Of a DNA stretch of 64,000 nt, positions 1-64,000 are shown piece by piece. Origin of the DNA: a virus; IMG/VR virus record IMGVR_UViG_3300005337_000441, positions 1-64,000 of that record; one strand, given 5' to 3'. The translations under genes and the position numbers were made by a program. How positions within the stretch are numbered: position 1 is the stretch's first letter; each line of letters opens with the position of its first letter. A model generated the notes under the pieces. That model was not told the DNA's origin. It saw nothing but the letters and a program-made list of their open reading frames with translations, and made no database searches.

Positions 1-408
1 GCCAACCAAGCCACGGCGGTCTCCATCATTCAAGCTGGTGCGGTGTACGTCTACGAGAGATCGGGCGTGACATGGACACAGGGTGCAAGACTGGTGGCGT
101 TCGATCGGGGCGCTGGCGACACTTTTGGATGTTCAGTGGACATCAATGCTGAAGGTAACAAGGTCATCGTGGGAGCCTTGTTGGCAGACGTCAGCGCACT
201 CACCACAGCAGGGGCGGCCTACGTGTTCACACTCGTGGGCGCCGCATGGGTTCAAGAAGCGAAACTCACGGCTTCTGACAAGGCTACCGGAGACAACTTT
301 GGCTGTGCTGTCGCCATTTCGGGCGAAGGCAGTCGAGCGGTCGTCGGTGCTTGGCAGGAGGATCCCGGCGGAACCAACAACGCAGGCAGCGCATACGTGT
401 ACTCCTGA
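1..408 (+). CDS. Tail-fibre protein, C-terminal part (5' end outside window)
   Basis: The reading frame is open from base 1, so only the end of the gene is present. The visible residues contain the last two repeats of an FG-GAP-like propeller family: each has a short acidic turn (such as SDKATGDNFG), a strand ending in VVGA, and a GAAYVF strand followed by a W-x-QEAKL strand. The same repeats recur in the next three genes, so this is the upstream member of a tail-fibre gene array. Propeller-type tips on phage fibres are expected to contact the host surface; that role is inferred. A strong hairpin terminator follows 16 bases after the stop. The start, the N-terminal module and the repeat number lie outside the window. 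Confidence 0.75.
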   Translation, partial: ANQATAVSIIQAGAVYVYERSGVTWTQGARLVAFDRGAGDTFGCSVDINAEGNKVIVGALLADVSALTTAGAAYVFTLVGAAWVQEAKLTASDKATGDNFGCAVAISGEGSRAVVGAWQEDPGGTNNAGSAYVYS

Positions 409-424
409 CGTAGCAAACGCACTG

Positions 425-450
425 GCCGCTCCCTTCGGGGGGCGGCTTTT
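425..450 (+). terminator. Hairpin terminator after first fibre gene
   Basis: A 9-bp stem (425-433 with 438-446, one G-T wobble) closed by a TTCG tetraloop and followed by TTTTGCCG. It has the form of a Rho-independent terminator and separates the first fibre gene from the second. Confidence 0.85.
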
Positions 451-479
451 GCCGAAATCTATTGGGCGGGTCGAAGAAG

Positions 480-498
480 ATCCGTATAGTTTTGAAGC
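480..498 (+). promoter_or_regulatory. Possible promoter before second fibre gene
   Basis: The short gap between the terminator and the next gene contains GATCCGTATAGTTTTGAAG. Its TATAGTTT core resembles, with mismatches, the TATACTT core of the better-conserved elements at 21169, 46752, 51163 and 61002. This is a weak match offered because the gene needs a start signal after the terminator. Confidence 0.3.
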
Positions 499-513
499 TG
501 AAAGGATACAGCA

Positions 514-2469
514 ATGCAACGTTCCAATCAGCCGCCGACGCCCGCTGTCCAGGACCTGACTGCGGTCGTGCCTGTGAACAAAGGCGGTACGGGGGCAACG
601 AATGTTTCTCAAGCCGCCACCAACCTGGGCGGCATCAACAGCTCCACCCTTGGCCAAGCCAACGGTCTGGCGCAGATGAACGGCTCGGGCCTCATCCCTC
701 AGGCTCAACTGCCTGACGCGGCCGTGGCGGGTCCCACCCTCTCGGGCTCCAGCACCCTGTCACTTGCTCAGATCGCCACGTTTGTGATCAGCAACTACGA
801 CAGTAACAGCACCTATGCGGTGAGCTGCTCAGCCGGCACGATCTCCATCAACGGCGACACGATCACCTACACGGCACCGGGCTCGGCCGGTACGTACACC
901 ATCACGGTGGCAGGCAAGAACTTCAGCGTCGTGGTCGGCGCCATCAAGCCCGTGACACCCACGCTCACGATGACTTCGTCGGGCAACAACACCGCGGCCA
1001 ACGTCGACATGTCGAGTTCGGCCTTCCTGATGGCCGCCGGTACGAGCACACACAAGAGCACGGACTGGGAGGTCTACAGCGACGCCAACCTGCTCAACCT
1101 GGTGAAATCCTCGCTGGACGACCTCACCAACAAGACCGGCTACGGTGCCACGGGTCTGGCTCTGTCCACGACCTACTACGGACGCTGCCGTCATCGCGCT
1201 GCCAACAACGAGGTTTCTGTCTGGTCTGACGTGGTCTCTGTCACCACCAAGGCCAAGTACGTGCCCACGGCTGAAGAAGCCAAGATCGTGGCCAGCGACA
1301 AGGTGGCGAGCGACGCGTTCGGCGCTTCCGTCGCAGTTGACAGCACGGCCACCCGTATCATCGTGGGTGCTAACCTGGCTGACGTCAGCGGTACGACCGA
1401 TGCCGGTGCGGTCTACGTTTTCATCCGTTCGGGGGTAACCTGGACGCTGGAACAGAAGATCACCGCCTCGGACAAGGCGGCCAGCGACAGCTTCGGCAAG
1501 TCGGTGGCCATCGACGCGGACGCCACCCGTCTGGCAATCGGCTCCTACCAGGCCGATGTCAGCGCAGTGACTGACGTGGGTGCGGTGTACATCTACCTGC
1601 GCACCGGCACGGTCTGGGCGTTCGAGCAAAAGATCGTGGCGGCCGACCGTGTCACGGGCGACTACTTCGGCTGGAGCCTGGCCATGGCCACCGACGGTTC
1701 TCGTCTGGTGACCGGCGCCATTCGCAACGACGTGAGCAGCATTCCGGACTCCGGCGCGGCCTACGTGTTCTCGCGCTCCGGCGCCGTCTGGACGCAAGAG
1801 CAGAAGATCGTGCCGACTGATCCGGGCAACACCGACTTCTTCGGCAACCGTGTGTCGTGTGACGCGAGCTGCACCCGCATTGCGGTCGGCGTGCGTCTGG
1901 CTGAAACCGGTTTCACCAACTCTGGTGCCGCCTACGTGTTCCTGCGCACGGGCACCACCTGGGCTCAAGAGCAGAAGATCATCCCGTTCGACGCGGCAAC
2001 CGAACTGAACTTCGGTATGACGGTGGCTCTCGACGCTACCGGTACCCGCATGGTCGTGGGCGCTCCGGCCACGGGTGCGGGCACGAGCTCGACCATTTCG
2101 GCGGTGTACATCTACCTGCGCTCCGGCACGGTCTGGGCGCTGGAGCAGAAGATCGCACCGTCGGACAAGGGTGCGGGTGACCAAGTCGGCTACTGGGTGG
2201 CCATCAACGCCACGGGTTCTCACGTCGTCGTGGGCTCTCACCAGAACGATCCGGCCAGCGTCTCCAACGCAGGTGCTGCCTACCTCTTCTCACGCAACGG
2301 GACCACCTGGAACCAAGAGAACAAGTACACGGCGTCCGACAAAGCGGCCAATGACGGCTACGGTATCACGGTGGCGATCTCTGCGGACAACTCCCGTGTG
2401 GTGATCTGTGCCTCCGATGCTGACCCGGGCGGTACGGTCGACGCCGGTGCGGTGTACGTCTACTCCTAA
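514..2469 (+). CDS. Tail-fibre paralogue with seven propeller-type repeats
   Basis: This 651-residue protein is modular. Residues about 15-70 hold a fibre motif (VNKGGTGATN, then a NLGG segment and GLIPQAQLP) typical of phage tail-fibre N-terminal regions that attach to the baseplate. An Ig-like beta domain follows at about 75-145 and a fibronectin-like domain at about 150-245 (TDWEVYSD, then TTYYGRCRHRA). From about 250 to the end there are seven repeats of roughly 56 residues, each with an acidic turn (ASDKAASDSFG and variants), a VVGA-type strand and a GAVYVF strand. Seven repeats suggest one closed seven-bladed propeller, probably the receptor-binding tip. The start is supported by AAAGGATA eight bases upstream. 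It is one of four tandem paralogues. Confidence 0.8.
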   Translation: MQRSNQPPTPAVQDLTAVVPVNKGGTGATNVSQAATNLGGINSSTLGQANGLAQMNGSGLIPQAQLPDAAVAGPTLSGSSTLSLAQIATFVISNYDSNSTYAVSCSAGTISINGDTITYTAPGSAGTYTITVAGKNFSVVVGAIKPVTPTLTMTSSGNNTAANVDMSSSAFLMAAGTSTHKSTDWEVYSDANLLNLVKSSLDDLTNKTGYGATGLALSTTYYGRCRHRAANNEVSVWSDVVSVTTKAKYVPTAEEAKIVASDKVASDAFGASVAVDSTATRIIVGANLADVSGTTDAGAVYVFIRSGVTWTLEQKITASDKAASDSFGKSVAIDADATRLAIGSYQADVSAVTDVGAVYIYLRTGTVWAFEQKIVAADRVTGDYFGWSLAMATDGSRLVTGAIRNDVSSIPDSGAAYVFSRSGAVWTQEQKIVPTDPGNTDFFGNRVSCDASCTRIAVGVRLAETGFTNSGAAYVFLRTGTTWAQEQKIIPFDAATELNFGMTVALDATGTRMVVGAPATGAGTSSTISAVYIYLRSGTVWALEQKIAPSDKGAGDQVGYWVAINATGSHVVVGSHQNDPASVSNAGAAYLFSRNGTTWNQENKYTASDKAANDGYGITVAISADNSRVVICASDADPGGTVDAGAVYVYS

Positions 2470-2484
2470 GCCACTACAACCTCT

Positions 2485-2525
2485 GGAGGCATCCTGGCTT
2501 CGGCTGGGATGCCTCCTATGCTTTT
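2485..2525 (+). terminator. Hairpin terminator with TTCG loop and TATGCTTTTT tail
   Basis: A 14-bp stem (2485-2498 with 2503-2516, two wobbles near the loop) capped by TTCG and followed by TATGCTTTTTC. The tail combines a T-tract with the TATGC element that follows many hairpins in this window. Confidence 0.85.
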
Positions 2526-2545
2526 TCGCAACATCATTTGGCGGA

Positions 2546-2570
2546 TCGCTTATATATGGTCCGAATAGCT
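2546..2570 (+). promoter_or_regulatory. Possible promoter before third fibre gene
   Basis: TCGCTTATATATGGTCC lies 30-50 bases before the third fibre gene and just after its predecessor's terminator. It resembles the TCAC-NN-ATACTT element with three changes (TCGC-TT-ATATAT). Weak match. Confidence 0.35.
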
Positions 2571-2602
2571 TTTCCTCAGTGTGTCCTTGAAAGGATTTCC
2601 CC

Positions 2603-4537
2603 ATGACTCGACAGCTGTCGGCTCCGACCCCCTCGGTGCGGCGCCTGAACATTGTCGCAGCGGTCGCCAAGGGTGGTACCTCTGCCGACAACTCGGTCGA
2701 CGCGGCAACTCAACTCGGAGCAGTCAATCTCTCAACCATCGGCGTGGCCAACGGGCCTGCCAAGGTGCAAGCCGGTGGTTTGATCGACGTGAACAACCTG
2801 CCCGCTGCTTTCCCCAAGGGTCCCACGCTGGATGGCCCTTCGGATTTCTACATCGGCGCGGTCCACACGCTGACCATCACGAACTACGACGTCGCCTCTG
2901 ACGCCTCCTACACGACCAGCGTGACGGCGGGTACGGTCAGCCGCAGCGGCGCCACCATCACCTTCACGGCACCGGGCACCATCCAGACCGTGACGCTCAC
3001 GGTGGCAGGTCGCGCAATGCAGATCAACGTGAAGAACACCGCCCCGATCACGCCTTCGATCGTGGCACCGGTGAACTATGCGACGAATCAAAGCTCGGTC
3101 GTCTACATCACGGGCAGCGCCTTTGCCCTGCCCACGGGTACGCCGTCTCATCAGTTCAGCGACTGGGAGATTGCGCTGGACATCAATTTCACGAACGTCG
3201 TGGCTCAGAGCTTCAACGACACGGTGAACAAGACCAGCTGGACGGCTCCGACCCTGTCGGCGGCAACCCAGTACTACGTGCGCACGCGCTACAAGGACAC
3301 GGTCCAGGGCTACAGCCAGTGGTCCAACCCTTCGACCTTCACCACGAAGGCCAGCTTCACCATCAGCACCGAAGAAGCCAAGCTGGTGTCTACGGACATC
3401 GCTTCCGGCGACAACTTCGGTCAATCCGTGGCTGTGAGCGGTGACGGCACCCGTGTCGTCGTGGGCGCTCATGCCAAGAACAGCTCCACCGGTGCGGCCT
3501 ATGTGTTCCTGCGCAACGCCAACGGCACGTGGACCCAAGAGCAAAAGATCGTCCCCAACGATCCGACCAGCGGTTCGGCCTTCGGTTACTCCGTCATGAT
3601 CTCCATCGATGCCACGCGCATCGTGGTGGCGGCTCCTTCCAAGACCGTCACGGTCAGCAGCCAAGGTTGCGTCTACGTCTTCTCTCGTTCGGGCACGACC
3701 TGGACCCAAGAGCAACGTATCGTGGCCAGTGATCCGGCCACGGGTGACGACTTCGGGATCTCGGCCTCCTTCAGCACGGACATGACCCGCATGGCGGTGG
3801 GTGCTGACCTGAAGACCGGTTCGGTGTCCTCGCAAGGTGCGGTGTACGTGTTCACGCGGTCTGGCACCGTCTGGTCACAAGAGCAGAAGCTGTTGATCGC
3901 TGACCCGCTGGCCAGTGACAAGTTCGGCTTCTCGGTCTCGCTGGACGCCACGGGCACGCGCTTCGTTGCCGGTGCTCAAGGCAAAGCCACCAGTGCCGGT
4001 GCAGCCTACATCTTCCTGCGTTCGGGCGTGACCTGGGCACAAGAAGCCAAGCTGCTGCCTGCGGACCCGACCAACAACTCGTTCTTCGGCTACGCCGTGG
4101 CGTCGAACTCCGACTGCACTCGCTGCGTCATCGGCGCGTACGCCAAGACGGTCACTCAGAGCACTCAGGGTGCGGCCTACATCTTCAACCGCAACACCAC
4201 GACCAACGTGTGGACCCAGGAGCAGCGTCTCGTGGCCACCGATGCGGCTGCGGCGGACTCCTTCGGCTACTCGGTCGCCATCCAGGCCGACGGTGTGCGC
4301 GCCTTCATCGGTGCACGCACCAAGAGTGGCGTGAGTGGTGTCAACCAGGGTGCAGCGTACATGTTCCTGCGCAATACTGGCACGAACGTCTGGGCTCAGG
4401 AGAACAAGCTCTCGGCCAGCGACAACGCCGCAGGTGGTCGCTACGGTCACAGCGGCTGGTTCGCTGACAGCGGCAATCGTGTCGTGATCGGTGCGAACAA
4501 CGCCGACAGCCAAGGTGCGGCCTACGTCTACGGTTAA
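2603..4537 (+). CDS. Tail-fibre paralogue with seven propeller-type repeats
   Basis: This 644-residue protein has the same plan as its upstream neighbour: an N-terminal fibre module (VAKGGTSADN, then a LGAVN segment), an Ig-like domain (TITFTAPGT near residue 125), a fibronectin-like domain (FSDWEIALD, then TQYYVRTRYK), and seven propeller-type repeats from about residue 255 to the end. Repeat turns include STDIASGDNFG, ASDPATGDDFG and ATDAAAADSFG. The N-terminal module is more divergent than in the other copies (GGTSAD in place of GGTGAT), while repeat turns and the fibronectin core stay close. A GAAAGGA ribosome-binding site precedes the ATG. Predicted to be a virion fibre recognising the host surface; the ligand is unknown. 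Confidence 0.8.
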   Translation: MTRQLSAPTPSVRRLNIVAAVAKGGTSADNSVDAATQLGAVNLSTIGVANGPAKVQAGGLIDVNNLPAAFPKGPTLDGPSDFYIGAVHTLTITNYDVASDASYTTSVTAGTVSRSGATITFTAPGTIQTVTLTVAGRAMQINVKNTAPITPSIVAPVNYATNQSSVVYITGSAFALPTGTPSHQFSDWEIALDINFTNVVAQSFNDTVNKTSWTAPTLSAATQYYVRTRYKDTVQGYSQWSNPSTFTTKASFTISTEEAKLVSTDIASGDNFGQSVAVSGDGTRVVVGAHAKNSSTGAAYVFLRNANGTWTQEQKIVPNDPTSGSAFGYSVMISIDATRIVVAAPSKTVTVSSQGCVYVFSRSGTTWTQEQRIVASDPATGDDFGISASFSTDMTRMAVGADLKTGSVSSQGAVYVFTRSGTVWSQEQKLLIADPLASDKFGFSVSLDATGTRFVAGAQGKATSAGAAYIFLRSGVTWAQEAKLLPADPTNNSFFGYAVASNSDCTRCVIGAYAKTVTQSTQGAAYIFNRNTTTNVWTQEQRLVATDAAAADSFGYSVAIQADGVRAFIGARTKSGVSGVNQGAAYMFLRNTGTNVWAQENKLSASDNAAGGRYGHSGWFADSGNRVVIGANNADSQGAAYVYG

Positions 4538-4544
4538 CAACAAG

Positions 4545-4576
4545 GGTCCGTAGGACTCAAGTAGTTTTACGGATCC
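4545..4576 (+). terminator. Weak bulged hairpin between fibre genes
   Basis: GGTCCGTA can pair with TACGGATCC with one bulged base across a 15-base loop, followed by TCTTTAAC. It is weaker than the other hairpins and may attenuate rather than stop transcription. Confidence 0.35.
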
Positions 4577-4606
4577 TCTTTAACTTTAGACTTTTCAGGA
4601 GAAGCA

Positions 4607-6454
4607 ATGGGACGGGAAGTTACCCCTCGCTCCATCCCTGTGTCCAAGATGGTTGTCCCTCTTGAACACGGCGGTACGGGTGCGAATGTGGCGCCAGACG
4701 CTGTCACCAACCTCAACCTTGTGACGACTGCACAGAAGGACCAAGTCAATGGTGTCTTCGCGCTGAACGCACAAGGCAAGATTCCGGGTTCGAAGTTCCC
4801 CAACACGGGTGCTCTGAACAAGGTCAACATGAACGGCAGCCTGACGGTCTACACCAGTCAGGTTGTGCAATTCACGATCACCGACTACGACAGCTTCCGT
4901 GCTTTCACGGTGTCGGTGGATTCCGGCACGGTGAGCCGCTCGGGTGACACCATCACCTACACGGCACCGGGCACGGCAGGCACGGCCAACCTCACGATCA
5001 ATGGTCGTGTGATTGCGATCACGATTGCGTTGCCGGCTCCGGCCACGCCGTCGATCACCTCGCCTGTGAACGGCACGACCAACGTCGTCAACAACCCGTC
5101 GTTCACTTCGTCGGCCTTCACGCCACTGGGGGACTCGTCCACGCATGCGTCCTCTGACTGGCAGATTGCCAGCGACGCAGGCTTCACGACGATCGTTTCG
5201 CAGTCGATCAATGACGCCACGAACAAGACGAGCTGGACCAGCTCGACGACGCTGGCCAACCTGACGACCTACTACGCTCGTGTCCGCTACAAGAGCACCA
5301 ACGGCAACTCCAGCGCCTACAGTGCGGCGGTGAGTTTCACGACGCGCGCCTTTGCTGCCGCGACAAGTGAAGAAGCCAAGATCGTGGCCTCCAACAAGAG
5401 CACCAATGCCCTGTTCGGCTTCTATGTCGACATCGCAGCTGACGGCTCTCGCGTGGTGGCCAACGCGCTGAACGTGGGCGGCTTTTACGTCTTCGTTCGC
5501 AGTGGTTCGACCTGGTCTCAAGAGACGTTCGTATCTGGTTCGGTGTGGTGTTCAACCATCGATGCAACTGGCACCCGTGTGGCCGTCGGTAACGCAAGCG
5601 GCGCCATCTCGATCTACAGGCGCTCGGTCTCGACCTGGTCCCTGGAGCAATCGATCAATGCCGGTGGTCAATTCGGCATCTGTATTGACTTCGACCAGGA
5701 CGCAACGCGCGTGATCGCTGGATCGAACACCGGGGCATTCGTGAACGTCTACAGCCGTTCCGGTGTGACGTGGACGCTGGAGCAAGCGCTCACCGACGCC
5801 ACCATCAGCCAGTTCGGCTGCTTTGCCTGCATGTCGTCCGACGGTACGCGTGTGGCGGCGACGGGCTACAACGGCGTGGGTGCCGGTTCCCCGAAGGTGG
5901 ACGTCTTCGTTCGTTCGGGCGTGACCTGGACACAGGAACAGCAGATCGGACCGACGACCGCTTCCACCAACATGGACTACTTCGGCGCTTGCATGGCGTT
6001 GGATTCCACGGGTACGCGTTTGCTGTGCTCTGCGAAGTACAACACCACCGCTGCGGGTATCACCGAAGCCGGTTGCGCCTATGTGTTCAAGCGCACGGGT
6101 TCCGCTTGGGCTCAAGAAGCAGTGCTCAAAGCCGACAACCCGGCTGCCAGCAACTACTTCAGCTCGGGCGCAGACATCAACGCCAACGGTGACGTCATCG
6201 CGTGTGGTTCGTGCTCTTCGGGTGCGGGCAACATCACGACGCTGTACATCTTCACCCGCACTGGCACCACCTGGACGCTGGGCAACAAGCTGCGTCCGAG
6301 TGACACGGTGGCCGGTGACAACAACCAGTTCGCGCTGAACTATCCTTACCGTCCGGTGGGGATGGCTAGCAACAACAGCCGCATCGTCTACAGTGCGGAA
6401 TACCAGGATCCGGGCGGCACTGTGGACGCTGGTTCGGCCTACATCTTCGTTTGA
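4607..6454 (+). CDS. Tail-fibre paralogue with divergent seven-repeat propeller
   Basis: 615 residues. The N-terminal fibre module is clear: LEHGGTGAN, then NLNLVTT, then LNAQGKIPGSKFPN. This is followed by an Ig-like domain (DTITYTAPGT), a fibronectin-like domain (SSDWQIASD, TTYYARVRYKS) and seven degenerate propeller-type repeats. Several repeats have lost the acidic turn and are shorter, for example those around ATGTRVAVG and QDATRVIAG, so this tip has diverged from the two upstream copies. The N-terminal module most resembles that of the next gene (QGKIPGS and NLNL in both). CAGGAGAAG precedes the start. The gene ends 16 bases before the next one with no terminator between, so the two are probably co-transcribed. 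Confidence 0.8.
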   Translation: MGREVTPRSIPVSKMVVPLEHGGTGANVAPDAVTNLNLVTTAQKDQVNGVFALNAQGKIPGSKFPNTGALNKVNMNGSLTVYTSQVVQFTITDYDSFRAFTVSVDSGTVSRSGDTITYTAPGTAGTANLTINGRVIAITIALPAPATPSITSPVNGTTNVVNNPSFTSSAFTPLGDSSTHASSDWQIASDAGFTTIVSQSINDATNKTSWTSSTTLANLTTYYARVRYKSTNGNSSAYSAAVSFTTRAFAAATSEEAKIVASNKSTNALFGFYVDIAADGSRVVANALNVGGFYVFVRSGSTWSQETFVSGSVWCSTIDATGTRVAVGNASGAISIYRRSVSTWSLEQSINAGGQFGICIDFDQDATRVIAGSNTGAFVNVYSRSGVTWTLEQALTDATISQFGCFACMSSDGTRVAATGYNGVGAGSPKVDVFVRSGVTWTQEQQIGPTTASTNMDYFGACMALDSTGTRLLCSAKYNTTAAGITEAGCAYVFKRTGSAWAQEAVLKADNPAASNYFSSGADINANGDVIACGSCSSGAGNITTLYIFTRTGTTWTLGNKLRPSDTVAGDNNQFALNYPYRPVGMASNNSRIVYSAEYQDPGGTVDAGSAYIFV

Positions 6455-6470
6455 CCACACAGGAGAACAC

Positions 6471-7793
6471 ATGGGTCGCCAATTGACCAGTCCTGTGTTG
6501 CGCCAAAGCGATCTGGCTGTCCCCATCTCCAAGGGGGGCACCGGCGCCATCACCGCACCACAGGCTGTTTCGAACTTGAACTTGACGCCGACTTCCGTGA
6601 AGGACCAAGTCGGGGGTACTGTCGGGCTCAATGCCCAAGGCAAGATCCCCGGTTCCCGGTTCCCGAACGGCAACGGCTACAACAAGGTGAACGTGGACGG
6701 AAGTCTGAACGTGGTCGCTGGTACCACGGTGCAGTTCCAAATCACGGACTTCGACAGCTTCCGCAGCTATTCGATCAGTGCTGACGTGGGTACGGTGTCG
6801 CGAACCAACGACATCATCACCTACACGGCACCGGCCTCGCTGCAAACTGCGACGCTCACCGTCAACGGTCGTGCCATCTCGCTGGCCATCGTGGCAGGGC
6901 GTCCGGCTCAGCCGAAGATCCTGGCTCCGTTCGACAACGCGGTGGGTGTCACCACGGCTGTCACTGCGACGTCTTCGGCGTTCAACGCACTGGGACCTGC
7001 GGACACGCACCAAGACTCGGACTGGCAGCTTGCCTCGGATGTGAATTTCACGAACATCCTGCAGCAGTCCCTGGCCAGCACCACCAACAAGACGACGTGG
7101 ACACCCGCGACGCTTTCCAACCTCACCGTGTACTACCTGCGGGTGCGCCATCGCGGTGTGTCTGGCAACGTCAGCGACTGGAGTCGGACTTCGTCCTTCA
7201 CCACGCTGAACCTGCCGGCTCCGACCGTGAATCTGGATCCGGCGATGAACGCGCAAGCCAGCAATGGCTACTTTGGCGCGATCGGTACCTACACGGGCAC
7301 CGTTCAAAGCTGGGTGGCCAAGATCAACGGCACGCCTTATGCAGCAGGTATCCAGTTCAGCGGCGGCAACGTCTTCTGGAACGGTGCTCTGCCGTACAGC
7401 TTGAGCGGCACCACGCTCACACTGGAAGTCACCAACAGCGGTGGTACCAACTCGGACAGCTGCGCGATGAACATCACGCCTGCCCCGATGCCTACCCTGG
7501 AGACGCAGAACTGGTCTCTACCTATCAATGTGCCGATCAATACGTTCGGTGGCGTAGGCGGTCGCAAGTGGATTGCGCGTCCCGCGATCACCTTTGCCAG
7601 CGTGAACTCTGGCTCGCTGCCTCCTGGCCTCGGGATCACTGCCAACCAAGGCGGAAATCAAGACGTCATCATCACCGGTACGCCGACGCAAGCGGGAACC
7701 TTCACCTTCACGATGTCGGTGTTCCGTAGTTCGGACTACTCGGCCGATGAAACGGTCACCACGCCGACCATCACAATCACCATCACGCCTTAA
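6471..7793 (+). CDS. Tail-fibre paralogue with Ig-like C-terminal domains
   Basis: 440 residues from the ATG at 6471, preceded by CAGGAGAAC; longer upstream starts would overlap the previous gene. The N-terminal module (ISKGGTGAITAPQ, NLNL, LNAQGKIPGSRFPN), the Ig-like domain (IITYTAPAS) and the fibronectin-like domain (DSDWQLASD, TVYYLRVRHR) match the preceding fibres. The propeller is absent. Instead there are beta-rich segments and, at about residues 365-440, a putative Ig domain of the He_PIG type (SGSLPPGLGI, then ITGTPTQAGTFTFT). This looks like replacement of the receptor-binding tip on a conserved stalk. It is the last gene of the fibre array and ends before a strong hairpin. Confidence 0.8.
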   Translation: MGRQLTSPVLRQSDLAVPISKGGTGAITAPQAVSNLNLTPTSVKDQVGGTVGLNAQGKIPGSRFPNGNGYNKVNVDGSLNVVAGTTVQFQITDFDSFRSYSISADVGTVSRTNDIITYTAPASLQTATLTVNGRAISLAIVAGRPAQPKILAPFDNAVGVTTAVTATSSAFNALGPADTHQDSDWQLASDVNFTNILQQSLASTTNKTTWTPATLSNLTVYYLRVRHRGVSGNVSDWSRTSSFTTLNLPAPTVNLDPAMNAQASNGYFGAIGTYTGTVQSWVAKINGTPYAAGIQFSGGNVFWNGALPYSLSGTTLTLEVTNSGGTNSDSCAMNITPAPMPTLETQNWSLPINVPINTFGGVGGRKWIARPAITFASVNSGSLPPGLGITANQGGNQDVIITGTPTQAGTFTFTMSVFRSSDYSADETVTTPTITITITP

Positions 7794-7810
7794 TACGTGA
7801 CGGACAAAAG

Positions 7811-7848
7811 AGCAGGAGGAGCCTTCGGGCTCCTCCTGCTCCTATGCT
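7811..7848. terminator. Bidirectional hairpin terminator with TATGCTGTC tail
   Basis: Perfect 13-bp stem (7811-7823 with 7828-7840) and a TTCG loop, lying between convergent genes. On the plus side it is followed by CCTATGCTGTCATG; on the minus side the continuation reads CTTTTGTCCGTCACG. It should stop transcription from both sides. Confidence 0.9.
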
Positions 7849-7849
7849 G

Positions 7850-8725
7850 TCATGTCAAGTCGACATTCAAGTCTTCACCGTTAGCCGTGATGGCGCCACC
7901 CGTCATCTTGATGTCACCACCTGCGAGCGTCACATCACCACCCGAGGTGCTCAAGCTGCCACTGATGGTCACGTCACCGTTGAGTTTGATGTCCGGTGAG
8001 TTGACCGTGGTAGAGCTGCTGGCGTTGATCGTCACGTCGGGTGAGTTCACATCCACCTTGGTGCTGGCATTCACCACAGCGTTCTGAGTGTTCACCTCCA
8101 CGTCCACATTGGTCGTGATAGTGAGCTTGTTGTTCGGGCTGTCCAGCAAGATGCTGTTGCCCACGTCATCCGTCACGAGAACCGTACCCACCGCCGTGTC
8201 GATCTTCACGTCGTACTTGAAGGGTTCGGTGTCGTTGTTGGATGTGTGCAGGTGCACGTACTTGTCATGCGTGCTCACCTCGAACCAGTAAGCCGTATCC
8301 TTGTCGAATGCGGTCTTGTAGTCCTTCTTGGGGATGTTACCCCAGATGTAGTTGACGGTCTCCTGGCGCCGGATGAGCGGCTCGAACATGTTCGTCGTCC
8401 AGTAGTACTCGTCGGTGTCGGCAAAGCGCCAGAGCATCACCGTCTCGCCTTCGATCACGTCAGGCGGTGTGGAGCGGTTCGGATTGCCAAAAGGCAGCCA
8501 CACGGCCACGATGGAGATGTCGCCCTCCATCTTGTCTTTGCGTTTGACGCCCTTGTGATCAGGCATGTCGATGTTGTACTCGATCTTCAGATCTTTGAGT
8601 CGGTCGTTGAACATCGAGATTTCCTCGATGGGAGTGACCTTGATCTTGTTCGTATTCCGGGGTTTGTCCTCAGAAACAATGCCCAGAGAGTAGAGTCGAA
8701 GCTGACTCATTCGGTTCAAACTCAT
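7850..8725 (-). CDS. Baseplate spike / gpV-like puncturing protein
   Basis: 291 residues. The N-terminal half (to about residue 170) is consistent with an OB-type domain (GDISIVAVWLP, ETVMLWRF). The C-terminal third is a run of short alternating strands (VNASTKVDVNSPDVTINASS, then SPDIKLNGDVTISGS) ending in a glycine-rich stretch. This is the pattern of trimeric beta-helix spikes at the tip of contractile tails, as in T4 gp5 and P2 gpV. The protein is therefore likely to sit at the centre of the baseplate and pierce the outer membrane. AAAGGACAG precedes the ATG at 8725; a second in-frame ATG lies five codons downstream. No lysozyme domain is visible. It is convergent with the fibre array and divergent from the gp46-like gene. 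Confidence 0.65.
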   Translation of the reverse strand: MSLNRMSQLRLYSLGIVSEDKPRNTNKIKVTPIEEISMFNDRLKDLKIEYNIDMPDHKGVKRKDKMEGDISIVAVWLPFGNPNRSTPPDVIEGETVMLWRFADTDEYYWTTNMFEPLIRRQETVNYIWGNIPKKDYKTAFDKDTAYWFEVSTHDKYVHLHTSNNDTEPFKYDVKIDTAVGTVLVTDDVGNSILLDSPNNKLTITTNVDVEVNTQNAVVNASTKVDVNSPDVTINASSSTTVNSPDIKLNGDVTISGSLSTSGGDVTLAGGDIKMTGGAITANGEDLNVDLT

Positions 8726-8782
8726 ACCTGTCCTTTTTTCTGAGAGTCGAAGAATCTTGTAGATCCGACCCTAGGAAAATCA

Positions 8783-11287
8783 ATGAAAATCTTATCCCTT
8801 GAACTCAAGGGGTATAAGCGTTTGAGTCTGAACAAGATCGAGTATCTGAAGTTCACCCCTCAGAGCAAGATCCAACTCATCCTTGGAACCAATGGCAGCG
8901 GCAAGTCTTCGCTGCTCAAGGAACTCACGCCCCTACCCGCCACGCCTGGTGAATACCACAAGGGTGGATTTAAGATCATCGAGATCTCTCACAGGAATAG
9001 CCACTACGTGTTGAAAAGCCTATTCAACACCAATGGCAACCGCTTTCACTTCATCAAGGACGGTGTCGACCTGATGGGTGACGGTGGTACTGCAACCGTG
9101 TACCGGGACCTCGTCAAGCAAGAGTTTGGTGTCACGGCCGACATCCACAAGCTCTTGATCGGTGCGATCAAATTCACCGAGATCGATGCGAGCAAGCGTC
9201 GTGGCTGGATGACGCAGTTCTCGGATGCGGACTACACGTACGCCTTCCGCTACTACCAGCGACTGAAGGATCAGCATCGCGACATCGTCGGCGCCGTCAA
9301 GCTCCAGCAAGCCCGTCTGGTTCAGGAGTCTGAAAAGCTCCTGAAGCCTGAAGAGGAAGCGCGCTACCGTGAAGACATCCGGGTCTTGAACGAGATTCTG
9401 CATGGCTTCCTGGAAGCGAAGACTCCGGGCACGATGATCAAGACGGAGATCCTGCGCAACATCGAACGTCTGGACGGTGTCATCGAGGAGATCACCAAGA
9501 CGTTGATCAAGTCCCGCGGCAACTTCATGCTGACTCGGGAATCGTTCAGCGATCAAGAAGAGATCACGTCGGCCTCCATCCAGATCCAGGCAGACATCCA
9601 GGCCACGCAACAGCTGATCGACAACCTGTGCGAGAAGATCGAGCAGCAGCACAAAGCACTTGCGGCCCTGAAGTCCACCAACGTGCAGTCGATCGCGGAC
9701 ATCGATCGCAACATCGACATCTATCAGATCGCTATCGCCGGTGAGCGCAACAAACTGCACTTTGACTTTGAGTTTGAGGACTCGCAGTCTGTGCTGGACA
9801 GTTTGAACTCGATCTACGAGAACCTCTCGGAAGTCTTGATTCAGATCGAACCCAATCCCGAGCGCACGTTCTCTCGTGAGAACTACATCGCCACTGTCGA
9901 GCGGGTGAAGCAGCAGCAACTCACGCTCGCCGAGATCGAACGCCAGCAGGCTCAAGGCGAAGCAAAAAAGAAAGAACTCGAACACCTCAGGACCCACGAC
10001 AAGACGGAATGTCCCAAGTGCAACCACGTCTGGTACAAGGGTTACGACGAAGTTTCGTACAACCGTCTCGTAAAAGAACTTGCCCATGCGTCTAAAACGC
10101 ACGAGAAGCTCTCAGGAGAGCATAAAGCAGACCAGGAACACCTAGAGAAGGCCAAGACCTATCAGGACCTCTATCGGGCTTATATCACGATCACTCGTGC
10201 GGTGCCCAGTCTCACGCCGTTCTGGGATCACATCGTCGAAGAGAACCTCATCTTCGAGAACCCTCGTGCGATTGTGACCAAGATGGAGTCGCTGCGCGCC
10301 GATCTCATGGTCGGTGTGAAGGTGGCAGAGTTCAAAGCCAAGTTCAAAGAGAACCTGGACTTGAAGATCTTGCTCTCTCGGGACCAGAACAACAGCTTGC
10401 TGAAGATTCAAGAAGAGTCGGACGCTGCGGACAAGGAACTCTACAACCTCACCCGCAGACTGCAGGACAAAAAGCAACGCCTGGCGGAGCTGAAGCAGCT
10501 TTCTGCTACGGCTGCGTTGGTGGCAAAGAAGGCTGCTGAGCTCGAAGAGCTGCTCAACGCCCGGGATCAATTCTCCGAGAAGCTCCACGAGGGTTTCAAG
10601 CGAGAAGCGCTCAACGAATGCATCATGCTCACGCAAGATGTGTTGGCCAATCGGGAACAAGCAATCTCCAAGATCAACATCCAAAAGGCGTTGGTCGAGA
10701 GCATCCAGACGCAGATCGCCGAACTCACCGAGAAGGGTGGTGTGCTGAAGCTTGCGGTGCAAGAGCTCTCTCCCACGGAAGGCTTGATCGCCAAGGGGTT
10801 GACTGGCTTCATCAACCACTTCGTCGCTCAGGTCAACAGCTTCATCAAGAAGGTGTGGCTGTACCCGATGGAGCTCATCCCCATCCAACCCGATGAGGAC
10901 GAGGACTTGGATCTGGACTACAAGTTCCAAGTCTGTGTCAATGACGACAAAGCCAACCCCATTCCGGACATTGCTGACACAAGTTCTGGGATGAAGGAGA
11001 TCATTGACTTGGCGTTCCGTATCGTGAGCATGCAGTACCTGAAGCTCAACGAGTCGCCCATTTACCTGGACGAGTTCGGCAAGGCTTTGGACAGCGCTCA
11101 CCGCGACAGCGTCCACTACGTCATCACCAACCTCTTGACGTCAGCGAACTTCAGCCAGATTTACATGATCTCTCACTACGAACATTCGTACGGGAGTCTG
11201 GCCAACACTGACATCATGGTCCTGTGTGAACAAAACATCCAGCTCGCTCCTGGATCAGTCTTCAATAAACATGTCGAAATGAAATAA
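8783..11287 (+). CDS. SbcC/Rad50/gp46-like recombination ATPase
   Basis: 834 residues with the full architecture of the SMC-like nuclease-partner ATPases. There is a Walker A motif GTNGSGKS at residues 35-42. Long charged coiled-coil segments are interrupted by a zinc-hook CPKC at 410-413. An ABC signature-like SSGMKE lies at 734-739 and a Walker B IYLDE at 760-764. In T4 the equivalent, gp46, works with the nuclease gp47 to resect DNA ends for recombination-dependent replication. No gp47/Mre11-like gene is visible in this window. The product is expected to act in the cytoplasm as a dimer joined through the zinc hook. The start follows CTAGGAAAA. The next gene begins 2 bases after its stop, indicating an operon. 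Confidence 0.88.
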   Translation: MKILSLELKGYKRLSLNKIEYLKFTPQSKIQLILGTNGSGKSSLLKELTPLPATPGEYHKGGFKIIEISHRNSHYVLKSLFNTNGNRFHFIKDGVDLMGDGGTATVYRDLVKQEFGVTADIHKLLIGAIKFTEIDASKRRGWMTQFSDADYTYAFRYYQRLKDQHRDIVGAVKLQQARLVQESEKLLKPEEEARYREDIRVLNEILHGFLEAKTPGTMIKTEILRNIERLDGVIEEITKTLIKSRGNFMLTRESFSDQEEITSASIQIQADIQATQQLIDNLCEKIEQQHKALAALKSTNVQSIADIDRNIDIYQIAIAGERNKLHFDFEFEDSQSVLDSLNSIYENLSEVLIQIEPNPERTFSRENYIATVERVKQQQLTLAEIERQQAQGEAKKKELEHLRTHDKTECPKCNHVWYKGYDEVSYNRLVKELAHASKTHEKLSGEHKADQEHLEKAKTYQDLYRAYITITRAVPSLTPFWDHIVEENLIFENPRAIVTKMESLRADLMVGVKVAEFKAKFKENLDLKILLSRDQNNSLLKIQEESDAADKELYNLTRRLQDKKQRLAELKQLSATAALVAKKAAELEELLNARDQFSEKLHEGFKREALNECIMLTQDVLANREQAISKINIQKALVESIQTQIAELTEKGGVLKLAVQELSPTEGLIAKGLTGFINHFVAQVNSFIKKVWLYPMELIPIQPDEDEDLDLDYKFQVCVNDDKANPIPDIADTSSGMKEIIDLAFRIVSMQYLKLNESPIYLDEFGKALDSAHRDSVHYVITNLLTSANFSQIYMISHYEHSYGSLANTDIMVLCEQNIQLAPGSVFNKHVEMK

Positions 11288-11289
11288 AC

Positions 11290-11772
11290 ATGACGCAAGA
11301 AACTCAACAGAAAGAACAGGAGGGTCGCTTCTATGACCCTAACCTGCTGGTGCAGTGGTTCAAGAACGGGGATCACCCCGAGGACAACTGCGAGGTCTAC
11401 GCCGACGGTCCCTTTAAGGGCATGAAGAAGGAAGGGCACGTTGTGCGCTACTTCCGTATGCCCGGCATCGGTGACCAAGCCTGTCCGAAGTGTTCCAAGG
11501 ACTACGACGACCACGGCTTCATCGAGCACGCTCGCAACGCGAATGACAGCGAAGCCGGTCCCAACTACCCTGGCATGGTCTGTCCCGGTGACTGGGTGCT
11601 CAAGACGGTCGTCACGCCGGGTGCTGAACGCTACGTCGTCAAGCGTCCCGATGAAGTCATGAACCTGGGACGTTCAAGCTACTACGCCGCTCCTTCGACG
11701 CCGCCGTCGCCGGAGTCCAAGGAAGAACCGGGCTTCATCAAGCGTATCATCCATCGCATCACCGGCCGATAA
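11290..11772 (+). CDS. Unknown protein, possible zinc-binding
   Basis: 160 residues, not recognised. It begins two bases after the gp46-like gene, so it is probably co-expressed with it. Visible features are a CPKC pair at about residues 62-65, a later single cysteine in VCPGDWVLK, and a conserved-looking core (NGDHPEDNC, FRMPGIGDQACPKC). The C-terminus is proline/serine-rich and then basic (KRIIHRITGR). The two cysteine clusters could bind zinc, but the spacing matches no family I can name. A bidirectional terminator follows the stop. Confidence 0.7.
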   Translation: MTQETQQKEQEGRFYDPNLLVQWFKNGDHPEDNCEVYADGPFKGMKKEGHVVRYFRMPGIGDQACPKCSKDYDDHGFIEHARNANDSEAGPNYPGMVCPGDWVLKTVVTPGAERYVVKRPDEVMNLGRSSYYAAPSTPPSPESKEEPGFIKRIIHRITGR

Positions 11773-11784
11773 GCCGACAGCATA

Positions 11785-11826
11785 CACCCCTGGGAGGCCC
11801 GAAGGCTCCCAGGGGTGATGTGCCGT
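11785..11826. terminator. Bidirectional hairpin with TATGCYGTC on both sides
   Basis: A 12-bp stem (11785-11796 with 11806-11817) between convergent genes. On the plus side it is followed by ATGTGCCGTCACG; read on the minus strand it is followed by TATGCTGTCGGC. The element after the hairpin is thus present in both directions. Confidence 0.88.
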
Positions 11827-12467
11827 CACGGCGGAGGAGCGTTGGCGAGGATGTAGGTCTGCAGACTATCGATGATCTGGTTGGCGCCTTCGAGATCTTG
11901 CAGGGTCTTCATGTAACGGGAGCGGTCGGTCGTGGCAGCGCCCGAAATCGCATCGCGTTCAGCCTGCTTGTTCTCGTGCTTGTCGCTCGGAACAAGCGTG
12001 ATCTTGGAGGTCTCCACGATGTTGACCACGCAGTCCACGCCCAGCGTGTCGCGGATCAGATTCTGCATGTCCGTGATGACGTTGGTGTAGTCACGGTTGG
12101 CAGGCATCGCAGGCAGCTGTACTGCAAACGCCATCGTGCGGTAAGGGATACCGTTGGTCGATGGGAAAGAGATGTTGTAGTGATCAGGGACGTACAGCCA
12201 CTGACCCGTCTCGGCTTGCAGCGAGAGGATGAAAGCGTCTCGGGCGACGTCTGCATCGTAGACGTCTTCCGGGATCTGGTTCTTAGCGTAGATGTCCGTC
12301 TTGACGTCTTCGTTGGCCGCGATGTAGTCGCTGATCCGACGCACCGCTTGACACGTATAGCGAACGTTCTTCGCCATCAGTGTTGCAAACGGTTCACGCA
12401 AGTCGAAGTATCCACTCATCCCGACAGTCGGGATGATGAAGTCCGGTGGAGTGGGTGAGGTCGCCAT
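11826..12467 (-). CDS. Unknown protein, probable virion component
   Basis: 213 residues, not recognised. It lies 3 bases downstream of the 445-residue gene on the same strand and must share its transcript. The N-terminus is proline-rich (TSPTPPDFIIPTVG) and the C-terminus ends NAPPP. There are no cysteine clusters, membrane segments or nucleotide-binding motifs. A central part (FAVQLPAMPANRDYTNVITD) has an alternating pattern that suggests a compact alpha/beta fold. Placement between tail or baseplate genes and lack of enzymatic motifs suggest a structural role, but this is weak inference. Confidence 0.6.
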   Translation of the reverse strand: MATSPTPPDFIIPTVGMSGYFDLREPFATLMAKNVRYTCQAVRRISDYIAANEDVKTDIYAKNQIPEDVYDADVARDAFILSLQAETGQWLYVPDHYNISFPSTNGIPYRTMAFAVQLPAMPANRDYTNVITDMQNLIRDTLGVDCVVNIVETSKITLVPSDKHENKQAERDAISGAATTDRSRYMKTLQDLEGANQIIDSLQTYILANAPPP

Positions 12468-12470
12468 GGA

Positions 12471-13808
12471 TTACGGAGTCGGTGTCGGGTAGATGCTCGT
12501 GTTCGAACGCGCAGCCACCAGGAAGTTGATGTTGTCGTACATGCCCGAGATGAAGAGCACACCACCGCGGTTTTGCTTGCGCATGTTCTGCGGAATGGCA
12601 CTGTAGGGCGTGGCCGTTTCCGCCACCAGCAGGAGCTGCTGCACGAAGAGCACCCATTCACGGGTGTGGATCGTCATGCGGTTGAAGTCCTGCGACGTGG
12701 AGGGCACCGGCAGGTAGTCCGGGAAGACCTGATCCAGACGCGCCGCTTCGGTCACGTTGGTGTCACCATTGACCGAGACCATCATGAGGGTCTTGTAGTC
12801 ATAGGGCCATACGAGCGTGTTCTGTTCGATGAACTGGTCCGTGTAGTAGTCGATGGCGTTCTTGGCGAAAGCCACGCACTCCACCGGATCCATCATGGAC
12901 TTGTAGAGGCTGGACTGCCACGTCTGGTTGGGAACAGCGAGCTTGTCCCAGCGCGGGAAGATCGTGAACTGCGTGCGCTTGAAGAGATCCGGCAGGATCA
13001 CTTCCCACTCGGCCTGGCTGTGGCTGCTGTGGCTGAGCACGTACTCGACGATCGCATCCTTGATGGCGTCGATGTTGTCGCCAGCTTGGCCGTAGATCAG
13101 CACGCCCCAGTTGGTGGGATAGGTCTGCGACTGGTTGAGATGGTTGTGGAACGCGTAGGTCTGCAGGCGCACCACCGTCTCGGGATTGGTCTCCAGTTTC
13201 GCAGCTTGGATCTTGTCCATGAACTGCGAGGTGGACGTCTGCTGCAGCTCCTGTACGACGTTGCCGAACGCGTTGAAGAAGTGGTCCAGGTTGTTCAGCG
13301 GCGTGACGACGTCGATCGCGTACTCGTCGTACTGGATGCGGAAGGACTGGTCAGCCAACCAGACCTTGACCTTGTTGTTCATCTCGGCCGGTGTGGCTTG
13401 GTCGATGTTTTCCCAGGAGATCCAGTCCGGCAGCGCGAGCGTGCCATTATCCACGAAATCTCCGAATTCGAGATTCTGGATTTTCTGGAAATACACATTC
13501 AAGATGGTATTCTTGAAATCCTGTGCATCGTAGGGTCGGATGTGAGTCGACGCGTAACTGTAGCACTCACGGATGATGCCCAGAATCTGTTTGACCTGAT
13601 CCTGTGAGATGACGACCGCGACGTTGGTGCTTTCCTCCACCGCGCGGAACGACGTGAAGCCGTAACCGGCCACGCTCGGATCGAGGTACTCACCCTTTTC
13701 TTTGCTGTAGGTCCGGGACCACTGCGACAACTCGCCCAGGATGGCCGTCTGGCCAGGGGTGTTGTTCACGTACTGGGTGATAGTGCCGAAGCCTTTGATG
13801 ATTTGCAT
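12471..13808 (-). CDS. Unknown protein, probable virion structural protein
   Basis: 445 residues, not recognised. The N-terminus (IIKGFGTITQYVNNTPGQTA) resembles the small beta-rich starts of tail or baseplate proteins, and the rest mixes helices and strands without enzyme motifs. The codons are rich in GCC, CTG and GAC, like those of the sheath and tube genes and unlike the small unknown genes, which suggests high expression. AAGG lies about 8 bases before the ATG. It is first in a two-gene minus-strand transcript ending at the hairpin at 11785-11817, and is divergent from the small membrane protein across 38 bases that must contain both start signals. Confidence 0.65.
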   Translation of the reverse strand: MQIIKGFGTITQYVNNTPGQTAILGELSQWSRTYSKEKGEYLDPSVAGYGFTSFRAVEESTNVAVVISQDQVKQILGIIRECYSYASTHIRPYDAQDFKNTILNVYFQKIQNLEFGDFVDNGTLALPDWISWENIDQATPAEMNNKVKVWLADQSFRIQYDEYAIDVVTPLNNLDHFFNAFGNVVQELQQTSTSQFMDKIQAAKLETNPETVVRLQTYAFHNHLNQSQTYPTNWGVLIYGQAGDNIDAIKDAIVEYVLSHSSHSQAEWEVILPDLFKRTQFTIFPRWDKLAVPNQTWQSSLYKSMMDPVECVAFAKNAIDYYTDQFIEQNTLVWPYDYKTLMMVSVNGDTNVTEAARLDQVFPDYLPVPSTSQDFNRMTIHTREWVLFVQQLLLVAETATPYSAIPQNMRKQNRGGVLFISGMYDNINFLVAARSNTSIYPTPTP

Positions 13809-13846
13809 GAGGGCTGCCTTAGCTGAAAAACGAATAGAGGAAGGAC

Positions 13847-14164
13847 ATGTTTCGCATTATCACGATGCTCGTCTACTTCTTCCGGGAATTGATTTTCGAA
13901 TCGAAGGAAGAGTACGACTTCAAGAGCCGTAAGTTCAACTCGAAAAAGGTATTGCTGTTCATTTTGGTTCTGTTGAGCTTCACCGCCAACATGTTCTTCG
14001 TGAACCGCATCTACCACCTGGCTGTCGACAATGCCAAGCTCCGCAAAGAATTGCGAGACGCTGGACACCTTGTCAGCCAGGGAAAAAACTCTCCCACAGT
14101 GTCATCTGATAGCGGGAAGACAGTACTAAATGCAGCGGCATCCGCACCACAGCGGGTCCCCTGA
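13847..14164 (+). CDS. Small membrane protein
   Basis: 105 residues with an N-terminal hydrophobic segment (about 4-14, MLVYFFRELIF), a basic stretch, and a clear transmembrane helix at about residues 34-52 (VLLFILVLLSFTANMFFV). This is followed by a short charged helix (DNAKLRKELRD) and a serine/glycine-rich tail. One membrane helix followed by a periplasmic-type coiled segment would fit an inner-membrane spanin or a holin accessory, but no lysis cassette is visible nearby, so function is left open. AGGAAGG is placed well before the ATG. It is divergent from the structural gene at 12471 and followed by a hairpin at 14183-14210. Confidence 0.65.
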   Translation: MFRIITMLVYFFRELIFESKEEYDFKSRKFNSKKVLLFILVLLSFTANMFFVNRIYHLAVDNAKLRKELRDAGHLVSQGKNSPTVSSDSGKTVLNAAASAPQRVP

Positions 14165-14182
14165 GAACAACAGTTGAGCGTG

Positions 14183-14210
14183 TGGGGCTTTGTGTGAAAA
14201 CTCAGCCCCA
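14183..14210 (+). terminator. Hairpin directly before a promoter-like core
   Basis: TGGGGCT at 14183-14189 pairs perfectly with AGCCCCA at 14204-14210 across a 14-base A-rich loop, and is followed immediately by TATACTCTAC. It could end the upstream transcript, but its contact with the TATACT core means it may also be part of the next gene's promoter. Confidence 0.5.
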
Positions 14211-14225
14211 TATACTCTACTGGAG
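14205..14225 (+). promoter_or_regulatory. Candidate phage promoter for RNase H gene
   Basis: GCCCCATATACTCTACTGGAG shares the ATATACT core with the elements at 46752 and 61002, but not their GGTCAC left arm. It lies 20-40 bases before the RNase H start. Confidence 0.45.
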
Positions 14226-14246
14226 AAACAGCGAAAGAGAGTTCAC

Positions 14247-15827
14247 ATGCAAGAAGAAATCGAAGTCGTCGAACCCTCCGAGACATCGGAGGGGCTTATG
14301 CCTTCAACTTTGGATGCTTCCGTACAAGACGTTGACATCAACCTTGGTCTCGTGGCTTACACAGACGGCAGCTGCTGGCCCACCAGCAATGGTTACATGG
14401 GCTGGGGTGTACACGGTTACACCTATCCGGTTGAAGAAGTCTCGACGCCGGTGATGGTCATGGACTATCACCACACCGACTGCGGTTACCGTAAGAAAAA
14501 CGAATTGGGCTGGAAGTTCGGCTCGCAGACACCGAAGTTCGTGGTACCCCAGGCCTACCTGGATTTCATGGGTTCGAGCCTCAAGCTCGGCACCAACAAC
14601 ATCGCCGAGATCCACGCCGTCACCAAGACGCTGCAATACGCACTGGACAACAAGGTCGTGCGCATCACGATCTTCGCTGACAGCGAGTACACCCGTCAAA
14701 GCCTCATGCAGTGGTGTCCGGGCTGGGAGCGCAACGGCTGGATCAAGCACGACGGCCGGGAAGTGGCCAACAAGGAAGATTGGAAGGTCGCCTACTCGCT
14801 GCTCAAGCAGTACAAGGAAAAGGGCGGCAAGATCCAGATGTTCCACATCAAGGCCCACACGGGCTTGGTGGGTAACGTCCAAGCGGACGCGCTGGCCGGC
14901 ATCGCTGCCAACTATTCCACGGCTGGCATCTTTCACGAAACCCTGCATACCACACCGGTCAAGGGCTACTGGAAGCTCGATGCAGACCGCAACCCGCTCC
15001 TGAATTTCAAGCGCGTTTACTTCAACAGCAACGAGAAGTACAACACGCCTGGCACCTACTTCCAGGCTGACACCGGTGCGGCCGATCACCTCATCGGCAA
15101 GCGCATCCCGGAAACGGGCCTGTCCATCTTGAAGCTCAATGAGCCGGTCAAGGTGATCGAGGACGTCAAGAGGCGCCAGTACGACGTCGCTCAAGAGGTC
15201 AACACCATCATCATGATGAAGTTGGACCGTGTCTACGACAAGGAGATCTACCCCTACCTTCAAGAGCACAGCCACCTGGCTCTGCGCCCGGGTAAGGGCA
15301 ACCTGAACCTCAACTGGTTCGACCGCAAGCCCGTGACGGTGGAGATTGGCACCACCGGACTCTCGATGCGCGCCATCGACTGCTTCAACATGCTCGAAGA
15401 GCTGCTGGGTAAGTTCCAGGCCAACATCAAGGGTGAAACTAAAAACACAGGAGAAGGCAATCCTGTGAACGTCCATGACATCACTTCGGAGTTCTACGAG
15501 TACAACGAAGTGCAAGTCCGCAAGGACCGCGTCATGAAGTGCACGTTGAAGCCCGAATTTGGGGTTGGCTTCGCGGACATGACTCTGTACATCGACGAGC
15601 CCCACGAGGACTCTACGGTGAAACTCAAGGTGCCACTCATCTTGGGTACAGACCTTCTGCCCCGCAACAACCTCAAGAAGATTGAGTCGCTCAATCCCAA
15701 GGTGTACCTAATCACATGGAGAGAGTCTTCTCAATCGGTCCGATACGCCACCGCTATCACGTGTGATGCGGGTATCGGGATCTGGTCCAATTTCTTTGCG
15801 GACCGGATCTTTTTCAGCAAACCTTAA
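14247..15827 (+). CDS. RNase HI-domain protein with long C-terminal extension
   Basis: 526 residues from the ATG at 14247, which follows GAAAGAGAG; a longer in-frame start at 14190 would overlap the promoter and hairpin. The N-terminal half is a type 1 RNase H fold with the catalytic set D40 (YTDGS), E121 (NNIAEIHAV), D145 (FADSEYT) and D214 (QADALAG), and the supporting histidine in HIKAHTG (200-205). It should remove RNA from RNA-DNA hybrids, such as primers, during phage replication. There is an insertion between D40 and E121 compared with cellular enzymes. The C-terminal part, about residues 230-526, has no match I recognise (FQADTGAADHL, LYIDEPHEDS) and roughly triples the usual RNase HI length. 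Confidence 0.82.
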   Translation: MQEEIEVVEPSETSEGLMPSTLDASVQDVDINLGLVAYTDGSCWPTSNGYMGWGVHGYTYPVEEVSTPVMVMDYHHTDCGYRKKNELGWKFGSQTPKFVVPQAYLDFMGSSLKLGTNNIAEIHAVTKTLQYALDNKVVRITIFADSEYTRQSLMQWCPGWERNGWIKHDGREVANKEDWKVAYSLLKQYKEKGGKIQMFHIKAHTGLVGNVQADALAGIAANYSTAGIFHETLHTTPVKGYWKLDADRNPLLNFKRVYFNSNEKYNTPGTYFQADTGAADHLIGKRIPETGLSILKLNEPVKVIEDVKRRQYDVAQEVNTIIMMKLDRVYDKEIYPYLQEHSHLALRPGKGNLNLNWFDRKPVTVEIGTTGLSMRAIDCFNMLEELLGKFQANIKGETKNTGEGNPVNVHDITSEFYEYNEVQVRKDRVMKCTLKPEFGVGFADMTLYIDEPHEDSTVKLKVPLILGTDLLPRNNLKKIESLNPKVYLITWRESSQSVRYATAITCDAGIGIWSNFFADRIFFSKP

Positions 15828-15839
15828 CCCCTTCTTCCA

Positions 15840-16304
15840 ATGGTCCCAAGCGCCACCACGAGATCGGGCTCCTTCATCGAGAGGCGTGTCCTCTCGAAGT
15901 TGCCCCGCCGCATCAAGCGGATGATCTACGTGTCGAGCATTTTTGGCCTCATCCATGACGCCAAGAATCCCGACATGGAACTCGTGCGCAAGTTGAATGA
16001 CCTCATTCACTTGTCTCGCAGCGAAAAAACCTGCGAATTGCCCATCCACGTCCGTAAAACGATTTGGAAGAACCTCGATGTTCGCAATGTGAACATCAGC
16101 AACGACAGAGCGATCCCTTTGAACACTGTGATCCAAAGTGATCTGTCCATCGAAAACTGCGACGCAATCGGCAAGATGCTGGCCGCCGCCGCACCGCAAT
16201 GGCTGAATTACGGATCCATCGCCACCATGGCAACAGATGTGATCGTGCTGATCAAGCAGCTGAAAAAGCTTCACGGGCAAACACGTGTCGCCGCTCCCGC
16301 ATAG
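15840..16304 (+). CDS. Unknown small protein
   Basis: 154 residues, not recognised. It begins 12 bases after the RNase H gene without an obvious ribosome-binding site, so it may depend on translational coupling. An alternative start is the ATG at 15921 after AAGCGG. The N-terminal region is basic (SKLPRRIKRM), the middle is mixed, and the C-terminal half is helical with hydrophobic runs (IGKMLAAAAP, IATMATDVIVLIKQLKKL). There are no enzyme motifs. Two hairpins follow before the convergent gene at 16420. Confidence 0.6.
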   Translation: MVPSATTRSGSFIERRVLSKLPRRIKRMIYVSSIFGLIHDAKNPDMELVRKLNDLIHLSRSEKTCELPIHVRKTIWKNLDVRNVNISNDRAIPLNTVIQSDLSIENCDAIGKMLAAAAPQWLNYGSIATMATDVIVLIKQLKKLHGQTRVAAPA

Positions 16305-16325
16305 GTTATTTCCGCCTTCAGGAAA

Positions 16326-16388
16326 TGTGTGTCCACTCGTGCGACACACAAGCTATCCCAGCGCCCTGCAAAGGGTCGCTGGGATAGC
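16326..16388. terminator. Two hairpins between convergent genes
   Basis: The first hairpin pairs TGTGTGTC (16326-16333) with GACACACA (16343-16350). The second has a 12-bp stem (16352-16363 with 16377-16388) and an inner CCCT-GCAA-AGGG tetraloop arm. On the plus side it is followed by ACCTATGCCGTTTCTTTTTC, which has both the TATGCCGT element and a T-rich tract. Confidence 0.88.
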
Positions 16389-16419
16389 ACCTATGCCGTT
16401 TCTTTTTCAACGGGTGGAT

Positions 16420-17280
16420 TTAGAGGATCTCGCTGAGCTGCTTGACCAGCTTGGCACTGGTGGCCACGGCTTGGTCAACCATGTTGCGGTACAGGGCGAC
16501 GAGTTCGACGTACTTGCCGAGCTCGAAAGCACCTTGGGAGATGTTCATCGCGGCGTTGCCGCTCACGTTGTCCACGCCTTCGGAAGTGGTTTGCTTGACC
16601 ACGATGGCCAGCAGATCGCACGACTTGTGCACCGCAGAGGCGAATTCCTTCAGGCTGTGGTCCCTGCGGTCGCGATCGAGCTTGTCGACCATGGCCACGA
16701 TCTGTTCGAGCTCGGCAAAGCGAGCAACGATTTGACCCAGGCGCTTCTTGGGGGTGACCTGCGTGCCGGGGAAGAACTCCTTCACTCGGGCGGTGATCTC
16801 TTCACGGCGCTTTTCAACACGGCGAAAAAGATCAGAATGGTCTTTAAGCGACGTCTTAGCGTCCTTGTTAGAGATGAAAGTCGAGAGAACACCGTTGTAC
16901 TCCCCGATGGTTTGGAGGGCCTCCCGGAACATTTCTTCGGACACGCTGTGCAGGAAGACGACGTAGTCGTGCAAGCTGCCTTCGAAGCCCTCAGGCACCG
17001 AGACGACGGTGGAGGTGTAGTTGAGATAGACCGCATGCGGCAGCTTCGTCTCCAGGCGACGGAAGTCCGAATGCATCTCGCGTACTTGGACGCTCAGATC
17101 GCTGGAACCCAGCAGGTCTTTGTAACCACCGACGAGATGCTCGACGAGGTTGGGGATGGTGTTGCGAAACAGGTCCGCAACGTTGGCTGTGAAGCCCGAT
17201 TCCAGTGCGAGGCGGCGCATCTGAGCATCGAGCGGGAGAGTGGTATTCTGATTGAGGACTGCCGCTGCGAGAGTGCGCAT
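16420..17280 (-). CDS. Unknown helical protein, probable virion component
   Basis: 286 residues, predicted to be almost all helix, with many charged heptad-like stretches (LFRRVEKRREEITARVKEFF, FAELEQIVAMVDKLDRDRRD). It begins MRTLAAAVLNQNT and has no signal peptide or catalytic motif. Helical bundle proteins like this are common among the internal and head proteins of large phages, but I cannot place it in a family. CTGGAG lies 9 bases before the ATG. It stands alone on the minus strand between two plus-strand clusters, divergent from the UvsX-like gene. Confidence 0.6.
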   Translation of the reverse strand: MRTLAAAVLNQNTTLPLDAQMRRLALESGFTANVADLFRNTIPNLVEHLVGGYKDLLGSSDLSVQVREMHSDFRRLETKLPHAVYLNYTSTVVSVPEGFEGSLHDYVVFLHSVSEEMFREALQTIGEYNGVLSTFISNKDAKTSLKDHSDLFRRVEKRREEITARVKEFFPGTQVTPKKRLGQIVARFAELEQIVAMVDKLDRDRRDHSLKEFASAVHKSCDLLAIVVKQTTSEGVDNVSGNAAMNISQGAFELGKYVELVALYRNMVDQAVATSAKLVKQLSEIL

Positions 17281-17323
17281 GGAGGGCTCCAGTTTTTAGG
17301 TGGGACGGATAAAAAAGCTTGTA

Positions 17324-17344
17324 CAGGGACCATACTATGAAAAC
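17324..17344. promoter_or_regulatory. Possible divergent promoter
   Basis: The gap between divergent genes contains GGGACCATACTATGAAAAC. CATACTATG is a near-perfect dyad, so either strand presents a CATAcTATG or CATAgTATG core like the TATACT core elsewhere. It could serve either or both genes. Confidence 0.35.
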
Positions 17345-17399
17345 AGTCCGAGCAGGCCTGTATTTTTTACGCTTCGCCGGATAAAACGGAGTTACCGAC

Positions 17400-18848
17400 A
17401 TGTTGCCGAAATCGAACATTGAACCCGCATCTCCCGTCATTCCGCTGATCAACATCGGCGCATGTTTGGACATCCCGACGGGTATCTTCGTCAAGGGTGA
17501 GAAAGGCGAGCACTTGTTGCTCGGCGGCTTGGGACCTGTGACCGGCATCACGGGCAAAGGCAATACCTTCAAGTCCACCGCCATCAACTTCATGTGCATG
17601 AGCGCGCTCGATCGCGTCATGTCCACCGCCGAGAGCCATGTCGAGGACTACGACACTGAGCTCAACAAGGACACCAACCGAGTGGAGAACCTGGCGGGTC
17701 ACTTCGAGAACTTGAAGGGTCGTCGCATCACCGAGGACGGCACCTGGAACCTCACCAACCCGACCAAGTACTACGCCAACAAGTGGTTCGAGGAACTCAA
17801 GGACTACCTGAAGGCCAAGTTCGAAATGAAGGAAGCCTGGGTGGAGCTGCCCTTCATCGGACGCGACGGCAAGCGGCTGAGGATGCTGCTGCCCACCTTC
17901 TCCATGGTGGACTCGTTCTCGCGCTTCGAGACCGAAGATATCGTCAAGATCCAAGACGAGAACGAGCTGGGCGACAGCGGTGGCAACACCATGCACATGC
18001 GTCAGGGTCTGTCCAAAATGAGATTCCTCATGGAGGCCCCAATCCTGTCGAACAAGATGTTCAACTACCTGTTGCTGTCTGCTCACCTCGGCAAGGAAAC
18101 AGCCATCGCCGCTGGCCCCTATGCGCCGCAGCCCGAGAAGAAGCTGCAACACATGAAGATGGGCGACAAGATCAAGGGCGTGACGGACCAGTTCTTCTTC
18201 CTCACGACCAACTTCTGGCAGACCATCTCCAGCGCGCCGTACATCAACCAGACGACCAAGGGACCGGAGTACCCCAAGGACGAGCACGACGTGGCCAACG
18301 ATAGCGGCGAGATCGACCTCGTCACCGTCAACCTGAAGCTGCTGCGTGGCAAGTTCGGGCCTTCGGGCACTGTGGTGGAGCTGGCCGCTTCGCAGCGTGA
18401 CGGCGTGCTGCCCTCGCTCACCGAGTTCCTCCTCATCAAGAACGCAGACCGCTTTGGCCTGGACGGCAATGTTCAGAACTTCTTCTTGACGATGTATCCG
18501 GATGCCAAGCTTTCGCGCACCGTGATCCGTCGCAAGATCGATGCGGACCCCAAACTGCGCCGCGCTCTGAACATCACTTCCGAGTTGTGTCAGATGCGCC
18601 AATTCTATAGAACCATGAAGCCTGAGCTTCTGGAGCCGGCAACGGTCCTCAAGGGTATCCGTGACAACGGATATGACTGGGACTTTATCCTGTCTCAGAC
18701 TCGGGGTTGGTGGACTATCAACAACGACGCTCACCCGCTCTACTTTTTGAGCACGATGGACATCGCTTTGATGTCGGTCGGGGAATACCACCCCTACTGG
18801 CTTGAGGACGATAAAAAGACCATCAAAAAAGAGTACCTCAAGACCTGA
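17400..18848 (+). CDS. RecA/UvsX-like ATPase, putative recombinase
   Basis: 482 residues. The P-loop is GKGNTFKS at residues 52-59. It lacks the usual GxxxxGK[ST] spacing but resembles the GPSKSFKS loop of T4 UvsX, a RecA-family strand-exchange protein. A Walker B-like strand follows at LPTFSMVDSFS (D171), then a stretch of the kind that carries RecA loops (GGNTMHMRQGLSKMRFLME, then NYLLLSAHLGKE). In T4, UvsX pairs with gp46/47 to prime recombination-dependent replication; a gp46-like gene is 6 kb upstream. The C-terminal part, about 300-482, is longer than usual and unrecognised. A DnaB-type helicase or another RecA-fold motor is the main alternative. CGGAG precedes the start. Confidence 0.55.
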   Translation: MLPKSNIEPASPVIPLINIGACLDIPTGIFVKGEKGEHLLLGGLGPVTGITGKGNTFKSTAINFMCMSALDRVMSTAESHVEDYDTELNKDTNRVENLAGHFENLKGRRITEDGTWNLTNPTKYYANKWFEELKDYLKAKFEMKEAWVELPFIGRDGKRLRMLLPTFSMVDSFSRFETEDIVKIQDENELGDSGGNTMHMRQGLSKMRFLMEAPILSNKMFNYLLLSAHLGKETAIAAGPYAPQPEKKLQHMKMGDKIKGVTDQFFFLTTNFWQTISSAPYINQTTKGPEYPKDEHDVANDSGEIDLVTVNLKLLRGKFGPSGTVVELAASQRDGVLPSLTEFLLIKNADRFGLDGNVQNFFLTMYPDAKLSRTVIRRKIDADPKLRRALNITSELCQMRQFYRTMKPELLEPATVLKGIRDNGYDWDFILSQTRGWWTINNDAHPLYFLSTMDIALMSVGEYHPYWLEDDKKTIKKEYLKT

Positions 18849-18912
18849 CCCCACCAGACAGACGGGACAATACCCTCCCACCTGTCGGGATTAACTGAAT
18901 GAGAGCCACGCT

Positions 18913-19299
18913 ATGAATGCCGTGCATGATCCGTTGGCGCAGGGGCGCGCCCAATTCTTCCAGCCCAAGCCCGAAGGCGACATCGACCTGGTCGCCGAGG
19001 TCCGCAACCGCCTGATCTCCGCCGGCCTGCTGCGCCAGGCGGAGGCGTTCTACGACACGCACGAACACGTGATCGGTGCCGTGAACAAGGAATCCAGCGT
19101 TCAGCGCCATCTGCTGAACCGCTACTGGAATCTGCAGCTGTCCATGTGCCCGAACAACATGGACGTGCGCTTCTATCTGGTGCCCAACGGCAAGATCGAA
19201 GACTGGCTGCGCCTCTTCAGCGAGAGCGTGATGCCGTTCATCGTGCAGAACCAGCTGCCGCGCGCCGTGCAGGCTGTGCCTGTCAACGAAGGCGTCTGA
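18913..19299 (+). CDS. Unknown protein upstream of RNAP beta C-terminal gene
   Basis: 128 residues, not recognised. GAGAG precedes the ATG. It uses GC-rich codons and is predicted to be mostly helical (VAEVRNRLISAGLLRQAEAFY). It ends 8 bases before the gene for the detached beta C-terminal domain, so the two are probably co-translated. A part in polymerase assembly is possible from position alone. Confidence 0.6.
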   Translation: MNAVHDPLAQGRAQFFQPKPEGDIDLVAEVRNRLISAGLLRQAEAFYDTHEHVIGAVNKESSVQRHLLNRYWNLQLSMCPNNMDVRFYLVPNGKIEDWLRLFSESVMPFIVQNQLPRAVQAVPVNEGV

Positions 19300-19307
19300 G
19301 CGACGCC

Positions 19308-19976
19308 ATGGCAGGCAATCGTCAAGCCGCAGAGGCATTCATCCTGAGGTTCATTGACAAGCTGGCGCCTGGCACCAGCAACGCTCAGAACTACAAGGAT
19401 GCCTTTGCGGGGATGAACGACAAGGAATTCGAAGCCTTCATCAACCGACTGGCGAGCGGTGAAGAGTTCCTTGTTCTCATCATGCCCAACTTCGCAAAGA
19501 TCGAGCTCGACGTCGAACGCAACTTCGCCATCGGTGACGAACTCGGACACAACTTCTTCCAGAAACTCTGGATTGAAGGCAAAGACGGGATGCCCACGTA
19601 CCAAACGCCCATCCCCTACCTGGTGCTGGATCTGCCACTGCGACGTGCCTCGCAGCTGCTGACCAAAAAGCGTTCGGTGCCGCAGCACAACCGAGTGATC
19701 GACGCCCTCACGGGCCAGCCCACGGGTGAATCCAAGGGCGCGAAGATCTCCTACCCTGAACTGCAAGTGCTCTCGGCCATGGGCATGGATGCATCTCTCG
19801 TGGAACTGATGAAGTACCGCGGGGGTGACGACAAGGGACGTGCGGCCATGGTGGGACAGTTGTCTCGCTTTGGCACGACCAATCTCAAATCGCTGCAGCC
19901 TTTTGCCAGTGGTGTGAAGTCCACGCAAACGCTCAAGACCTTCCTGACCGCCGCTCACCTGAAGAGCACGCTCTAA
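19308..19976 (+). CDS. RNA polymerase beta subunit, C-terminal fragment
   Basis: 222 residues from the ATG at 19308; the frame is open further upstream but there overlaps the preceding gene. The middle matches the conserved end of bacterial RpoB. LTGQPTGESKGAKISYPELQ corresponds to the [20 protein letters not shown] region, LSAMGMDASLVELM to WALEAYGAAYTLQEML, and GGDDKGR to KSDDVNGR. The last helix (TLKTFLTAAHLKSTL) corresponds to the closing ESFNVLLKEIRSL helix. In the cellular enzyme this region anchors beta to the beta' clamp. It is exactly the part missing from the long beta gene at 37155. Split beta and beta' genes are known from phiKZ-type jumbo phages, where the pieces assemble into one enzyme. 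Confidence 0.72.
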   Translation: MAGNRQAAEAFILRFIDKLAPGTSNAQNYKDAFAGMNDKEFEAFINRLASGEEFLVLIMPNFAKIELDVERNFAIGDELGHNFFQKLWIEGKDGMPTYQTPIPYLVLDLPLRRASQLLTKKRSVPQHNRVIDALTGQPTGESKGAKISYPELQVLSAMGMDASLVELMKYRGGDDKGRAAMVGQLSRFGTTNLKSLQPFASGVKSTQTLKTFLTAAHLKSTL

Positions 19977-19983
19977 CAAGCCC

Positions 19984-20703
19984 ATGGCTCAAGACTCGAT
20001 TTACTCAACCATGTACGTGGAGCTTGACTGCTTGCTGGACACCCGGCTCGCAACGCTTTACGTCATGGGTGAACAGTACTGTGACAGAGCCTTCAAAGCC
20101 AAGTATCACGAGCGGATCAGCGATCTGCTCCCTGGTATCTCCTACGAAGAGTTCTCTGCTGCATACGCCAAACGCAACAAACAAACACTCAAGCACGCAA
20201 TGATGACGCCTGTGGGTGTCATGATGCGTGACTTTGCACAAAAGACAACGGAGAACACTCTCAATTCTCCGCATCACCACGTTCCCAAGATCGTGCTCAA
20301 CGTCTACCCGTATGAACTGGATGACGATGAGCGGATGGTTTTGGCTCGTACTGTCAGGAGCATCACGCTCAGCCTGGCGGACGTCGAGGTGATTCGTCGT
20401 GAACCCAAAGACGTCACACCGCTGTACGTCAAACACAACCTCACCACCTTGGTGATGTACCGCTACGACGAGTGGCTGGAGTTGCATTGCGCCAACGGAC
20501 TCTTCAAGAAGACGTCTGCGCCCGATGTTGCGCTACTCGCTCCGAGGGTGTACTTCAAAAAGCCTGACGCGACCCCAGCGCCTGGCGAGGATCCGTTTCG
20601 CAGCATGGAAGAGATGGCGTCGCCGCTCATCAACCTGCACCTGCTTCCCGCCAATGTGTTCTCGATCATCGTCAATCCCAGTCAGACAGCAAAACAAGCA
20701 TAG
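19984..20703 (+). CDS. Unknown protein
   Basis: 239 residues, not recognised. It starts 7 bases after the beta C-terminal fragment and probably shares its transcript and translation. The N-terminal half is helical (LDTRLATLYVMGEQYCDRAF, then ISYEEFSAAYAKRN). The C-terminal half has alternating strands and ends in a short hydrophobic segment (LINLHLLPANVFSIIVN). There is no metal site, P-loop or membrane helix that I can support. Its position next to a polymerase piece makes a transcription-related role possible but untested. Confidence 0.6.
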   Translation: MAQDSIYSTMYVELDCLLDTRLATLYVMGEQYCDRAFKAKYHERISDLLPGISYEEFSAAYAKRNKQTLKHAMMTPVGVMMRDFAQKTTENTLNSPHHHVPKIVLNVYPYELDDDERMVLARTVRSITLSLADVEVIRREPKDVTPLYVKHNLTTLVMYRYDEWLELHCANGLFKKTSAPDVALLAPRVYFKKPDATPAPGEDPFRSMEEMASPLINLHLLPANVFSIIVNPSQTAKQA

Positions 20704-20738
20704 TCAGGCGCTGCGTGAGCAGGCCTGACTATGCAGTA
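20702..20738. terminator. Bidirectional hairpin with GTGA loop
   Basis: AGTCAGGC (20702-20709) pairs with GCCTGACT (20723-20730), with an inner CTGC-GTGA-GCAG arm. The plus side continues TATGCAGTAG; the minus side continues CTATGCTTGTTTTGCTGTC. Lies between convergent genes. Confidence 0.85.
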
Positions 20739-20740
20739 GT

Positions 20741-21139
20741 TCATGCAGATTTGGCGGGGTTCATGATGTCGTCAAGCTGCAGCGTTTGCACGCCGATGTG
20801 TGCTTCGCCTTCCACCGGGATGAAAGGCACGTCCGTCGGCAGCGACGGCATGGACGTGCGTTGCAGATCTGCAGGACGCGCCGTGACGCGACGCAACATC
20901 TCAGCAACCATGGCCGTGGCCGTGGCGTTGTTCTTGGCGTTGGCATCGTCGGACTTGATCTTGGCCTTGGTGAGGTTCACCTTGTCCATGCCGTCCAGTG
21001 CCTTCATGAGGAACGCACGGTTTTCTTCCGACTCCGGAATCTTGCCGTCCTTCATCATCTCGGTGATGATCTGTCCCCGGATGTTTTGAGTCCGCTCAAG
21101 TTGAGCTTTCTCGACATCGGTAAAAAGCTCGTTGGCCAT
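20741..21139 (-). CDS. Unknown small acidic-start protein
   Basis: 132 residues from the ATG at 21139, which follows AAAAGGATA; an upstream in-frame start at 21178 would run through the promoter-like element used by the plus strand. The N-terminal two thirds are helical (ELFTDVEKAQLERTQNIRGQ, then GKIPESEENRAFLMKALDGM); the end is proline-rich. The helical part, with the 'GKIPE...LMKALDGMDK' pattern, could be a small DNA-packaging or regulatory protein. I could not identify it as a terminase small subunit from sequence alone. It is the only minus-strand gene in its neighbourhood. Confidence 0.6.
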   Translation of the reverse strand: MANELFTDVEKAQLERTQNIRGQIITEMMKDGKIPESEENRAFLMKALDGMDKVNLTKAKIKSDDANAKNNATATAMVAEMLRRVTARPADLQRTSMPSLPTDVPFIPVEGEAHIGVQTLQLDDIMNPAKSA

Positions 21140-21168
21140 GATGGGTATCCTTTTTAGAAAGACCTTTC

Positions 21169-21190
21169 GGTCACTCATACTTCAATTGAC
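21169..21190 (+). promoter_or_regulatory. Candidate phage promoter (GGTCAC-NN-ATACTTCA type)
   Basis: GGTCACTCATACTTCAATTG, then AC, is one of the best copies of a repeated intergenic element. It has a GGTCAC left arm, an ATACTTCA core and a right arm TTGAC that mirrors GTCA. It lies 27 bases before the gene at 21217. No consistent -35 hexamer is seen among the copies, which argues for a phage-specific promoter. Confidence 0.65.
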
Positions 21191-21216
21191 TTGCTAGCAG
21201 AATCGGGAGCATCCGC

Positions 21217-21732
21217 ATGCTTCGAATCCTTCGGGATCTCCGTGCACGCTTGACTGCTCGCCTTCGAACGTCTCCACCTGTTCAGCTCGAACCGCCTCCG
21301 ACTCCAAAGAACGAGATCGAAGAGCTGATCGACAAATGGAGATCCATCGAGCCCGCTAGGCTAAATGGGGTTTTCTCATCAGATATGTCCATTTTTAAGG
21401 TACATCTCTGCAAGACAACCGTTCAGGAGTACGTGAAACATCTGAACTTTGTGATCGGCTTTTTCGAAAGAGATGTCGATCTACATGCGCAGACACTCGT
21501 CTTCCAAGGCACGCTCGTCTACCTGCGTGACTTCTTTATCAGCGATAAAGGTTTCTATCTCGACCCAGTTGAGGAAAGCGCGGCGCTCCAAGAAAGAGCT
21601 ATCGCGTTCCTGAACCACTACAACCAAGCGAGGACTCGTGTAGATCCGTCCTTCCCCCAACAACGAAATGTCTCCCTCACTAAACACTTGGTGAGCGAGC
21701 TTAACCAGCTGGCCGAAGTTCTTCAACTATGA
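21217..21732 (+). CDS. Unknown protein
   Basis: 171 residues, not recognised. The N-terminus is strongly basic (LRILRDLRARLTARLR) followed by a proline-rich linker (PPPTPK), then a helical domain (TVQEYVKHLNFVIGFFERDV, YLRDFFISDKGFYLD). The weakly amphipathic basic start might touch membrane or nucleic acid. It is the first gene after a good promoter candidate, and its last four bases overlap the start of the next gene (ATGA), so translation of the two is coupled. Confidence 0.65.
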   Translation: MLRILRDLRARLTARLRTSPPVQLEPPPTPKNEIEELIDKWRSIEPARLNGVFSSDMSIFKVHLCKTTVQEYVKHLNFVIGFFERDVDLHAQTLVFQGTLVYLRDFFISDKGFYLDPVEESAALQERAIAFLNHYNQARTRVDPSFPQQRNVSLTKHLVSELNQLAEVLQL

Positions 21733-22448
21733 GCCTTAAAGACGTTATCAAACCCTACGGTGAAGACATCACCACAGGTATGCCTGACAGCATCCTGTCG
21801 GGTTTGTATCGAACGGTGCTGAAGGACTTGGGGATCGAGGAGACTCGGTTCATCACCCAGGTCAACAAGTACATCCAAAAACGAGAAACTACCGGCGAAA
21901 CGAAAGACGTCTCCAGCGTGAAGGGTACGCTGCGCAACGAGCTTTTGAAGTCTGTCATGACATGGAAGGTCTTTACCAAAGGTCTTCAGGTGATCAACGT
22001 CGCCACATGTCAGATCGGCGTTGAGGTGTATTTCAACGACAAAAGGAGAAGCCCTGTGGCCGTCACGAAGACGCTGCACCTGCTCACACCACGAGGAGAA
22101 GATATTGCCCGAGACGACACATTCCTCTCCGGTTTGTTTCGGGATCTGATGTTCGCCATGGGCACGTCCCACGAGCGGTTTGCGGAGTTGCTTGCGCTGT
22201 ACGTACGCCGAGCCGGAATTCCTGCAAACTTGAAGGAGCTCGCCAGTGCTCGCGGCAACATCAAAAAGGAGCTCTTCAGTCCCAAGATGACCTGGAAGGT
22301 GTTCATCAAGGGTTTGGTGCTTCTGGACGTGTCGGAGTTCATCTTTGCGGTTAGGTTGGATCACCGCAGAGGCGACAGCACGATTCACAGGCGCTCCATC
22401 ATCTTGGACCAGATGACGGATGAGACAGGGGACGGCGATGAGGAATAA
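21729..22448 (+). CDS. Unknown protein with internal tandem duplication
   Basis: 239 residues made of two related halves. The first has DSILSGLYRTVLKDLG, then RFITQVNKYI, then LRNELL, then MTWKVFTKGLQVINV. The second has DTFLSGLFRDLMFAMG, then RFAELLALYV, then IKKELF, then MTWKVFIKGLVLLDV. Each half is a few helices followed by an MTWKVF-KGL motif and a strand. No enzyme motif is present. The conserved tryptophan-lysine motif in both halves suggests a binding surface, and the duplication suggests pseudo-dimer symmetry. It overlaps the preceding gene by four bases and ends in an acidic tail. I cannot assign a function. Confidence 0.65.
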   Translation: MSLKDVIKPYGEDITTGMPDSILSGLYRTVLKDLGIEETRFITQVNKYIQKRETTGETKDVSSVKGTLRNELLKSVMTWKVFTKGLQVINVATCQIGVEVYFNDKRRSPVAVTKTLHLLTPRGEDIARDDTFLSGLFRDLMFAMGTSHERFAELLALYVRRAGIPANLKELASARGNIKKELFSPKMTWKVFIKGLVLLDVSEFIFAVRLDHRRGDSTIHRRSIILDQMTDETGDGDEE

Positions 22449-22462
22449 GGACGACGGATAAC

Positions 22463-23104
22463 ATGAACGCTGAAGTGAAATCACCTCAAGATGCAGCGAA
22501 AGCGGGCGGGAATAATTCCAATCTCGCTGTATCTGATGAACCCACCTTACATCCAATCGTTGAACTGATCGTTCAGTCCTTCGATTACGAGTACGTGCGC
22601 AAAGGTTTGTATTTGCAGGCGACTGCAAGTCCGAACCCCGAACCCGATGCCGCTCCTGATCCAGGGATCAAGGCGCTCGGCATGGAGTACTACTCGCTGT
22701 ATTTGGGTGCGAACTTTTTCACGTTCTTCACGGGAAGAAGTCTCGACCAACTCACTACAACGTTCTTCACAAAAGAATTAATCCGGGACTTTCACTTGAA
22801 CTTCACTGAGCGTGTCTCGGTGGGGATTTCGTGTCTGCCGGGAGCCGACATGGATGCGTTCATCGATGGAGTTGTTGCAGCCATCACACGTACCAAGCCG
22901 GATCCTGAATCGCCCGACCTCAACAGCCTCGTCAACAAAGAGACCATCCAAAGTCTCTACCAGTCCCCGGAAGTCCTCAAGAAACTCCTCAAGAGCGACC
23001 TCTGGCTTGTCACCTTGTATGTGTTGTTAGTCAATTTCCAGCACACCAACGTCTTTTCGGAATTCATCTCACCTGTGGCGAGGAACCCACGGTCGAGAAC
23101 CTGA
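22463..23104 (+). CDS. Unknown protein
   Basis: 213 residues, not recognised. The first 30 residues look disordered (DAAKAGGNNSN), then comes a mainly helical domain with aromatic-rich strands (MEYYSLYLGANFFTFFTGRS) and a C-terminal hydrophobic helix (DLWLVTLYVLLVNF, about residues 178-192). That helix could be membrane-associated or buried. It is the third gene in a tight plus-strand series beginning at 21217. Confidence 0.6.
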   Translation: MNAEVKSPQDAAKAGGNNSNLAVSDEPTLHPIVELIVQSFDYEYVRKGLYLQATASPNPEPDAAPDPGIKALGMEYYSLYLGANFFTFFTGRSLDQLTTTFFTKELIRDFHLNFTERVSVGISCLPGADMDAFIDGVVAAITRTKPDPESPDLNSLVNKETIQSLYQSPEVLKKLLKSDLWLVTLYVLLVNFQHTNVFSEFISPVARNPRSRT

Positions 23105-23154
23105 ACTGAATTCCCCCAACGAAATACACACACTTGAAAAACGGAGATCCAACC

Positions 23155-24117
23155 ATGTCCACCAAGCCCGCTGCACGTGGTCCCATGTTCGAAAAACTGT
23201 CGCAACTGCGTCCGCAGGTCTCGCGGAACAATCAAGGTCGCGGCAATCGTGGTGGTTTCCACGACCCCGTGCCCTCCCCGATGAAGTGGCAAGCCGACGG
23301 CGTTGACCACATCAACATCTGGGAAGACGGTTCGACCGAACTCGGCAAGGCCCTGTCGCATCGCTACAAGTTGGACTTCACCAACTCGGTGTTCGGCCCC
23401 TTCACCACGATGGAAGCCTTCGACCGCTATGTCCAGTCCGAAGAGCGCGACGATCGTCTGCGCCGCCTGACCGACAAGCCGCTGAAGAACTTCGCGGAGA
23501 AGCTGACGTTCCGCCAGGTGACGAACTTCAAGGCGATCAACATGGACGCCAACTACCAGCGCATCAAGCAGTACAAGCCGCTGGTGGACGAGATGATCGC
23601 ATCCACGCTGCCCTTCGACGTCTACTACGTCGCGCGCGACAACGGAATGCGCATCCGCCCGCCTCGCCACGCCTGGTTCATCGCCGGCATGGAGGAGATC
23701 CGCAAGGCCCTGAAGGAAGGCCGTGAACCCGACTTCACCTTCTTGCTCGACAAGAAGAAGTCGAAGATCTACGAGTTCGCGATCGATCCCAACATGGTCA
23801 AGGCGGCCGAAGCGGCCAAGGTGGCGAAGCAGCAGGAACCCAAGAAGGAACCCGCCAAGTCGTCACTGCTGTCCAAGGTGAGCGAGCAAGAAGCCGCGCA
23901 ACGTCAGGCCCAAGAGGGTGGCACTGTCGCTGCGGCCGTGAACGAGCCCGTGGTCGAGACCCCGGCACCGACTGTCGCGCAGACCCCTGCAGCGCCGGCC
24001 GAGCCCGTGGCACGTGTTGACGAGAGCGTCGACAATGTGGCACTGTCTCCGATCGAAGCGGCCGTTCAAGGCGAACAAGAAGCGCAAGAGTCTGCGCAAC
24101 CCGTCGTCGCGGGCTAA
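23155..24117 (+). CDS. NADAR-like protein with Ala/Pro/Glu-rich tail
   Basis: 320 residues from the ATG at 23155 after ACGGAGA. Residues about 45-200 resemble the NADAR/YbiA family: INIWEDGSTELGKALS (start strand), FGPFTTMEAFDRYVQSEERD (the region holding the family's conserved glutamate), a central helix, and RHAWFIAGMEEIRKAL at the end, matching the family's closing helix. NADAR enzymes act on NAD- or ADP-ribose-linked substrates, and some remove ADP-ribose from DNA modified by DarT-type toxins, so an anti-defence or NAD-related role is plausible. The last 110 residues are a low-complexity A/P/E/Q linker with no fold. Codon use is GC-rich. Identification rests on pattern recall, and an unknown structural protein is the alternative. 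Confidence 0.45.
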   Translation: MSTKPAARGPMFEKLSQLRPQVSRNNQGRGNRGGFHDPVPSPMKWQADGVDHINIWEDGSTELGKALSHRYKLDFTNSVFGPFTTMEAFDRYVQSEERDDRLRRLTDKPLKNFAEKLTFRQVTNFKAINMDANYQRIKQYKPLVDEMIASTLPFDVYYVARDNGMRIRPPRHAWFIAGMEEIRKALKEGREPDFTFLLDKKKSKIYEFAIDPNMVKAAEAAKVAKQQEPKKEPAKSSLLSKVSEQEAAQRQAQEGGTVAAAVNEPVVETPAPTVAQTPAAPAEPVARVDESVDNVALSPIEAAVQGEQEAQESAQPVVAG

Positions 24118-24144
24118 AGACTCCGAGTCATTGAACTCCTAAGG

Positions 24145-24200
24145 TAGAGCACCAGGGCGACTTCGGTCCCCTGGTGCTCTATGCTGTTTTCTTTTTTTGC
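24145..24200 (+). terminator. Hairpin terminator with TATGCTGT and T-tract
   Basis: A 13-bp stem (24145-24157 with 24169-24181) with an inner GAC-TTCG-GTC arm. The final bases run into TATGCTGTTTTCTTTTTTT, which combines the recurring element with a canonical T-tract. Confidence 0.9.
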
Positions 24201-24245
24201 CGTGGTGGAATCCAATTCTATGATAACTGGTACTGTGGAGTACTC

Positions 24246-25304
24246 ATGACCATTTCTGCAAAGCGCTTTACGTTCCTCGACCAAGAGACGAACGTTCCGC
24301 TGTCTGACTTCTACGATCCGGGCACCTCGGACATCTTCAACTCGCCTCAGGCGGTGGCCAACGAGATCGATACCGATCTGGCCGAGTTCCTGGAAAAGAG
24401 CTTCGGGCAACCGAACATCAACATCAACCAGCTGACGTCTGACCAGTCGTCCAAACTGCGCGTGGCCAAAGACGCCTTCAGCTCGCTGAAGGACATCGGC
24501 AGCTTCAGCCAAAAGGACATCGACAAGGCGGTGATCGGGATGTTCCCCGGCAACCCCACGGCACAAGCCGCCTACAAGGCGCTGGGCCAGTGTCGCACGT
24601 CGCCTTTCGGCCGTCACAACTACGGTCGTCCTTATGACCCCAAGCTGGACTGCAACAGCCGCAATCGTCGCGGCAGGTACGGGGCATGTAACGCATCGGG
24701 CTTCAACAACATCCTGGACAAGCTGACCAATGGTCAGTACTCCGGCAAGTACAAGGACCTCAACCAATCGCTGGCCAACCTTGTGGCTCTGGCCACACAA
24801 GGCTACAGCATGAACATGTGCGGTGTCTTCGGTGCGCTTTCTGGCGACATGGAAGGCTACGTGAAGTCTCGTGGGGCAGCGATGATGCTGGGTACGCTCG
24901 GCACCACCGGCAACCTGCGCGGCATGTTCGATCTGTCGGGGGCGATGGCTGGTATGGGTCCGAGCGTCATGCGTGAGATTCCCAACGGTATCTCCGGTGT
25001 GCTCAACAACTTCCAGCGTCCTTTCGATGCCCGGGAGTCGGAATACTCCACGCTCAACGAAACCACGTTCGAATCGCTGGAGAACTTCGACGGCAAATGG
25101 AACGTGAGTGATTTCGACGATGTGGTCTCGACCAAGAACTCGACCGTCTACTCGGACGACTTGAGCGACATCATGCGCGGCGACGCCATGAACTACAACG
25201 TTGACGAGGACGATCTGGATAGCATTCCGTTGTCCACCAACAATGACATGCGTTGCGGCATCCTCTCCTCTGCATCGAGCTTTGCAGGTGGTTTCTTCGG
25301 TTGA
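24246..25304 (+). CDS. Unknown protein, possible virion component
   Basis: 352 residues from the ATG at 24246, which follows GTGGAG; an in-frame GTG at 24174 would lie inside the terminator hairpin and is rejected. The middle has an unusual arginine/glycine/asparagine stretch with cysteines (QCRTSPFGRHNYG, then LDCNSRNRRGRYGACNASG), and the C-terminal half is acidic and serine-rich. A glycine/methionine-rich region lies between (GDMEGYVKSRGAAMMLGTLG). No family recognised. It is convergent with the hydrophobic structural protein at 25353 and close to the tape measure, so an assembly or tail role is possible. Confidence 0.6.
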   Translation: MTISAKRFTFLDQETNVPLSDFYDPGTSDIFNSPQAVANEIDTDLAEFLEKSFGQPNININQLTSDQSSKLRVAKDAFSSLKDIGSFSQKDIDKAVIGMFPGNPTAQAAYKALGQCRTSPFGRHNYGRPYDPKLDCNSRNRRGRYGACNASGFNNILDKLTNGQYSGKYKDLNQSLANLVALATQGYSMNMCGVFGALSGDMEGYVKSRGAAMMLGTLGTTGNLRGMFDLSGAMAGMGPSVMREIPNGISGVLNNFQRPFDARESEYSTLNETTFESLENFDGKWNVSDFDDVVSTKNSTVYSDDLSDIMRGDAMNYNVDEDDLDSIPLSTNNDMRCGILSSASSFAGGFFG

Positions 25305-25311
25305 CAGCAAA

Positions 25312-25352
25312 AGACCCCCGGGGACCGCAAGGCCTCCGGGGGTCTATGCCGT
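25312..25352. terminator. Bidirectional hairpin with GCAA loop
   Basis: AGACCCCCGG (25312-25321) pairs with CCGGGGGTCT (25336-25345), with an inner arm closed by GCAA. The plus side continues ATGCCGTC; the minus side continues TTTTGCTGTC. Between convergent genes. Confidence 0.9.
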
Positions 25353-27497
25353 CTACTGGATCGTGCCAGCGGAAACTTCAGGTTGTCTCACGAAGGCTTC
25401 GAGCACGTGACCCGCGCCCAACGTGACGTATTGCAGCACACCTGCGGTGGCCGAGTCATGCACCATCGACGCCCAGAAAGCGGGCGAGGTGAGTTTGCCT
25501 GCGTTGGCAATGGCCTTGGCAATGCGCAGCTTTGCTTTGGGCATGGCATACAGCTGTGTGTACAGGTCTTGACCTGCAAGCACTGCCAGGTAGTCCGCCA
25601 GGATGTTGTCTTCGTCCAGACCCGCGTCACCACCGAAGAGCTCGCCCGTGGAGATGGGCATGTGCACAATGGAGGACAGATCCACCACCGTGAACTGCAC
25701 ATCGATCGCCATGGCGTTGCCCTTGACGTCAAACGCCAGGTGACTGACACCACGGTTCACGGACAAAGACTCGACCATGCCGAGCTTGATCTGCTGACGA
25801 CCCTTGTCGAAGACCTGACACAGGAAAGGCGGTCCGTAAGACTGCTTGCCTGTGGAGCGCGGCAAAGCCGCTGCAAGGATCATCGCCAGCGGGATGTAGA
25901 TGTTCATCATCTGCGAAATCACGTTCCCGTACGGGCTCATGAGATGCATCTTGTACGTAGAGCGTGAAAGACTCGACGACGAACTTTGCCAGTGTTTGGG
26001 GATGTCGAGGTAGCCTGAGCCACCCAGACCTGCCAAGAGGTTGCTAAAGCCCATGGTGACGCCATCCAGCGCGCCCAGGGCCACGTCCTTCACGGCACCC
26101 GCCACGGCGCCCACCGTCGCACCGGCCACGCCACCGATGATGTTGCCATCAGCGAAAGCGAAACGCGCCTGACGCATCTCGGAGGATTGGCTGTTGAGCT
26201 TCTGGGAGATCTGCGATTCCATCACCGCGTTGGTGAACGAATCGTTTTGAGCTCCGGTGTGTTCCACCTTGAAGACTGCGAACTGTGAACCGTCACGGAA
26301 CTCTGCGTCGAAGAAGTTCCAGAACGACGTGAACGTCGTGGGATCCTTCTTGGCCTTGGGGTCCGGGTTGTTCGGATCCACGCGGGGATCTTGTTCCATG
26401 CGAGGATTGTTGTCCTTGGACTCGTAGTACTCACCGAACGTGAGCACCCGGTTGATATAGGACATGAACGTCGCAGGCTTGCTCGGATTCAGGTACGTGG
26501 TGTGCGTGCCGCTGCCGGTCAACTGCTTCTGCAGGTAACCGGTGTAGTCGGTTGCCGAGCCTTGGTTCAGGCGGTCGTAGTCTTCGAGAAACGCTTGGTT
26601 GGCCAGACGCTGTGCGCGATTGGCCAGGGCGTAGATGTCGAAGTAGTTCGCTGCCGATTTCTTGTCCAGGATGGAAGGCGGGAACACGTCCGGCATCATC
26701 TTGGAGAGCTCGTTGTAGTACTCTTGGTCCAGCGTGTACGGCTGACCCAGGCGCTGCCCCTTCGTGGCGTCGTCCGCCATGATCTTGGGGAAGATGCCCT
26801 TGTTGATCGCGATGTTGTTCACGAGCTGGTTGACTGCGCCCCAGTACGTGTGCATCGTGGGCTTGAGCGTGTAGAACTTGCTCGTCGGGCGCGAGAAGAT
26901 CCAGTTGAGCAACTGTGCGCCTGCCACGAGTGCAGCCACCGCAGGGAAGGCCACCACCACCGTGATGGTGCCCGCGAGCTTGCCCAAGTTGTAGAACGCA
27001 CTCGTTGCGCGACCTGTGCGCACCAGCGCCGTGTCGTCAGCGGAGAACGCTTTGGACAGGAATGTGGAGAGAGAGTTGAACTGCTCCACACCGAAGCGCA
27101 TGTAGATGGTCTGTGCCGGATCATCGATGGCTTCGCTGTAGTAGCGACCCATGCCGAAGTTGCCCGACGTCGCGGTGGGCGACACGTCGTTGCGACCCGA
27201 GACACGACCCTTGGCACGGATGTCGCTGTAGCGGGTGAACTGCGGTTTGGGGTTGATACCGATATTGCAACCGAGCCTGGCGTCGGTGAACTTCGCATCT
27301 GCCGAAGACCAGTAGCGGTTGGCGACGTCGTTCGGATCGTCCAGACTGTTGTCAGAAATCAGGAACGCATTCTTGGCCCAGCTGTTGTCCAGGTGAAAGG
27401 CCAAGGGATCGGTCTTGAGTTGGTCCTCGAACGCAGTGATCGGGACACCCTCTTGACTCGTGATGATGGGCCTGATGCCACCAGCGGTGGATGTCAT
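25353..27497 (-). CDS. Large structural protein with hydrophobic segments
   Basis: 714 residues, not recognised as a named family. It has a strongly hydrophobic stretch at about residues 177-202 (ITVVVAFPAVAALVAGAQLL) and a glycine/alanine-rich one at about 455-480 (IIGGVAGATVGAVAGAVKD), similar to the tape measure's. The C-terminal region (FLCQVFDKGRQQIKLGMVES, then AFDVKGNAMAIDVQFTVVDL) looks like a beta-rich tail or baseplate domain. The gene lies directly downstream of the tape measure on the same strand, separated by a hairpin, so it probably acts with it in the tail tube lumen, tail tip or baseplate hub. The start follows GGAGG. Confidence 0.6.
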   Translation of the reverse strand: MTSTAGGIRPIITSQEGVPITAFEDQLKTDPLAFHLDNSWAKNAFLISDNSLDDPNDVANRYWSSADAKFTDARLGCNIGINPKPQFTRYSDIRAKGRVSGRNDVSPTATSGNFGMGRYYSEAIDDPAQTIYMRFGVEQFNSLSTFLSKAFSADDTALVRTGRATSAFYNLGKLAGTITVVVAFPAVAALVAGAQLLNWIFSRPTSKFYTLKPTMHTYWGAVNQLVNNIAINKGIFPKIMADDATKGQRLGQPYTLDQEYYNELSKMMPDVFPPSILDKKSAANYFDIYALANRAQRLANQAFLEDYDRLNQGSATDYTGYLQKQLTGSGTHTTYLNPSKPATFMSYINRVLTFGEYYESKDNNPRMEQDPRVDPNNPDPKAKKDPTTFTSFWNFFDAEFRDGSQFAVFKVEHTGAQNDSFTNAVMESQISQKLNSQSSEMRQARFAFADGNIIGGVAGATVGAVAGAVKDVALGALDGVTMGFSNLLAGLGGSGYLDIPKHWQSSSSSLSRSTYKMHLMSPYGNVISQMMNIYIPLAMILAAALPRSTGKQSYGPPFLCQVFDKGRQQIKLGMVESLSVNRGVSHLAFDVKGNAMAIDVQFTVVDLSSIVHMPISTGELFGGDAGLDEDNILADYLAVLAGQDLYTQLYAMPKAKLRIAKAIANAGKLTSPAFWASMVHDSATAGVLQYVTLGAGHVLEAFVRQPEVSAGTIQ

Positions 27498-27528
27498 TCA
27501 GAGTCCTCCAAAAAGAAAACATAGGTAA

Positions 27529-27570
27529 TGAGACCGGAGCCCGAGAGCTCCGGTCTCACTTAGGCTGTCA
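27529..27570 (-). terminator. Hairpin between tape measure and structural gene
   Basis: A 12-bp stem (27529-27540 with 27547-27558) lying between two minus-strand genes. On the minus strand it continues TTACCTATGTTTTC; on the plus side CTTAGGCTGTCATAGG. It may reduce expression of the downstream gene relative to the tape measure. Confidence 0.75.
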
Positions 27571-27580
27571 TAGGATGACT

Positions 27581-30500
27581 TTACGCAGATTTTCTTGTCA
27601 GATCCACTGCGGCTTCGATCCTCTGAAACGATGCCGGTTGTTGCACAGGCTTGACAGCGTTGGGCTGTTGAGCTTGGGCGGGTTGTGCCGCGGCCTTCGT
27701 GACGGCTTGCGTCATGGCTTCGCTGTTCTGCAGCATCTTCTGCAAGACCGAGAGGGTCTGCACATGGATGTCCAGAGACTTGGTCAGGATGTCGTTGGTG
27801 GTGGCCGTGGTCTGTGACGAAGAACCCATCGCTTGCGGACGGCTGACAGTGTCCGGCTGCACGGCAGTTGTCGGAACAACCGGTGCAACACGACCCTGTG
27901 CCATTGGCATGGGCTGACGCACGATCGGAGCAGGCTCCGTCGAAGCGCGTGGCGTCACGGGAGGCTGGCCGCCCGTAGCGTCTCTCACAATGACTGGCGG
28001 CTCATCGCTCATCCGCCTTGCAGCGGGTTTGCTTTGAAGGTCACCACCACCTTGGTAGTTGATGCCGAACTCTTGCGCCTTCTTGGACAGACGTTGGTCG
28101 ATCTTGCGATAGACCTCACCGACCGTCAGAGGACGAGTGCCCTCGTAGAAGTAGCTCCTGTTGGCCGCTGCCGCGTTGGGCAGCACATTGGCTGCGATCT
28201 CGTTGGGATCAGCAGACAAGAACTTGCGTGCCCCGGTCGGACCGAGGAAGTGCGCCAAGTACACGTCCGTCATGTTCGGGTTGGGTTTGACCGAACTGAT
28301 GAAACGCTTGTTGGTTTTGTAGTAGTCCGACGCTGCGATGGTCGAGTCTTCCACGTCAGTGCGACGCGGGTTCGGGCCCATGCGAGGACCTGCGACTTGA
28401 ACCTGCTGATTCCAGCTGGCGTTCGTGAAGCCGAAGAGGCCTTCCGAAGTACCAACCGTAGAGCGAGCGTTGGGGTTCAGGCTCGACTCGACAGCAGCGT
28501 ACGTGAGGAGATCGTTCGGAGGCACGCCTTCTTGACGCGCCACCTTGGTCACCTTGTCCTTCACGTCGCCGTAAGGTCCCGACTGTTTGTCGTCGCCAGC
28601 GGTTGCCACGTCCTTGGGACGCGCTTCCATGTCCGGCATCTTAGCCGCAGCGTTGTACTTGTCGCTTTGTTGGTAGCTTGCCTGCACGCTGCTCGCCTGC
28701 TTGACACCCACGGAGGGTGCGTTTGCAGCCGTTTGCATCGGAGGCTTGATGGCCGCAACGGCAGCCACCGGCTTCGGAGCGGTCACGGGTTCGTTGGCGC
28801 CAGAGACATTCGGACCTTGCGCGAGCTCGGCCACCTTGTCCTTGTCTGACTTGCCATCGTCCTTCACGGTTTGACCCGTGAGTCCCATTTGAGCCACAGC
28901 GAACATCGTGTCGCGCTTGCCCAGCGGCGTGCCGCGAATGGAACCCACGCCACCGCCACCCTTGTTGATCGATGCACCCACCGCCTGAGAGGCAAAGTTG
29001 GGATCGTTCTTCGCGAGTTTGAGGTTACCCTGGATACCAGCAGCTTCCGTGTGCCACGGCTCGCCACCCACCGGGCGGGTGAAGCCGTACTTGCGCATCA
29101 GTCCAAGATCATCCATCGCGTCCAAGTCACCGCTGTTCATGTCGACCGCGAGGCCGTACTCGTGCAGCGAAGTGCCAGGCCTTGCAGCCTTCTTGGGATT
29201 TTGACGGAAGAGCTTTTCTTGTTCAGCGGTGTCACGTACTGCGGCATTCATCGTCACCGACTTGCCCGTGCGTTCACCGTACTCCTGGATCATGGCCAGG
29301 AGTTGTTGCTTCATGGCCGGGTTCATGCCGTCAAGCTTGACCCCGTCACCCATCTTCAGGTACTGCATGGCTTGAGAGCCGTCGCGCACGGGGCCATCGG
29401 CCACCTTAAGCGGACCCCCGAGCTTGCTAGGACCTTCATTGATGGTCTTGTCCACCGGACCCTTCTCACCTGTGGCAGGTTTCTCACGCAGCGGACCATC
29501 TTCGGCCGACTGTGATTCATCCCTGGGAGCAGCCTTGTTGCGGTCCTCGTTGGACTTGACAACTTGAGCCACGACCTTCTTGCCTTCATCGGCTTTCGGG
29601 TCCACAGCAGGTTTCTTGGTCGGATCGATCGCAGCAGTGACAGCGGTGACGCCAGCGACAGCCTTGGCAGCTTTGTCCGCCTTGTCCTTGTCCGCCTTTG
29701 CCTTCTTCTCTGCTTTGTCTTTGTCCGAAGCGGCTTGCTTGTCAGCGGCTTCCTTGGCCGTTGCCGTGCAGACCTTGATCAGCTCTTGAACCTGCGGTCT
29801 GGTGTAAGCCAGTTGCGGCAGATCCTTGAACGGAGAGACCGTCACGTTGTACGGACCGCTCTCGTAGCCGATCAAGCCATAGAACTTGACCTTCTCCGCG
29901 GCCGTCAATTCATCGTGAGCATTCTTCAGGCTCACCTTCTTGTTCACAGCGTAGAGCGCCGTGCAGTTGGTGAGGAAGAACGGTTTGAAGCGAGCGTCGA
30001 ACCATTGGCCCAGTTTAGAGGCCGATTCACCGTCTGCTTTGTCGATAGAGAAGATGTTCAGGAGTTCTTCCGGATCGATCTTCTTGTCCATCAAGACAGC
30101 TTTGTCACCCACGAACCCGACACGGCCGTCCAGGAGGTATTCCTCCAGTGCGAGCATGAGGTGGTTGTGCGATTTGTCACCGACCGTCAGACCGTATTGG
30201 TACATCCGGATCTGTTCGGTATCGTTGACGTTGTCTCGCGTGGAGTATTTGTAGAGCTTGTAAGCACCGTAGCCGACAGCAGCCACTGCTGCGGCGCCAA
30301 GTACCACAGGAGAAGCCAGGACTGCACCGATCGCTGAGATACCGGCACCGACAGCGCCGAGGATCGCAGAACCGACACCACCCGTCATGAGGCTGCCGAC
30401 GAGAGCGACGTTGCGAATCATGCCGACCTTGGAGACCAAGTTGGCCACCATGCCCACACGACCAGCACCTGCAACAGCGCCAGCGATCGGGCGTCCGATG

Positions 30501-33500
30501 GCGCCCAGCGCAGAGCCGACGGCTCCTGCTGCACGACCACCCAGTCCCAACAGACCCTTGGCTCCGTTGAAGACCTTGCCGACCAGACCACCAGCCATGC
30601 TGGCCACCGACCCTACACCGCTGATAACGCTACCCGCAGCGCCAAACAGCCTGCCCGCACCACTGGTGAGGAAACTGAAGACGCCAGACACCTTGTCCAT
30701 GATGGACTTGAAGATATCCTTTTCGGACACGTATTTGGCTTCGGCCGCTTGAAGACCCGGCGCATTGGCGCGACGTTGTGCGTCGGCTTCTGCTTGAGCT
30801 TCCAAGCGGTCTTCCCACGAACCATCCCGACGACCACTGCCGTCACGATCGTTGTAAGCAGGGTTGTCGACCTTGCGGCGACGACGCGTGGTCGTGGTCT
30901 TCTTCGGTGCGGCCTTTTGTGCCAGAGCCTTGTCGGTTTTCTTGCGACCCCGCTTTTTGGTTTCCGGCTCAGCTTCTTCAGCCTTGCCACCAAAGAACGA
31001 CATCGCGCCACCGAGCAACTTGCCCTTCAGACCACCCGCATTGGCCTTGATGGAACCCAGGACCTTGGAACCACGCTCCTTGAGTCCCTTCGTTCCGCCC
31101 AGCGATGCAAGTTTGTCTTTGCCTTGTTGGACCAGTTTATCAAAGCCCGTTTTCGGAGGCTCCACCGGAGCAGCCTTGGCCTTGCGGCGACGGCGCTTAC
31201 CCTTGACGGGCTCAGGTGCGACTTCTTCTTCCTTGGCAAAGCGATTCATGATGCGGTCCTTGAGGGACTTGGCACCACCGAGAATCCCGCTGAACGTATC
31301 GCCAAGCGTCTTGTCAGAGGTGTACTTGGCTTCCGGAGTTTCAAGTTCCGTGCCTTCAGAGCCACCTTCTGTGGTCGTGGTGATTTCTTCGTCGCCACCG
31401 CCTGCTGCACGCTGCGCAGCGAGCTTGCGGCCAACCAAAGTTTTCTTGCCGTAAGGGTTCTTCCTCTTTTCGAGGGTTTCCAGGAGCTTGTCTTTGAGAG
31501 ACTTGCTCTGGTCCTTTTCAGCAGCGCGTTGCGCCGCCAACTTACGACCCACCAGTGTTTTCTTGCCAGAGGGGTTGCGCTTCTTGTCCAGAAGCTCCAT
31601 GGCCTTGTCCTTGAGGGACATGCCTTTGGCGGTGATTTTGTCTTTGAGCTCGCCAGCTTTGCTCTTGAGATCAGTGAACGTGGCGCCACTGGCTCCAGAC
31701 TTCTTGTACTTCTCTTCGTGACGAGGTGGATTTTCACCACGCATCAGGTCACGCATCTCCACGAGCACATCGTAGATGCGCTTGTTGCCGAGGAGACCGA
31801 AGTTCTGGAAGAAGTCCTTGATGCCAGGCAGCCATTTGTCCATGAGCTTGCCACCGAACTCTTGACCCTTTTGCAGCAACATGTCCCAGGTCGAGCGCAG
31901 TGCCTTGATGGTCTTGCCACCGAGGTCCTTCGCCTTTTCTGCGATGCGTTCCAAGCCGGTCTTGACTCGGTTGCCGTACTGGTCGTACACGCCTTCAACA
32001 AGATCTTGAGCGTCAAGGATGACTTCACCTGCCTTGTTGACGATGGCGCCCTTGGCTTTCACCAAGTCGTCCATGGTCTTCAGCACCTGACCCGAGGCTG
32101 AGTCGTAGTACTCGCCCTCACGCAGCAACGAAGCCTTGATCACCGGAGACTTGCGTCCCTTGATGTAGACGTCGCGCACAGCGTACAGCGAGTTCTTCAC
32201 GGTGGCTTTCGCATCCGTGAGGAGATCCTTGGCCTTTTGGATATGGATCGGCAGTTTGTTGTCGATGTAGTCCTTACCGTAGGCGTAGCCTTGCTGAGCC
32301 AGCTCCCCGCCCTTGTCACGCGCTTGGCGCAGCTTGTCAAGGAAGGGATCACGGTAACGGTCATAGAGTTCTTGGGCTTTGTCCATGCCCGGCTTGACGA
32401 TGCGGTCACGACCGTATTCATAGCCGCGAATGGCACCTGCCTTGGCATCTTGAGCACCGCGTTTGACGAGTTCACCAGAGGCCGTCCAGATGTTACCCAG
32501 GATGTCCTGATAGGTGTCCTCACCCTTGTACTTGGAGCCAGTGCGACGTGCACCAGCTCTACCACCGGCCCCACCACCAAAACCACCCTTGCCCGATTCA
32601 ACGAGCTTACGGATGGCCTTGACGTCAGTGGCAATGGCCTTGACAGGGTTGGCAGCTTCTTCCTTCTTCGTGAAGAGCTTCTTGACCTTGTCGACAATAT
32701 CGTCTTGCTGGTCAGCGAGCTCCTGGATGGCAGCCATGTTGTTGCCATTCATCGAGGTCAGGTCGATCTTTTTGCCGCCCGGGGCTGCACCATCACCCAT
32801 GTTCTTGCGAACGTCTTGGGCCATGGGACCACGGTGCTGTTCATCGTCACCTTCGCCTGGCTTGTAGAACCAGTCAAAGATGCCCGTCTTGCGGATGGCG
32901 TTGAGTGCGCGCTTCGGATGCAGCGGGTGGATGTCTTCCTTGGTCTCCTCATCGGACTTGATGAGTTGCTTCGGCAGACGCTTGCCCGTGGCATTGCGGC
33001 GCTTCGGACGAGCCTTCTTGATGGCCGTCTTCTTGTTGCGATCCGAAGTCACAAGACCTTCGTCACGCACGAGCTTCAGGTAAGCTTCCTCATTGATGAT
33101 GAAGTCACCCTTGGCATCGCGGTCAACGAGACCTTGCTCTTCGAGGAGCTCACCGTAGCCGGCGTGGATGAGTTGTTCGATGACACCGCGAGCATCTGGC
33201 GTAGCGCTACGCACATTCATGATGCTCTTGGTCAGACCCAGCTGCCCGCGCAGCGGATCCTCAGCGTTTGTCACCTTGTGGTCAAGCAGCGTGTCCACGA
33301 GTTTCTTCGTGTCCGGATCGAGCATCTTGTACGCGTTAGTCGTCTTGATGTTCTCCGGCGTGAACGCCATGTTGGGGATCGACGACACCTTGGCGATGAA
33401 ATCGGTGATCTTCGCCTTGGTGCCCTCGTCTGTCTTCTTGTCGCCGATGAAGTCCTCTGCCGCATCACGGGCAAAGAAACCATAGCTCGACGTCTTGATC

Positions 33501-35059
33501 TTGTCGGACAGCGACTTCTTCACCATCTCGCCGATTGCTTTGCGATTGACGAACTTGCCGCTGCTCTGATCGTAGTAAACCATCTCGGCTTGCTCATCAC
33601 CCGTCCGCAACACGGTGATTTCACGCAAGATGCGTGCGAGGTAGCCAGGGATGATGTCCGTGATGCTGCGCTGCGTCTTGTCATTGAAGACGCCCACATT
33701 GGACGGAGATGTGATGCCGTAGGGGCTATTGACCCGGTTATCCGGTTGAGAGTCGGTGAAGTAGTTGGCGAATCGATCGATCCCTCGGGCCAACGAGCCC
33801 TTGGGTCCTTCTGCCTTCAAGTACTCTTGCGCCTTGTCGGATTTGCGAAGCTCTCCGATGGCACCGGGTAGGTTAGTGACGGCGTTGGCCCCTTTGGTGA
33901 GGGCGTTACGCAGCGCGGGCACTTTGTCCAAGCGCGGTCGTGCGAAACGACCAACCTTGTCACCCACCTTGTCACCAAGGAAACCTCCGAACGCATTGCC
34001 AGCCAGCTGGGCTCCGGAGAGCTGCTCGCCGCCAATTTCCTTGAGGATGTCGTTCGTTTCCTTGAGCTGCTGGTAACTGTCCACCCCCATGGTAACAGCT
34101 TCCAGACCTTGCTTCACCCCTTTGACATAGTCTTTGATGTCTGCAGTGATGCGCTTCAACCCGCGATCGATCGCGGAGCCTTCACCGAAGAACGAGTTTT
34201 GAATCCTGTCCATGAACTTGGTTCGCGCCAAGTCCTTGAAACGTTCAGAAGCCTTGATCTTCACGAACTCCGGCAACGCGGTGTTCTTGGCGATCGCTTC
34301 GTTTTGTGCTTTGAAGACCTCAAAGTACTGCTTCGACGTCGAAGCAATGTCCGTGAGAGCAAAGTAGCTACGGTATTGTAGCTCCAATGATTTCTTCTGT
34401 ACAGCTTGGGTGATGCGCTCCTGGTAGGAGGACATGCGTCCCACGTTGTTGCTGATCGTGGTCAGGATACCGAGACTTTGATCGAACTCCTTACGGCGGA
34501 TGTTCTCAACAATCTCGTCCTTGGCATTTCGACGTGCCTCAACCTCGGTCTGCGTGGCTTGTTGCTGCTGGAAGATGGAACCCAGGTTCGTTGCGATGCC
34601 TTGGTCTTGCAGCTGTTCTTTGGAGAGAGAAGACGGGCTCGACTCATCCCCGAAGAGGGAAGCGATTCGAGAGGAGATCTTCTTGAGCGTTTTGCGCTCT
34701 TCAGGCACCAGGCGGTCGACCTTCTTGGCCAACCGCGACGCCTGTGGTTTTAGCTCTTTTACCGCGTCATCGTATAGCGATGAGGCTGTGCCTGCGGCTT
34801 TATCGGCCGCATCCACGATGGTCCCGAACTCCTCCGGGAGAGCACTACGGGTCAATCTTGCTAAAAACGATGGGCTCTTGAACTTATCGACCGCTCCTGA
34901 GATGGTGCCCTTGAAGACCTCCGTCGTCGGAGATCGTGACGAGCGTTTCTTCGCATCAGGAGTGAGTTGACTGTCGATTTTCTCGTAGTCAAACTGGTCG
35001 AAATTCAGTTCATCGTCAAGCGAGAAGTCCTCGGTTCGAACTTTCTCATTCTTTGCCAT
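27581..35059 (-). CDS. Tape-measure-like protein with M15 peptidase and transglycosylase domains
   Basis: 2,492 residues. The first 650 are helical, as expected of a tape measure that sets tail length. At about 700-790 there is a segment resembling the S74 endosialidase chaperone: S702-D703 in IKSDEETKED, then FDWFYKPGEGDDEQHRGPMA, QDV, and MAAIQEL. Basic repeats with GKKTLVGRKLAAQRAA twice lie near 1160-1220, and a glycine/alanine-rich hydrophobic region at about 1470-1610. A peptidase M15 site follows at H1966, D1973 (HEYGLAVD) and H2003 (PWHTE), then a lytic transglycosylase-like domain with E2191 (AAVESSLNP). The hydrolases probably open the cell wall during DNA injection. The start follows CGGAGG. 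Confidence 0.85.
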   Translation of the reverse strand: MAKNEKVRTEDFSLDDELNFDQFDYEKIDSQLTPDAKKRSSRSPTTEVFKGTISGAVDKFKSPSFLARLTRSALPEEFGTIVDAADKAAGTASSLYDDAVKELKPQASRLAKKVDRLVPEERKTLKKISSRIASLFGDESSPSSLSKEQLQDQGIATNLGSIFQQQQATQTEVEARRNAKDEIVENIRRKEFDQSLGILTTISNNVGRMSSYQERITQAVQKKSLELQYRSYFALTDIASTSKQYFEVFKAQNEAIAKNTALPEFVKIKASERFKDLARTKFMDRIQNSFFGEGSAIDRGLKRITADIKDYVKGVKQGLEAVTMGVDSYQQLKETNDILKEIGGEQLSGAQLAGNAFGGFLGDKVGDKVGRFARPRLDKVPALRNALTKGANAVTNLPGAIGELRKSDKAQEYLKAEGPKGSLARGIDRFANYFTDSQPDNRVNSPYGITSPSNVGVFNDKTQRSITDIIPGYLARILREITVLRTGDEQAEMVYYDQSSGKFVNRKAIGEMVKKSLSDKIKTSSYGFFARDAAEDFIGDKKTDEGTKAKITDFIAKVSSIPNMAFTPENIKTTNAYKMLDPDTKKLVDTLLDHKVTNAEDPLRGQLGLTKSIMNVRSATPDARGVIEQLIHAGYGELLEEQGLVDRDAKGDFIINEEAYLKLVRDEGLVTSDRNKKTAIKKARPKRRNATGKRLPKQLIKSDEETKEDIHPLHPKRALNAIRKTGIFDWFYKPGEGDDEQHRGPMAQDVRKNMGDGAAPGGKKIDLTSMNGNNMAAIQELADQQDDIVDKVKKLFTKKEEAANPVKAIATDVKAIRKLVESGKGGFGGGAGGRAGARRTGSKYKGEDTYQDILGNIWTASGELVKRGAQDAKAGAIRGYEYGRDRIVKPGMDKAQELYDRYRDPFLDKLRQARDKGGELAQQGYAYGKDYIDNKLPIHIQKAKDLLTDAKATVKNSLYAVRDVYIKGRKSPVIKASLLREGEYYDSASGQVLKTMDDLVKAKGAIVNKAGEVILDAQDLVEGVYDQYGNRVKTGLERIAEKAKDLGGKTIKALRSTWDMLLQKGQEFGGKLMDKWLPGIKDFFQNFGLLGNKRIYDVLVEMRDLMRGENPPRHEEKYKKSGASGATFTDLKSKAGELKDKITAKGMSLKDKAMELLDKKRNPSGKKTLVGRKLAAQRAAEKDQSKSLKDKLLETLEKRKNPYGKKTLVGRKLAAQRAAGGGDEEITTTTEGGSEGTELETPEAKYTSDKTLGDTFSGILGGAKSLKDRIMNRFAKEEEVAPEPVKGKRRRRKAKAAPVEPPKTGFDKLVQQGKDKLASLGGTKGLKERGSKVLGSIKANAGGLKGKLLGGAMSFFGGKAEEAEPETKKRGRKKTDKALAQKAAPKKTTTTRRRRKVDNPAYNDRDGSGRRDGSWEDRLEAQAEADAQRRANAPGLQAAEAKYVSEKDIFKSIMDKVSGVFSFLTSGAGRLFGAAGSVISGVGSVASMAGGLVGKVFNGAKGLLGLGGRAAGAVGSALGAIGRPIAGAVAGAGRVGMVANLVSKVGMIRNVALVGSLMTGGVGSAILGAVGAGISAIGAVLASPVVLGAAAVAAVGYGAYKLYKYSTRDNVNDTEQIRMYQYGLTVGDKSHNHLMLALEEYLLDGRVGFVGDKAVLMDKKIDPEELLNIFSIDKADGESASKLGQWFDARFKPFFLTNCTALYAVNKKVSLKNAHDELTAAEKVKFYGLIGYESGPYNVTVSPFKDLPQLAYTRPQVQELIKVCTATAKEAADKQAASDKDKAEKKAKADKDKADKAAKAVAGVTAVTAAIDPTKKPAVDPKADEGKKVVAQVVKSNEDRNKAAPRDESQSAEDGPLREKPATGEKGPVDKTINEGPSKLGGPLKVADGPVRDGSQAMQYLKMGDGVKLDGMNPAMKQQLLAMIQEYGERTGKSVTMNAAVRDTAEQEKLFRQNPKKAARPGTSLHEYGLAVDMNSGDLDAMDDLGLMRKYGFTRPVGGEPWHTEAAGIQGNLKLAKNDPNFASQAVGASINKGGGGVGSIRGTPLGKRDTMFAVAQMGLTGQTVKDDGKSDKDKVAELAQGPNVSGANEPVTAPKPVAAVAAIKPPMQTAANAPSVGVKQASSVQASYQQSDKYNAAAKMPDMEARPKDVATAGDDKQSGPYGDVKDKVTKVARQEGVPPNDLLTYAAVESSLNPNARSTVGTSEGLFGFTNASWNQQVQVAGPRMGPNPRRTDVEDSTIAASDYYKTNKRFISSVKPNPNMTDVYLAHFLGPTGARKFLSADPNEIAANVLPNAAAANRSYFYEGTRPLTVGEVYRKIDQRLSKKAQEFGINYQGGGDLQSKPAARRMSDEPPVIVRDATGGQPPVTPRASTEPAPIVRQPMPMAQGRVAPVVPTTAVQPDTVSRPQAMGSSSQTTATTNDILTKSLDIHVQTLSVLQKMLQNSEAMTQAVTKAAAQPAQAQQPNAVKPVQQPASFQRIEAAVDLTRKSA

Positions 35060-35112
35060 GTGTGGGAAACCTCCGGCATAGACGAATTAACAAATCTCAC
35101 AGGATCAGGCTT

Positions 35113-36735
35113 ATGTCTTTAATTAGCCAAACGCCGTTCAATATCGCACTGCTCATCCCGAGCGATGCAGATGTTGCCGGTATGCGCCCCGTGAAAGTGC
35201 TGGACATCAACGATGGTCTGAGCAAAAACTTTCACCCCGATGGTCTGTTCTCGGTGGAAACGTTCGGCAAAGTGGGTGAGGAAAGGCGCAACCGTCTCTT
35301 CTCCTACATCGACATGCACATCAGCGTCTTCCACCCCGTGGTGTATAAGGCGCTGTTGGACTTGAAGAGCCTGTACGGTGACATCATCGCAGGCACGGGT
35401 TATGCGGTGTTCGACCCCGAAACCAACGATTTCGAAAAGTCCGACGTCACTCAAGGGGACACGGGCTTTGCCTTCTTCGTGAAGCACTTCGAGAAGATCC
35501 AGTTCGAGTCGCGCCCCAGCGCCAAGCGGGAGTTCAACATCGCGCTGGTGAACAAGTACCGCAAGAACTGCCTGATGGACAAACTCGTCGTCATGCCGGC
35601 AGGCCTGCGTGACTACACGGTCGACGAAAACTCCAAGCCGAGTGAAGACGAGATCAATGGCCTGTACCGTCGCGTGCTCAATGTGGCTTCGGTCATCGAG
35701 AACGTCAACGCCAAGAGCAACGTCGAGTACCTGGACTCCACCCGCTACGGCCTGCAACAGCGCGTCAACGAGATCTACGAGTACATCGTGAATCTGCTTG
35801 AAGGCAAGAGCAAGCTCATTCAGGGCAAGTGGGCCTCGCGCAAGATCTTCGACTCCACTCGAAACGTGATTTCCCCGCACGTCTCCAAGACGGACGAGTT
35901 CTTCACGGGTCGCACGGTGTCTTCGAATCAGACCATCGTCGGCTTGTACCAGTACCTGCGCTGCATCATGCCGCTGGCGGTCAAGCACGTGCGCGACACG
36001 TACCTCTCCAAAGTGTTCCTGGGTCCGAACTCACCCGCCGTGCTGGTGAACAAGAAGACCTACAAGAAGGAACTGGTCAACCTCGATCCGCGTTACTACG
36101 ACGAGTGGATGACGTACGAGGGTCTGGAAAAGCTCATGGCCCGGTTCGGTCAGGAAGAGCTCCGTGACGACGTCCTGGAGATCGAGAACTACTACGTGGG
36201 TCTGCTGTACAGGCAAGGTGGTCATGTGCGCTTCGTGCAGGACATCTCCGACGTCCCCATCAACGGCTCGCACGATCCTCGCGAACTCCTCACGCCCATC
36301 ACGTTCTGTGAACTGCTGTACCTGTCGGTGTTTGCTGACGCGGCGAGCATCCCTTGCCTGCTGACACGTTATCCGGTCACGGGGTATGGCTCGATCTATC
36401 CGAGCTACGTCTACCTCAAGACCACGGTGCGTGCTGAACAGGTCAAGGTCCTGGGCGACGACTGGGAAACCGTGATCGGCACAGCCTACGAGTTCCCCAT
36501 CAAAGGCGAACAGTACTTCAACGCGATGAGTCCTTCGACCACTCACGTGGCTCGTCTGGGCGCAGACTACGACGGCGACACTTGCTCGCTGATCTGCCTG
36601 CTCACCGAAGACGCCAAGGTGGAAGTCAAGAAGAAGCTCAACAGCCGCGACTACTATGTGGGTGTCAATGGCAAGATGGCGTTCAGCGCCGGCAACGACA
36701 TCATCGATCTGGTGTTGGCCAACGTCACGAGCTGA
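35113..36735 (+). CDS. RNA polymerase beta' subunit, N-terminal half
   Basis: 540 residues from the ATG at 35113, which follows AGGATCAGG; an earlier in-frame start would overlap the tape-measure promoter region. The catalytic magnesium motif GADYDGD is at residues 483-489 (D485, D487, D489), matching NADFDGD of bacterial RpoC. Upstream, RNAP landmarks appear in order: DGLFSVETFG (like DGLFCARIFGP), LIQGKWASRKIFDSTRNVIS (like LLGKRVDYSGRSVI), and TRYPVTGYGSIYPSYVY. There is no zinc-binding cysteine cluster. The protein ends shortly after the motif, so the bridge helix and trigger loop must be encoded elsewhere; I do not see them here. With the beta pieces it would form a phage RNA polymerase of the phiKZ kind. 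Confidence 0.85.
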   Translation: MSLISQTPFNIALLIPSDADVAGMRPVKVLDINDGLSKNFHPDGLFSVETFGKVGEERRNRLFSYIDMHISVFHPVVYKALLDLKSLYGDIIAGTGYAVFDPETNDFEKSDVTQGDTGFAFFVKHFEKIQFESRPSAKREFNIALVNKYRKNCLMDKLVVMPAGLRDYTVDENSKPSEDEINGLYRRVLNVASVIENVNAKSNVEYLDSTRYGLQQRVNEIYEYIVNLLEGKSKLIQGKWASRKIFDSTRNVISPHVSKTDEFFTGRTVSSNQTIVGLYQYLRCIMPLAVKHVRDTYLSKVFLGPNSPAVLVNKKTYKKELVNLDPRYYDEWMTYEGLEKLMARFGQEELRDDVLEIENYYVGLLYRQGGHVRFVQDISDVPINGSHDPRELLTPITFCELLYLSVFADAASIPCLLTRYPVTGYGSIYPSYVYLKTTVRAEQVKVLGDDWETVIGTAYEFPIKGEQYFNAMSPSTTHVARLGADYDGDTCSLICLLTEDAKVEVKKKLNSRDYYVGVNGKMAFSAGNDIIDLVLANVTS

Positions 36736-36737
36736 TC

Positions 36738-37136
36738 ATGACCAAACTCACGAGCGACTACCGCGAAGGCAAAGGCAGCACGGCCACCTCGGAAGGACAC
36801 GAGTACCAACTCGACATCCTCTTCGAGTTGACGTGGGACCGCAAGCCTACCATCAAGAATGTCTCGGATCTGGACTGGATCCTGGAATACACCGAGATCG
36901 ACGAAGAGCGTGTCAAGAACGCTGACCTCGGAGTTCCCATCCTGATCTACTGGTCCGATGCACTCCAACACTGGGTGACGCTGGACGGGGCACATCGCCT
37001 CACAAAAGCCAAGCGTGAACACAAGCATGGAATCGGTTGTCGTATCGTTGACGAGGACATGCTCGCCAAGGCTCGAATCGATCACCACAAAAAACATGTC
37101 GCCGTGGAGAGCATGCCTCTTTACGCCAAGTGGTAA
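36738..37136 (+). CDS. ParB/Srx-like small protein
   Basis: 132 residues, starting 2 bases after the beta' stop, so translation is probably coupled. A core resembling the ParB/sulfiredoxin nuclease fold is visible: a hydrophobic strand (GVPILIYWSD), then HWVTLDGAHRLTKAKREHKH and GCRIVDEDML. The D-G-x-H-R motif is the family's nucleotide-binding site. Such domains act as CTPase switches, nucleases or methyltransferase partners. Its location between beta' and beta suggests a role linked to transcription or its timing, but this is inference. The protein lacks a recognisable DNA-binding helix-turn-helix. Confidence 0.6.
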   Translation: MTKLTSDYREGKGSTATSEGHEYQLDILFELTWDRKPTIKNVSDLDWILEYTEIDEERVKNADLGVPILIYWSDALQHWVTLDGAHRLTKAKREHKHGIGCRIVDEDMLAKARIDHHKKHVAVESMPLYAKW

Positions 37137-37154
37137 CCAACCCATAGGTCTCCG

Positions 37155-40100
37155 ATGCAAATGCATTTCAACGTCTTTTACCACCAGTACGGTATCAGAC
37201 GAATCGATCACCTGCTGACCCCGAAGCTGCTCACGCTTCAGAGTCTGCCCCGAGATGCGATGGTCCACTACCTCAGTGACGACCCGCAAGCTCCTGACCT
37301 GGATGTCTCCCAGCCCTGGCTGGCGACGTCCAACAAGAACGTGGCTGTGGACTATGCGACACAGCTCACTGACCTGCTGGGCAATCCTCACCCTCACATG
37401 GGGAAGACCGTGCGTGACCTCACGCGCGACTTCCATCAAAGCCACCGCAAGTTCAAGTTCACGCCGGACGGGGTGAACAAGATCGGTGACCAGACGGTGC
37501 TGCAAGTCATGAACTACAGCTACCTGGATGCGATGTACACCTACGCACCGGTGCCCCTCACGCCCTGGTACAAGTTCTGGAACAACAACCGCCTGCTGTT
37601 CGGCACCATTGCCAAGATCGGTCAGAGCAAGTCGAAGAACCACTTCGTCTTTCTGAAGGTGCCTCAACAACTGCCGTCCTACCAGCTGCTCAACCTGTAC
37701 GCTGACAAGGAAGTGGCGCGCGTCACACTGCAGGTCTTCAACTCCTACGCGGATCTCATGATCTTGCAGCTGTGGAAATGGCTGGAAGGCGAGGATCGCG
37801 AGGTGACGGTCTTCGGTGCGCTCACGCAAAGCGACCTGGCCAAGGTGAACATCGTCTTCGTCGTGCCGGACGGCCGCTCGATCGTGATGAACCTGGGCTA
37901 CATGGACAGTTGGATCAAGGGTCATGCCAAGCTCGACGCTCAGAAGAGCCAACAGCAGCAAGACCCCCAGGCGCTCAAGAAGCTTTTCTTGAAGTTCCTG
38001 ATCACGGTGACCGCTGCCATCCCGGAAGCCGAAGTCGCTGAGATCCAAGGCGCCCAAACACCGGAAGACAAGCAAGACCAGACCGAGCTTCAAGCGGAGT
38101 CCGACGAGTACCTGCGTGAACATGACGATGACGCCGAAGACAGCATCGACGATCACGAGTTCGAGGACGCCGCGGATCTGATGTCTGGTCTTGGCAAAAA
38201 CACCAAGACGCTTAAAAAGCGTCCGAATGAAGACGTTGCTCAGCGCCTGCAAGCTCTGGACAAGGACATCGACTCCTCGATGTCTTCCGCAACACTGGAC
38301 CTGGGCGAGAAGCTCAAGACGATCGATCAAGACCTGAAGGTGCTCGACCTGCTCAACAGCCGTCGCCTGAAGGATCGTGGCATCCGTCTGGACAAGGAAG
38401 GCGAGCAAGTGCCGCCGGCCGCTCCGGTGGAAGACATTCCGCTGGAAGTACTGCAGCAGCAGATCTACCAGCCTGTCGACTACGAAGAAGCGCTGCTCAA
38501 GCAGATCAATGAATCGGCGGACTTCGGTCTGCTCTCGGCTGCGGACTTCCGCAGGGCTACAGCTGACGTTCAGAAGTACAAGACGTCGCAAGACCCTTAC
38601 GGGTCAGGCCAGCTCACCGTGCAAGCCATGGTGGTCACGCCTGAGGCGATCAAGCTCAATCCGCAAAAGACCGAGATCACGGTGTCGGACAAGGTCGTGG
38701 ACAAGACGATGGCTCAGTCCTCGCTCATGGCCTTCGATCACGACTATATCAAGAACGTCTACAAGAAAGACATGCTGGGCATGATCAATAACCTGCAAAA
38801 AGCAGGCGTGATCGTGCGCAACCATGAAATCGAACTGGACCACAGCGCGCTGGGCACCTACGAGAACCACACGCTCGAACTCAAGCCGATCGATGGCCAG
38901 CCTTCCAAGCTGAGGTTCCGTCTGCCGCAGGTGCAAACCGATGGCACGTTCGTGGCCAATGGCAACAAGTACGTGATGCGCAAGCAGCGCGTGGATGTAC
39001 CCATTCGCAAGACCAACGCCTACACGGTGGCTTTGACGAGCTACTACGGCAAGACCTTCGTCACGGTCAACCAAAAGCAGGCGAACAATTCGCTGGCTTG
39101 GATCGTGAAGGAACTCAACAAAGCGTCGTTCTCGGACAACCACCCTTACATCACGCGCGTGGCGCCTGCCCAGGTCTTCGACAACAACTTCGAAGCCCCG
39201 TGGATCTACAACGCCCTGGCCAACCACTTCAAGTCGGTGACCACGAAGGACTACACGTTGGTCTTTGACCATCAGGAACGTCTGGGTCTCTTTGAAGAAG
39301 CCAGCGAAGGCGGTGAGAAGCTCGGTCCCTACGATCCGGTGCATGCCGCCAAGATCGAAAACGCGGGTGGTAAGGCGTGGAAGTACCGACTCGTCGGCTA
39401 CAGCAACGCAGGCCTGGGCCACATCGTGGTCGACCGTGCCAACCAGTTCTGGCTGCTCGGTCGTGAAGGCGAGCCTCAGCCGCTGGGCGACATCTACCAA
39501 GTGTTGCAACTGGACGCTCACAAGGCTCCGGTGGACTTCACCGAAGTGCGCATCTTCTCCAAGACGGTGCCTGTCGGTGTGGTGCTCGGTTACACCATCG
39601 GTTTCAAGAACCTCTTGAAGCTGCTGGGTGCCAAGCATGAAGTCGTGGAAGGTCGCCGGCTGCCGGACCTCACACCACACCAGTACGTCATTTCCTTCAA
39701 GAACGAGAAGTACATTCTCGATCGCCGTCAACGCACCGCCTCCATGATCCTTTCGGGGTATCTGGACTACGAACGCCAACTGCGCTCGTACGACGCGGCG
39801 GAGTTCGACAAGAAGGACGTCTACCTGAACCTGCTGGCCTCCAAGGGCCTGGGGTCTTTGTACATCCGTGAGCTTGAACTCACCAACCAGCTCTTTGTCG
39901 ACCAGATCACTCTGTCGATCCTGCAGCAAATGAACGAGCCTTCGACGTTCCACGGTCTGCTGATCCGTGCAACGCAGATGCTGGAGACCTACCACCATCC
40001 GGACTCGCAGGACATGAAGTCCATGCGCATCCGCGGCTACGAACGTTTCCCTGGTGCGGTCTACAAAGAACTCACGGCGCAAATCCGTCAGTTCAAGAAC

Positions 40101-41615
40101 CGCAACATCGCGGGCAAGTCCCGTGTGGAAATGAGTCCGTACCAGATCTGGCAGACGGTGATGAAGGATCCGGCCATCAAGCTGGTGGAAGACATCAACC
40201 CGATCCAGAATCTGAAGGAAGCCGAAATCATCACGTACGTGGGTACGGGTGGCCGCTCCAAGGACTCAATCAACAAAGAAAACCGTGCGTTCCATCCGAA
40301 CGACATGGGCATCGTCTCTGAAGCCACGGTGGACAGCTCGGACGTGGGTATCAATGCCTACCTCTCTGCGAACCCCAACTTTGCCGACATGCGCGGCATC
40401 GCGCTGCCGGACAAGAACTTCAACCCTGCGAACCTGATCTCCACCAGTGCACTGCTGGCGGTGGGCGCCAACCACGACGACCCCAAGCGCGTGAACTTCG
40501 TGTCGATCCAGCAATCGCACACCATCGCCGCTCACGGCTATCACCAGCCCGTCGTGCGCACCGGTTACGAATACGTGATCGGTAACCGTACCACGGACAT
40601 GTTTGCCTACTTCGCCAAGGACGACGGCAAGGTGGTGAGCGTGGACGACAACGGCGTGATCATCGAGTACGCGGACGGCACCAAGAAGGGTGTGACGCTC
40701 GGCCGTGTCTACGGCAAGGCCGAAGGCAGCGTCTATCCGCACGACATCGTCTGTCCCCTGAAGGTGAACGCGAAGTTCAAGAAGGGTGACACGATCGCTT
40801 ACAACACGGGTTTCTTCGAGCCAGACTTCCTCGACCGCAGCAAGGTCGTGATGAAGAACTCCATGGTCGTGAAGGTGGCACTCCTGGAGTCCAGCAACAC
40901 GCACGAAGACGCCTCCGCCATCAGCAAGAGCGTGGGCCAACGCTTGAGTGCTCGTACCACCAAGGTGCGTTCGTTCACCGTGGACTTCAAGCAACGTCTG
41001 AACGATGTCGTGAAGGTCGGCGATTCCGTCGGTCCCAAGGACATCCTGATGGTGATCGAAGACGAGATCACGTCCAACACCAACATCTTCGACCAGCAGT
41101 CGCTGGAAGTGCTGAAGAACTTCTCCAAGCAAGCCCCCAAGGCCAACTACCTCGGGACGATCGACAAGATCGAGGTGTTCTACCACGGCGCCAAGCAAGA
41201 CATGAGCGCTTCGCTCAAGATGCTGGCTGACCGCAGTGATCGCCAGCTCGGTGAGGTTTGCCGCGCTTCCAACAAGCCGGTCATCACCGGTCAAGTCAAC
41301 GACGACTACCGGGTCTCCGGTGTGCCGCTCGCACTCGACAAGGCCGAAGTGAAGATCTACATCACGGTGACCACCACCGCCGGTGTGGGTGACAAGGGCG
41401 TGTTCGCATCACAAATGAAGAGCGTGATCGGTGAGGTGATGGACTACAAGGTTCACACCGAAGAAGGTCAAGAGGTTGAAGCGATGTTCGGTTACCGCTC
41501 CATCGCGGCCCGTATCGTGGAAAGCCCTGTGATCATCGGCACCACCACGACTCTGTTGAAAGTGATCGCCAAAAAGGCGGTCGACATCTACCGAGGATCT
41601 GTGCAAAAAGCCTAG
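37155..41615 (+). CDS. RNA polymerase beta subunit lacking its C-terminal domain
   Basis: 1,486 residues. From about residue 480 RpoB landmarks appear in order: VQTDGTFVANGNKYVMRKQR (near 595, like the MTEKGTFIINGAERVVV region), SINKENRAFHPNDMGIVSEA (near 1035, like the catalytic fork region), NHDDPKRVNFVSIQQSHTI and RTGYE (near 1105, like DDANRALMGANMQRQAV), NTHEDASAIS (near 1250, like YNYEDSIVIS), and GVGDKGVF (near 1410, like HGNKGV). It stops before the final GEMEVWALEAYGA region, which is encoded separately at 19308-19976. The first 450 residues have no RpoB match; they include an acidic, glutamine-rich linker near 300-360. Eighteen bases separate it from the ParB-like gene, so beta', ParB-like and beta form an operon. 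Confidence 0.85.
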   Translation: MQMHFNVFYHQYGIRRIDHLLTPKLLTLQSLPRDAMVHYLSDDPQAPDLDVSQPWLATSNKNVAVDYATQLTDLLGNPHPHMGKTVRDLTRDFHQSHRKFKFTPDGVNKIGDQTVLQVMNYSYLDAMYTYAPVPLTPWYKFWNNNRLLFGTIAKIGQSKSKNHFVFLKVPQQLPSYQLLNLYADKEVARVTLQVFNSYADLMILQLWKWLEGEDREVTVFGALTQSDLAKVNIVFVVPDGRSIVMNLGYMDSWIKGHAKLDAQKSQQQQDPQALKKLFLKFLITVTAAIPEAEVAEIQGAQTPEDKQDQTELQAESDEYLREHDDDAEDSIDDHEFEDAADLMSGLGKNTKTLKKRPNEDVAQRLQALDKDIDSSMSSATLDLGEKLKTIDQDLKVLDLLNSRRLKDRGIRLDKEGEQVPPAAPVEDIPLEVLQQQIYQPVDYEEALLKQINESADFGLLSAADFRRATADVQKYKTSQDPYGSGQLTVQAMVVTPEAIKLNPQKTEITVSDKVVDKTMAQSSLMAFDHDYIKNVYKKDMLGMINNLQKAGVIVRNHEIELDHSALGTYENHTLELKPIDGQPSKLRFRLPQVQTDGTFVANGNKYVMRKQRVDVPIRKTNAYTVALTSYYGKTFVTVNQKQANNSLAWIVKELNKASFSDNHPYITRVAPAQVFDNNFEAPWIYNALANHFKSVTTKDYTLVFDHQERLGLFEEASEGGEKLGPYDPVHAAKIENAGGKAWKYRLVGYSNAGLGHIVVDRANQFWLLGREGEPQPLGDIYQVLQLDAHKAPVDFTEVRIFSKTVPVGVVLGYTIGFKNLLKLLGAKHEVVEGRRLPDLTPHQYVISFKNEKYILDRRQRTASMILSGYLDYERQLRSYDAAEFDKKDVYLNLLASKGLGSLYIRELELTNQLFVDQITLSILQQMNEPSTFHGLLIRATQMLETYHHPDSQDMKSMRIRGYERFPGAVYKELTAQIRQFKNRNIAGKSRVEMSPYQIWQTVMKDPAIKLVEDINPIQNLKEAEIITYVGTGGRSKDSINKENRAFHPNDMGIVSEATVDSSDVGINAYLSANPNFADMRGIALPDKNFNPANLISTSALLAVGANHDDPKRVNFVSIQQSHTIAAHGYHQPVVRTGYEYVIGNRTTDMFAYFAKDDGKVVSVDDNGVIIEYADGTKKGVTLGRVYGKAEGSVYPHDIVCPLKVNAKFKKGDTIAYNTGFFEPDFLDRSKVVMKNSMVVKVALLESSNTHEDASAISKSVGQRLSARTTKVRSFTVDFKQRLNDVVKVGDSVGPKDILMVIEDEITSNTNIFDQQSLEVLKNFSKQAPKANYLGTIDKIEVFYHGAKQDMSASLKMLADRSDRQLGEVCRASNKPVITGQVNDDYRVSGVPLALDKAEVKIYITVTTTAGVGDKGVFASQMKSVIGEVMDYKVHTEEGQEVEAMFGYRSIAARIVESPVIIGTTTTLLKVIAKKAVDIYRGSVQKA

Positions 41616-41629
41616 ATCAAATGAAGGAT

Positions 41630-41668
41630 ACCGTCGGGAGGGAGACTTCCCGACGGTTCTTGCATGCT
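41630..41668 (+). terminator. Hairpin terminator after RNAP beta
   Basis: ACCGTCGGGA (41630-41639) pairs with TCCCGACGGT (41648-41657) across an 8-base loop, followed by TCTTGCATGC. It ends the beta'-ParB-beta operon. A weaker dyad, GGATGG/CCATCC (41689-41714), lies in the following leader. Confidence 0.8.
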
Positions 41669-41734
41669 TCCCATCTTCACGTCGTGGAGGATGGATTAGA
41701 CCTCTGACCCATCCCCCATTTCCAAGGATTCCAC

Positions 41735-41950
41735 ATGAGTCAAATCACCATCACTTTGGAGCAGCAGAACACGCTCAAGAGCAGCGCAGTTCTGGCCAAT
41801 GCCGGTGAAGTGGCCTGCGCGATCGTCGGCCAGATCGCAGGCAACGACATCTCCACCGCCATCAACGGTGCGAAGGCCACCAACGAGATCGTTCAGTCGC
41901 TGCTGTACTCGCGCATCATCAAGCGCGTTCAGGCGCGCAAGGCCGCCTAA
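41735..41950 (+). CDS. Small unknown protein, probably abundant
   Basis: 71 residues, not recognised. CAAGGA precedes the ATG. The product is alanine-rich and predicted helical (LANAGEVACAIVGQIAGND, then ATNEIVQSLLYSRIIKRV), ending in a basic tail. Codons are strongly biased to GC-rich choices, as in the sheath and tube genes, which suggests high expression. It precedes the likely head genes and could be a decoration or internal head protein; this is a guess from context. Confidence 0.65.
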   Translation: MSQITITLEQQNTLKSSAVLANAGEVACAIVGQIAGNDISTAINGAKATNEIVQSLLYSRIIKRVQARKAA

Positions 41951-41980
41951 GGCATCGACCACCAAGACTGGAGCAAAAGA

Positions 41981-43435
41981 ATGATTCGTGGTTCCTCCTT
42001 CATGACCGCAGCAGGTGCTGCTGCGGCTCTCGCTGCCCGCGGCCAAGCCCTGTCGGCACTGCCGAGCACCATGCTCAGCGACCTCGTGGCCAAGTCCGCT
42101 CTGGACGGCGACGCACTGTCCCTCGTCGCCACGGGTGGTGGCGGCGGTGATCCCGTCATGGCCTACGGCGTCATGATCCAACAAGCCACCGACGACCAAG
42201 CCGGCAATCCCAGCGATCACAGCCTGGCCCAAGGTGCCTTCGTCGACCAAATCGCCAAGCTCGTGCAAGGCCATGTTTCCTACGCCAAGTCGGTCGTCAA
42301 GCCGCTGGTGCTGGAACTCGGCGAACGCCTGGGCAAGCGCGCTCAAGAACTCAAGGGTGCTGACCCGGCCGCTGGCGTGGACGTCGTCGTGCAAAACATC
42401 CCTGCGCTGCTCAAGGACACCAGCTTCCTCGACACGCTGAGCTACTACAAGGACAAGCCCGTCATCACCATCAAGGACCGGCTGAACCTGCAACCCAAGA
42501 CCAACGATGAAGTGCGCGCCCTGATGCTGACGGGCCACCAGCGCACGGACGAGATGGTCACGGCCTGGCTGTCGACGCAGGAAGCCAACTTCCCGCTGAA
42601 GGTCTGGTGCACGTTCTTCACGACCGATCAGCAGACCGACTACTGGGGTCAAGAAGACCTGGACTACCTGGACGTCTTCTCCAAGCAAGACGTGCTGCTG
42701 GGCGCCTACCTCGTGGCTCGCCGCATCTACGACGAAGTCCAGGAAAGCTCGCTGCCGCTGTCCACCTACAAGGATCAAGTCCTGCAGGTGCGTGACTACG
42801 CCGGCGCCGTCGTGGTGCTCAGCCTGAAGTCCATCTTCGACCTGATCACGGCCAACATCCTGGTGGTGCATCACTCCAGCCGCGACAAGAAGCTCTGGGT
42901 CAACGGCGAGATCTACAACGACTGGCTGGCCAAGGGTGGCAAGCCCGAGATCCTGCTGGGCATGCTGGTCTCCAACAACGTCGCCAAGAGCGTCTCGCTC
43001 ATCGACGAGGGCAAGGCTGCGCATGAAGCGGCCTGGCAGTCCTACCTGACCTTCAAGGCGGTGGACACCCGCAACAAGTTCTACGACAACTACCGCGTCG
43101 CGGTGCTGTCGGAGTTCACCACGCAACTGGCCGATCAGCACGAGACCGAGCAAGACGTCAACGTGCGCAACACCGATCGTCTCACCAAGACCATCGAAGC
43201 TGCGGGCAACTACCTCAGCACGCTGACGAGCGAAGCACTCAACGACAGCTACGCGCTGGCGCTGAGCCTGGTCGCGCAGATCCGCTTCTGCCACACCTCC
43301 AGCTTCCAAATCCTGTCGGACATCGAGACGGCCTGCAAGGCCAACCCGAACGTCGACGTGCGTGAAGCGGCGCTGCTGGCCGTCATCAACTATCTCGGCG
43401 ACTGGCTGGGCGACCAAGTCACGCTGACTGCCTGA
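41981..43435 (+). CDS. Unknown structural protein, possible head component
   Basis: 484 residues, not recognised. The N-terminus is alanine-rich (MTAAGAAAALAARGQALSAL), followed by a GGGGG linker near residue 53, then a mixed fold with long helices in the C-terminal half (DVREAALLAVINYLGDWLGD). Codon use is very GC-rich, comparable to the sheath, so it is probably an abundant virion protein. It lies two genes upstream of the prohead-protease-like gene, so a head role is possible, including capsid. I see no conserved HK97-fold signature to support that. Its stop overlaps the next start (TGATG). Confidence 0.6.
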   Translation: MIRGSSFMTAAGAAAALAARGQALSALPSTMLSDLVAKSALDGDALSLVATGGGGGDPVMAYGVMIQQATDDQAGNPSDHSLAQGAFVDQIAKLVQGHVSYAKSVVKPLVLELGERLGKRAQELKGADPAAGVDVVVQNIPALLKDTSFLDTLSYYKDKPVITIKDRLNLQPKTNDEVRALMLTGHQRTDEMVTAWLSTQEANFPLKVWCTFFTTDQQTDYWGQEDLDYLDVFSKQDVLLGAYLVARRIYDEVQESSLPLSTYKDQVLQVRDYAGAVVVLSLKSIFDLITANILVVHHSSRDKKLWVNGEIYNDWLAKGGKPEILLGMLVSNNVAKSVSLIDEGKAAHEAAWQSYLTFKAVDTRNKFYDNYRVAVLSEFTTQLADQHETEQDVNVRNTDRLTKTIEAAGNYLSTLTSEALNDSYALALSLVAQIRFCHTSSFQILSDIETACKANPNVDVREAALLAVINYLGDWLGDQVTLTA

Positions 43436-44154
43436 TGGCCAAGCTCCGCAGGAATGCCGAACTCGTCCTGAGCCAACTCAAAGAGAACTCCGCTGGACAG
43501 ATCATCGCCAAACTGCCTATGGTGATCCAAGTTCCAGTGCGGTTTTCCGAGATCGGCCTGGGCGAGATCGGTATCAATACGTTCACGTACGGGCTCCTGG
43601 CCATCATCCTGGAGTCCGGCGACTACGCAGTCCTCAACGTCAACGCCCTGCTGGAACTGAACCCCTACAAGCTCTCGATCGTCACCATGGACGACGTCGA
43701 TTACCACCAATTCCACTTCGATGCGGGAGACGTGGTGATCAAGACGACGGACTTGGTCAAGCGAGAGGCGTTGCTGTTCAATGTCTTTAACGAGTTCATC
43801 TTTAACGGCAAGGTACCCTGGTACACGGACTACGAAGATCTGGGCAAGCTCTTCGACACGGCCAAGTACCACGCGGGATCCAATGTGGCTCAGAATCCCG
43901 AGGTGATTGAGTTCATTGCATCCATGGTGTCTCGTTCCAAGAACGATCGCACCAAGTACATCCGCAGCGTGGCTCAGAAGCAGAGCGACTTCACGTTGAA
44001 CGACATCGACTACGTGCCTCTGAAGAGCGTTTACTGGTCGGTTACGAGTACGGTGAACAAACTCACCGGTAGCCATTTCGCCGACGGTGTGACGAGTGCG
44101 CTCGTGACGCCGACGACCAAGACTGACAAGATTGAACGCATATTGAGGGCATGA
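43435..44154 (+). CDS. Unknown protein, probable head assembly role
   Basis: 239 residues, translationally coupled to the preceding gene through a TGATG overlap. The N-terminal part has beta segments (IIAKLPMVIQVPVRFSEIGL, then TFTYGLLAIILES), and the rest is mixed with charged helices. There is no catalytic or nucleotide-binding motif. It is followed, one base after its stop, by the prohead-protease-like gene. The tight spacing groups it with head morphogenesis, for example as a completion or portal-associated protein, without sequence proof. Confidence 0.6.
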   Translation: MAKLRRNAELVLSQLKENSAGQIIAKLPMVIQVPVRFSEIGLGEIGINTFTYGLLAIILESGDYAVLNVNALLELNPYKLSIVTMDDVDYHQFHFDAGDVVIKTTDLVKREALLFNVFNEFIFNGKVPWYTDYEDLGKLFDTAKYHAGSNVAQNPEVIEFIASMVSRSKNDRTKYIRSVAQKQSDFTLNDIDYVPLKSVYWSVTSTVNKLTGSHFADGVTSALVTPTTKTDKIERILRA

Positions 44155-44155
44155 C

Positions 44156-44920
44156 ATGGGAATGATCAAGTTTCAAGCCACCCGACTGGAAGGTACGGGC
44201 AAGGCAGGCGTGTTGCAAGCCGATGCGGACGGGTACTACACCCTGCCCATCGGCGGACTGAACTGTCTCAACAGTGCAGGCAAGTACTACACGCTGCAAG
44301 GCGCGGAGGAACTCTTCAAGGAGTCCTCCACGTTCATGCGGCGAGTGAAAAACGGATGTCTCAAGGGCGAAGTGGGTCACCCCAAGCGCGACCCCAAGAT
44401 GTCCGACGACGACTTCGTGGCGCGGTTGCTCACCATCGATGAGACCAACATCTGCTGCCACATCTCCGAGATCTGGCTGGACCATGAGTTCGGTGCCAAG
44501 AACCCGGAGTTCAAGAACCCGGCGCTCGTGGCCATCATGGCCAAGGTCAAGCCTGCCGGTGCCAAGGGCCAGTTCCTGAAGGAAGCCTTCGAGAACAAGA
44601 ACGAGAACGTCTGCTTCTCGATCCGCTCGTTCACGAACGACTACTACCAGCGTGGCCAGTGCTTCCGAGTGCTGGAAACCATCGTGACGTTCGACTACGT
44701 CAACGAAGGCGGCATCGCCAACGCTTCCAAATGGAGCGCTCCGACGCTGGAGGAACTCAACGAGACGGCCGTGACCCACGGTCAACTGCGTCGCTTCCTG
44801 GCTACCGAGTCGATCGGCGCCATGGAAGACAGCAAGAGCATCGCCCTGGAGCTCGTCTCCAATGTCGCGAAGCCCTCGCAGCAGTTCCAGTCTCCCAAGC
44901 CCGGTTACGCCAACTGGTAA
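44156..44920 (+). CDS. Prohead maturation protease-like protein (gp21/S80 type)
   Basis: 254 residues. The region NGCLKGEVGHPKRD (H75) followed by FVARLLTIDETNICCHISEI resembles the conserved 'GELGHP' histidine region of T4 gp21-type prohead proteases. CFSIRSF (S155), after a central stretch with AKGQFLKEAFENKN, resembles their serine-containing 'SxR' strand. The H-to-S distance fits the family broadly. These enzymes cleave scaffold and capsid proteins inside the assembling head before DNA packaging, then destroy themselves. Neighbouring coupled genes (41981, 43435) support a head cluster. The third catalytic residue cannot be placed confidently. A strong hairpin follows. Confidence 0.6.
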   Translation: MGMIKFQATRLEGTGKAGVLQADADGYYTLPIGGLNCLNSAGKYYTLQGAEELFKESSTFMRRVKNGCLKGEVGHPKRDPKMSDDDFVARLLTIDETNICCHISEIWLDHEFGAKNPEFKNPALVAIMAKVKPAGAKGQFLKEAFENKNENVCFSIRSFTNDYYQRGQCFRVLETIVTFDYVNEGGIANASKWSAPTLEELNETAVTHGQLRRFLATESIGAMEDSKSIALELVSNVAKPSQQFQSPKPGYANW

Positions 44921-44935
44921 TGAAAACCGCCATAG

Positions 44936-44976
44936 AGAGCCCGGGGAATAACCCTGGGCTCTTTGTGGTTGTTTTT
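44936..44976 (+). terminator. Hairpin terminator after protease gene
   Basis: An 11-bp stem (44936-44946 with 44952-44962, one wobble) and an AATAA loop, followed by TTTGTGGTTGTTTTTCTTTTT. Canonical form with a T-rich tail. Confidence 0.88.
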
Positions 44977-45050
44977 CTTTTTATCAGTTATCGATTGGGT
45001 AGGATCATCAGCATCTTACCTCAATTACATTCACAAAAGGGAGTTCCCCC

Positions 45051-45080
45051 ATGATGACCACTGGTGCCATCGCCGACTAA
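45051..45080 (+). CDS. Nine-codon leader ORF with strong RBS
   Basis: ATG at 45051 follows AAAGGGAG at good spacing and encodes MMTTGAIAD before a TAA at 45078. It lies 17 bases before the next gene's start. A leader peptide that couples or regulates translation of the 174-residue gene, or a decayed gene start, would explain it. There is no support beyond the RBS and the frame. Confidence 0.35.
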   Translation: MMTTGAIAD

Positions 45081-45097
45081 GTCCCGGTAGGTTTTAC

Positions 45098-45622
45098 ATG
45101 AACATCATCTCTCGACTCTTCCTGTTCTATGAGCAGGCTGAACTTCAAAAACATCGCCCCATCGGCGATATCTTCAACTACGAGTCAGACTTTGTGGGCC
45201 CCAAGATGCTCGCAGAGTTCGTGGTTCGCATGAAAGAATACACGGTGGCTTCGCTGCTTTTCCCGCCCAACGGCGTGGACAGCATCCTGACGCTGCCCAG
45301 CGGCAAGTACCGCTCCGGTTTTCACCTCGATCACAAAATCGAGGGCCTCTTCGAGAAGAAGCACTTCATCTTGGTGATGCAGCGCGAAGCATTCATCGAG
45401 ACGGGCAACTACGTTGTGCTCAAGATCTCCGAAGAAGGCGACCGGGTGTACATGTACTACGTCCTGGAAACGCACACCACGCCAGTGCTCTTCACCAACC
45501 TGGAACTCGACCTCCTGGAGACACACTCCGTGATCGTGGAGAAGATGTTCCAGATCGTGCTGGGTGAGATGGAGACGGTGCTCGGCCCTCAGGTCAAGAC
45601 CTTCGCTGTCACGCAGGTGTGA
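45098..45622 (+). CDS. Unknown protein
   Basis: 174 residues from the ATG at 45098; longer in-frame readings lack a ribosome-binding site and cross the leader ORF. It is rich in alternating strands (EYTVASLLFPPNGVDSILTL, then GNYVVLKISEEGDRVYMYYV) and ends in helical segments. No motif recognised. GGTAGG lies upstream. It ends two bases before the next gene, with which it forms a pair downstream of the terminator at 44936. Confidence 0.6.
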   Translation: MNIISRLFLFYEQAELQKHRPIGDIFNYESDFVGPKMLAEFVVRMKEYTVASLLFPPNGVDSILTLPSGKYRSGFHLDHKIEGLFEKKHFILVMQREAFIETGNYVVLKISEEGDRVYMYYVLETHTTPVLFTNLELDLLETHSVIVEKMFQIVLGEMETVLGPQVKTFAVTQV

Positions 45623-45624
45623 TC

Positions 45625-46143
45625 ATGAAGGACATCAAACGGATGTACAAAGACAAGGACGCCTTGGTGAACCTGGTGTACAACCACATGAAAGTGGCTG
45701 GTCCCAAGTCCTTGACGATCCGAACCGATATCCCTCTCGTGAACCAACACCAGCTGTGGAACATCCAGGAGTTCGCTGCGGTCAGAGACTACTACGCGCA
45801 GCTGTACACCGAACTCCAGTCCTACATCGAGAGCGCCTATGGGCGAGGGATCAATCCGGTGACGGATTATCTGTACAAGTCGTTCCTGGACTCTCTGGCG
45901 TCTTCCGACCTCCAGAAGAGCGTGCACCAGCTCCATGCGTTTTACAAACGCACCATGACCGAGCAGAACGCGATCGTGATCGACACGGCCGTGGAGAGGA
46001 ATACCGCCTCAACGCCCACGGACTATTCGGTCGCCGTGAAGCTCTTCGTGCGCATGGTCAGGCTCAGCTCCACCGAGCCTTTGTTGGTAGTACCTTTGGC
46101 CCAGTACCGCTTCAATCTCGAAATCAAGCATCAAAGCAAATAG
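45625..46143 (+). CDS. Unknown protein
   Basis: 172 residues from the ATG at 45625, two bases after the previous stop; an in-frame GTG at 45619 would overlap it. The first 110 residues are helical (WNIQEFAAVRDYYAQLYTEL, then DYLYKSFLDSLASSDLQKSV), and the end is strand-rich (YSVAVKLFVRMVRLSS). The last codons overlap the left arm of the following terminator hairpin. No family recognised. Confidence 0.6.
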   Translation: MKDIKRMYKDKDALVNLVYNHMKVAGPKSLTIRTDIPLVNQHQLWNIQEFAAVRDYYAQLYTELQSYIESAYGRGINPVTDYLYKSFLDSLASSDLQKSVHQLHAFYKRTMTEQNAIVIDTAVERNTASTPTDYSVAVKLFVRMVRLSSTEPLLVVPLAQYRFNLEIKHQSK

Positions 46144-46180
46144 TCGGGGACAACCTCGGCTATTTGCTCTTTTGTGCTGT
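46135..46180 (+). terminator. Hairpin terminator with TGTGCTGTC tail
   Basis: A 15-bp stem (46135-46149 with 46154-46168, two wobbles) and an ACAA loop, overlapping the upstream stop codon and followed by CTTTTGTGCTGTCTCC. Confidence 0.85.
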
Positions 46181-46242
46181 CTCCAATTTTTACTGGAAGT
46201 TACTAATTCCTGTGGTTTGGGTCTGTACACCCAGGAGAACAT

Positions 46243-46728
46243 ATGACCGCACAATACACCCCTAATGGCGGCATCCCGATCGAGATGCTGCACAATCTGC
46301 ACGCCGGCCTGGAGAACATGCTGAGCGGTAATAACCAGGCAACTGTCGCACTGATGTTCACTCGCGAAGAAGCGCTGGGTGAAACCTACGGCAAGTTTGT
46401 TGCAGCGATCCTGAATGAAGCCCAGTCTTTCATCGAGACCCGTTGGCCGCTGTCGATGGACAGGCGCGTGAAGTCGATCACGGAAGCGCTCTCGATCACG
46501 GGTCCCACTCCCGAAGGCGTCTTCCAGTCGGAAACGAAAGTGCTGGGTCTGACCGGCGTTACGGAGAAGCTGACTGGCGGCGTGATGCAGATCAGCTTTG
46601 AAGCGCGCAATCTGGACAAGTCCATCATCTTCAATGTGGTGGCGGAGATGAGCATGAACTTCAGCGGTCACCGTGTGACCACGGGTCAGAACTTCATCCT
46701 CGGCATTCATCATCGTTCCGAAAGTTGA
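46243..46728 (+). CDS. Unknown protein
   Basis: 161 residues, not recognised. CCAGGAGAAC precedes the ATG. The N-terminal half is helical (TREEALGETYGKFVAAILNE) and the second half is strand-rich (GGVMQISFEARNLDKSIIFN), ending in IHHRSES. The upstream gap 46173-46242 has no good copy of the promoter element. The gene stands alone between a terminator and the promoter at 46752. Confidence 0.6.
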   Translation: MTAQYTPNGGIPIEMLHNLHAGLENMLSGNNQATVALMFTREEALGETYGKFVAAILNEAQSFIETRWPLSMDRRVKSITEALSITGPTPEGVFQSETKVLGLTGVTEKLTGGVMQISFEARNLDKSIIFNVVAEMSMNFSGHRVTTGQNFILGIHHRSES

Positions 46729-46751
46729 AGGCTCACCTTCAATCGTTTTTT

Positions 46752-46773
46752 GGTCACATATACTTTCCTCGAC
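46752..46773 (+). promoter_or_regulatory. Candidate phage promoter (GGTCAC-NN-ATACTT type)
   Basis: GGTCACATATACTTTCCTCG, then AC, is one of the best copies of the repeated intergenic element. It is followed by two direct repeats of TTCTAGAT (46779 and 46793), each containing a TCTAGA palindrome, which might bind a regulator or shape the 5' leader of the gene at 46829. Confidence 0.65.
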
Positions 46774-46828
46774 AGAACTTCTAGATCAATGATTCTAGAT
46801 TCTGATTCACTTCAAGAAAGTGGTCTTT

Positions 46829-47185
46829 ATGTCTACAACAAAGACACTTCACCTCGTAATGTGGATTCCAGTCAATGGTGACATGGAGCAGTCCAATTAC
46901 GTCAGTGCGACGATGAATGGGTACGACTATCGTACTACCATTGATCACGCCAGGAATTTCGGATCACCTGAAGCGGCTCGCGAGTATGTTCGTGTACATA
47001 ACTCTGTTGAAGACCCTTCGGAGCTGATCTACGTGCAGGTTGGGGCGATTTATACCCCCAACTACATCCCCAACGTTATCCCGGCAGCGGGACACCAAAA
47101 ACCCCGCGGTCGGGCTCAAGGAACCCTCCGCAATGAACCTGCAAGCCACAGCGAACGACGTCGCAGAAGCGACCACGACAACTGA
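46829..47185 (+). CDS. Unknown protein overlapping the next gene
   Basis: 118 residues from the ATG at 46829, the first gene after a good promoter candidate; only a weak GAAAG site precedes it. The first 80 residues look like a folded small alpha/beta domain (LHLVMWIPVNGDM, then DHARNFGSPEAAREYVRV, then LIYVQVGAIY). The last 35 are basic and low-complexity and lie over the start of the next gene, overlapping it by 53 bases. That tail may simply follow from the overlap. No family recognised. Confidence 0.55.
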   Translation: MSTTKTLHLVMWIPVNGDMEQSNYVSATMNGYDYRTTIDHARNFGSPEAAREYVRVHNSVEDPSELIYVQVGAIYTPNYIPNVIPAAGHQKPRGRAQGTLRNEPASHSERRRRSDHDN

Positions 47186-47621
47186 GACAAAGAAGCGCAT
47201 CAAGCTCAGTAAGTACAAACAGAACTTCATCCAACACATGCAGTTCCTGTTCCCCGAAGAGGTCCTGGACTTCACGGTGGACGACACCAACGAGTTCACG
47301 GACCCGACGGTGGCGAAGTACTTCAAGATCTTTCATAAAGGTCGCGATACTGGGCGTTTCTATGAGCCCGAGCTTTTCATCGTGGGTAAAGTCACAGACG
47401 CTGGTGAACTCCAGTTCTCTGATGCACCCAAGGTGATGAAGAACTTCCACATGGCGCAAGTGGCCATCGACCGGATGACCAAACGCTTTGGTGGACCCTA
47501 TCTCGCATTCGGCCTGTCCAAGGGCTGGGCGCAGATGCTCGCCAAGAAGCTGTTGCTGGAAGACACCCAGCAGCTCGAACAACTCAAGGTCCGCGTACGA
47601 CCCAACCCGAAACCACGATAG
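47133..47621 (+). CDS. Unknown protein
   Basis: 162 residues from the ATG at 47133 after CAAGGAACC; a longer in-frame start at 47040 lacks a ribosome-binding site. A threonine-rich start (ATTTTETKKR) is followed by a basic helical domain (IKLSKYKQNFIQHMQFLFPE), a mixed centre and a basic C-terminus (KVRVRPNPKPR). The basic ends could bind nucleic acid. It starts within the preceding gene in a different frame. Confidence 0.6.
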   Translation: MNLQATANDVAEATTTTETKKRIKLSKYKQNFIQHMQFLFPEEVLDFTVDDTNEFTDPTVAKYFKIFHKGRDTGRFYEPELFIVGKVTDAGELQFSDAPKVMKNFHMAQVAIDRMTKRFGGPYLAFGLSKGWAQMLAKKLLLEDTQQLEQLKVRVRPNPKPR

Positions 47622-47630
47622 GAAACTGTC

Positions 47631-47864
47631 ATGTTCAACATTGACCCCGATATGTCCACGGAAGAGATCAAGGCGTATTTCGAGGCTTTGCCCGAAGAAG
47701 AGAAACACGCCATGGTCAAAATGATCGTGTCGGGCGTCAATGCTCTTGTGTTCGACGTACTGGCAGTGGACCAGGTCGCCAAGAGCAACGGCCACGACAT
47801 GCCCACCGAGGCAGACTTCACCCAAGCACTGATGGGTAGCAACATCCCTCAGCAACTGCACTAA
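47631..47864 (+). CDS. Small acidic unknown protein
   Basis: 77 residues, nine bases after the previous stop. Acidic and helical (DMSTEEIKAYFEALPEEEKH, then MVKMIVSGVNALVFDVLAV). GATAGGAAA precedes the ATG. No family recognised. Small acidic proteins are common among phage host-takeover factors, but there is nothing specific here. Confidence 0.6.
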   Translation: MFNIDPDMSTEEIKAYFEALPEEEKHAMVKMIVSGVNALVFDVLAVDQVAKSNGHDMPTEADFTQALMGSNIPQQLH

Positions 47865-47894
47865 AACCAACCCGCCATTGAAAGGAGAAAACTC

Positions 47895-48239
47895 ATGGCA
47901 CTGAACCACACGCACCTGATCGATTCTTTGCTGGGTCCGCAAGCCGGCGCCATTGCCGTGCTGGCCAATGCAAGCCACGCAGAACTTCCCCAGCTGGGTC
48001 GTGAACCTTCGGCCAAAGCGCTGGAGGCCTACATCGACATCTACCTCAGCACCCGTGCCAAGCCGGCGGGCAACCCCCATGCTCCCATCTTCAAGGTGGA
48101 GCTGCCGGACAACACCATCGTCACTCTGGCCGTGGGCATGGAACTCAGCCGCACCTACTTGGCCACCGGCTGGGTCAGCTGCCGCCACCAGGCGGGTTCA
48201 GCTGACAACGCCAACGCCAGCTTCCTGTGGATGTCATGA
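47895..48239 (+). CDS. Unknown protein
   Basis: 114 residues with a strong AAAGGAGAAA site before the ATG. The N-terminal half is helical (LGPQAGAIAVLANASHAELP), followed by strands (APIFKVELPDNTIVTLAVGM) and a cysteine/histidine-bearing end (GWVSCRHQAGS). Codons are GC-rich. Its last four bases overlap the next start (ATGA). No family recognised. Confidence 0.6.
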   Translation: MALNHTHLIDSLLGPQAGAIAVLANASHAELPQLGREPSAKALEAYIDIYLSTRAKPAGNPHAPIFKVELPDNTIVTLAVGMELSRTYLATGWVSCRHQAGSADNANASFLWMS

Positions 48240-48586
48240 CAGAGGGCCAAGTCACTGGGCCTGAGGCCTACGACCGGCTGGCCTCCAAGGTGCGCATTCC
48301 ACAGCGTGTCACGTTCCTGGAAGCCATCGCTTACATCGAATGGTGGCTCGCCAAGCCTTTCGAGAACGCTGCCAGCCTGGACATCCAAGCGTTCGAGCAT
48401 CTGTACACGAACTCCGTGTTCATTCGGTTCCCGGACGCTTCGATCTTTGATGACGAGATTTACACCAAGCTCATTGCCATCTACCGGCAAGCGGGTTGGG
48501 GTGACCTCACCATCCTCTACGGCGACAGTCCCGATACCGAGTACCAAGTCCATGTGGTGCTCTCCAAGCCGCTGAAGCACTCATAG
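48236..48586 (+). CDS. Unknown protein
   Basis: 116 residues from the ATG at 48236, which overlaps the preceding stop, so translation is coupled. A helical N-terminus (VTFLEAIAYIEWWLAKPFEN) is followed by a mixed region ending VHVVLSKPLKHS. No motif recognised. A strong hairpin begins 2 bases after the stop. Confidence 0.6.
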   Translation: MTEGQVTGPEAYDRLASKVRIPQRVTFLEAIAYIEWWLAKPFENAASLDIQAFEHLYTNSVFIRFPDASIFDDEIYTKLIAIYRQAGWGDLTILYGDSPDTEYQVHVVLSKPLKHS

Positions 48587-48587
48587 G

Positions 48588-48625
48588 AGAGGAGGGCATT
48601 GCGCCCTCCTCTTTCTTTGTCTGTC
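48588..48625 (+). terminator. Hairpin terminator
   Basis: A 10-bp perfect stem (48588-48597 with 48603-48612) with an ATTGC loop, followed by TTCTTTGTCTGTC. Confidence 0.85.
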
Positions 48626-48643
48626 AATTTTCAAGGAGTTTGA

Positions 48644-49435
48644 ATGAAAGCAGTGAAACTGTGGGCACTTCTTGCGAAGGCGACTCGCATCGAAATTCTG
48701 GACTGGGGCAAGGACACCTTTCACAAGGTTGAAGGCTCCATCCTCCTGATCGGCAACAGCACGCTGTACGGTGGTCGTGCGGAGTTCCAAGTTGACATCC
48801 GTCAGACGGTGCTCTACGGCGGCGGTGAAGCGCTGGTGCCGGTAACCTATGTCGGCATTCCACAGCCGGCACAACAGCCGCGTGAACACATCATCCGTTT
48901 CTTCGAGGAAACGCCGCTGAACCTGGACAACGCCCTGAACCCGATCACGCCGGATCACCAGTGCGAGCTGGCGATCCACGTGCCGTGTCCGGTGTGTAAG
49001 GTCGAGGTGGGTAAACGCTGCCACGATGGCGGGAACGAGCCGCTGCACCCGCACACGCACCGCATCAAGGCCGCCTTGGTCGAAGCAGGCATGGATCCCG
49101 AAGAGGTCGAGACCTTTTGGAAGGAACCCCCGCTCAAGTCGCTCTTGGGTGGGGATCCGGACGAGAAGGTCACGCTCAACATCTTCGAAACCGATGGCCT
49201 GGCCCGTTTCTGGCGTGACGGTGCGGAGATCTCGATCGACGACGTCAAGACGATTGGCGAGTTCATCCAGACCAACGTCGAGACCGAGTACGAGTTGCGC
49301 GTCGTGGCCGTCAAGGACGACTCCACGCTGCTGCGCATCGTCCAACAGCGCTTGGTGTTCCCCATTCCTGCCGGCGGCTCCCAGAACAACAAATGGGATC
49401 CGAAGGGCAAGGTGTTCCGCACCATCGTCGACTGA
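48644..49435 (+). CDS. Unknown protein with zinc-ribbon-like motif
   Basis: 263 residues. The N-terminal 70 residues (LWALLAKATRIEILDWGKDT, then GEALVPVTYV) resemble three small proteins encoded just downstream. A zinc-binding segment lies at about residues 115-145: CPVCKVEVGKRCHDGG, then HPHTHRIKAA. That is a C-x2-C-x8-C arrangement with trailing histidines of a type seen in many phage proteins. The last 100 residues are beta-rich (DEKVTLNIFETDGLARFW). Function unknown; nucleic-acid binding is possible. The start follows CAAGGAG. Confidence 0.6.
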   Translation: MKAVKLWALLAKATRIEILDWGKDTFHKVEGSILLIGNSTLYGGRAEFQVDIRQTVLYGGGEALVPVTYVGIPQPAQQPREHIIRFFEETPLNLDNALNPITPDHQCELAIHVPCPVCKVEVGKRCHDGGNEPLHPHTHRIKAALVEAGMDPEEVETFWKEPPLKSLLGGDPDEKVTLNIFETDGLARFWRDGAEISIDDVKTIGEFIQTNVETEYELRVVAVKDDSTLLRIVQQRLVFPIPAGGSQNNKWDPKGKVFRTIVD

Positions 49436-49436
49436 G

Positions 49437-49472
49437 AGAAGGGGTCCCTGCAAAGGGGCCTCTTTTTTTTTT
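49437..49472 (+). terminator. Canonical hairpin terminator with long T-tract
   Basis: GGGGTCCCT pairs with AGGGGCCTC (one wobble) around a GCAA loop at 49450-49453, followed by ten consecutive T bases. The stem can extend into the T-tract. Confidence 0.92.
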
Positions 49473-49502
49473 GTTTTCGGGAGGCCTTCTGAAGTTTTCG
49501 AC

Positions 49503-49524
49503 AGTCATACATACTGTATGTGAG
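49503..49524 (+). promoter_or_regulatory. Possible promoter with overlapping dyad
   Basis: AGTCATACATACTGTATGTG contains a CATACT core in a context like the better copies and is itself a dyad (CATAC-ATACT-GTATG), which could act as an operator. A CCGTT/AACGG hairpin (49533-49550) lies in the leader before the gene at 49570. Confidence 0.45.
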
Positions 49525-49569
49525 ACCTATCCCCGTTCTAATTGTAACGGCAACAAGAGAGTTTCCAGA

Positions 49570-49875
49570 ATGAGTACCCAATTCACACTCGAACAACTGC
49601 TCGACGCCACTGAGCTGACAGTGATCGACGACGTCGAATGTCTCCGTGCAGAATACGGCATTGCTGGTGACAAGGACTGTGCAGCCTTTCACATGGCTGA
49701 CGAGACCACCATCTTCTTTGACCCCAGTCAACAAGTGACGCTGGAAGACGGCAAAGCTGTGATCCGTGTCACCTACCACGGCGACAAGACACGTACCGAG
49801 ACTACGGCGCTCTTCTTCACCTATGAGAAGGTCACGGCTGAGAAGGTCTTGGCCAAGATCCAAGAGCCTGGCTGA
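49570..49875 (+). CDS. Small unknown protein of a local paralogue family
   Basis: 101 residues from the ATG at 49570; longer frames run through the terminator. The layout is LEQLLDATELTVIDD at the start, FFDPSQQVTLEDGKAVIRVT in the middle and TTALFFTYEKVTAEKV at the end. The proteins at 50744 and 52251 and the N-terminus of 48644 have the same layout (helix, strand core, then an 'LF' strand and a short charged helix). This suggests a paralogue family of small alpha/beta proteins. No function known. Confidence 0.65.
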   Translation: MSTQFTLEQLLDATELTVIDDVECLRAEYGIAGDKDCAAFHMADETTIFFDPSQQVTLEDGKAVIRVTYHGDKTRTETTALFFTYEKVTAEKVLAKIQEPG

Positions 49876-49903
49876 CCCAGCCTGACCAACCTAGGGAGTC
49901 CAC

Positions 49904-50557
49904 ATGCGCAAGCAAGTTAACTCCACCTACGTTGGAGACGAGTTCACCGTCCGTTACCCACGGATTGAAAAAGAGGCCATTCCACCCTACAACGGGATGC
50001 GATGTAAACTCATGGGGTTCAAAGCTCGACTGGAGTATGCACTGCCCCATGTGCCTCGACTACAACATCTTGAGCCTGGTATTTACCAGACCATCGGAGA
50101 TCCGCTGGTAAAGCTTGAGACCGGCAAATTGCTCGACATCCCTCTCATGTACCTGGAACCCGAAGGCTACACCTTCGAAGATGAGATCGACAAGAACTAC
50201 CGGTATTACAAAGAGCAAATGACGTTTCACCGTGTGGGAGAACTCCCCACGATCAAGTGCAACGTCGGCGATACAATCTTGATTGCCAAAGACGGCGTCC
50301 TCGAAGACGACGTGGTGGCAACGGTCGATGACGTGTCCGTCCAGGGCAGTCGCGTCATCGTCGCTTTTGAACATGAGGACCAGCTGTTGACCGTTCCTCA
50401 AACACAAATCATCGACGTACTTGAACTGGGGCCGTATTCAGAGGAGTTCCGGTACCGTCGACAAATGAAGACCGTCAAAGAGATGGCGCGCTTAACGAAC
50501 CCCGGCATGAAATATGCCGACCATGAACAACTCGATGAAGGATGTGAACAGGAGTGA
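49904..50557 (+). CDS. Unknown protein
   Basis: 217 residues, preceded by CTAGGGAG. Strand-rich throughout (NVGDTILIAKDGVLEDDVVA, then SRVIVAFEHEDQLLTVPQTQ), which may include an SH3-like or KOW-like barrel, with an acidic tail (YADHEQLDEGCEQE). No family recognised. Downstream, 50558-50743 contains pyrimidine-rich sequence and no hairpin or promoter copy that I can support. Confidence 0.6.
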   Translation: MRKQVNSTYVGDEFTVRYPRIEKEAIPPYNGMRCKLMGFKARLEYALPHVPRLQHLEPGIYQTIGDPLVKLETGKLLDIPLMYLEPEGYTFEDEIDKNYRYYKEQMTFHRVGELPTIKCNVGDTILIAKDGVLEDDVVATVDDVSVQGSRVIVAFEHEDQLLTVPQTQIIDVLELGPYSEEFRYRRQMKTVKEMARLTNPGMKYADHEQLDEGCEQE

Positions 50558-50743
50558 ATTCTAGAGGACCCTCCCACCTCTACTATCTCTACCCCTTTTC
50601 CTCCTCCAAACGACCCATGTGCCGTCAGGACCGCCTGTTCCCCTTGATCGGGGATCCATCAGCCAGAACGTCCGATCTTACATGAGTTTGAGGGGGTAAT
50701 AACCCGTCAGGTATTGGACCCTGACATTCCTCAGGTAAAACTT

Positions 50744-51085
50744 ATGTCTGAAACAACTGTCAAATACGTGCTGTCGGATGTGCTCAGAAGCGCATCCAGT
50801 ATCATGATCGGTGAACGCAATGTGATCAAGGTGGAGATCCCATCGACACTCACACACCTCGTGCGCCTCGTGACGCTTGGACCCAGCGGTGAGATGGCCT
50901 ATCTGGCCGATCACACCAAGGAAGTCGAAGTCACCGAGGGCAAGATCGTCGTACCGTTGACGATCGAGGGCGTTGAAACCGAGGAGCTCACGGAAATCGA
51001 GCTCTTTGTGACGCGACCCCTGCTCAGCCAGGATGTCAAGCGTCAGATCGTCTCGGCGCCTGCCGAGAGTGCCCTCACGCAGTAA
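50744..51085 (+). CDS. Small unknown protein of a local paralogue family
   Basis: 113 residues from the ATG at 50744 after CTCAGGTAAAA. The layout follows the local family: VLSDVLRSASSIMIG at the start, then GKIVVPLTIEGVETEELTEI, then ELFVTRPLLSQDV. The closing strand and 'TRPLLSQDV' closely match 'FRPMTLDDV' of the 52251 protein. Role unknown. Confidence 0.65.
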   Translation: MSETTVKYVLSDVLRSASSIMIGERNVIKVEIPSTLTHLVRLVTLGPSGEMAYLADHTKEVEVTEGKIVVPLTIEGVETEELTEIELFVTRPLLSQDVKRQIVSAPAESALTQ

Positions 51086-51122
51086 AAAACCTGGATTCCT
51101 CGGGATCTAGTGGTATAGAGAG

Positions 51123-51162
51123 AACCCATTTCGGGAAAGTACCCCTTTCCTAGAGGTGGGTT
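51123..51162 (+). other. Inverted repeat before promoter
   Basis: AACCCA (51123-51128) pairs with TGGGTT (51157-51162), with an inner GGGAAAG/CTTTCC arm. It lies just upstream of the promoter-like element at 51163 and could end upstream transcription or act as an operator. Confidence 0.5.
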
Positions 51163-51184
51163 ACTCACTTATACTTCACGTGGA
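51163..51184 (+). promoter_or_regulatory. Candidate phage promoter (TCAC-NN-ATACTTCA type)
   Basis: ACTCACTTATACTTCACGTG, then GA, matches the TCAC-NN-ATACTTCA core exactly. A dyad TAGAAC/GTTCTA (51187-51205) follows in the leader. It precedes a gene with highly biased codons, as expected for a strong promoter. Confidence 0.65.
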
Positions 51185-51242
51185 CCTAGAACGAGAACTG
51201 TTCTAAGGAACCACCTTGTCAAACAATCGGAGATCCGACAAC

Positions 51243-51734
51243 ATGTCCAAGACCGCCACCGCGACCGAGGCCAAAGGCCCGACGCTCAAGACCGAAGTCC
51301 TCGAACTGGCCGACCGCATCGAAGCCGCCCTGAACGTCGACAACAAGACCGGCATGGCTCCCGCCGCCGACGACATCTACGAGCAGACCCTGCCCGAAGA
51401 CGTCACGATGACCCTGGTCAACAAGATCGAGAAGCACAACGCCAACTTCATCGCCGCCTCCACCTACGCGCTCGGCCGCGTCGGCACCAAGGCCCTGGCC
51501 GGCCACAAGAAGCTGGACAGCGTCGAGACCGTGATCAAGATGGGCGGCAAGAACGAGCTGCACCTGACCATGGAGCGTCAGCGCACCTACCCGAATCCGC
51601 AGGACAAGGAAAACCCCATCGTCAAGCATGGCGTGATCTCCGTGAACTACGACATCGTCGCCGACAACAACGCCGGCCAGCTCAAGATCGCGCGCTCGCT
51701 GATCAACGACCTGGCGGCCGACGCGCTGAAGTAA
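51243..51734 (+). CDS. Unknown protein, probably highly expressed
   Basis: 163 residues from the ATG at 51243 after CGGAGATCC; a TTG at 51216 is an alternative. The N-terminal half is helical and acidic (TEVLELADRIEAALNVDN) and the second half is strand-rich (NELHLTMERQRTYPNPQDKE, then VISVNYDIVADNNAG). Codon use is among the most biased in the window (nearly all GCC, CTG, GAC, AAG), and it has its own strong-looking promoter. An abundant virion or DNA-associated protein is likely, but no family match was found. Confidence 0.65.
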   Translation: MSKTATATEAKGPTLKTEVLELADRIEAALNVDNKTGMAPAADDIYEQTLPEDVTMTLVNKIEKHNANFIAASTYALGRVGTKALAGHKKLDSVETVIKMGGKNELHLTMERQRTYPNPQDKENPIVKHGVISVNYDIVADNNAGQLKIARSLINDLAADALK

Positions 51735-51762
51735 TTCGGCGCCCGCCACCAACGCTACTCCT

Positions 51763-51800
51763 CAGAGCCCCGGGACGTCCCGGGGCTCTGTTGTGCCCTT
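51763..51800 (+). terminator. Palindromic terminator hairpin
   Basis: A perfect 28-base palindrome (51763-51790) with CAGAGCCCCGGGA arms, followed by TTGTGCCCTTTCC. It ends the transcript of the gene at 51243. Confidence 0.85.
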
Positions 51801-51823
51801 TCCTTTTTCACCGAGAACAATAC

Positions 51824-52246
51824 ATGGGCAACAAACCCATTACCGAAGGTAGCTACAGCCGCTTGACCATGCGTCCTGCCATGCAATCCGCAACGGCCAC
51901 GCTGTTCGACCGCATGCTGCCTGCCCTGTCGAGTCTCGTGGGTGACAGCCGACGAGACCCGACGCCAGACGAGTACGAATTCACCATCACGCCCGGTATG
52001 ACTGCCAACCCCACTGAGACGCAGAAGGCCAAGCGTTTCATGGACTACATGGCAATCCTCGTGGGTGAGGACGACCTCGCGATCTTCACAGAGACGCCGA
52101 ACCGCATTGCCTATCGCATCACGCCGGTGTTTGTGTCGATTGCCATCACAGGCTTGACCTCCAAGCCCCGAGAAACAGCGGTCAGCAAGACCCTCGTATA
52201 CAACTTCTCCATGACTTCGCTGAACAAAAACGCAGCGTTGAACTAA
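51824..52246 (+). CDS. Unknown protein
   Basis: 140 residues from the ATG at 51824; only a weak CGAGAA site precedes it. Helical N-terminal half (LFDRMLPALSSLVGD, then QKAKRFMDYMAILVGEDD), then beta-rich (RIAYRITPVFVSIAITGL). No family recognised. It ends 4 bases before the next gene. Confidence 0.6.
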   Translation: MGNKPITEGSYSRLTMRPAMQSATATLFDRMLPALSSLVGDSRRDPTPDEYEFTITPGMTANPTETQKAKRFMDYMAILVGEDDLAIFTETPNRIAYRITPVFVSIAITGLTSKPRETAVSKTLVYNFSMTSLNKNAALN

Positions 52247-52250
52247 AACC

Positions 52251-52547
52251 ATGAGCACCCTGTATCCACTTCACAAACTGCTTGAAGCAGCAGACCGCAT
52301 TGAGGTTGTGGGATGTCTCTGTGAGCTCGTATCTTTTCACGATCTTGACTCTACCAGTGAACCGGTAATGCTGAATCAAGTTTTCGGGGATACTACTCAT
52401 TACTTTGATGCCGCTCAGCTGGTGGACATCACCAAACCCATCATGGTGGATGAATTGCATCCACCACCTGGTCACCAAGGGCGCCAGCTCAAGGAGATCA
52501 AACTCTTCATGTTCCGACCAATGACGCTCGACGACGTGACGGCATAA
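52251..52547 (+). CDS. Small unknown protein of a local paralogue family
   Basis: 98 residues. The layout matches the proteins at 49570 and 50744: LHKLLEAADRIEVVG at the start, FDAAQLVDITKPIMVDELH in the middle, and KEIKLFMFRPMTLDDV at the end. Four bases separate it from the upstream gene. A bidirectional terminator follows before the tail tube gene. Confidence 0.65.
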   Translation: MSTLYPLHKLLEAADRIEVVGCLCELVSFHDLDSTSEPVMLNQVFGDTTHYFDAAQLVDITKPIMVDELHPPPGHQGRQLKEIKLFMFRPMTLDDVTA

Positions 52548-52549
52548 AA

Positions 52550-52590
52550 AGACCACCAGGGCCGAAGCCCCGGTGGTCTCTTGCCGTTGT
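52550..52590. terminator. Bidirectional hairpin with CGAA loop
   Basis: AGACCACC (52550-52557) pairs with GGTGGTCT (52572-52579), with an inner GGGC-CGAA-GCCC arm and one A/C mismatch. The minus side continues TTTTTATGCCGTCAC; the plus side continues CTTGCCGTTG. Confidence 0.9.
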
Positions 52591-52603
52591 GGCTTTTTTT
52601 GGC

Positions 52604-53473
52604 TTAACGCAGGCCAGGAACGGCCGAAGCGCCCAGCGTCTCGATGCCCGACTTGTAGCCCTTGGCCGAAGCCTGGACGTCTGCCGAGATGTCCTGGATG
52701 AAGGACGGTGCGAGGAACGGGTTGGCGTTGTCCATGCGGATGGACTCCAGCACCTTCTGCGCGAACTGGTTCGTGCCGAGGTTGAACTGGTAGATGCCGG
52801 TGAACTCGATCGAGAGATTGCTCAGCTCGTTCGGCTCGGTCAGGTTGCGCTTGCCGGTGATCTCACCGGTGGAGCGCGGCATCATGTTGGTGCCGACCCA
52901 GCTCTTCACCACGCGACGGTGGCTCGGATCGGGTTCCAGGAACAGCATGCTCATCGTGAACTGGTCAGCGAGCATGTCGTCCGGGCGGGCGCCGGTCAGC
53001 GTGTTGATCAGAGCGAACTTGGTCGCCGGATCCATGATGCCGTAGGTGATCCACTGGTAGAGGAAGTTCTGGATCGGCATGCCGTAGAGGTCCACGAAGG
53101 TCATGACGACCTTGGAGGGCTCACGCTTGCTGTCCACCACTTCTTCCTGGACTTCACCAGCACCACCGACGGGATGCTCCTCGAACTCCAGCGTGACGCC
53201 GGCGTTGAGGCCCTCGATGGAGCGCGGACGCAGCTCGACGATCGCCTTGAGCGTGTCGATCCACTTCTGCGGCTCGGGCATGTATTGGAAGAACTTCGGC
53301 GCTTCCAGCAGGATCGGAATGATCTGCCGGCGGACGTACGCCTGGTTCGACACCCATTCGGGCAGGTTGGGAGCGTAGCCCAGTTGACCGCCGAAGGTGG
53401 GGTCGAGCATGGGCTGGTTGGAGCCGCGGCCAAAGGCGCGTTGGCCCAACAGAGCTTCAGTGATTCGTGCCAT
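52604..53473 (-). CDS. Tail tube protein
   Basis: 289 residues. It lies immediately downstream of the sheath gene on the same strand, the normal order for sheath and tube. The beta-rich core with GEITGKRNLTEPNEL, then LSIEFTGIYQFNLGT, and the length are consistent with a myovirus tube protein of the jumbo-phage type, in which stacked hexameric rings line the tail channel. Codons are strongly biased to GC-rich choices, as expected for a protein made in many copies. The identification rests mainly on order, length and codon use, with weaker sequence support than for the sheath. Confidence 0.72.
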   Translation of the reverse strand: MARITEALLGQRAFGRGSNQPMLDPTFGGQLGYAPNLPEWVSNQAYVRRQIIPILLEAPKFFQYMPEPQKWIDTLKAIVELRPRSIEGLNAGVTLEFEEHPVGGAGEVQEEVVDSKREPSKVVMTFVDLYGMPIQNFLYQWITYGIMDPATKFALINTLTGARPDDMLADQFTMSMLFLEPDPSHRRVVKSWVGTNMMPRSTGEITGKRNLTEPNELSNLSIEFTGIYQFNLGTNQFAQKVLESIRMDNANPFLAPSFIQDISADVQASAKGYKSGIETLGASAVPGLR

Positions 53474-53504
53474 GTGTGATTCTCCTTGTGTTCAGCTTGT
53501 GGGT

Positions 53505-55577
53505 TTACTGCTCCAGGTCCTCGATCCGGAACGCCTGAACATAGGTGGTCATCACCGTCTTCATGTTCGGCGCGAAGATCTGGATCGGCAGCGTCCAGCT
53601 GAAGCCACGGAGCTCGTCCATGTCCGTCACCTGAGCCTGGGGCTTGATGACGAAGCGACCGTCGAAGATGTTGTTCACGCGGTCGTTGACGAAGTCATTG
53701 ACGCGTTGGCACAGTTGAGCGTTGGTCAGGTGATCCACGCCCGAGAACTCGCGCCAGCAGGCGTGAGCAATCTTGTTGAGCTGGCAGATCGCCATCACGG
53801 TGTTGAAGCTGTTCAGCACCGACGTGTCGTCGTCGTAGACGGTCTTGAAGGCCGGGAAGAAGTACGACGATTGGTCGTAGGCTTGCACCCAGTTCAGGCC
53901 GACGTCCCAGTTGCGGTTGCGCACCGAAGCGGGCACCCACGTGATGTTGATGTCGGTCATGACTTCCAGGATCGAACCCGGAGCGCCGTCGAAGTTCTCG
54001 CCGTTGGTCCAGCGGCCGTTGCCCGCGCCCATGTAGCTCGCTGCCTTGATCAGGAACTCATAGGTGAGCGGAACGCGCTTCTTCCACTGGCTGTTGCGGA
54101 TCTTGCCATCACGGCCGATGATGATGCAGCGCATGACCGGCGTGCCGAAGTAGTCCGACTCGGGGTACAGCTGAGCACGGGTGCGCAGCGCGATGGCCAC
54201 GGACTGTTCTTCAGCGGCGCCGAGCGAGGCTTCGGATTGGTCGAACGGCGACAGCACCACGCAGGTGTCGTGACGCTGGCTGATGAAGTCGATCAGCGCG
54301 AACTTGGTTTCCAGCGGGAAGCCCGAGTCGTAGGTGATCGATTCGACGTTGACGGCCAGTTCCTGCACCGGGTTCAGCGGATCCAGGTAGTCGGCCATCT
54401 TGTTCTTCACCAGGATGGCGAAGTTCTCGTCGGACATCGTGCCGTCGGAGCTGCCGGCCGAGTAGACGTTGGTCGACTCGGAGAAGCGCGTCGTGTTGGG
54501 GCTGTCGGTGAAGACGAAGCTGTTGTACGGCACGCCGTAGGAGCTCTGACCCGACACGAAGTTGAACAGGTGCATGTCCAGCGGATCGGCCGAGAAGTCC
54601 GAGAAGGCACCGATGAACGGGATCTCGGCGGCGTGGAACATTTCCAGCAGCGTGGCGATGTTGTCGTCGTACCAGCGGGCTTCGTGGTAGTTGCCGTAGA
54701 TCTTCGGGTAGCGAGGATCGGTCGTGTTCTCGTAGCTGGGGATGATGATCTCACCAGCATAGAGGTTCAGATCCGTGACCGGGTCCACCACGTCTTGCTT
54801 GAACGTGAACATCACCGATTGCTCGGCGAAGATGGTGGGCACGACCTTCGGCGAGGACACGTCGTCCGGCTTTTGGATCATCTGGATGAAGTAGGGATAA
54901 GCCTTTTCCTGGCTCATCATCTTCGTGGGCATCGACGTCGTCTTGATCGTCGGGGCCCACATGCGGATGCCCGAGTAGTTGCCGTAGCTGCCGACGCTGT
55001 TGGCCTTCAGCTCGAACATCGGGTAGCGCTGCGACTGCGTGGTGCCGTCGGTCTGGTCGCCCGGCATGATGGTCAGTTGACCGAAGTTGTCGGCCAGGTC
55101 TTGGACGCTGGCGTGGTGGGTGACGACCCACTTGACCTTGTAGCCCGGGGTGTTGCCGATGACGATCGGATCACCAGCGACGTCGACCTTGATCGAGCCG
55201 TCGGTGTTGCGCTCGTACACGTCCACCGTGGTGGGCAGCACGTCGAGCCAGCCGATGATCGTGGCCTCGGGGCCGGCGTCTTCGGGGATCAGGCGTTGCA
55301 CCATCAGAGCGTTGCCCTTGGACATCGCGCCCTGGGCAAAAACGGTGGCATGGTTGGCGAACTTGCCACGGAGATTGAAGGTTTCCTGCCCGTAGATGTT
55401 CACCAATTCGGCGCCGCTGCCCAGCTGCGGATCCGTCGTCCCCTTCTGCGCGAAGAGGAACTGTTTTGGGAGATGTTGTGGAACGGCGATGGGCTCACGG
55501 GGGACTTGGCGCTTGCTCAAGTCCTGGGTACCGCGATCGATCACCATCGGGGCGGCATTGACGATCTGTTGTGCCAT
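53505..55577 (-). CDS. Contractile tail sheath protein
   Basis: 690 residues with the layout of phage tail sheath proteins. There is a variable N-terminal part (PKQFLFAQKGTTDPQLGSGA, then NLRGKFANHATVFAQGAMSK) and a conserved C-terminal domain with GSILEVMTDINITWVPASVR and NWDVGLNWVQ, then a final strand segment (GFSWTLPIQIFAPNMKTVMT). The C-terminal domain forms the handshake between sheath subunits and the tube. The protein drives tail contraction during infection. GAGGTAA precedes the ATG. Codons are strongly biased. It is first in a two-gene minus-strand operon with the tube, ending at the hairpin at 52550-52579. Confidence 0.88.
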   Translation of the reverse strand: MAQQIVNAAPMVIDRGTQDLSKRQVPREPIAVPQHLPKQFLFAQKGTTDPQLGSGAELVNIYGQETFNLRGKFANHATVFAQGAMSKGNALMVQRLIPEDAGPEATIIGWLDVLPTTVDVYERNTDGSIKVDVAGDPIVIGNTPGYKVKWVVTHHASVQDLADNFGQLTIMPGDQTDGTTQSQRYPMFELKANSVGSYGNYSGIRMWAPTIKTTSMPTKMMSQEKAYPYFIQMIQKPDDVSSPKVVPTIFAEQSVMFTFKQDVVDPVTDLNLYAGEIIIPSYENTTDPRYPKIYGNYHEARWYDDNIATLLEMFHAAEIPFIGAFSDFSADPLDMHLFNFVSGQSSYGVPYNSFVFTDSPNTTRFSESTNVYSAGSSDGTMSDENFAILVKNKMADYLDPLNPVQELAVNVESITYDSGFPLETKFALIDFISQRHDTCVVLSPFDQSEASLGAAEEQSVAIALRTRAQLYPESDYFGTPVMRCIIIGRDGKIRNSQWKKRVPLTYEFLIKAASYMGAGNGRWTNGENFDGAPGSILEVMTDINITWVPASVRNRNWDVGLNWVQAYDQSSYFFPAFKTVYDDDTSVLNSFNTVMAICQLNKIAHACWREFSGVDHLTNAQLCQRVNDFVNDRVNNIFDGRFVIKPQAQVTDMDELRGFSWTLPIQIFAPNMKTVMTTYVQAFRIEDLEQ

Positions 55578-55625
55578 GGATTACCTCGAAGAGAAGAGAA
55601 GATTCACTAGACTGGAGTTTTAAAA

Positions 55626-56630
55626 ATGCCTATTTTCAAGGACAGTTATCAGACGACTGTTGGATCGGCGTTTGTCACCAAATCCATCGAGACGGCGGTT
55701 AAGTCGGCGTTCATTCGCGACGGCCTGCATCACACCAACTTGGGCGTGCGTCGATCCGGCAATGTTTCGCCTGTGTTCGTGATCGGTAGTTGGTCCAGTG
55801 AAGCGGATATTCCACTGTTCACTCATCCGATTGTGGTTTTGAACCACGACAAGGAGAAGTTTCTCTGTACTGACTTGCGTTTCTATGTCAAGAAAGGTAC
55901 CCCCGCATCTGAGATCGAGAGCGGCATTCGCAACCTGACGGAGTACAACTTCGCCAAGAGCCGTGCCATCCTCAACCTCTTGTGGGTGAGTGAGCGAGTC
56001 GGAGAAATCCGCAACGGCCTACGCTTCGCTGGCGCGATGTACGCCACCTGGCTGTCCGACGCCATCGGCAAGACGTATGCCTTGGACCACGGCGACAAGC
56101 AGACGGTGGCCATCATCGCTCACTTCTTCTACCAAGCGCTGTTCTCCGAGGAGACGACGTTCGATGAAGAAGCCAAACAAATCATGGCTGCTCATACCAT
56201 AAAAGCGACTTTTTCCACAGCGGATCAAGTCTTCAAGGTTTTGGACAAGCTTCCGCCCTTGAAGGACATCACCGACTTCTGCAAAGCGGTCGCTGAACTC
56301 GTGGAGAACGTGCGGGTCAAGGACTTCAACCTGGCCGCTTTGCTGACCATGGTGAGCAACTCCTGGTACGGCACCAACAGCCGCGAGATCATCTCGGTGG
56401 CGCTGGAACATCCGCCGACCTGGCTGGCCATCGTCTACACGGGCCTGACCGAGCGCACCTACAAGACCAGCGCCATCGCCCGCATCGGCGAGATGCTGGG
56501 CAAGCGCGGCGTGGGCGACGAGTTCATCAAGCACTACCAACTGCTGATGCGCGAGAACACGGTCGAGCAAAAGCCCGGCCTGGTGATCTCCAACGAGGAA
56601 ATCATCGCTGAGCTGGGTGAGTTCAAGTAA
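55626..56630 (+). CDS. Unknown protein, probable virion component
   Basis: 334 residues, divergent from the sheath gene across 48 bases. Helical in the middle (AYALDHGDKQTVAIIAHFFY, DITDFCKAVAELVENVRV). The last third shifts to GC-rich codons (from about 56340), which could be composition drift or a recombination join. GGAG lies about 10 bases before the ATG. TCACTAGACTGGAG in the leader loosely resembles the promoter element. No family recognised. It leads a run of three virion-type genes. Confidence 0.6.
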   Translation: MPIFKDSYQTTVGSAFVTKSIETAVKSAFIRDGLHHTNLGVRRSGNVSPVFVIGSWSSEADIPLFTHPIVVLNHDKEKFLCTDLRFYVKKGTPASEIESGIRNLTEYNFAKSRAILNLLWVSERVGEIRNGLRFAGAMYATWLSDAIGKTYALDHGDKQTVAIIAHFFYQALFSEETTFDEEAKQIMAAHTIKATFSTADQVFKVLDKLPPLKDITDFCKAVAELVENVRVKDFNLAALLTMVSNSWYGTNSREIISVALEHPPTWLAIVYTGLTERTYKTSAIARIGEMLGKRGVGDEFIKHYQLLMRENTVEQKPGLVISNEEIIAELGEFK

Positions 56631-56644
56631 GGTCTGATCCGATC

Positions 56645-59254
56645 ATGGAACAGTACTTGGTCTCCCATGCGTTGAGGAACGTGTGGGGTAATCCTTCGCA
56701 AGACCGCCAGCTGGTGTTCGCTGCCAAAAGGATTACCCCTTTGAACGGGGCCCTCAATCGCTTCACCCTCATGAACAGAAAGGTAGCGCTGCCCATCCAG
56801 GGTAAGCGCTACCATGTTTTCCAAATCGGTCAACTCAACCCGAACCTGATCGGCTTTGCTAGCACGAAGCCGGACTGGGTCAACGAGAGCTGGCTGAACC
56901 TGGCGCAATCGATCGAGTCCAACAAGATGATGATCAGCCTGTACACGGCTGATGGCACTTGCATCCCTCGGTTCCAAACCTATTTGCTCTTCAGCAACGA
57001 GCGAGACCTCGTGGTCGCGGTCGAGGACAACTCCCGCGTCAAGATCGACTACAAGACCGATCAGGTCTACTTCCGGGTCTACAGCAACGCTTACTACGAG
57101 AGCCAAGCTGCCGACCAGCTGCCCGACGTCATGAAGTGCAAGGGCAAGATTGCCCTGAACGTCAACGACATTCTGGCCATGCAGCTGGAGGTCACCGCAC
57201 TCAGGCAGCTGACCGGTCACGTCTTCACGTACTGCAACGGCTTCTTGGTCGATGAGATCTCGCCCGTGACGGTGCAAATCGGTGACGCCATGGAGTACGT
57301 CTACGACTACTCCGTGAAGAAGATGGTCACCTTCGACGTGAACTCGCTCAACATCTTCTCCAGTACGCTGGACCTGAAGACCAAGTTCTTGCTCCACTAC
57401 GCCGGTACCGATGACAATACCATCGACTACCAGGACGATCTGGACATCTACATCCTGAACCCGAATGGCGCGCGCTACAAGGGTTACTACTACCATCGCA
57501 ACACGCCGGAGTCTCACCGCATGGTGACGCACCGTGACTATGCGATCGTGGTGGACTACTACACCTACATCGCTCAGAAGCTCGCTGAAGACACCTCGAC
57601 CACCCCGGTGGACATCATGGGCTTCAAGCTTCAGGTCGCCATCCGCAAGTCGGGCACCAACAATCGCCCGCTCATCTACGACAACGCACGCATCTTCGAG
57701 ATGTACAAGTTGGACGATGAGAAGATCCTCCAGGCCATGATGGGTGTCAACTCGTCGCTGGAAATCTGGAAGGCTCAAAGCCTGGAAGCCAATGCGTACA
57801 CCGAGCTCATGCGCGCTCCGTACGCCGAGAACGTCACGCTCTCGTTGGTGCAGTCGGCCTATGGCTACAACAGCATGTCCAAGATCGTCGGGGACACACC
57901 GCAGAAGACCACGCTCATCTCGGGCCGTCAGACTGCGACATTGCCCGAAGCGTTGATCGGCAACTGCACGGTCTACGAGTACGACGTGAACGGTCAGCTG
58001 CTCGGCTGGCACTACCACTCGGGCGATGTCACCTATCAGGCCGTGGACAACAACACGCGTCTGATCGAGGCAATCTCCGGTCGTGGCACGGACGCTCCGG
58101 ATGTGCGCTTCGGGACCGACAACATCCCGGTGCCTGCGGTGGACAACTACCGCGTGTACCGCTGCTGGTTTGACAACGGCGTGCCGAACAACCAGTGGGC
58201 CGATGTGACGGGTTCTTCCGAGTACCACATCGAAAACGGCATCCTGATCTGGGACAACGAGCAGATTGAGCAGTTCGTCATGGTGCGCACGGACGCCAAG
58301 TTCCTGGCCTATGACCTCGACCTGACGTGCGTCAACGGCAACCTCTTCTTCACTTTCGCAGAGAAGGAAGACCGAGGCCTGGGCGACGGCGTGCAGGACT
58401 ACACCCTGCCGGTGCCTCTGGGTGAGATCGACGTGTTCTTGAATGGACACTCCCTCATCAAAGGTCTGGACTACAACATCGTGTTCCCGACGATCCACGT
58501 TGTGAACAAGAAGTACCTGAACCAGCCTGGTACTGACGCGCTGCAACATCTGCATGTGCGCATGACCGGCTTCTGTTCTTCGGACTTGAAGTTCGAACAG
58601 ATCGATGACTACGGTTTCGTTCAATACGGGTTCCTCTCGGAGAACAACCGCTACGACATCCGTGACGACAAGGTGCTTCGCATCACGATGGACGGCAAGA
58701 CCCTGCATCGCGACGCTCTGCTCTTCTCCGAGGAGCATGACGGTGTGAGTGTGGCGGACCCGACCAACGGTCTGCCGTACCAAGTCAAGGACATCGTCGT
58801 CCCGCTCAAGCAGCTGGTCAACGAGAACACCTACAGCCTGCGTGCCAAGTCGATCCAGATTGACGAGGACGTCTCGGACTACATGACGATCAAGGACCCG
58901 GAAGCCGATCGTGGGGATCTGGACATCATCCCGGAGAAGTACCCGGTGGTGTCACCCTTCGTGAGCCGTGTCCTGAACGCCTTGCTGACCGACTACATCA
59001 CGAAAACCCAAATCGAGAATGCTGTCACGGACAATGACGTCATCGCGCTGGTGAGTGAGTTCGAACCTCTGCTTCAGTTTGACCCTGTCAACGAGGATCT
59101 GGAATATGACTACCGTTTCGTTGATGTGCATCCGCACCGCAACACGACGGTGATCAACTTGGAACTCTACCAGTTCCGCTTCCTGAATCGTGTAGTGGGT
59201 CTGTACTGTCACGGGCTCGTGAATCTCTCTCCCTTCTTCACCGTCAATCCGTAG
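56645..59254 (+). CDS. Large virion structural protein, unknown role
   Basis: 869 residues, not recognised. It has many beta strands with aromatic/polar alternation (FQTYLLFSNERDLVVAVEDN, then GKIALNVNDILAMQLEVTAL, then DIVVPLKQLVNENTYSLR), no membrane segment and no enzyme motif. Its size, composition and place between the sheath and another large beta-rich protein indicate a baseplate or tail-tip component. It begins 14 bases after the preceding stop and ends 8 bases before the next start, so all three are in one operon. Confidence 0.65.
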   Translation: MEQYLVSHALRNVWGNPSQDRQLVFAAKRITPLNGALNRFTLMNRKVALPIQGKRYHVFQIGQLNPNLIGFASTKPDWVNESWLNLAQSIESNKMMISLYTADGTCIPRFQTYLLFSNERDLVVAVEDNSRVKIDYKTDQVYFRVYSNAYYESQAADQLPDVMKCKGKIALNVNDILAMQLEVTALRQLTGHVFTYCNGFLVDEISPVTVQIGDAMEYVYDYSVKKMVTFDVNSLNIFSSTLDLKTKFLLHYAGTDDNTIDYQDDLDIYILNPNGARYKGYYYHRNTPESHRMVTHRDYAIVVDYYTYIAQKLAEDTSTTPVDIMGFKLQVAIRKSGTNNRPLIYDNARIFEMYKLDDEKILQAMMGVNSSLEIWKAQSLEANAYTELMRAPYAENVTLSLVQSAYGYNSMSKIVGDTPQKTTLISGRQTATLPEALIGNCTVYEYDVNGQLLGWHYHSGDVTYQAVDNNTRLIEAISGRGTDAPDVRFGTDNIPVPAVDNYRVYRCWFDNGVPNNQWADVTGSSEYHIENGILIWDNEQIEQFVMVRTDAKFLAYDLDLTCVNGNLFFTFAEKEDRGLGDGVQDYTLPVPLGEIDVFLNGHSLIKGLDYNIVFPTIHVVNKKYLNQPGTDALQHLHVRMTGFCSSDLKFEQIDDYGFVQYGFLSENNRYDIRDDKVLRITMDGKTLHRDALLFSEEHDGVSVADPTNGLPYQVKDIVVPLKQLVNENTYSLRAKSIQIDEDVSDYMTIKDPEADRGDLDIIPEKYPVVSPFVSRVLNALLTDYITKTQIENAVTDNDVIALVSEFEPLLQFDPVNEDLEYDYRFVDVHPHRNTTVINLELYQFRFLNRVVGLYCHGLVNLSPFFTVNP

Positions 59255-59262
59255 GAGCTTCG

Positions 59263-60930
59263 ATGCCAACAAATTCTCCTGTGGTCGGCACCGATGGCCA
59301 ACCACCGATCTATCAGCCCGACGCGCGTTGGTGCTGGTGGTCGCTCGAAGAGATCTATCGAGGTCAACAAGGCGCCAACAAGTACATCCCGAAGGTCAAA
59401 GACTACGTGATGGACACCGACACGTACACCGCGTACCGTGTCGAGGCGCTGGACCCCGTCACCTATATCCCCACGCTCAAGGAAGTGCGTCCGGCCAACA
59501 TGGACTTCGTGTTCACGGAAACCGATGTGCTCTTCGGCGTGGGGCCGGGTACGCAAGCGGACACGTACCGCGTGTACCTGGATACGTCCGACATGCCCTA
59601 TTCGCTCGCCGTCGATGCACGGCTGCGCGTGGGTGGCACCATGTGCGCCTATGCCAAGATCTTCCGTGGCGCTGCCATCGACGGTCAAGGCGAGGTCATC
59701 TCCAAGGTCTACAACTCCAACGGTCAGTTCGTCTCCGAGAACGTGCCGCTGGAAGTGGTGGCTCTGGACTCGCACACCAACTACTCCATCAAGGCAGTAC
59801 CGCCCTGCAAGACCACCACGCAAATGCCCAACGGGGAGATCGTTACGGCGGTCTTCTACGCGAGCAACGGCACGGTGGTCTCCAAACGTCAGCTGCTCGT
59901 TGAGAACTCCAGCTTCATCCGCAGCGTGGACGCCTCGGCCAAGTACATCACGGGCATCCGTCTGGAGTCGCCCTTCATGTCGCCCACGATCGACAAGCAG
60001 ATCGACTATCCGCTGAACGTGCCCATGAACGCCCTGAACCTCATGGGCGTGGTCATGTACTCGGACGGCTCGGAGCTCAAGCTCCCGGTGGACGGCACGA
60101 AGTTCACGATGTTCGGTCTGGACCAGTACGTGTCCACGATCATCGGCCAGAAGCTCAACCTGGTGTTGCGCTATGCGATGGCTCCCAACGAGACGTCGTA
60201 CTCCGGCGTGAACAACGATGGCAATCACTACGTGACGGAGTCCTACGACCTCGTGACGGTGAACCCGAACAACAGCTACTCCGTGAAGCTCTTCGGCTAC
60301 CCGTACTGGGTGGACGCCTTCACCGGCTACCAGATGCGCTGGTGGATGATGAACCTGGACCGCAATGTCTGGTTCGACGTCACCGGCAAGGTGAGCTTCA
60401 ACGCCAACACGGGTCCCTACGATCCGAAGGGCTACGGCATCTTGCAACGCAAGAGCGTGAGCGTGAATCTGAAGGACGTCTCCGGCGTCTTCAAGAACTT
60501 CATCCACACGCAGCTCGTGGAGATCGTGCTCAACGGTCCCCCGAACGGTGTCGCCACGCCGTGGACGGTCTCTCACGAGTCCAACGCCACGCGTCCGCTC
60601 TACGGTCAAGGCCTCTTCGCCAAGATGAAGTCGGCCAACACCGTGAACCTGAGCTCGGACATCACCGACTACAACGAGTGGAAGACGCGCGTCTACCAGA
60701 ACACGTTCCCGTTGGTCAATCCGGCGAGCGAGCTGGCAGCGCCCACCCCCACACACTTCATCGTGGACTACCTGGGTCTGCAAACCACGTACGGCGTCGA
60801 GGACTGGAACCAAGACATCAACGTGGGCAGCAACGTCCAAGGGGCCAAGACGTTGTCCATCCGCTTCATCAAGCGCGTGGGCAACACCGATCAACAGCTC
60901 GCCGTGGCTGCGATGATCATCAACCCGTAA
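59263..60930 (+). CDS. Large beta-rich virion structural protein
   Basis: 555 residues, not recognised. It starts 8 bases after the previous gene, preceded by AGGAGC. Beta-strand rich with frequent Y/V/T alternation (GIRLESPFMSPTIDKQIDYP, then LNLMGVVMYSDGSELKLP), as in baseplate wedge or fibre-attachment proteins. The C-terminal part (TLSIRFIKRVGNTDQQLAVA) looks like a closing strand pair. A terminator hairpin follows, then the promoter at 61002. Confidence 0.65.
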   Translation: MPTNSPVVGTDGQPPIYQPDARWCWWSLEEIYRGQQGANKYIPKVKDYVMDTDTYTAYRVEALDPVTYIPTLKEVRPANMDFVFTETDVLFGVGPGTQADTYRVYLDTSDMPYSLAVDARLRVGGTMCAYAKIFRGAAIDGQGEVISKVYNSNGQFVSENVPLEVVALDSHTNYSIKAVPPCKTTTQMPNGEIVTAVFYASNGTVVSKRQLLVENSSFIRSVDASAKYITGIRLESPFMSPTIDKQIDYPLNVPMNALNLMGVVMYSDGSELKLPVDGTKFTMFGLDQYVSTIIGQKLNLVLRYAMAPNETSYSGVNNDGNHYVTESYDLVTVNPNNSYSVKLFGYPYWVDAFTGYQMRWWMMNLDRNVWFDVTGKVSFNANTGPYDPKGYGILQRKSVSVNLKDVSGVFKNFIHTQLVEIVLNGPPNGVATPWTVSHESNATRPLYGQGLFAKMKSANTVNLSSDITDYNEWKTRVYQNTFPLVNPASELAAPTPTHFIVDYLGLQTTYGVEDWNQDINVGSNVQGAKTLSIRFIKRVGNTDQQLAVAAMIINP

Positions 60931-60939
60931 ACCAACCAG

Positions 60940-60998
60940 CAGGTGGAGTGGGCTCTCGCAAGGGGGCCTGCTCCACCTGTATTCCGTCTCAAAAAAGA
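60940..60998 (+). terminator. Hairpin terminator with TATTCCGTC tail
   Basis: CAGGTGGAG (60940-60948) pairs with CTCCACCTG (60971-60979), with an inner GGCTCTC-GCAA-GGGGGCC arm. The tail TATTCCGTC resembles the TATGCYGTC element. Confidence 0.85.
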
Positions 60999-61001
60999 TA
61001 C

Positions 61002-61024
61002 GGTCACATATACTTCATTTGACC
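61002..61024 (+). promoter_or_regulatory. Candidate phage promoter with symmetric arms
   Basis: GGTCACATATACTTCATTTG, then ACC, is the clearest copy of the element. GGTCA and TGACC form a perfect inverted repeat around the CATATACTTCATT centre. It follows the terminator at 60940 and precedes the gene at 61058. Confidence 0.7.
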
Positions 61025-61057
61025 ACATAGCGTCAAACATCAAAACCGAGAGGAAAC

Positions 61058-61654
61058 ATGTCGCTACAACACTCGTTCCTGAATGTCTATTTCAGGAATA
61101 TGCATTTCAGCCCGCCCGTCGAGCAGTTCGTTCAAATCCTGCCGGTCGGCGAACTCTGGCAAGACGTGAGCAGCAGCTTGCTCAACGGCTTCATCAACAT
61201 CTTCTGCGAAGGCTCTGGTCCGATCGCAGCCGCCCTGGTGCACTACGACAAGGGCTCCGACGAACCCCTGCAGAACATCCAGAACTTCCAGTACGCTGAA
61301 GGGCTGGGTCCGCTACGCACCTTCGAGGTCTTCACTCGCAAGGACACGGTGCTCAACCTGATGCGCACGACCGACCTGCATTTGCGCAGCAGCACTCCAC
61401 TCAGCATCTTCGAGGACGGGGTGATGGTGCTGTACAAGTCCACAGGTACGGTGGACTGGGGTCCGATCTACTGGTTCTTCTGGTACGACCCGGATACCAC
61501 GAAGTGCGTCATCGGCCGCTTCACGTCGGAAGCGCCTGAGCCGAACATCCTGGCGGACTTCTACGCCTTCGCCGACGACATCTCCATTCGACACCAGGAA
61601 GAAGGGGCATCCCGCTTGCCTCAATCTCTCTTCCGTGGATGGATCGCGTACTAA
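61058..61654 (+). CDS. Unknown protein
   Basis: 198 residues, preceded by GAGAGGAAA, and the first gene after a strong promoter candidate. Mixed alpha/beta with aromatic strands (WGPIYWFFWYDP near the end of the core) and the segment MRTTDLHLRSSTPLSIFEDG. No family recognised. It is followed 26 bases later by the 298-residue gene, with no terminator between. Confidence 0.6.
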   Translation: MSLQHSFLNVYFRNMHFSPPVEQFVQILPVGELWQDVSSSLLNGFINIFCEGSGPIAAALVHYDKGSDEPLQNIQNFQYAEGLGPLRTFEVFTRKDTVLNLMRTTDLHLRSSTPLSIFEDGVMVLYKSTGTVDWGPIYWFFWYDPDTTKCVIGRFTSEAPEPNILADFYAFADDISIRHQEEGASRLPQSLFRGWIAY

Positions 61655-61680
61655 ACCCCGTTCATGCAAAAGGAAACCAC

Positions 61681-62577
61681 ATGAATCTGATCGAACGACT
61701 TTCCCGCAGCCTCAATATGTCCAGCAAGCCGGACCTTCAGTCTGGCAACAAAACGGACTCGCCTTTCATCCAGGACATGCTCCTGGCTGGCGACGTCCAG
61801 ACCAACGTGAAGTCTCAGTTCGCAACCATCGTGGTCTACAACCCGCTGAACATCGAAGCCATCCTGGCGGCTTCGGAGATCAAGCGGCACTTCGATCACG
61901 TGCAGGTGTTGGCTGCTGACCAACTCATCCCGTCCGAAGACGAGATCGTGCAAGAAAAGACCACCTTCGTGTGGATTGGCGTTACGCTGGGAAGCGATCG
62001 TCTGCGCGCCATGCGCATCCACAAGGCCTCACACCGCCTGTACAGCAGCCGCGACGGTGTCGTCGCCGATGACACTGGCTACCGTCCCACGCTCATCGAG
62101 CGCGTTTGCGTGGACATGGGAATTCACGTCACGGCACGTCGCATCAAGCTGGGTTACCTGGCTTCGCAGTTCCATGAGCCTACCGGTCCCAACGAGACCA
62201 AGGCCGACAAGCTCGCTGCTCTGGTGGAAACCTGGGCAGAGCTGCGTGCTGCACTGGTGCACCTGAACGGCGACAACTACATGAGCCGTGTCAACATGTC
62301 GGCACAGACCATCTATCTGGAAGACATGGCGCGCGCCAAGCGCAAGATCAGCGGCAACTACCGCTTGATGATGAGTAAGGACGGTCACAAGGCGGTGCGC
62401 ACCCTCGTCACCCACTTCAACGACCACCTGTTCATCTTGGCTCTGCGCCTGATCGGCCTGAGCCACACGGCGTTCATGAACCACTGGGTCAGCAGCAATG
62501 GCACGCTGCTGTACACCAACATCTACCGCCCCCATCTGCACGAGGAAGAGAAGATCTCTCCCATCTTGCTGAGCTGA
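61681..62577 (+). CDS. Unknown protein
   Basis: 298 residues from the ATG at 61681 after AAAAGGAAA. The centre has a Rossmann-like alternation (FATIVVYNPLNIEAILAASE, then HVQVLAADQLIPSEDEI, then FVWIGVTLGSDRLRAM). A degenerate DHH-type phosphoesterase was considered, but the metal-binding aspartates are not evident. The C-terminal half is helical (NMSAQTIYLEDMARAKRKIS). It probably shares a transcript with 61058, and a bidirectional terminator follows. Confidence 0.6.
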   Translation: MNLIERLSRSLNMSSKPDLQSGNKTDSPFIQDMLLAGDVQTNVKSQFATIVVYNPLNIEAILAASEIKRHFDHVQVLAADQLIPSEDEIVQEKTTFVWIGVTLGSDRLRAMRIHKASHRLYSSRDGVVADDTGYRPTLIERVCVDMGIHVTARRIKLGYLASQFHEPTGPNETKADKLAALVETWAELRAALVHLNGDNYMSRVNMSAQTIYLEDMARAKRKISGNYRLMMSKDGHKAVRTLVTHFNDHLFILALRLIGLSHTAFMNHWVSSNGTLLYTNIYRPHLHEEEKISPILLS

Positions 62578-62585
62578 CGGCATAC

Positions 62586-62634
62586 GCCCCCAGGAGCTTC
62601 ACGGCTCCTGGGGGCTCTATGCTGTCTCTTTTTT
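62586..62634. terminator. Bidirectional hairpin with TATGCYGTC on both sides
   Basis: A 12-bp perfect stem (62586-62597 with 62604-62615), between convergent genes. The plus side continues TCTATGCTGTCTCTTTTTT; the minus side continues GTATGCCGTCAGC. Confidence 0.92.
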
Positions 62635-64000
62635 CAGTGGTACGTGTAGCCGTACGGATTGCGGTTCCCGAAACCCGAGAAGTTACGGGCTTGGTTGTTA
62701 AGGCGTCGCTGAAGCTTACGGCCTTCGCGCAGGTTGTTGATGAGCTCATCCACCGAGAGGTGTTGGTTGTCACTCTCGTTCAGACGCATCACGGCGCCGC
62801 GCAAGCGGTTCTCCAACATGTCGATGGCGAAGTCATCGCGTTCGTTACGAATCTGCTCAGTGAGGACTTCCACCTGTTGGCGGTAGTACTCCTGTTCCAT
62901 CCGTTTGTATTTGGCAGTGGGGTCGTTTTCAACCTGGTGTTGTTTGTTGTTCACCAAGATGTCACGAGCCTGAATACCGTAGTAGTGCAGATTGCGACCA
63001 GACAGCAAGATCCAAGCGCTCAAAAGCCAGGCGATGACCATGTCGTCATGCTTGCCTGCGGCGTGGTCGATACGCCCGTTGCGCACTTCCAGTCCCAGGA
63101 TCTGTTCAATGACCTTCTTGTCTTTGACCAGCTTGCCTGTGAGCTTGGCAGAATTTTGCAGTGTAGTGCTGTAGAGCTCCGTACGGCTTGTCGCACCGGT
63201 TGCCGAGGTGGCAAAGCCAAAGTGCTTCTTGAAGCGCACGTAGACATCTTCGCGGCGCATGGCCAGCGACACTTGAATCTCTTTCCAAGCCTCCGGATAG
63301 AGTTCCGGTTCTTGGACGATCTTGTTGTAGATCCGCTTGAACGGATCGATGCCACGCTTGGGCAGCATCAGCAGGAGGTAGTCCAGGATCGTGGCGCCAG
63401 AGGAGCGACGCTCCACGACCAGGGTGACGCTGGGGTACTTCTCCAACCAGTCACACAGCCACTCGGCGAACGTGATCAGGTTGGTTTCGTTGTAGTTGCC
63501 TGCAGCGGCCACAGAGCCGTCCTTGACCGCACGCAGCACCAAACCGATGTCGTCCTTGCCCACGGCGTCTGATGTGTCCACAGCCAGCGTATGGGCCTCT
63601 TGCATCTTGATGGCGATCTCACGCTCAGCGTAGTACCAGCGCGTGGTGTAGGCGTGAGGACGAGAGATGACGGTCTGGTAGTCGTCCGCTTGAGAGTTGC
63701 GGATGTCGTTGTTGAGCTCGGTCGTCAGCGGCGAGCTGATGCTACCAGACGTCCAGTGGTTCAGGTAGTCACGCTCAGCGGCTTCACCGGCAGCGTTGGT
63801 TGTCTTGATCTGTTCACGCAGCCATTCGTCGGTGTAACCCAGTTGACGATGGTTGAACGTGCAGTTCACTACGAGCTTGTCACCCGAAGACGCCTTGCGC
63901 ACGATCTCGCAGAGCTCTTCTTCGTTCTGTGCGTCCATGAACATCTCGGACCAAATGGCGGCTTCCATGAGGAGCTTGTGGGCGTAGGCACCGTCACGGT
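62634..64000 (-). CDS. Terminase large subunit, C-terminal nuclease part (5' end outside window)
   Basis: The frame is open to the window edge, so the N-terminal ATPase lies outside. The visible part has the RNase H-fold nuclease of phage large terminases: LAVDTSDAVGKDD (first metal-binding aspartate), TLVVERRSSGATILDYLLLM (second acidic residue in the ERxxxG motif), and DHAAGKHDDMVIAWLLSAWI (the closing GKHDD aspartates and following helix). The enzyme cuts concatemeric DNA into genome lengths and pumps it into the prohead. The C-terminal tail (after about the GKHDD motif) is basic and glutamine-rich, and ends in an FGNRNPYGYTYH segment. Confidence 0.85.
   Translation of the reverse strand, partial: RDGAYAHKLLMEAAIWSEMFMDAQNEEELCEIVRKASSGDKLVVNCTFNHRQLGYTDEWLREQIKTTNAAGEAAERDYLNHWTSGSISSPLTTELNNDIRNSQADDYQTVISRPHAYTTRWYYAEREIAIKMQEAHTLAVDTSDAVGKDDIGLVLRAVKDGSVAAAGNYNETNLITFAEWLCDWLEKYPSVTLVVERRSSGATILDYLLLMLPKRGIDPFKRIYNKIVQEPELYPEAWKEIQVSLAMRREDVYVRFKKHFGFATSATGATSRTELYSTTLQNSAKLTGKLVKDKKVIEQILGLEVRNGRIDHAAGKHDDMVIAWLLSAWILLSGRNLHYYGIQARDILVNNKQHQVENDPTAKYKRMEQEYYRQQVEVLTEQIRNERDDFAIDMLENRLRGAVMRLNESDNQHLSVDELINNLREGRKLQRRLNNQARNFSGFGNRNPYGYTYH

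Follow-up and report, generated by a model that had tools for sequence, protein, structure and literature searches.

The window analysed here comprises bases 1-64000 of the IMG/VR virus record IMGVR_UViG_3300005337_000441 (hereafter G000; 215,768 bp), an uncultivated virus contig that may be incomplete. Three plus-strand genes in it had been regarded in a preliminary description as pieces of a phage RNA polymerase, and all three reading frames are indeed open: one of 222 aa (19308..19976), one of 540 aa with the motif DYDGD (35113..36735), and one of 1486 aa with a GDK...K motif (37155..41615). They are assigned here to the beta-C, beta'-N and beta-N subunits of a virion RNA polymerase (vRNAP), as orthologues of phiKZ gp149 / SPN3US gp218 / 201phi2-1 gp233, phiKZ gp180 / SPN3US gp240 and phiKZ gp178 / SPN3US gp241, respectively.

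The longest product, beta-N, falls in phrog_3148, annotated as 'RNA polymerase beta subunit' (hmmscan against PHROGs, E=0), and shares 33% identity with phiKZ gp178 over its full length (tblastn, 37155-41600). One stretch, residues 1089-1226, is similar to Thermus beta 534-666 (E=4.4e-7), and a profile alignment places residues 510-1468 (numbered as profile columns) on E. coli RpoB 13-1136 (E=0.0041), leaving around 510 N-terminal residues with no RpoB counterpart. The GDK...K motif is found at residues 1412-1422 and both of its lysines are aligned with those of RpoB without gaps, GVGDKGVFASQMKSVIG (beta-N 1410-1426) lying on QPGDKMAGRHGNKGVIS (RpoB 1061-1077), with GDK/MK of the phage protein in register with GDK/NK of RpoB. 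Since both lysines are present in the long piece, the catalytic centre of beta is to be located in beta-N. The protein ends about 65-75 residues after this motif, which agrees with the earlier observation that it stops after the GDKG region.

The small gene at 19308 had been proposed to encode the final beta domain that beta-N lacks, and several lines of evidence support this. Its product belongs to phrog_3233, also annotated 'RNA polymerase beta subunit' (hmmscan against PHROGs, E=1.7e-78), and shows 40% identity with phiKZ gp149 (tblastn on the whole record, 19320-19973) and 50% with FLC9 gp52. In profile alignments, residues 1-216 correspond to E. coli RpoB 1131-1330, with E=3e-5 when 7-11 diverse sequences were used, whereas a 58-sequence alignment of closer relatives gave a non-significant value for the same region (E=0.12); these values, computed against the single E. 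coli RpoB sequence, are modest. The motif QPTGESKGAKISYPELQ, already highlighted in the preliminary description, aligns to a 21-residue stretch of RpoB. When the beta-C and beta'-N sequences were searched directly against the PDB, no polymerase was among the hits. An AlphaFold2 model of the isolated beta-C fragment, built with 58 sequences, was of moderate confidence (mean pLDDT 77.7, pTM 0.43). Its first Foldseek match in the PDB was chain C of the AR9 non-virion RNA polymerase (nvRNAP; E=6.5e-5, probability 1.00), followed by beta chains of bacterial enzymes (for instance Thermus 1iw7_C), and all 50 matches listed were from RNA polymerase entries, so that the predicted structure does not fall outside the RpoB fold. 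Global TM-scores were low (0.27-0.36), and the match is therefore one of local fold and not of domain arrangement. Given the modest profile E-values against single references, the assignment to the polymerase rests mainly on orthology and fold.

Orthologues of this protein in Noxifer, 201phi2-1 and SPN3US carry the label 'virion structural protein', and a Pfam search with beta-C, beta'-N and beta-N gave no significant domain; both facts would fit an unrelated structural protein of the particle in which a QPTG-like motif had arisen by chance. We consider this very unlikely in view of the almost full-length profile alignment to RpoB 1131-1330 and of the Foldseek results, where every match listed was an RNA polymerase entry and both matches with E < 0.001 corresponded to AR9 nvRNAP chain C. 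The label would be explained by the packaging of the polymerase itself; the orthologue gp233 of 201phi2-1 has been detected in virions by mass spectrometry, according to a note in its database record.

When placed on RpoB, beta-N and beta-C are collinear and nearly abut, with the junction around RpoB 1131-1136. As judged from these alignments, beta is cut at this linker, after both catalytic lysines and before the C-terminal beta segment. The split had been described as different from that of a simple two-part beta, which is not the case: beta consists simply of an N and a C piece, and it is beta' that is divided in three. The distance between the beta-C and beta-N genes, around 17 kb here, is 15-33 kb in relatives, and in SPN3US and phiKZ 22-33 kb separate beta-C from the beta'-N/beta-N pair, so the 17-kb separation from the remaining subunit genes is the normal layout. 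Genes for phiKZ-like polymerases are known targets of introns, with a group I intron located beside phiKZ gp180 and an intron within the beta gene of PhiPA3 (PMC11620839), and the gap might be taken for an artefact or recent damage, in which an ancestral beta gene was broken in this contig alone by rearrangement, assembly error or intron insertion. However, the standalone 222-aa gene, with its own start and stop codons, is matched by 277 phage records (threshold E<=1e-5), with 80% or more of the query covered in 276, and it was standalone in 78/78 of the IMG/VR loci tested (224-289 codons from stop to stop). This conservation refutes a break particular to this contig, an explanation to which we attach practically no probability; a search of the window against Rfam revealed no intron. 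Relatives of the 222-aa and 540-aa proteins were not found in viral contigs by single-sequence scans, and those of the 222-aa protein were recovered with a profile query. This phage supports a beta split that is common to phiKZ-like phages.

With respect to beta', the N-terminal piece is a member of phrog_2986 ('RNA polymerase beta subunit'; hmmscan against PHROGs, E=1.7e-182), contains no intron and is 36% identical to phiKZ gp180 (tblastn, 35134-36567). The catalytic DYDGD at residues 485-489 lies on DFDGD 460-464 of RpoC, a placement taken from the second-ranked of four alignments, which is collinear over RpoC 2-509; the top-ranked one (E=9.7e-5) extends to RpoC 702. With the motif at 485-489 of 540 residues and the alignment ending at RpoC 509, beta' is split after the DxDGD (DPBB-A) domain. 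The preliminary description had found no C-terminal half of beta' in the window and suggested a search of the full genome; two further pieces were identified. The one with the trigger loop, beta'-M (phiKZ gp80 / SPN3US gp42 type), is indeed outside the window, 95 kb downstream in the same genome (G000:136188-137489); it shares 30% identity with phiKZ gp80 (tblastn 136188-137486, E=3e-58), belongs to phrog_2962, annotated as RNA polymerase beta subunit (E=7e-115), and shows the trigger-loop-like motifs GLRVGSFARGSETIKGGVSAKYLLRAANN. The last piece, beta'-C (43435..44154, plus strand, 239 aa), had been overlooked and does lie within the window. It is the orthologue of phiKZ gp176 (37% identity, E=1.8e-53) and SPN3US gp244 (27%, E=3.6e-21) and is a member of phrog_2926 (E=6e-71). 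A profile comparison of beta'-C and E. coli RpoC did not reach significance (E=0.73), and its role therefore rests on published genetics: SPN3US gp244 (phiKZ gp176) has been put forward as the missing C-terminal subunit of beta' because it is a head protein lost together with gp218, gp240 and gp42 in a gp241 amber mutant (PMC5105663).

The beta'-N and beta-N genes are on the same strand with a single 132-codon gene between them (36738..37136, plus strand) and probably form one operon. The intervening gene begins two bases past the beta'-N stop codon; its product belongs to phrog_17560 (unknown function, E=2.2e-18) and has relatives in jumbo phages annotated as 'putative chromosome partitioning protein ParB'. 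As far as is known, it is not a polymerase subunit. The same gap is gene-free in the phages FLC9 and SURPRISE13, and gp179 occupies it in phiKZ. A vRNAP functionally unlike that of phiKZ could be imagined, for example with the ParB-like protein acting as a lineage-specific polymerase accessory, but this appears very improbable. Other genes surround the subunits. At the place of phiKZ gp181 and divergent from the beta'-N/beta-N pair, the minus strand encodes a 2492-aa protein (27581-35059) with an N-terminal match to phrog_3201 (tail fiber protein), followed by matches to endolysin and transglycosylase families. A head maturation protease gene (44156-44920, plus strand; Peptidase S80, E=5.8e-70) adjoins beta'-C, as is also the case in phiKZ (gp176/gp175). 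Upstream of beta-C, on the plus strand, are two genes, one whose product matches a UvsX-like recombinase (17400-18848, phrog_97) and one for an RNase H-like protein (14190-15827, phrog_3265); in phiKZ, the ribonuclease-annotated gp155 is near gp149.

A second polymerase is encoded in the same record. Searches by tblastn with phiKZ proteins over the whole 215,768 bp gave one place for each of gp149, gp178, gp180 and gp80, and in addition revealed a complete and separate non-virion set, contained in 112084-129159 and 207859-209484 of G000. It includes orthologues of gp55 (112084; phrog_2987), gp68 (120070), gp71-73 (125001-127106), gp74 (127129) and gp123 (207862), and that of gp71-73 is a single 701-aa ORF here and not, as in phiKZ, divided around gp72. 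The record also contains a homologue of ChmA (93063-94937), assigned to the 'nuclear shell protein' family phrog_4795 (E=1.6e-86) and with a tblastn match at 93690. Together, the non-virion polymerase set and the ChmA homologue identify the source, at the sequence level, as a nucleus-forming, phiKZ-like phage.

The non-virion (late) enzyme is likewise split and carries DxDGD and GDK-like motifs (PMC8287921), and the fragments in the window could in principle be parts of it. This is extremely improbable, since all three products match the virion set (gp180, gp178 and gp149) and the orthologues of gp55, gp68, gp71-73, gp74 and gp123 are elsewhere in the record. In addition, the 540-aa beta'-N scores 608 bits against phrog_2986 and just 21 bits against phrog_2987, the family of the gp55 orthologue. 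The beta of the non-virion enzyme is also made of two pieces, but its split site differs: the gp71-73 orthologue keeps a GNK...K motif in the C piece, while the window proteins have GDK in the N piece. No complete beta gene was found in the record, the only other beta being this two-piece non-virion one. The question of a virion versus a non-virion enzyme, raised in the preliminary description, is thereby settled by the orthology of the window proteins to the virion set and the presence of the non-virion set elsewhere.

Subunit identity, collinearity, split points, the complete subunit set and the conserved catalytic motifs are all established from sequence comparison, and the genes almost certainly encode the predicted multisubunit RNA polymerase that a nucleus-forming jumbo phage of phiKZ type packages in its virion. 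Five separate polypeptides (beta-N, beta-C, beta'-N, beta'-M and beta'-C) would correspond to bacterial RpoB plus RpoC. By analogy with the characterised orthologues, they would assemble without alpha or omega, and the enzyme would be packaged in the head, injected with the DNA and used for transcription of early genes. The previous suggestion that the fragments must assemble into one enzyme seems correct on the same grounds, that is, by orthology to the vRNAPs of phiKZ and SPN3US. The N-terminal region of beta-N, of around 510 residues, may be likened to the long N-terminal region of SPN3US gp241, which has been proposed as a head-targeting part (PMC5105663).

Previous reports have already described the division into five pieces, the location in the virion and the fact that beta is cut at different sites in the two polymerases. 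The beta pieces of phiKZ (gp178 and gp149) and SPN3US (gp241 and gp218) are tabulated in PMC5468394, PMC5105663 and PMC7598289; in Table 1 of PMC5468394, beta N/C and beta' N/C of the virion polymerase are listed as ORF178/ORF149 and ORF180/ORF80, along with Ralstonia orthologues. The vRNAP core is considered to consist of at least five polypeptides, both phage polymerases share with cyanobacteria the split of beta' after the DPBB, and beta is split at different sites in vRNAP and nvRNAP, which arose independently of each other (PMC7598289). The split is not unusual, as had first been thought, but the usual vRNAP arrangement in phiKZ-like phages, and the present work adds one more uncultivated phage with this polymerase and no new principle.

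The phiKZ enzyme (gp178, gp149, gp180, gp80, gp176), in which immunoprecipitation of tagged Gp180 also brings down Gp178, Gp80 and Gp149 (PMC10612078), is made of the same five pieces and has its beta cut at the same place, with 30-40% amino-acid identity to the proteins described here. Its beta-C gene is about 27 kb from beta-N, as compared with about 17 kb in this phage, and gp180 extends only to the DYDGD position, beside gp179 and a group I intron (L011:41397-41718, adjoining gp179; Rfam RF00028, 92 bits), whereas beta'-N is here an uninterrupted 540-aa ORF. Uninterrupted versions of around 540 aa, unlike phiKZ gp180, are also present in other phages, and Fig. 7 of PMC5105663 depicts introns in vRNAP genes. 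SPN3US shares the five-piece architecture (gp241, gp218, gp240, gp42, gp244; 27-35% identity), and genetics and mass spectrometry have shown that its five pieces are packaged together, particles of the gp241 amber mutant being devoid of the other four (PMC5105663). Its gene order is the same as here, with beta'-N, beta-N and then beta'-C close downstream, although there is no gene between beta'-N and beta-N. The closest annotated relatives are the Burkholderia phages FLC9 (gp52, gp41, gp40) and SURPRISE13, where orientation and order (beta-C, large tail protein, beta'-N, beta-N) are conserved and beta-C is 13-15 kb before beta'-N; the subunit proteins of FLC9 are annotated as 'hypothetical'. 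Finally, the AR9-type vRNAPs of Bacillus and Staphylococcus jumbo phages have a homologous beta-C segment (30% identity in Staphylococcus phage SA1), which in SA1 constitutes the end of a longer ORF of 679 codons instead of the standalone gene present here, and in Bacillus jumbo phages the beta-C subunit carries a fused HD domain (PMC7598289).

Follow-up and report, generated by a model that had tools for sequence, protein, structure and literature searches.

The tape measure protein of this phage carries an S74 (intramolecular chaperone autocleavage) domain in the middle of its chain, and both its sequence and its modelled fold mark the domain as genuine. The domain has the predicted fold of its family and an intact Ser-Lys dyad, and it occupies a fixed place in the tape measures of one clade of phiKZ-like jumbo phages, in which it has a single origin. 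We consider it likely, from sequence, model and analogy taken together, that it was inserted once in the ancestor of that clade, that it trimerises the protein and that the chains then cut themselves at K701|S702 as a maturation step coupled to assembly. Phages with this type of gp181 thus probably split their tape measure into two pieces by self-cleavage as they assemble. The window analysed here is the whole stretch of 64,000 nucleotides from the start of a 215,768-base virus record (IMGVR_UViG_3300005337_000441), and its relevant features are collected in Table 1.

The tape measure open reading frame matches phrog_3201 (E 7.9e-196), and in tblastn searches it matches phiKZ gp181 as well as proteins of PhiPA3, Noxifer, FLC6/8/9 and many others. 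It is flanked on one side by virion RNA polymerase (vRNAP) genes on the opposite strand and on the other by a gp182-type gene, and the order vRNAP, gp181, gp182 is common to the source phage, phiKZ and others. Homology along the chain and this gene order place the protein in the phiKZ gp181 family. Judged by sequence, it is a homologue of the phiKZ gp181 and SPN3US gp239 tape measure; both count as its orthologues by sequence, size and gene order but are without S74. The name “tape measure” for gp181 rests on work on SPN3US, whose gp239 (259.1 kDa) was named a tail tape measure protein in proteomics studies (PMC5694885, PMC10052503). The gp181 homologue of SaP7, an SPN3US-type phage, has a computed mass of 259.2 kDa, and gp181 homologues are often labelled “tail fiber” in public records.

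A profile over 50 homologues showed that residues 1–660 are common to gp181 proteins with and without S74. AlphaFold modelled this N-terminal part as nearly all helix; the overall mean pLDDT was only 62.9, and the best-modelled stretch, residues 460–668, was mostly helix at a pLDDT of about 75–90. Two candidate peptidoglycan hydrolase regions lie further along the chain, each scoring just below its Pfam cut-off. The first is a VanY-like region (24.8 against 25 bits). The second, an SLT region, was found in 11 of 16 gp181 homologues scanned and is supported by a match of the tape measure to the phrog_4067 transglycosylase (E 5.3e-30).

Table 1. Features of the tape measure gene, its S74 domain and its neighbours (positions in the window), and the loci that carry related proteins.
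Feature	Position	Strand	Basis
gp181-type tape measure protein, 2,492 aa, 269 kDa	27581..35059	-	phrog_3201, tblastn, gene order
N-terminal part, residues 1–660, predicted helical	33080..35059	-	profile over 50 homologues; AlphaFold
Upstream SDxxxK, S672–K677, probable tandem copy of cleavage segment	33029..33046	-	LVTSDRNKKTAIKKARPKR vs LIKSDEETKEDIHPLHPKR
Very basic 30-residue segment between motifs, residues 672–701, 13 Lys/Arg	32957..33046	-	sequence
S74 / intramolecular chaperone autocleavage domain, residues 702–803	32651..32956	-	PF13884, AF2, Foldseek, 10 distinct gp181 proteins
S702 codon, predicted nucleophile; predicted cut K701|S702	32954..32956	-	invariance; PMC8326128
K707 codon, predicted general base (Ser +5)	32939..32941	-	invariance; PMC8326128
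Long C-terminal helix of S74 domain, residues 767–803	32651..32761	-	AF2 helix 113–149 of 176-residue model
VanY-like D-Ala-D-Ala carboxypeptidase region, residues 1912–1981	29117..29326	-	PF02557 E 2.1e-5
SLT lytic transglycosylase region, residues 2172–2250	28310..28546	-	PF01464 E 6.7e-4; phrog_4067
gp182-type protein, downstream of gp181	25353..27497	-	phrog_3181 E 7.5e-166; gene order
Virion RNA polymerase beta-type subunit, used for phage tree	35113..36735	+	phrog_2986 E 1.9e-182
gp181-S74 relatives	L022/L082, L042/L071/L113, L066, L068, L074, L075, L079, L090, L109		

The initial annotation had pointed to an S74-like domain at about residues 700–790, and the profile search and structure prediction that it called for both bear this out. 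PF13884 (Peptidase_S74) aligns positions 1–52 of its 58 with residues 702–753 at 37.6 bits (E 2.8e-9), against a curated cut-off of 22 bits. This is the single S74 match in the whole record, and the motifs singled out by the annotation lie within the proposed region, with SD at 702–703, GPMAQDV from 744 and MAAIQEL from 775. The gp181 proteins of relatives also exceed the cut-off, with scores of 28.9–41.6 bits. A 176-residue monomer model, built by AlphaFold from a 43-sequence alignment, is confident (pLDDT about 97–98 across most of residues 715–785) and runs in the order helix, two strands, helix, long helix. This last helix is the counterpart of the MyRF helix that forms a trimeric coiled coil. 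The model has the alpha-beta fold of S74/ICA domains with the terminal long helix, and the beta3–beta4 arm is shrunk to a loop.

The top three Foldseek matches are all chains of the MyRF ICA (best E 9.4e-5, probability 1.00), followed more weakly by the intramolecular chaperones of the GA-1 neck appendage and endoNF; the structures matched in this search include 7dc3, 3gud and 3gw6. TM-scores are moderate (0.46 on the query), as expected when a domain is small and a large share of its model consists of the long helix and a flexible linker. A profile of the 43 sequences searched against the PDB likewise ranks the MyRF ICA (4.6e-6) above tail fibre 8jov (1.8e-5) and the GA-1 domain (2.4e-4), and the MyRF ICA is the best match among solved structures by structure and by sequence alike. 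With the domain as a single sequence, phmmer found no relative in the PDB, and an NCBIfam search gave noise only. In the GA-1 neck-appendage structure 3gud, the chain starts exactly at the serine of SDERHK.

S702 and K707 are invariant in the ten gp181-S74 proteins and in all 43 sequences of the alignment, and the lysine stands five residues after the serine. Characterised dyads are also spaced by five (S587/K592 in MyRF and S911/K916 in endoNF), and the scissile bond of MyRF is P586–S587, i.e., before the serine (PMC8326128). Because the spacing is the same, we predict by precedent that the cut falls at K701|S702, which would yield residues 1–701 (78 kDa) and residues 702–2492 (1,791 residues, 191 kDa; computed masses). 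The initial annotation had placed the cut at S702–D703. That bond is one off, as characterised members cut before the serine (PMC8326128), whereas the accompanying split into about 701 and 1,791 residues appears likely in view of the profile, the fold and the invariant dyad.

Scans of viral contigs, for which the neighbouring vRNAP (with four closer sequences) and the S74 domain served as queries, yielded nine further distinct gp181 proteins with S74 at the same junction. One of them (L042/L071/L113) is a single protein on two contigs, and all gp181-S74 members are metagenomic contigs. No matches came from a contig scan that used the entire tape measure as its one query, and tblastn with the S74 domain revealed no phiKZ-like isolate carrying S74. 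The domain scan relied on the pattern GPMAQ[DE]V together with an F-W strand, and the invariance of GPMAQ is therefore no evidence. SDxxxK was not selected for and is present in all ten proteins, the S74 regions of which share a mean pairwise identity of 38% (range 26–55%).

A profile of the ten proteins scores at least 126 bits for its members versus at most 2.6 for other gp181 homologues. Pfam S74 was found in one of the 16 gp181 homologues first checked, namely the source phage's own, and the domain is missing in phiKZ, SPN3US-type and other gp181 homologues outside the clade. The ten S74-bearing phages form one clade in the vRNAP tree (SH-aLRT 98), on which S74 presence needs one change, a value as low being reached in 0 of 500 label shuffles. 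As all ten belong to one vRNAP clade, one gain explains the pattern, and the trees make a single gain in the ancestor of one phiKZ-like jumbo phage clade the best explanation. The gp181 N-terminal tree requires two changes, with L079 pairing with L045 on long branches, and otherwise agrees; L045 lies far off in the vRNAP tree.

An internal position is unusual for S74, as the initial annotation had remarked. The 57 remaining viral loci recovered by the domain scan all have S74 at the extreme C-terminus with at most 28 residues after it, whereas the domain is followed by about 1,690 residues in the source phage and by 1,375–1,867 in the relatives. The S74 domains (PF13884) of endoNF, the GA-1 neck appendage gp12 and tail fibres share their fold family and dyad with that of gp181, but in tail fibres the domain is C-terminal, after the fibre or spike, and is shed. 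Fibre and tailspike proteins also have a beta-helical or fibrous trimer just upstream, where our model of gp181 has mostly helix. The MYRF/MrfA ICA resembles gp181 in its internal position, in its Ser +5 Lys dyad and in the large C-terminal piece kept after the cut. In MYRF the internal ICA divides the protein into two parts that form independent oligomers, and it remains attached to the C-terminal part (PMC3742443); this analogy supports a gp181 S74 that would likewise remain at the head of the C-terminal piece instead of being shed as a tip. MYRF differs in being a membrane transcription factor of eukaryotes, and its domain follows a beta-helical stalk; in gp181, which is a phage tape measure, a helical region precedes the domain.

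The 2,492 residues contain just two SDxxxK motifs, one at 672 and one at 702, and the extra motif 30 residues upstream is found in the source phage only among the ten proteins. When LVTSDRNKKTAIKKARPKR was aligned to LIKSDEETKEDIHPLHPKR, the score was 35, attained by 13 of 5,000 shuffles, and the S672/K677 segment is probably a decayed tandem copy of the cleavage segment. The residues between the two motifs are extremely basic (KKARPKRR...GKRLPKQLIK). It is conceivable, though we think it rather unlikely, that the working cut is at T671|S672, or that both sites are cut and a basic 30-residue peptide is released, a reading compatible with self-cleavage. Besides its tandem-copy look, S672–K677 occupies the upstream context in which relatives carry their sole domain-proximal motif (TSDxxxKxxI), and in L075 the motif is followed, at this same position, by an insert of 50 residues. 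Against this, S672 lies 72 residues from GPMAQ, compared with 42 for S702 and 42–52 in eight of the nine relatives (91 in L075), so that S702 is the better candidate by its distance from the remainder of the domain. S702 is also where Pfam and the fold model have the domain begin, and the residues around 672–700 are poorly modelled.

Domains of the S74/ICA type fold as trimers, and their dyad is active only in the trimer (PMC8326128). In T5 and lambda, the tape measure (pb2 and gpH, respectively) undergoes proteolytic processing as the tail is assembled; pb2 is trimeric once the tail is mature, and its cut frees an enzymatic domain (PMC10038345). From these precedents and the internal split of MYRF, we infer trimerisation, cleavage and a role in assembly-coupled maturation for gp181. 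S74 would have been inserted where the conserved, helical N-terminal part meets the gp181 body. Three gp181 chains would associate and their S74 domains trimerise, which would place S702 and K707 in position for the chains to cut themselves at K701|S702. The products would be an N-terminal piece of 701 residues (78 kDa) and a 191 kDa remainder, headed by the S74 trimer and containing both candidate hydrolases. S74 could thereby check that the trimer has formed, and the cut could free the N-terminal part from the enzyme-bearing body. Such a trimerisation-coupled assembly check appears better founded than the setting of tail length that had been suggested for the domain, for which the analysis offers no support. 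The likeness to lambda gpH and T5 pb2 lies in a tape measure being cut in tail assembly; their cutting is not attributed to S74, whereas in gp181 the predicted protease is part of the chain. A search of the open-access literature returned no report of S74 or autocleavage in a tape measure.

Three features weigh against self-cutting: the model shows helix upstream of the domain and lacks a triple beta-helix stalk there, the long beta3–beta4 arm of endoNF is missing from the AlphaFold model, and most gp181 proteins do without S74. The domain might instead fold and trimerise the tape measure without cutting it. Trimerisation alone would suit a tape measure, given the T5 pb2 trimer (PMC10038345), and phiKZ-like relatives without S74 need no cut at this site. 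Folding alone might in principle explain why the serine and lysine are kept, but both are invariant in ten of ten diverged members, and some lineages should have lost them if the domain were only a clamp; we therefore regard trimerisation without cleavage as improbable. A chance resemblance or an assembly chimera is refuted by the profile, fold and family evidence, with nine other distinct proteins on other contigs sharing the architecture, and we give it practically no credence. An S74 relic without a dyad was also considered and rejected, the dyad being invariant.

The nearest S74 domains among 50,697 phage records (tblastn) are those of Achromobacter phage CF418P1 (E 9e-11), Ochrobactrum phage POI1126 (2e-7) and Sinorhizobium phage PBC5 (4e-6). 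They stand at the C-terminus of virion proteins of about 400 residues, assigned to phrog_8003 (“head and packaging, virion structural protein”). The phages concerned are about 58 kb in size, and we call them podovirus-type from a reading of their gene sets. The S74-protein gene of POI1126 has a phrog_511 “internal virion protein” gene a few genes upstream of it and a giant DarB-like gene on its downstream side. The phrog_8003 S74 aligns with that of gp181 along its whole length, and metagenomic phrog_8003-like members have GPMAQDV, APGG and MNG in common with it, but in these proteins the related region is at the extreme C-terminus of a different protein, with at most 36 residues after the S74 match. 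Horizontal transfer of the S74 module into gp181 would be the simplest reading of these similarities. Such phrog_8003 proteins with an S74 end, from phages of about 58 kb, lie at L003:5200-6387, L004:5155-6363 and L005:5188-6390, where the upstream part is Ala/Gln-rich and not fibre-like. Podovirus virion proteins with a matching domain suggest that S74 may serve non-fibre virion proteins too.

The known sites of S74 are fibre ends and MYRF; here it lies in mid tape measure, fixed across a clade. On balance, we lean slightly towards a clade in which the tape measure matures through a built-in autoproteolysis set off by trimerisation and the tail is built around two unlinked pieces, the N-terminal one having its own fate at assembly or ejection; in the source phage the duplicated segment may also release the basic 30-residue peptide. 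If true, this would link trimer assembly of the tape measure to a self-inflicted cut, and one serine would offer a genetically simple handle on the purpose of tape-measure processing.

Some observations concern other genes. In the vRNAP gene of one relative (L022:11448-12114), two back-to-back group I introns (RF00028, E 4e-20 and 2e-19) sit close to the codons for the catalytic DxDGD motif. The vRNAP frame is broken at about the same profile position in several other clade members and in Vibrio phage XC31, and the source phage's copy is unbroken. A small open reading frame between the two vRNAP genes of the window (36684-37136, +) has a ParB-like LDGAHRL motif by eye and no Pfam match. Two adjoining proteins of similar size (514-2469 and 2603-4537, both +) carry seven FG-GAP_2 repeats each (E 8.5e-79 and 2.8e-77) and are possibly surface or receptor-binding proteins. 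A large protein encoded at 56645-59254 (+) matches DUF7193 along its whole length (E 6e-246).
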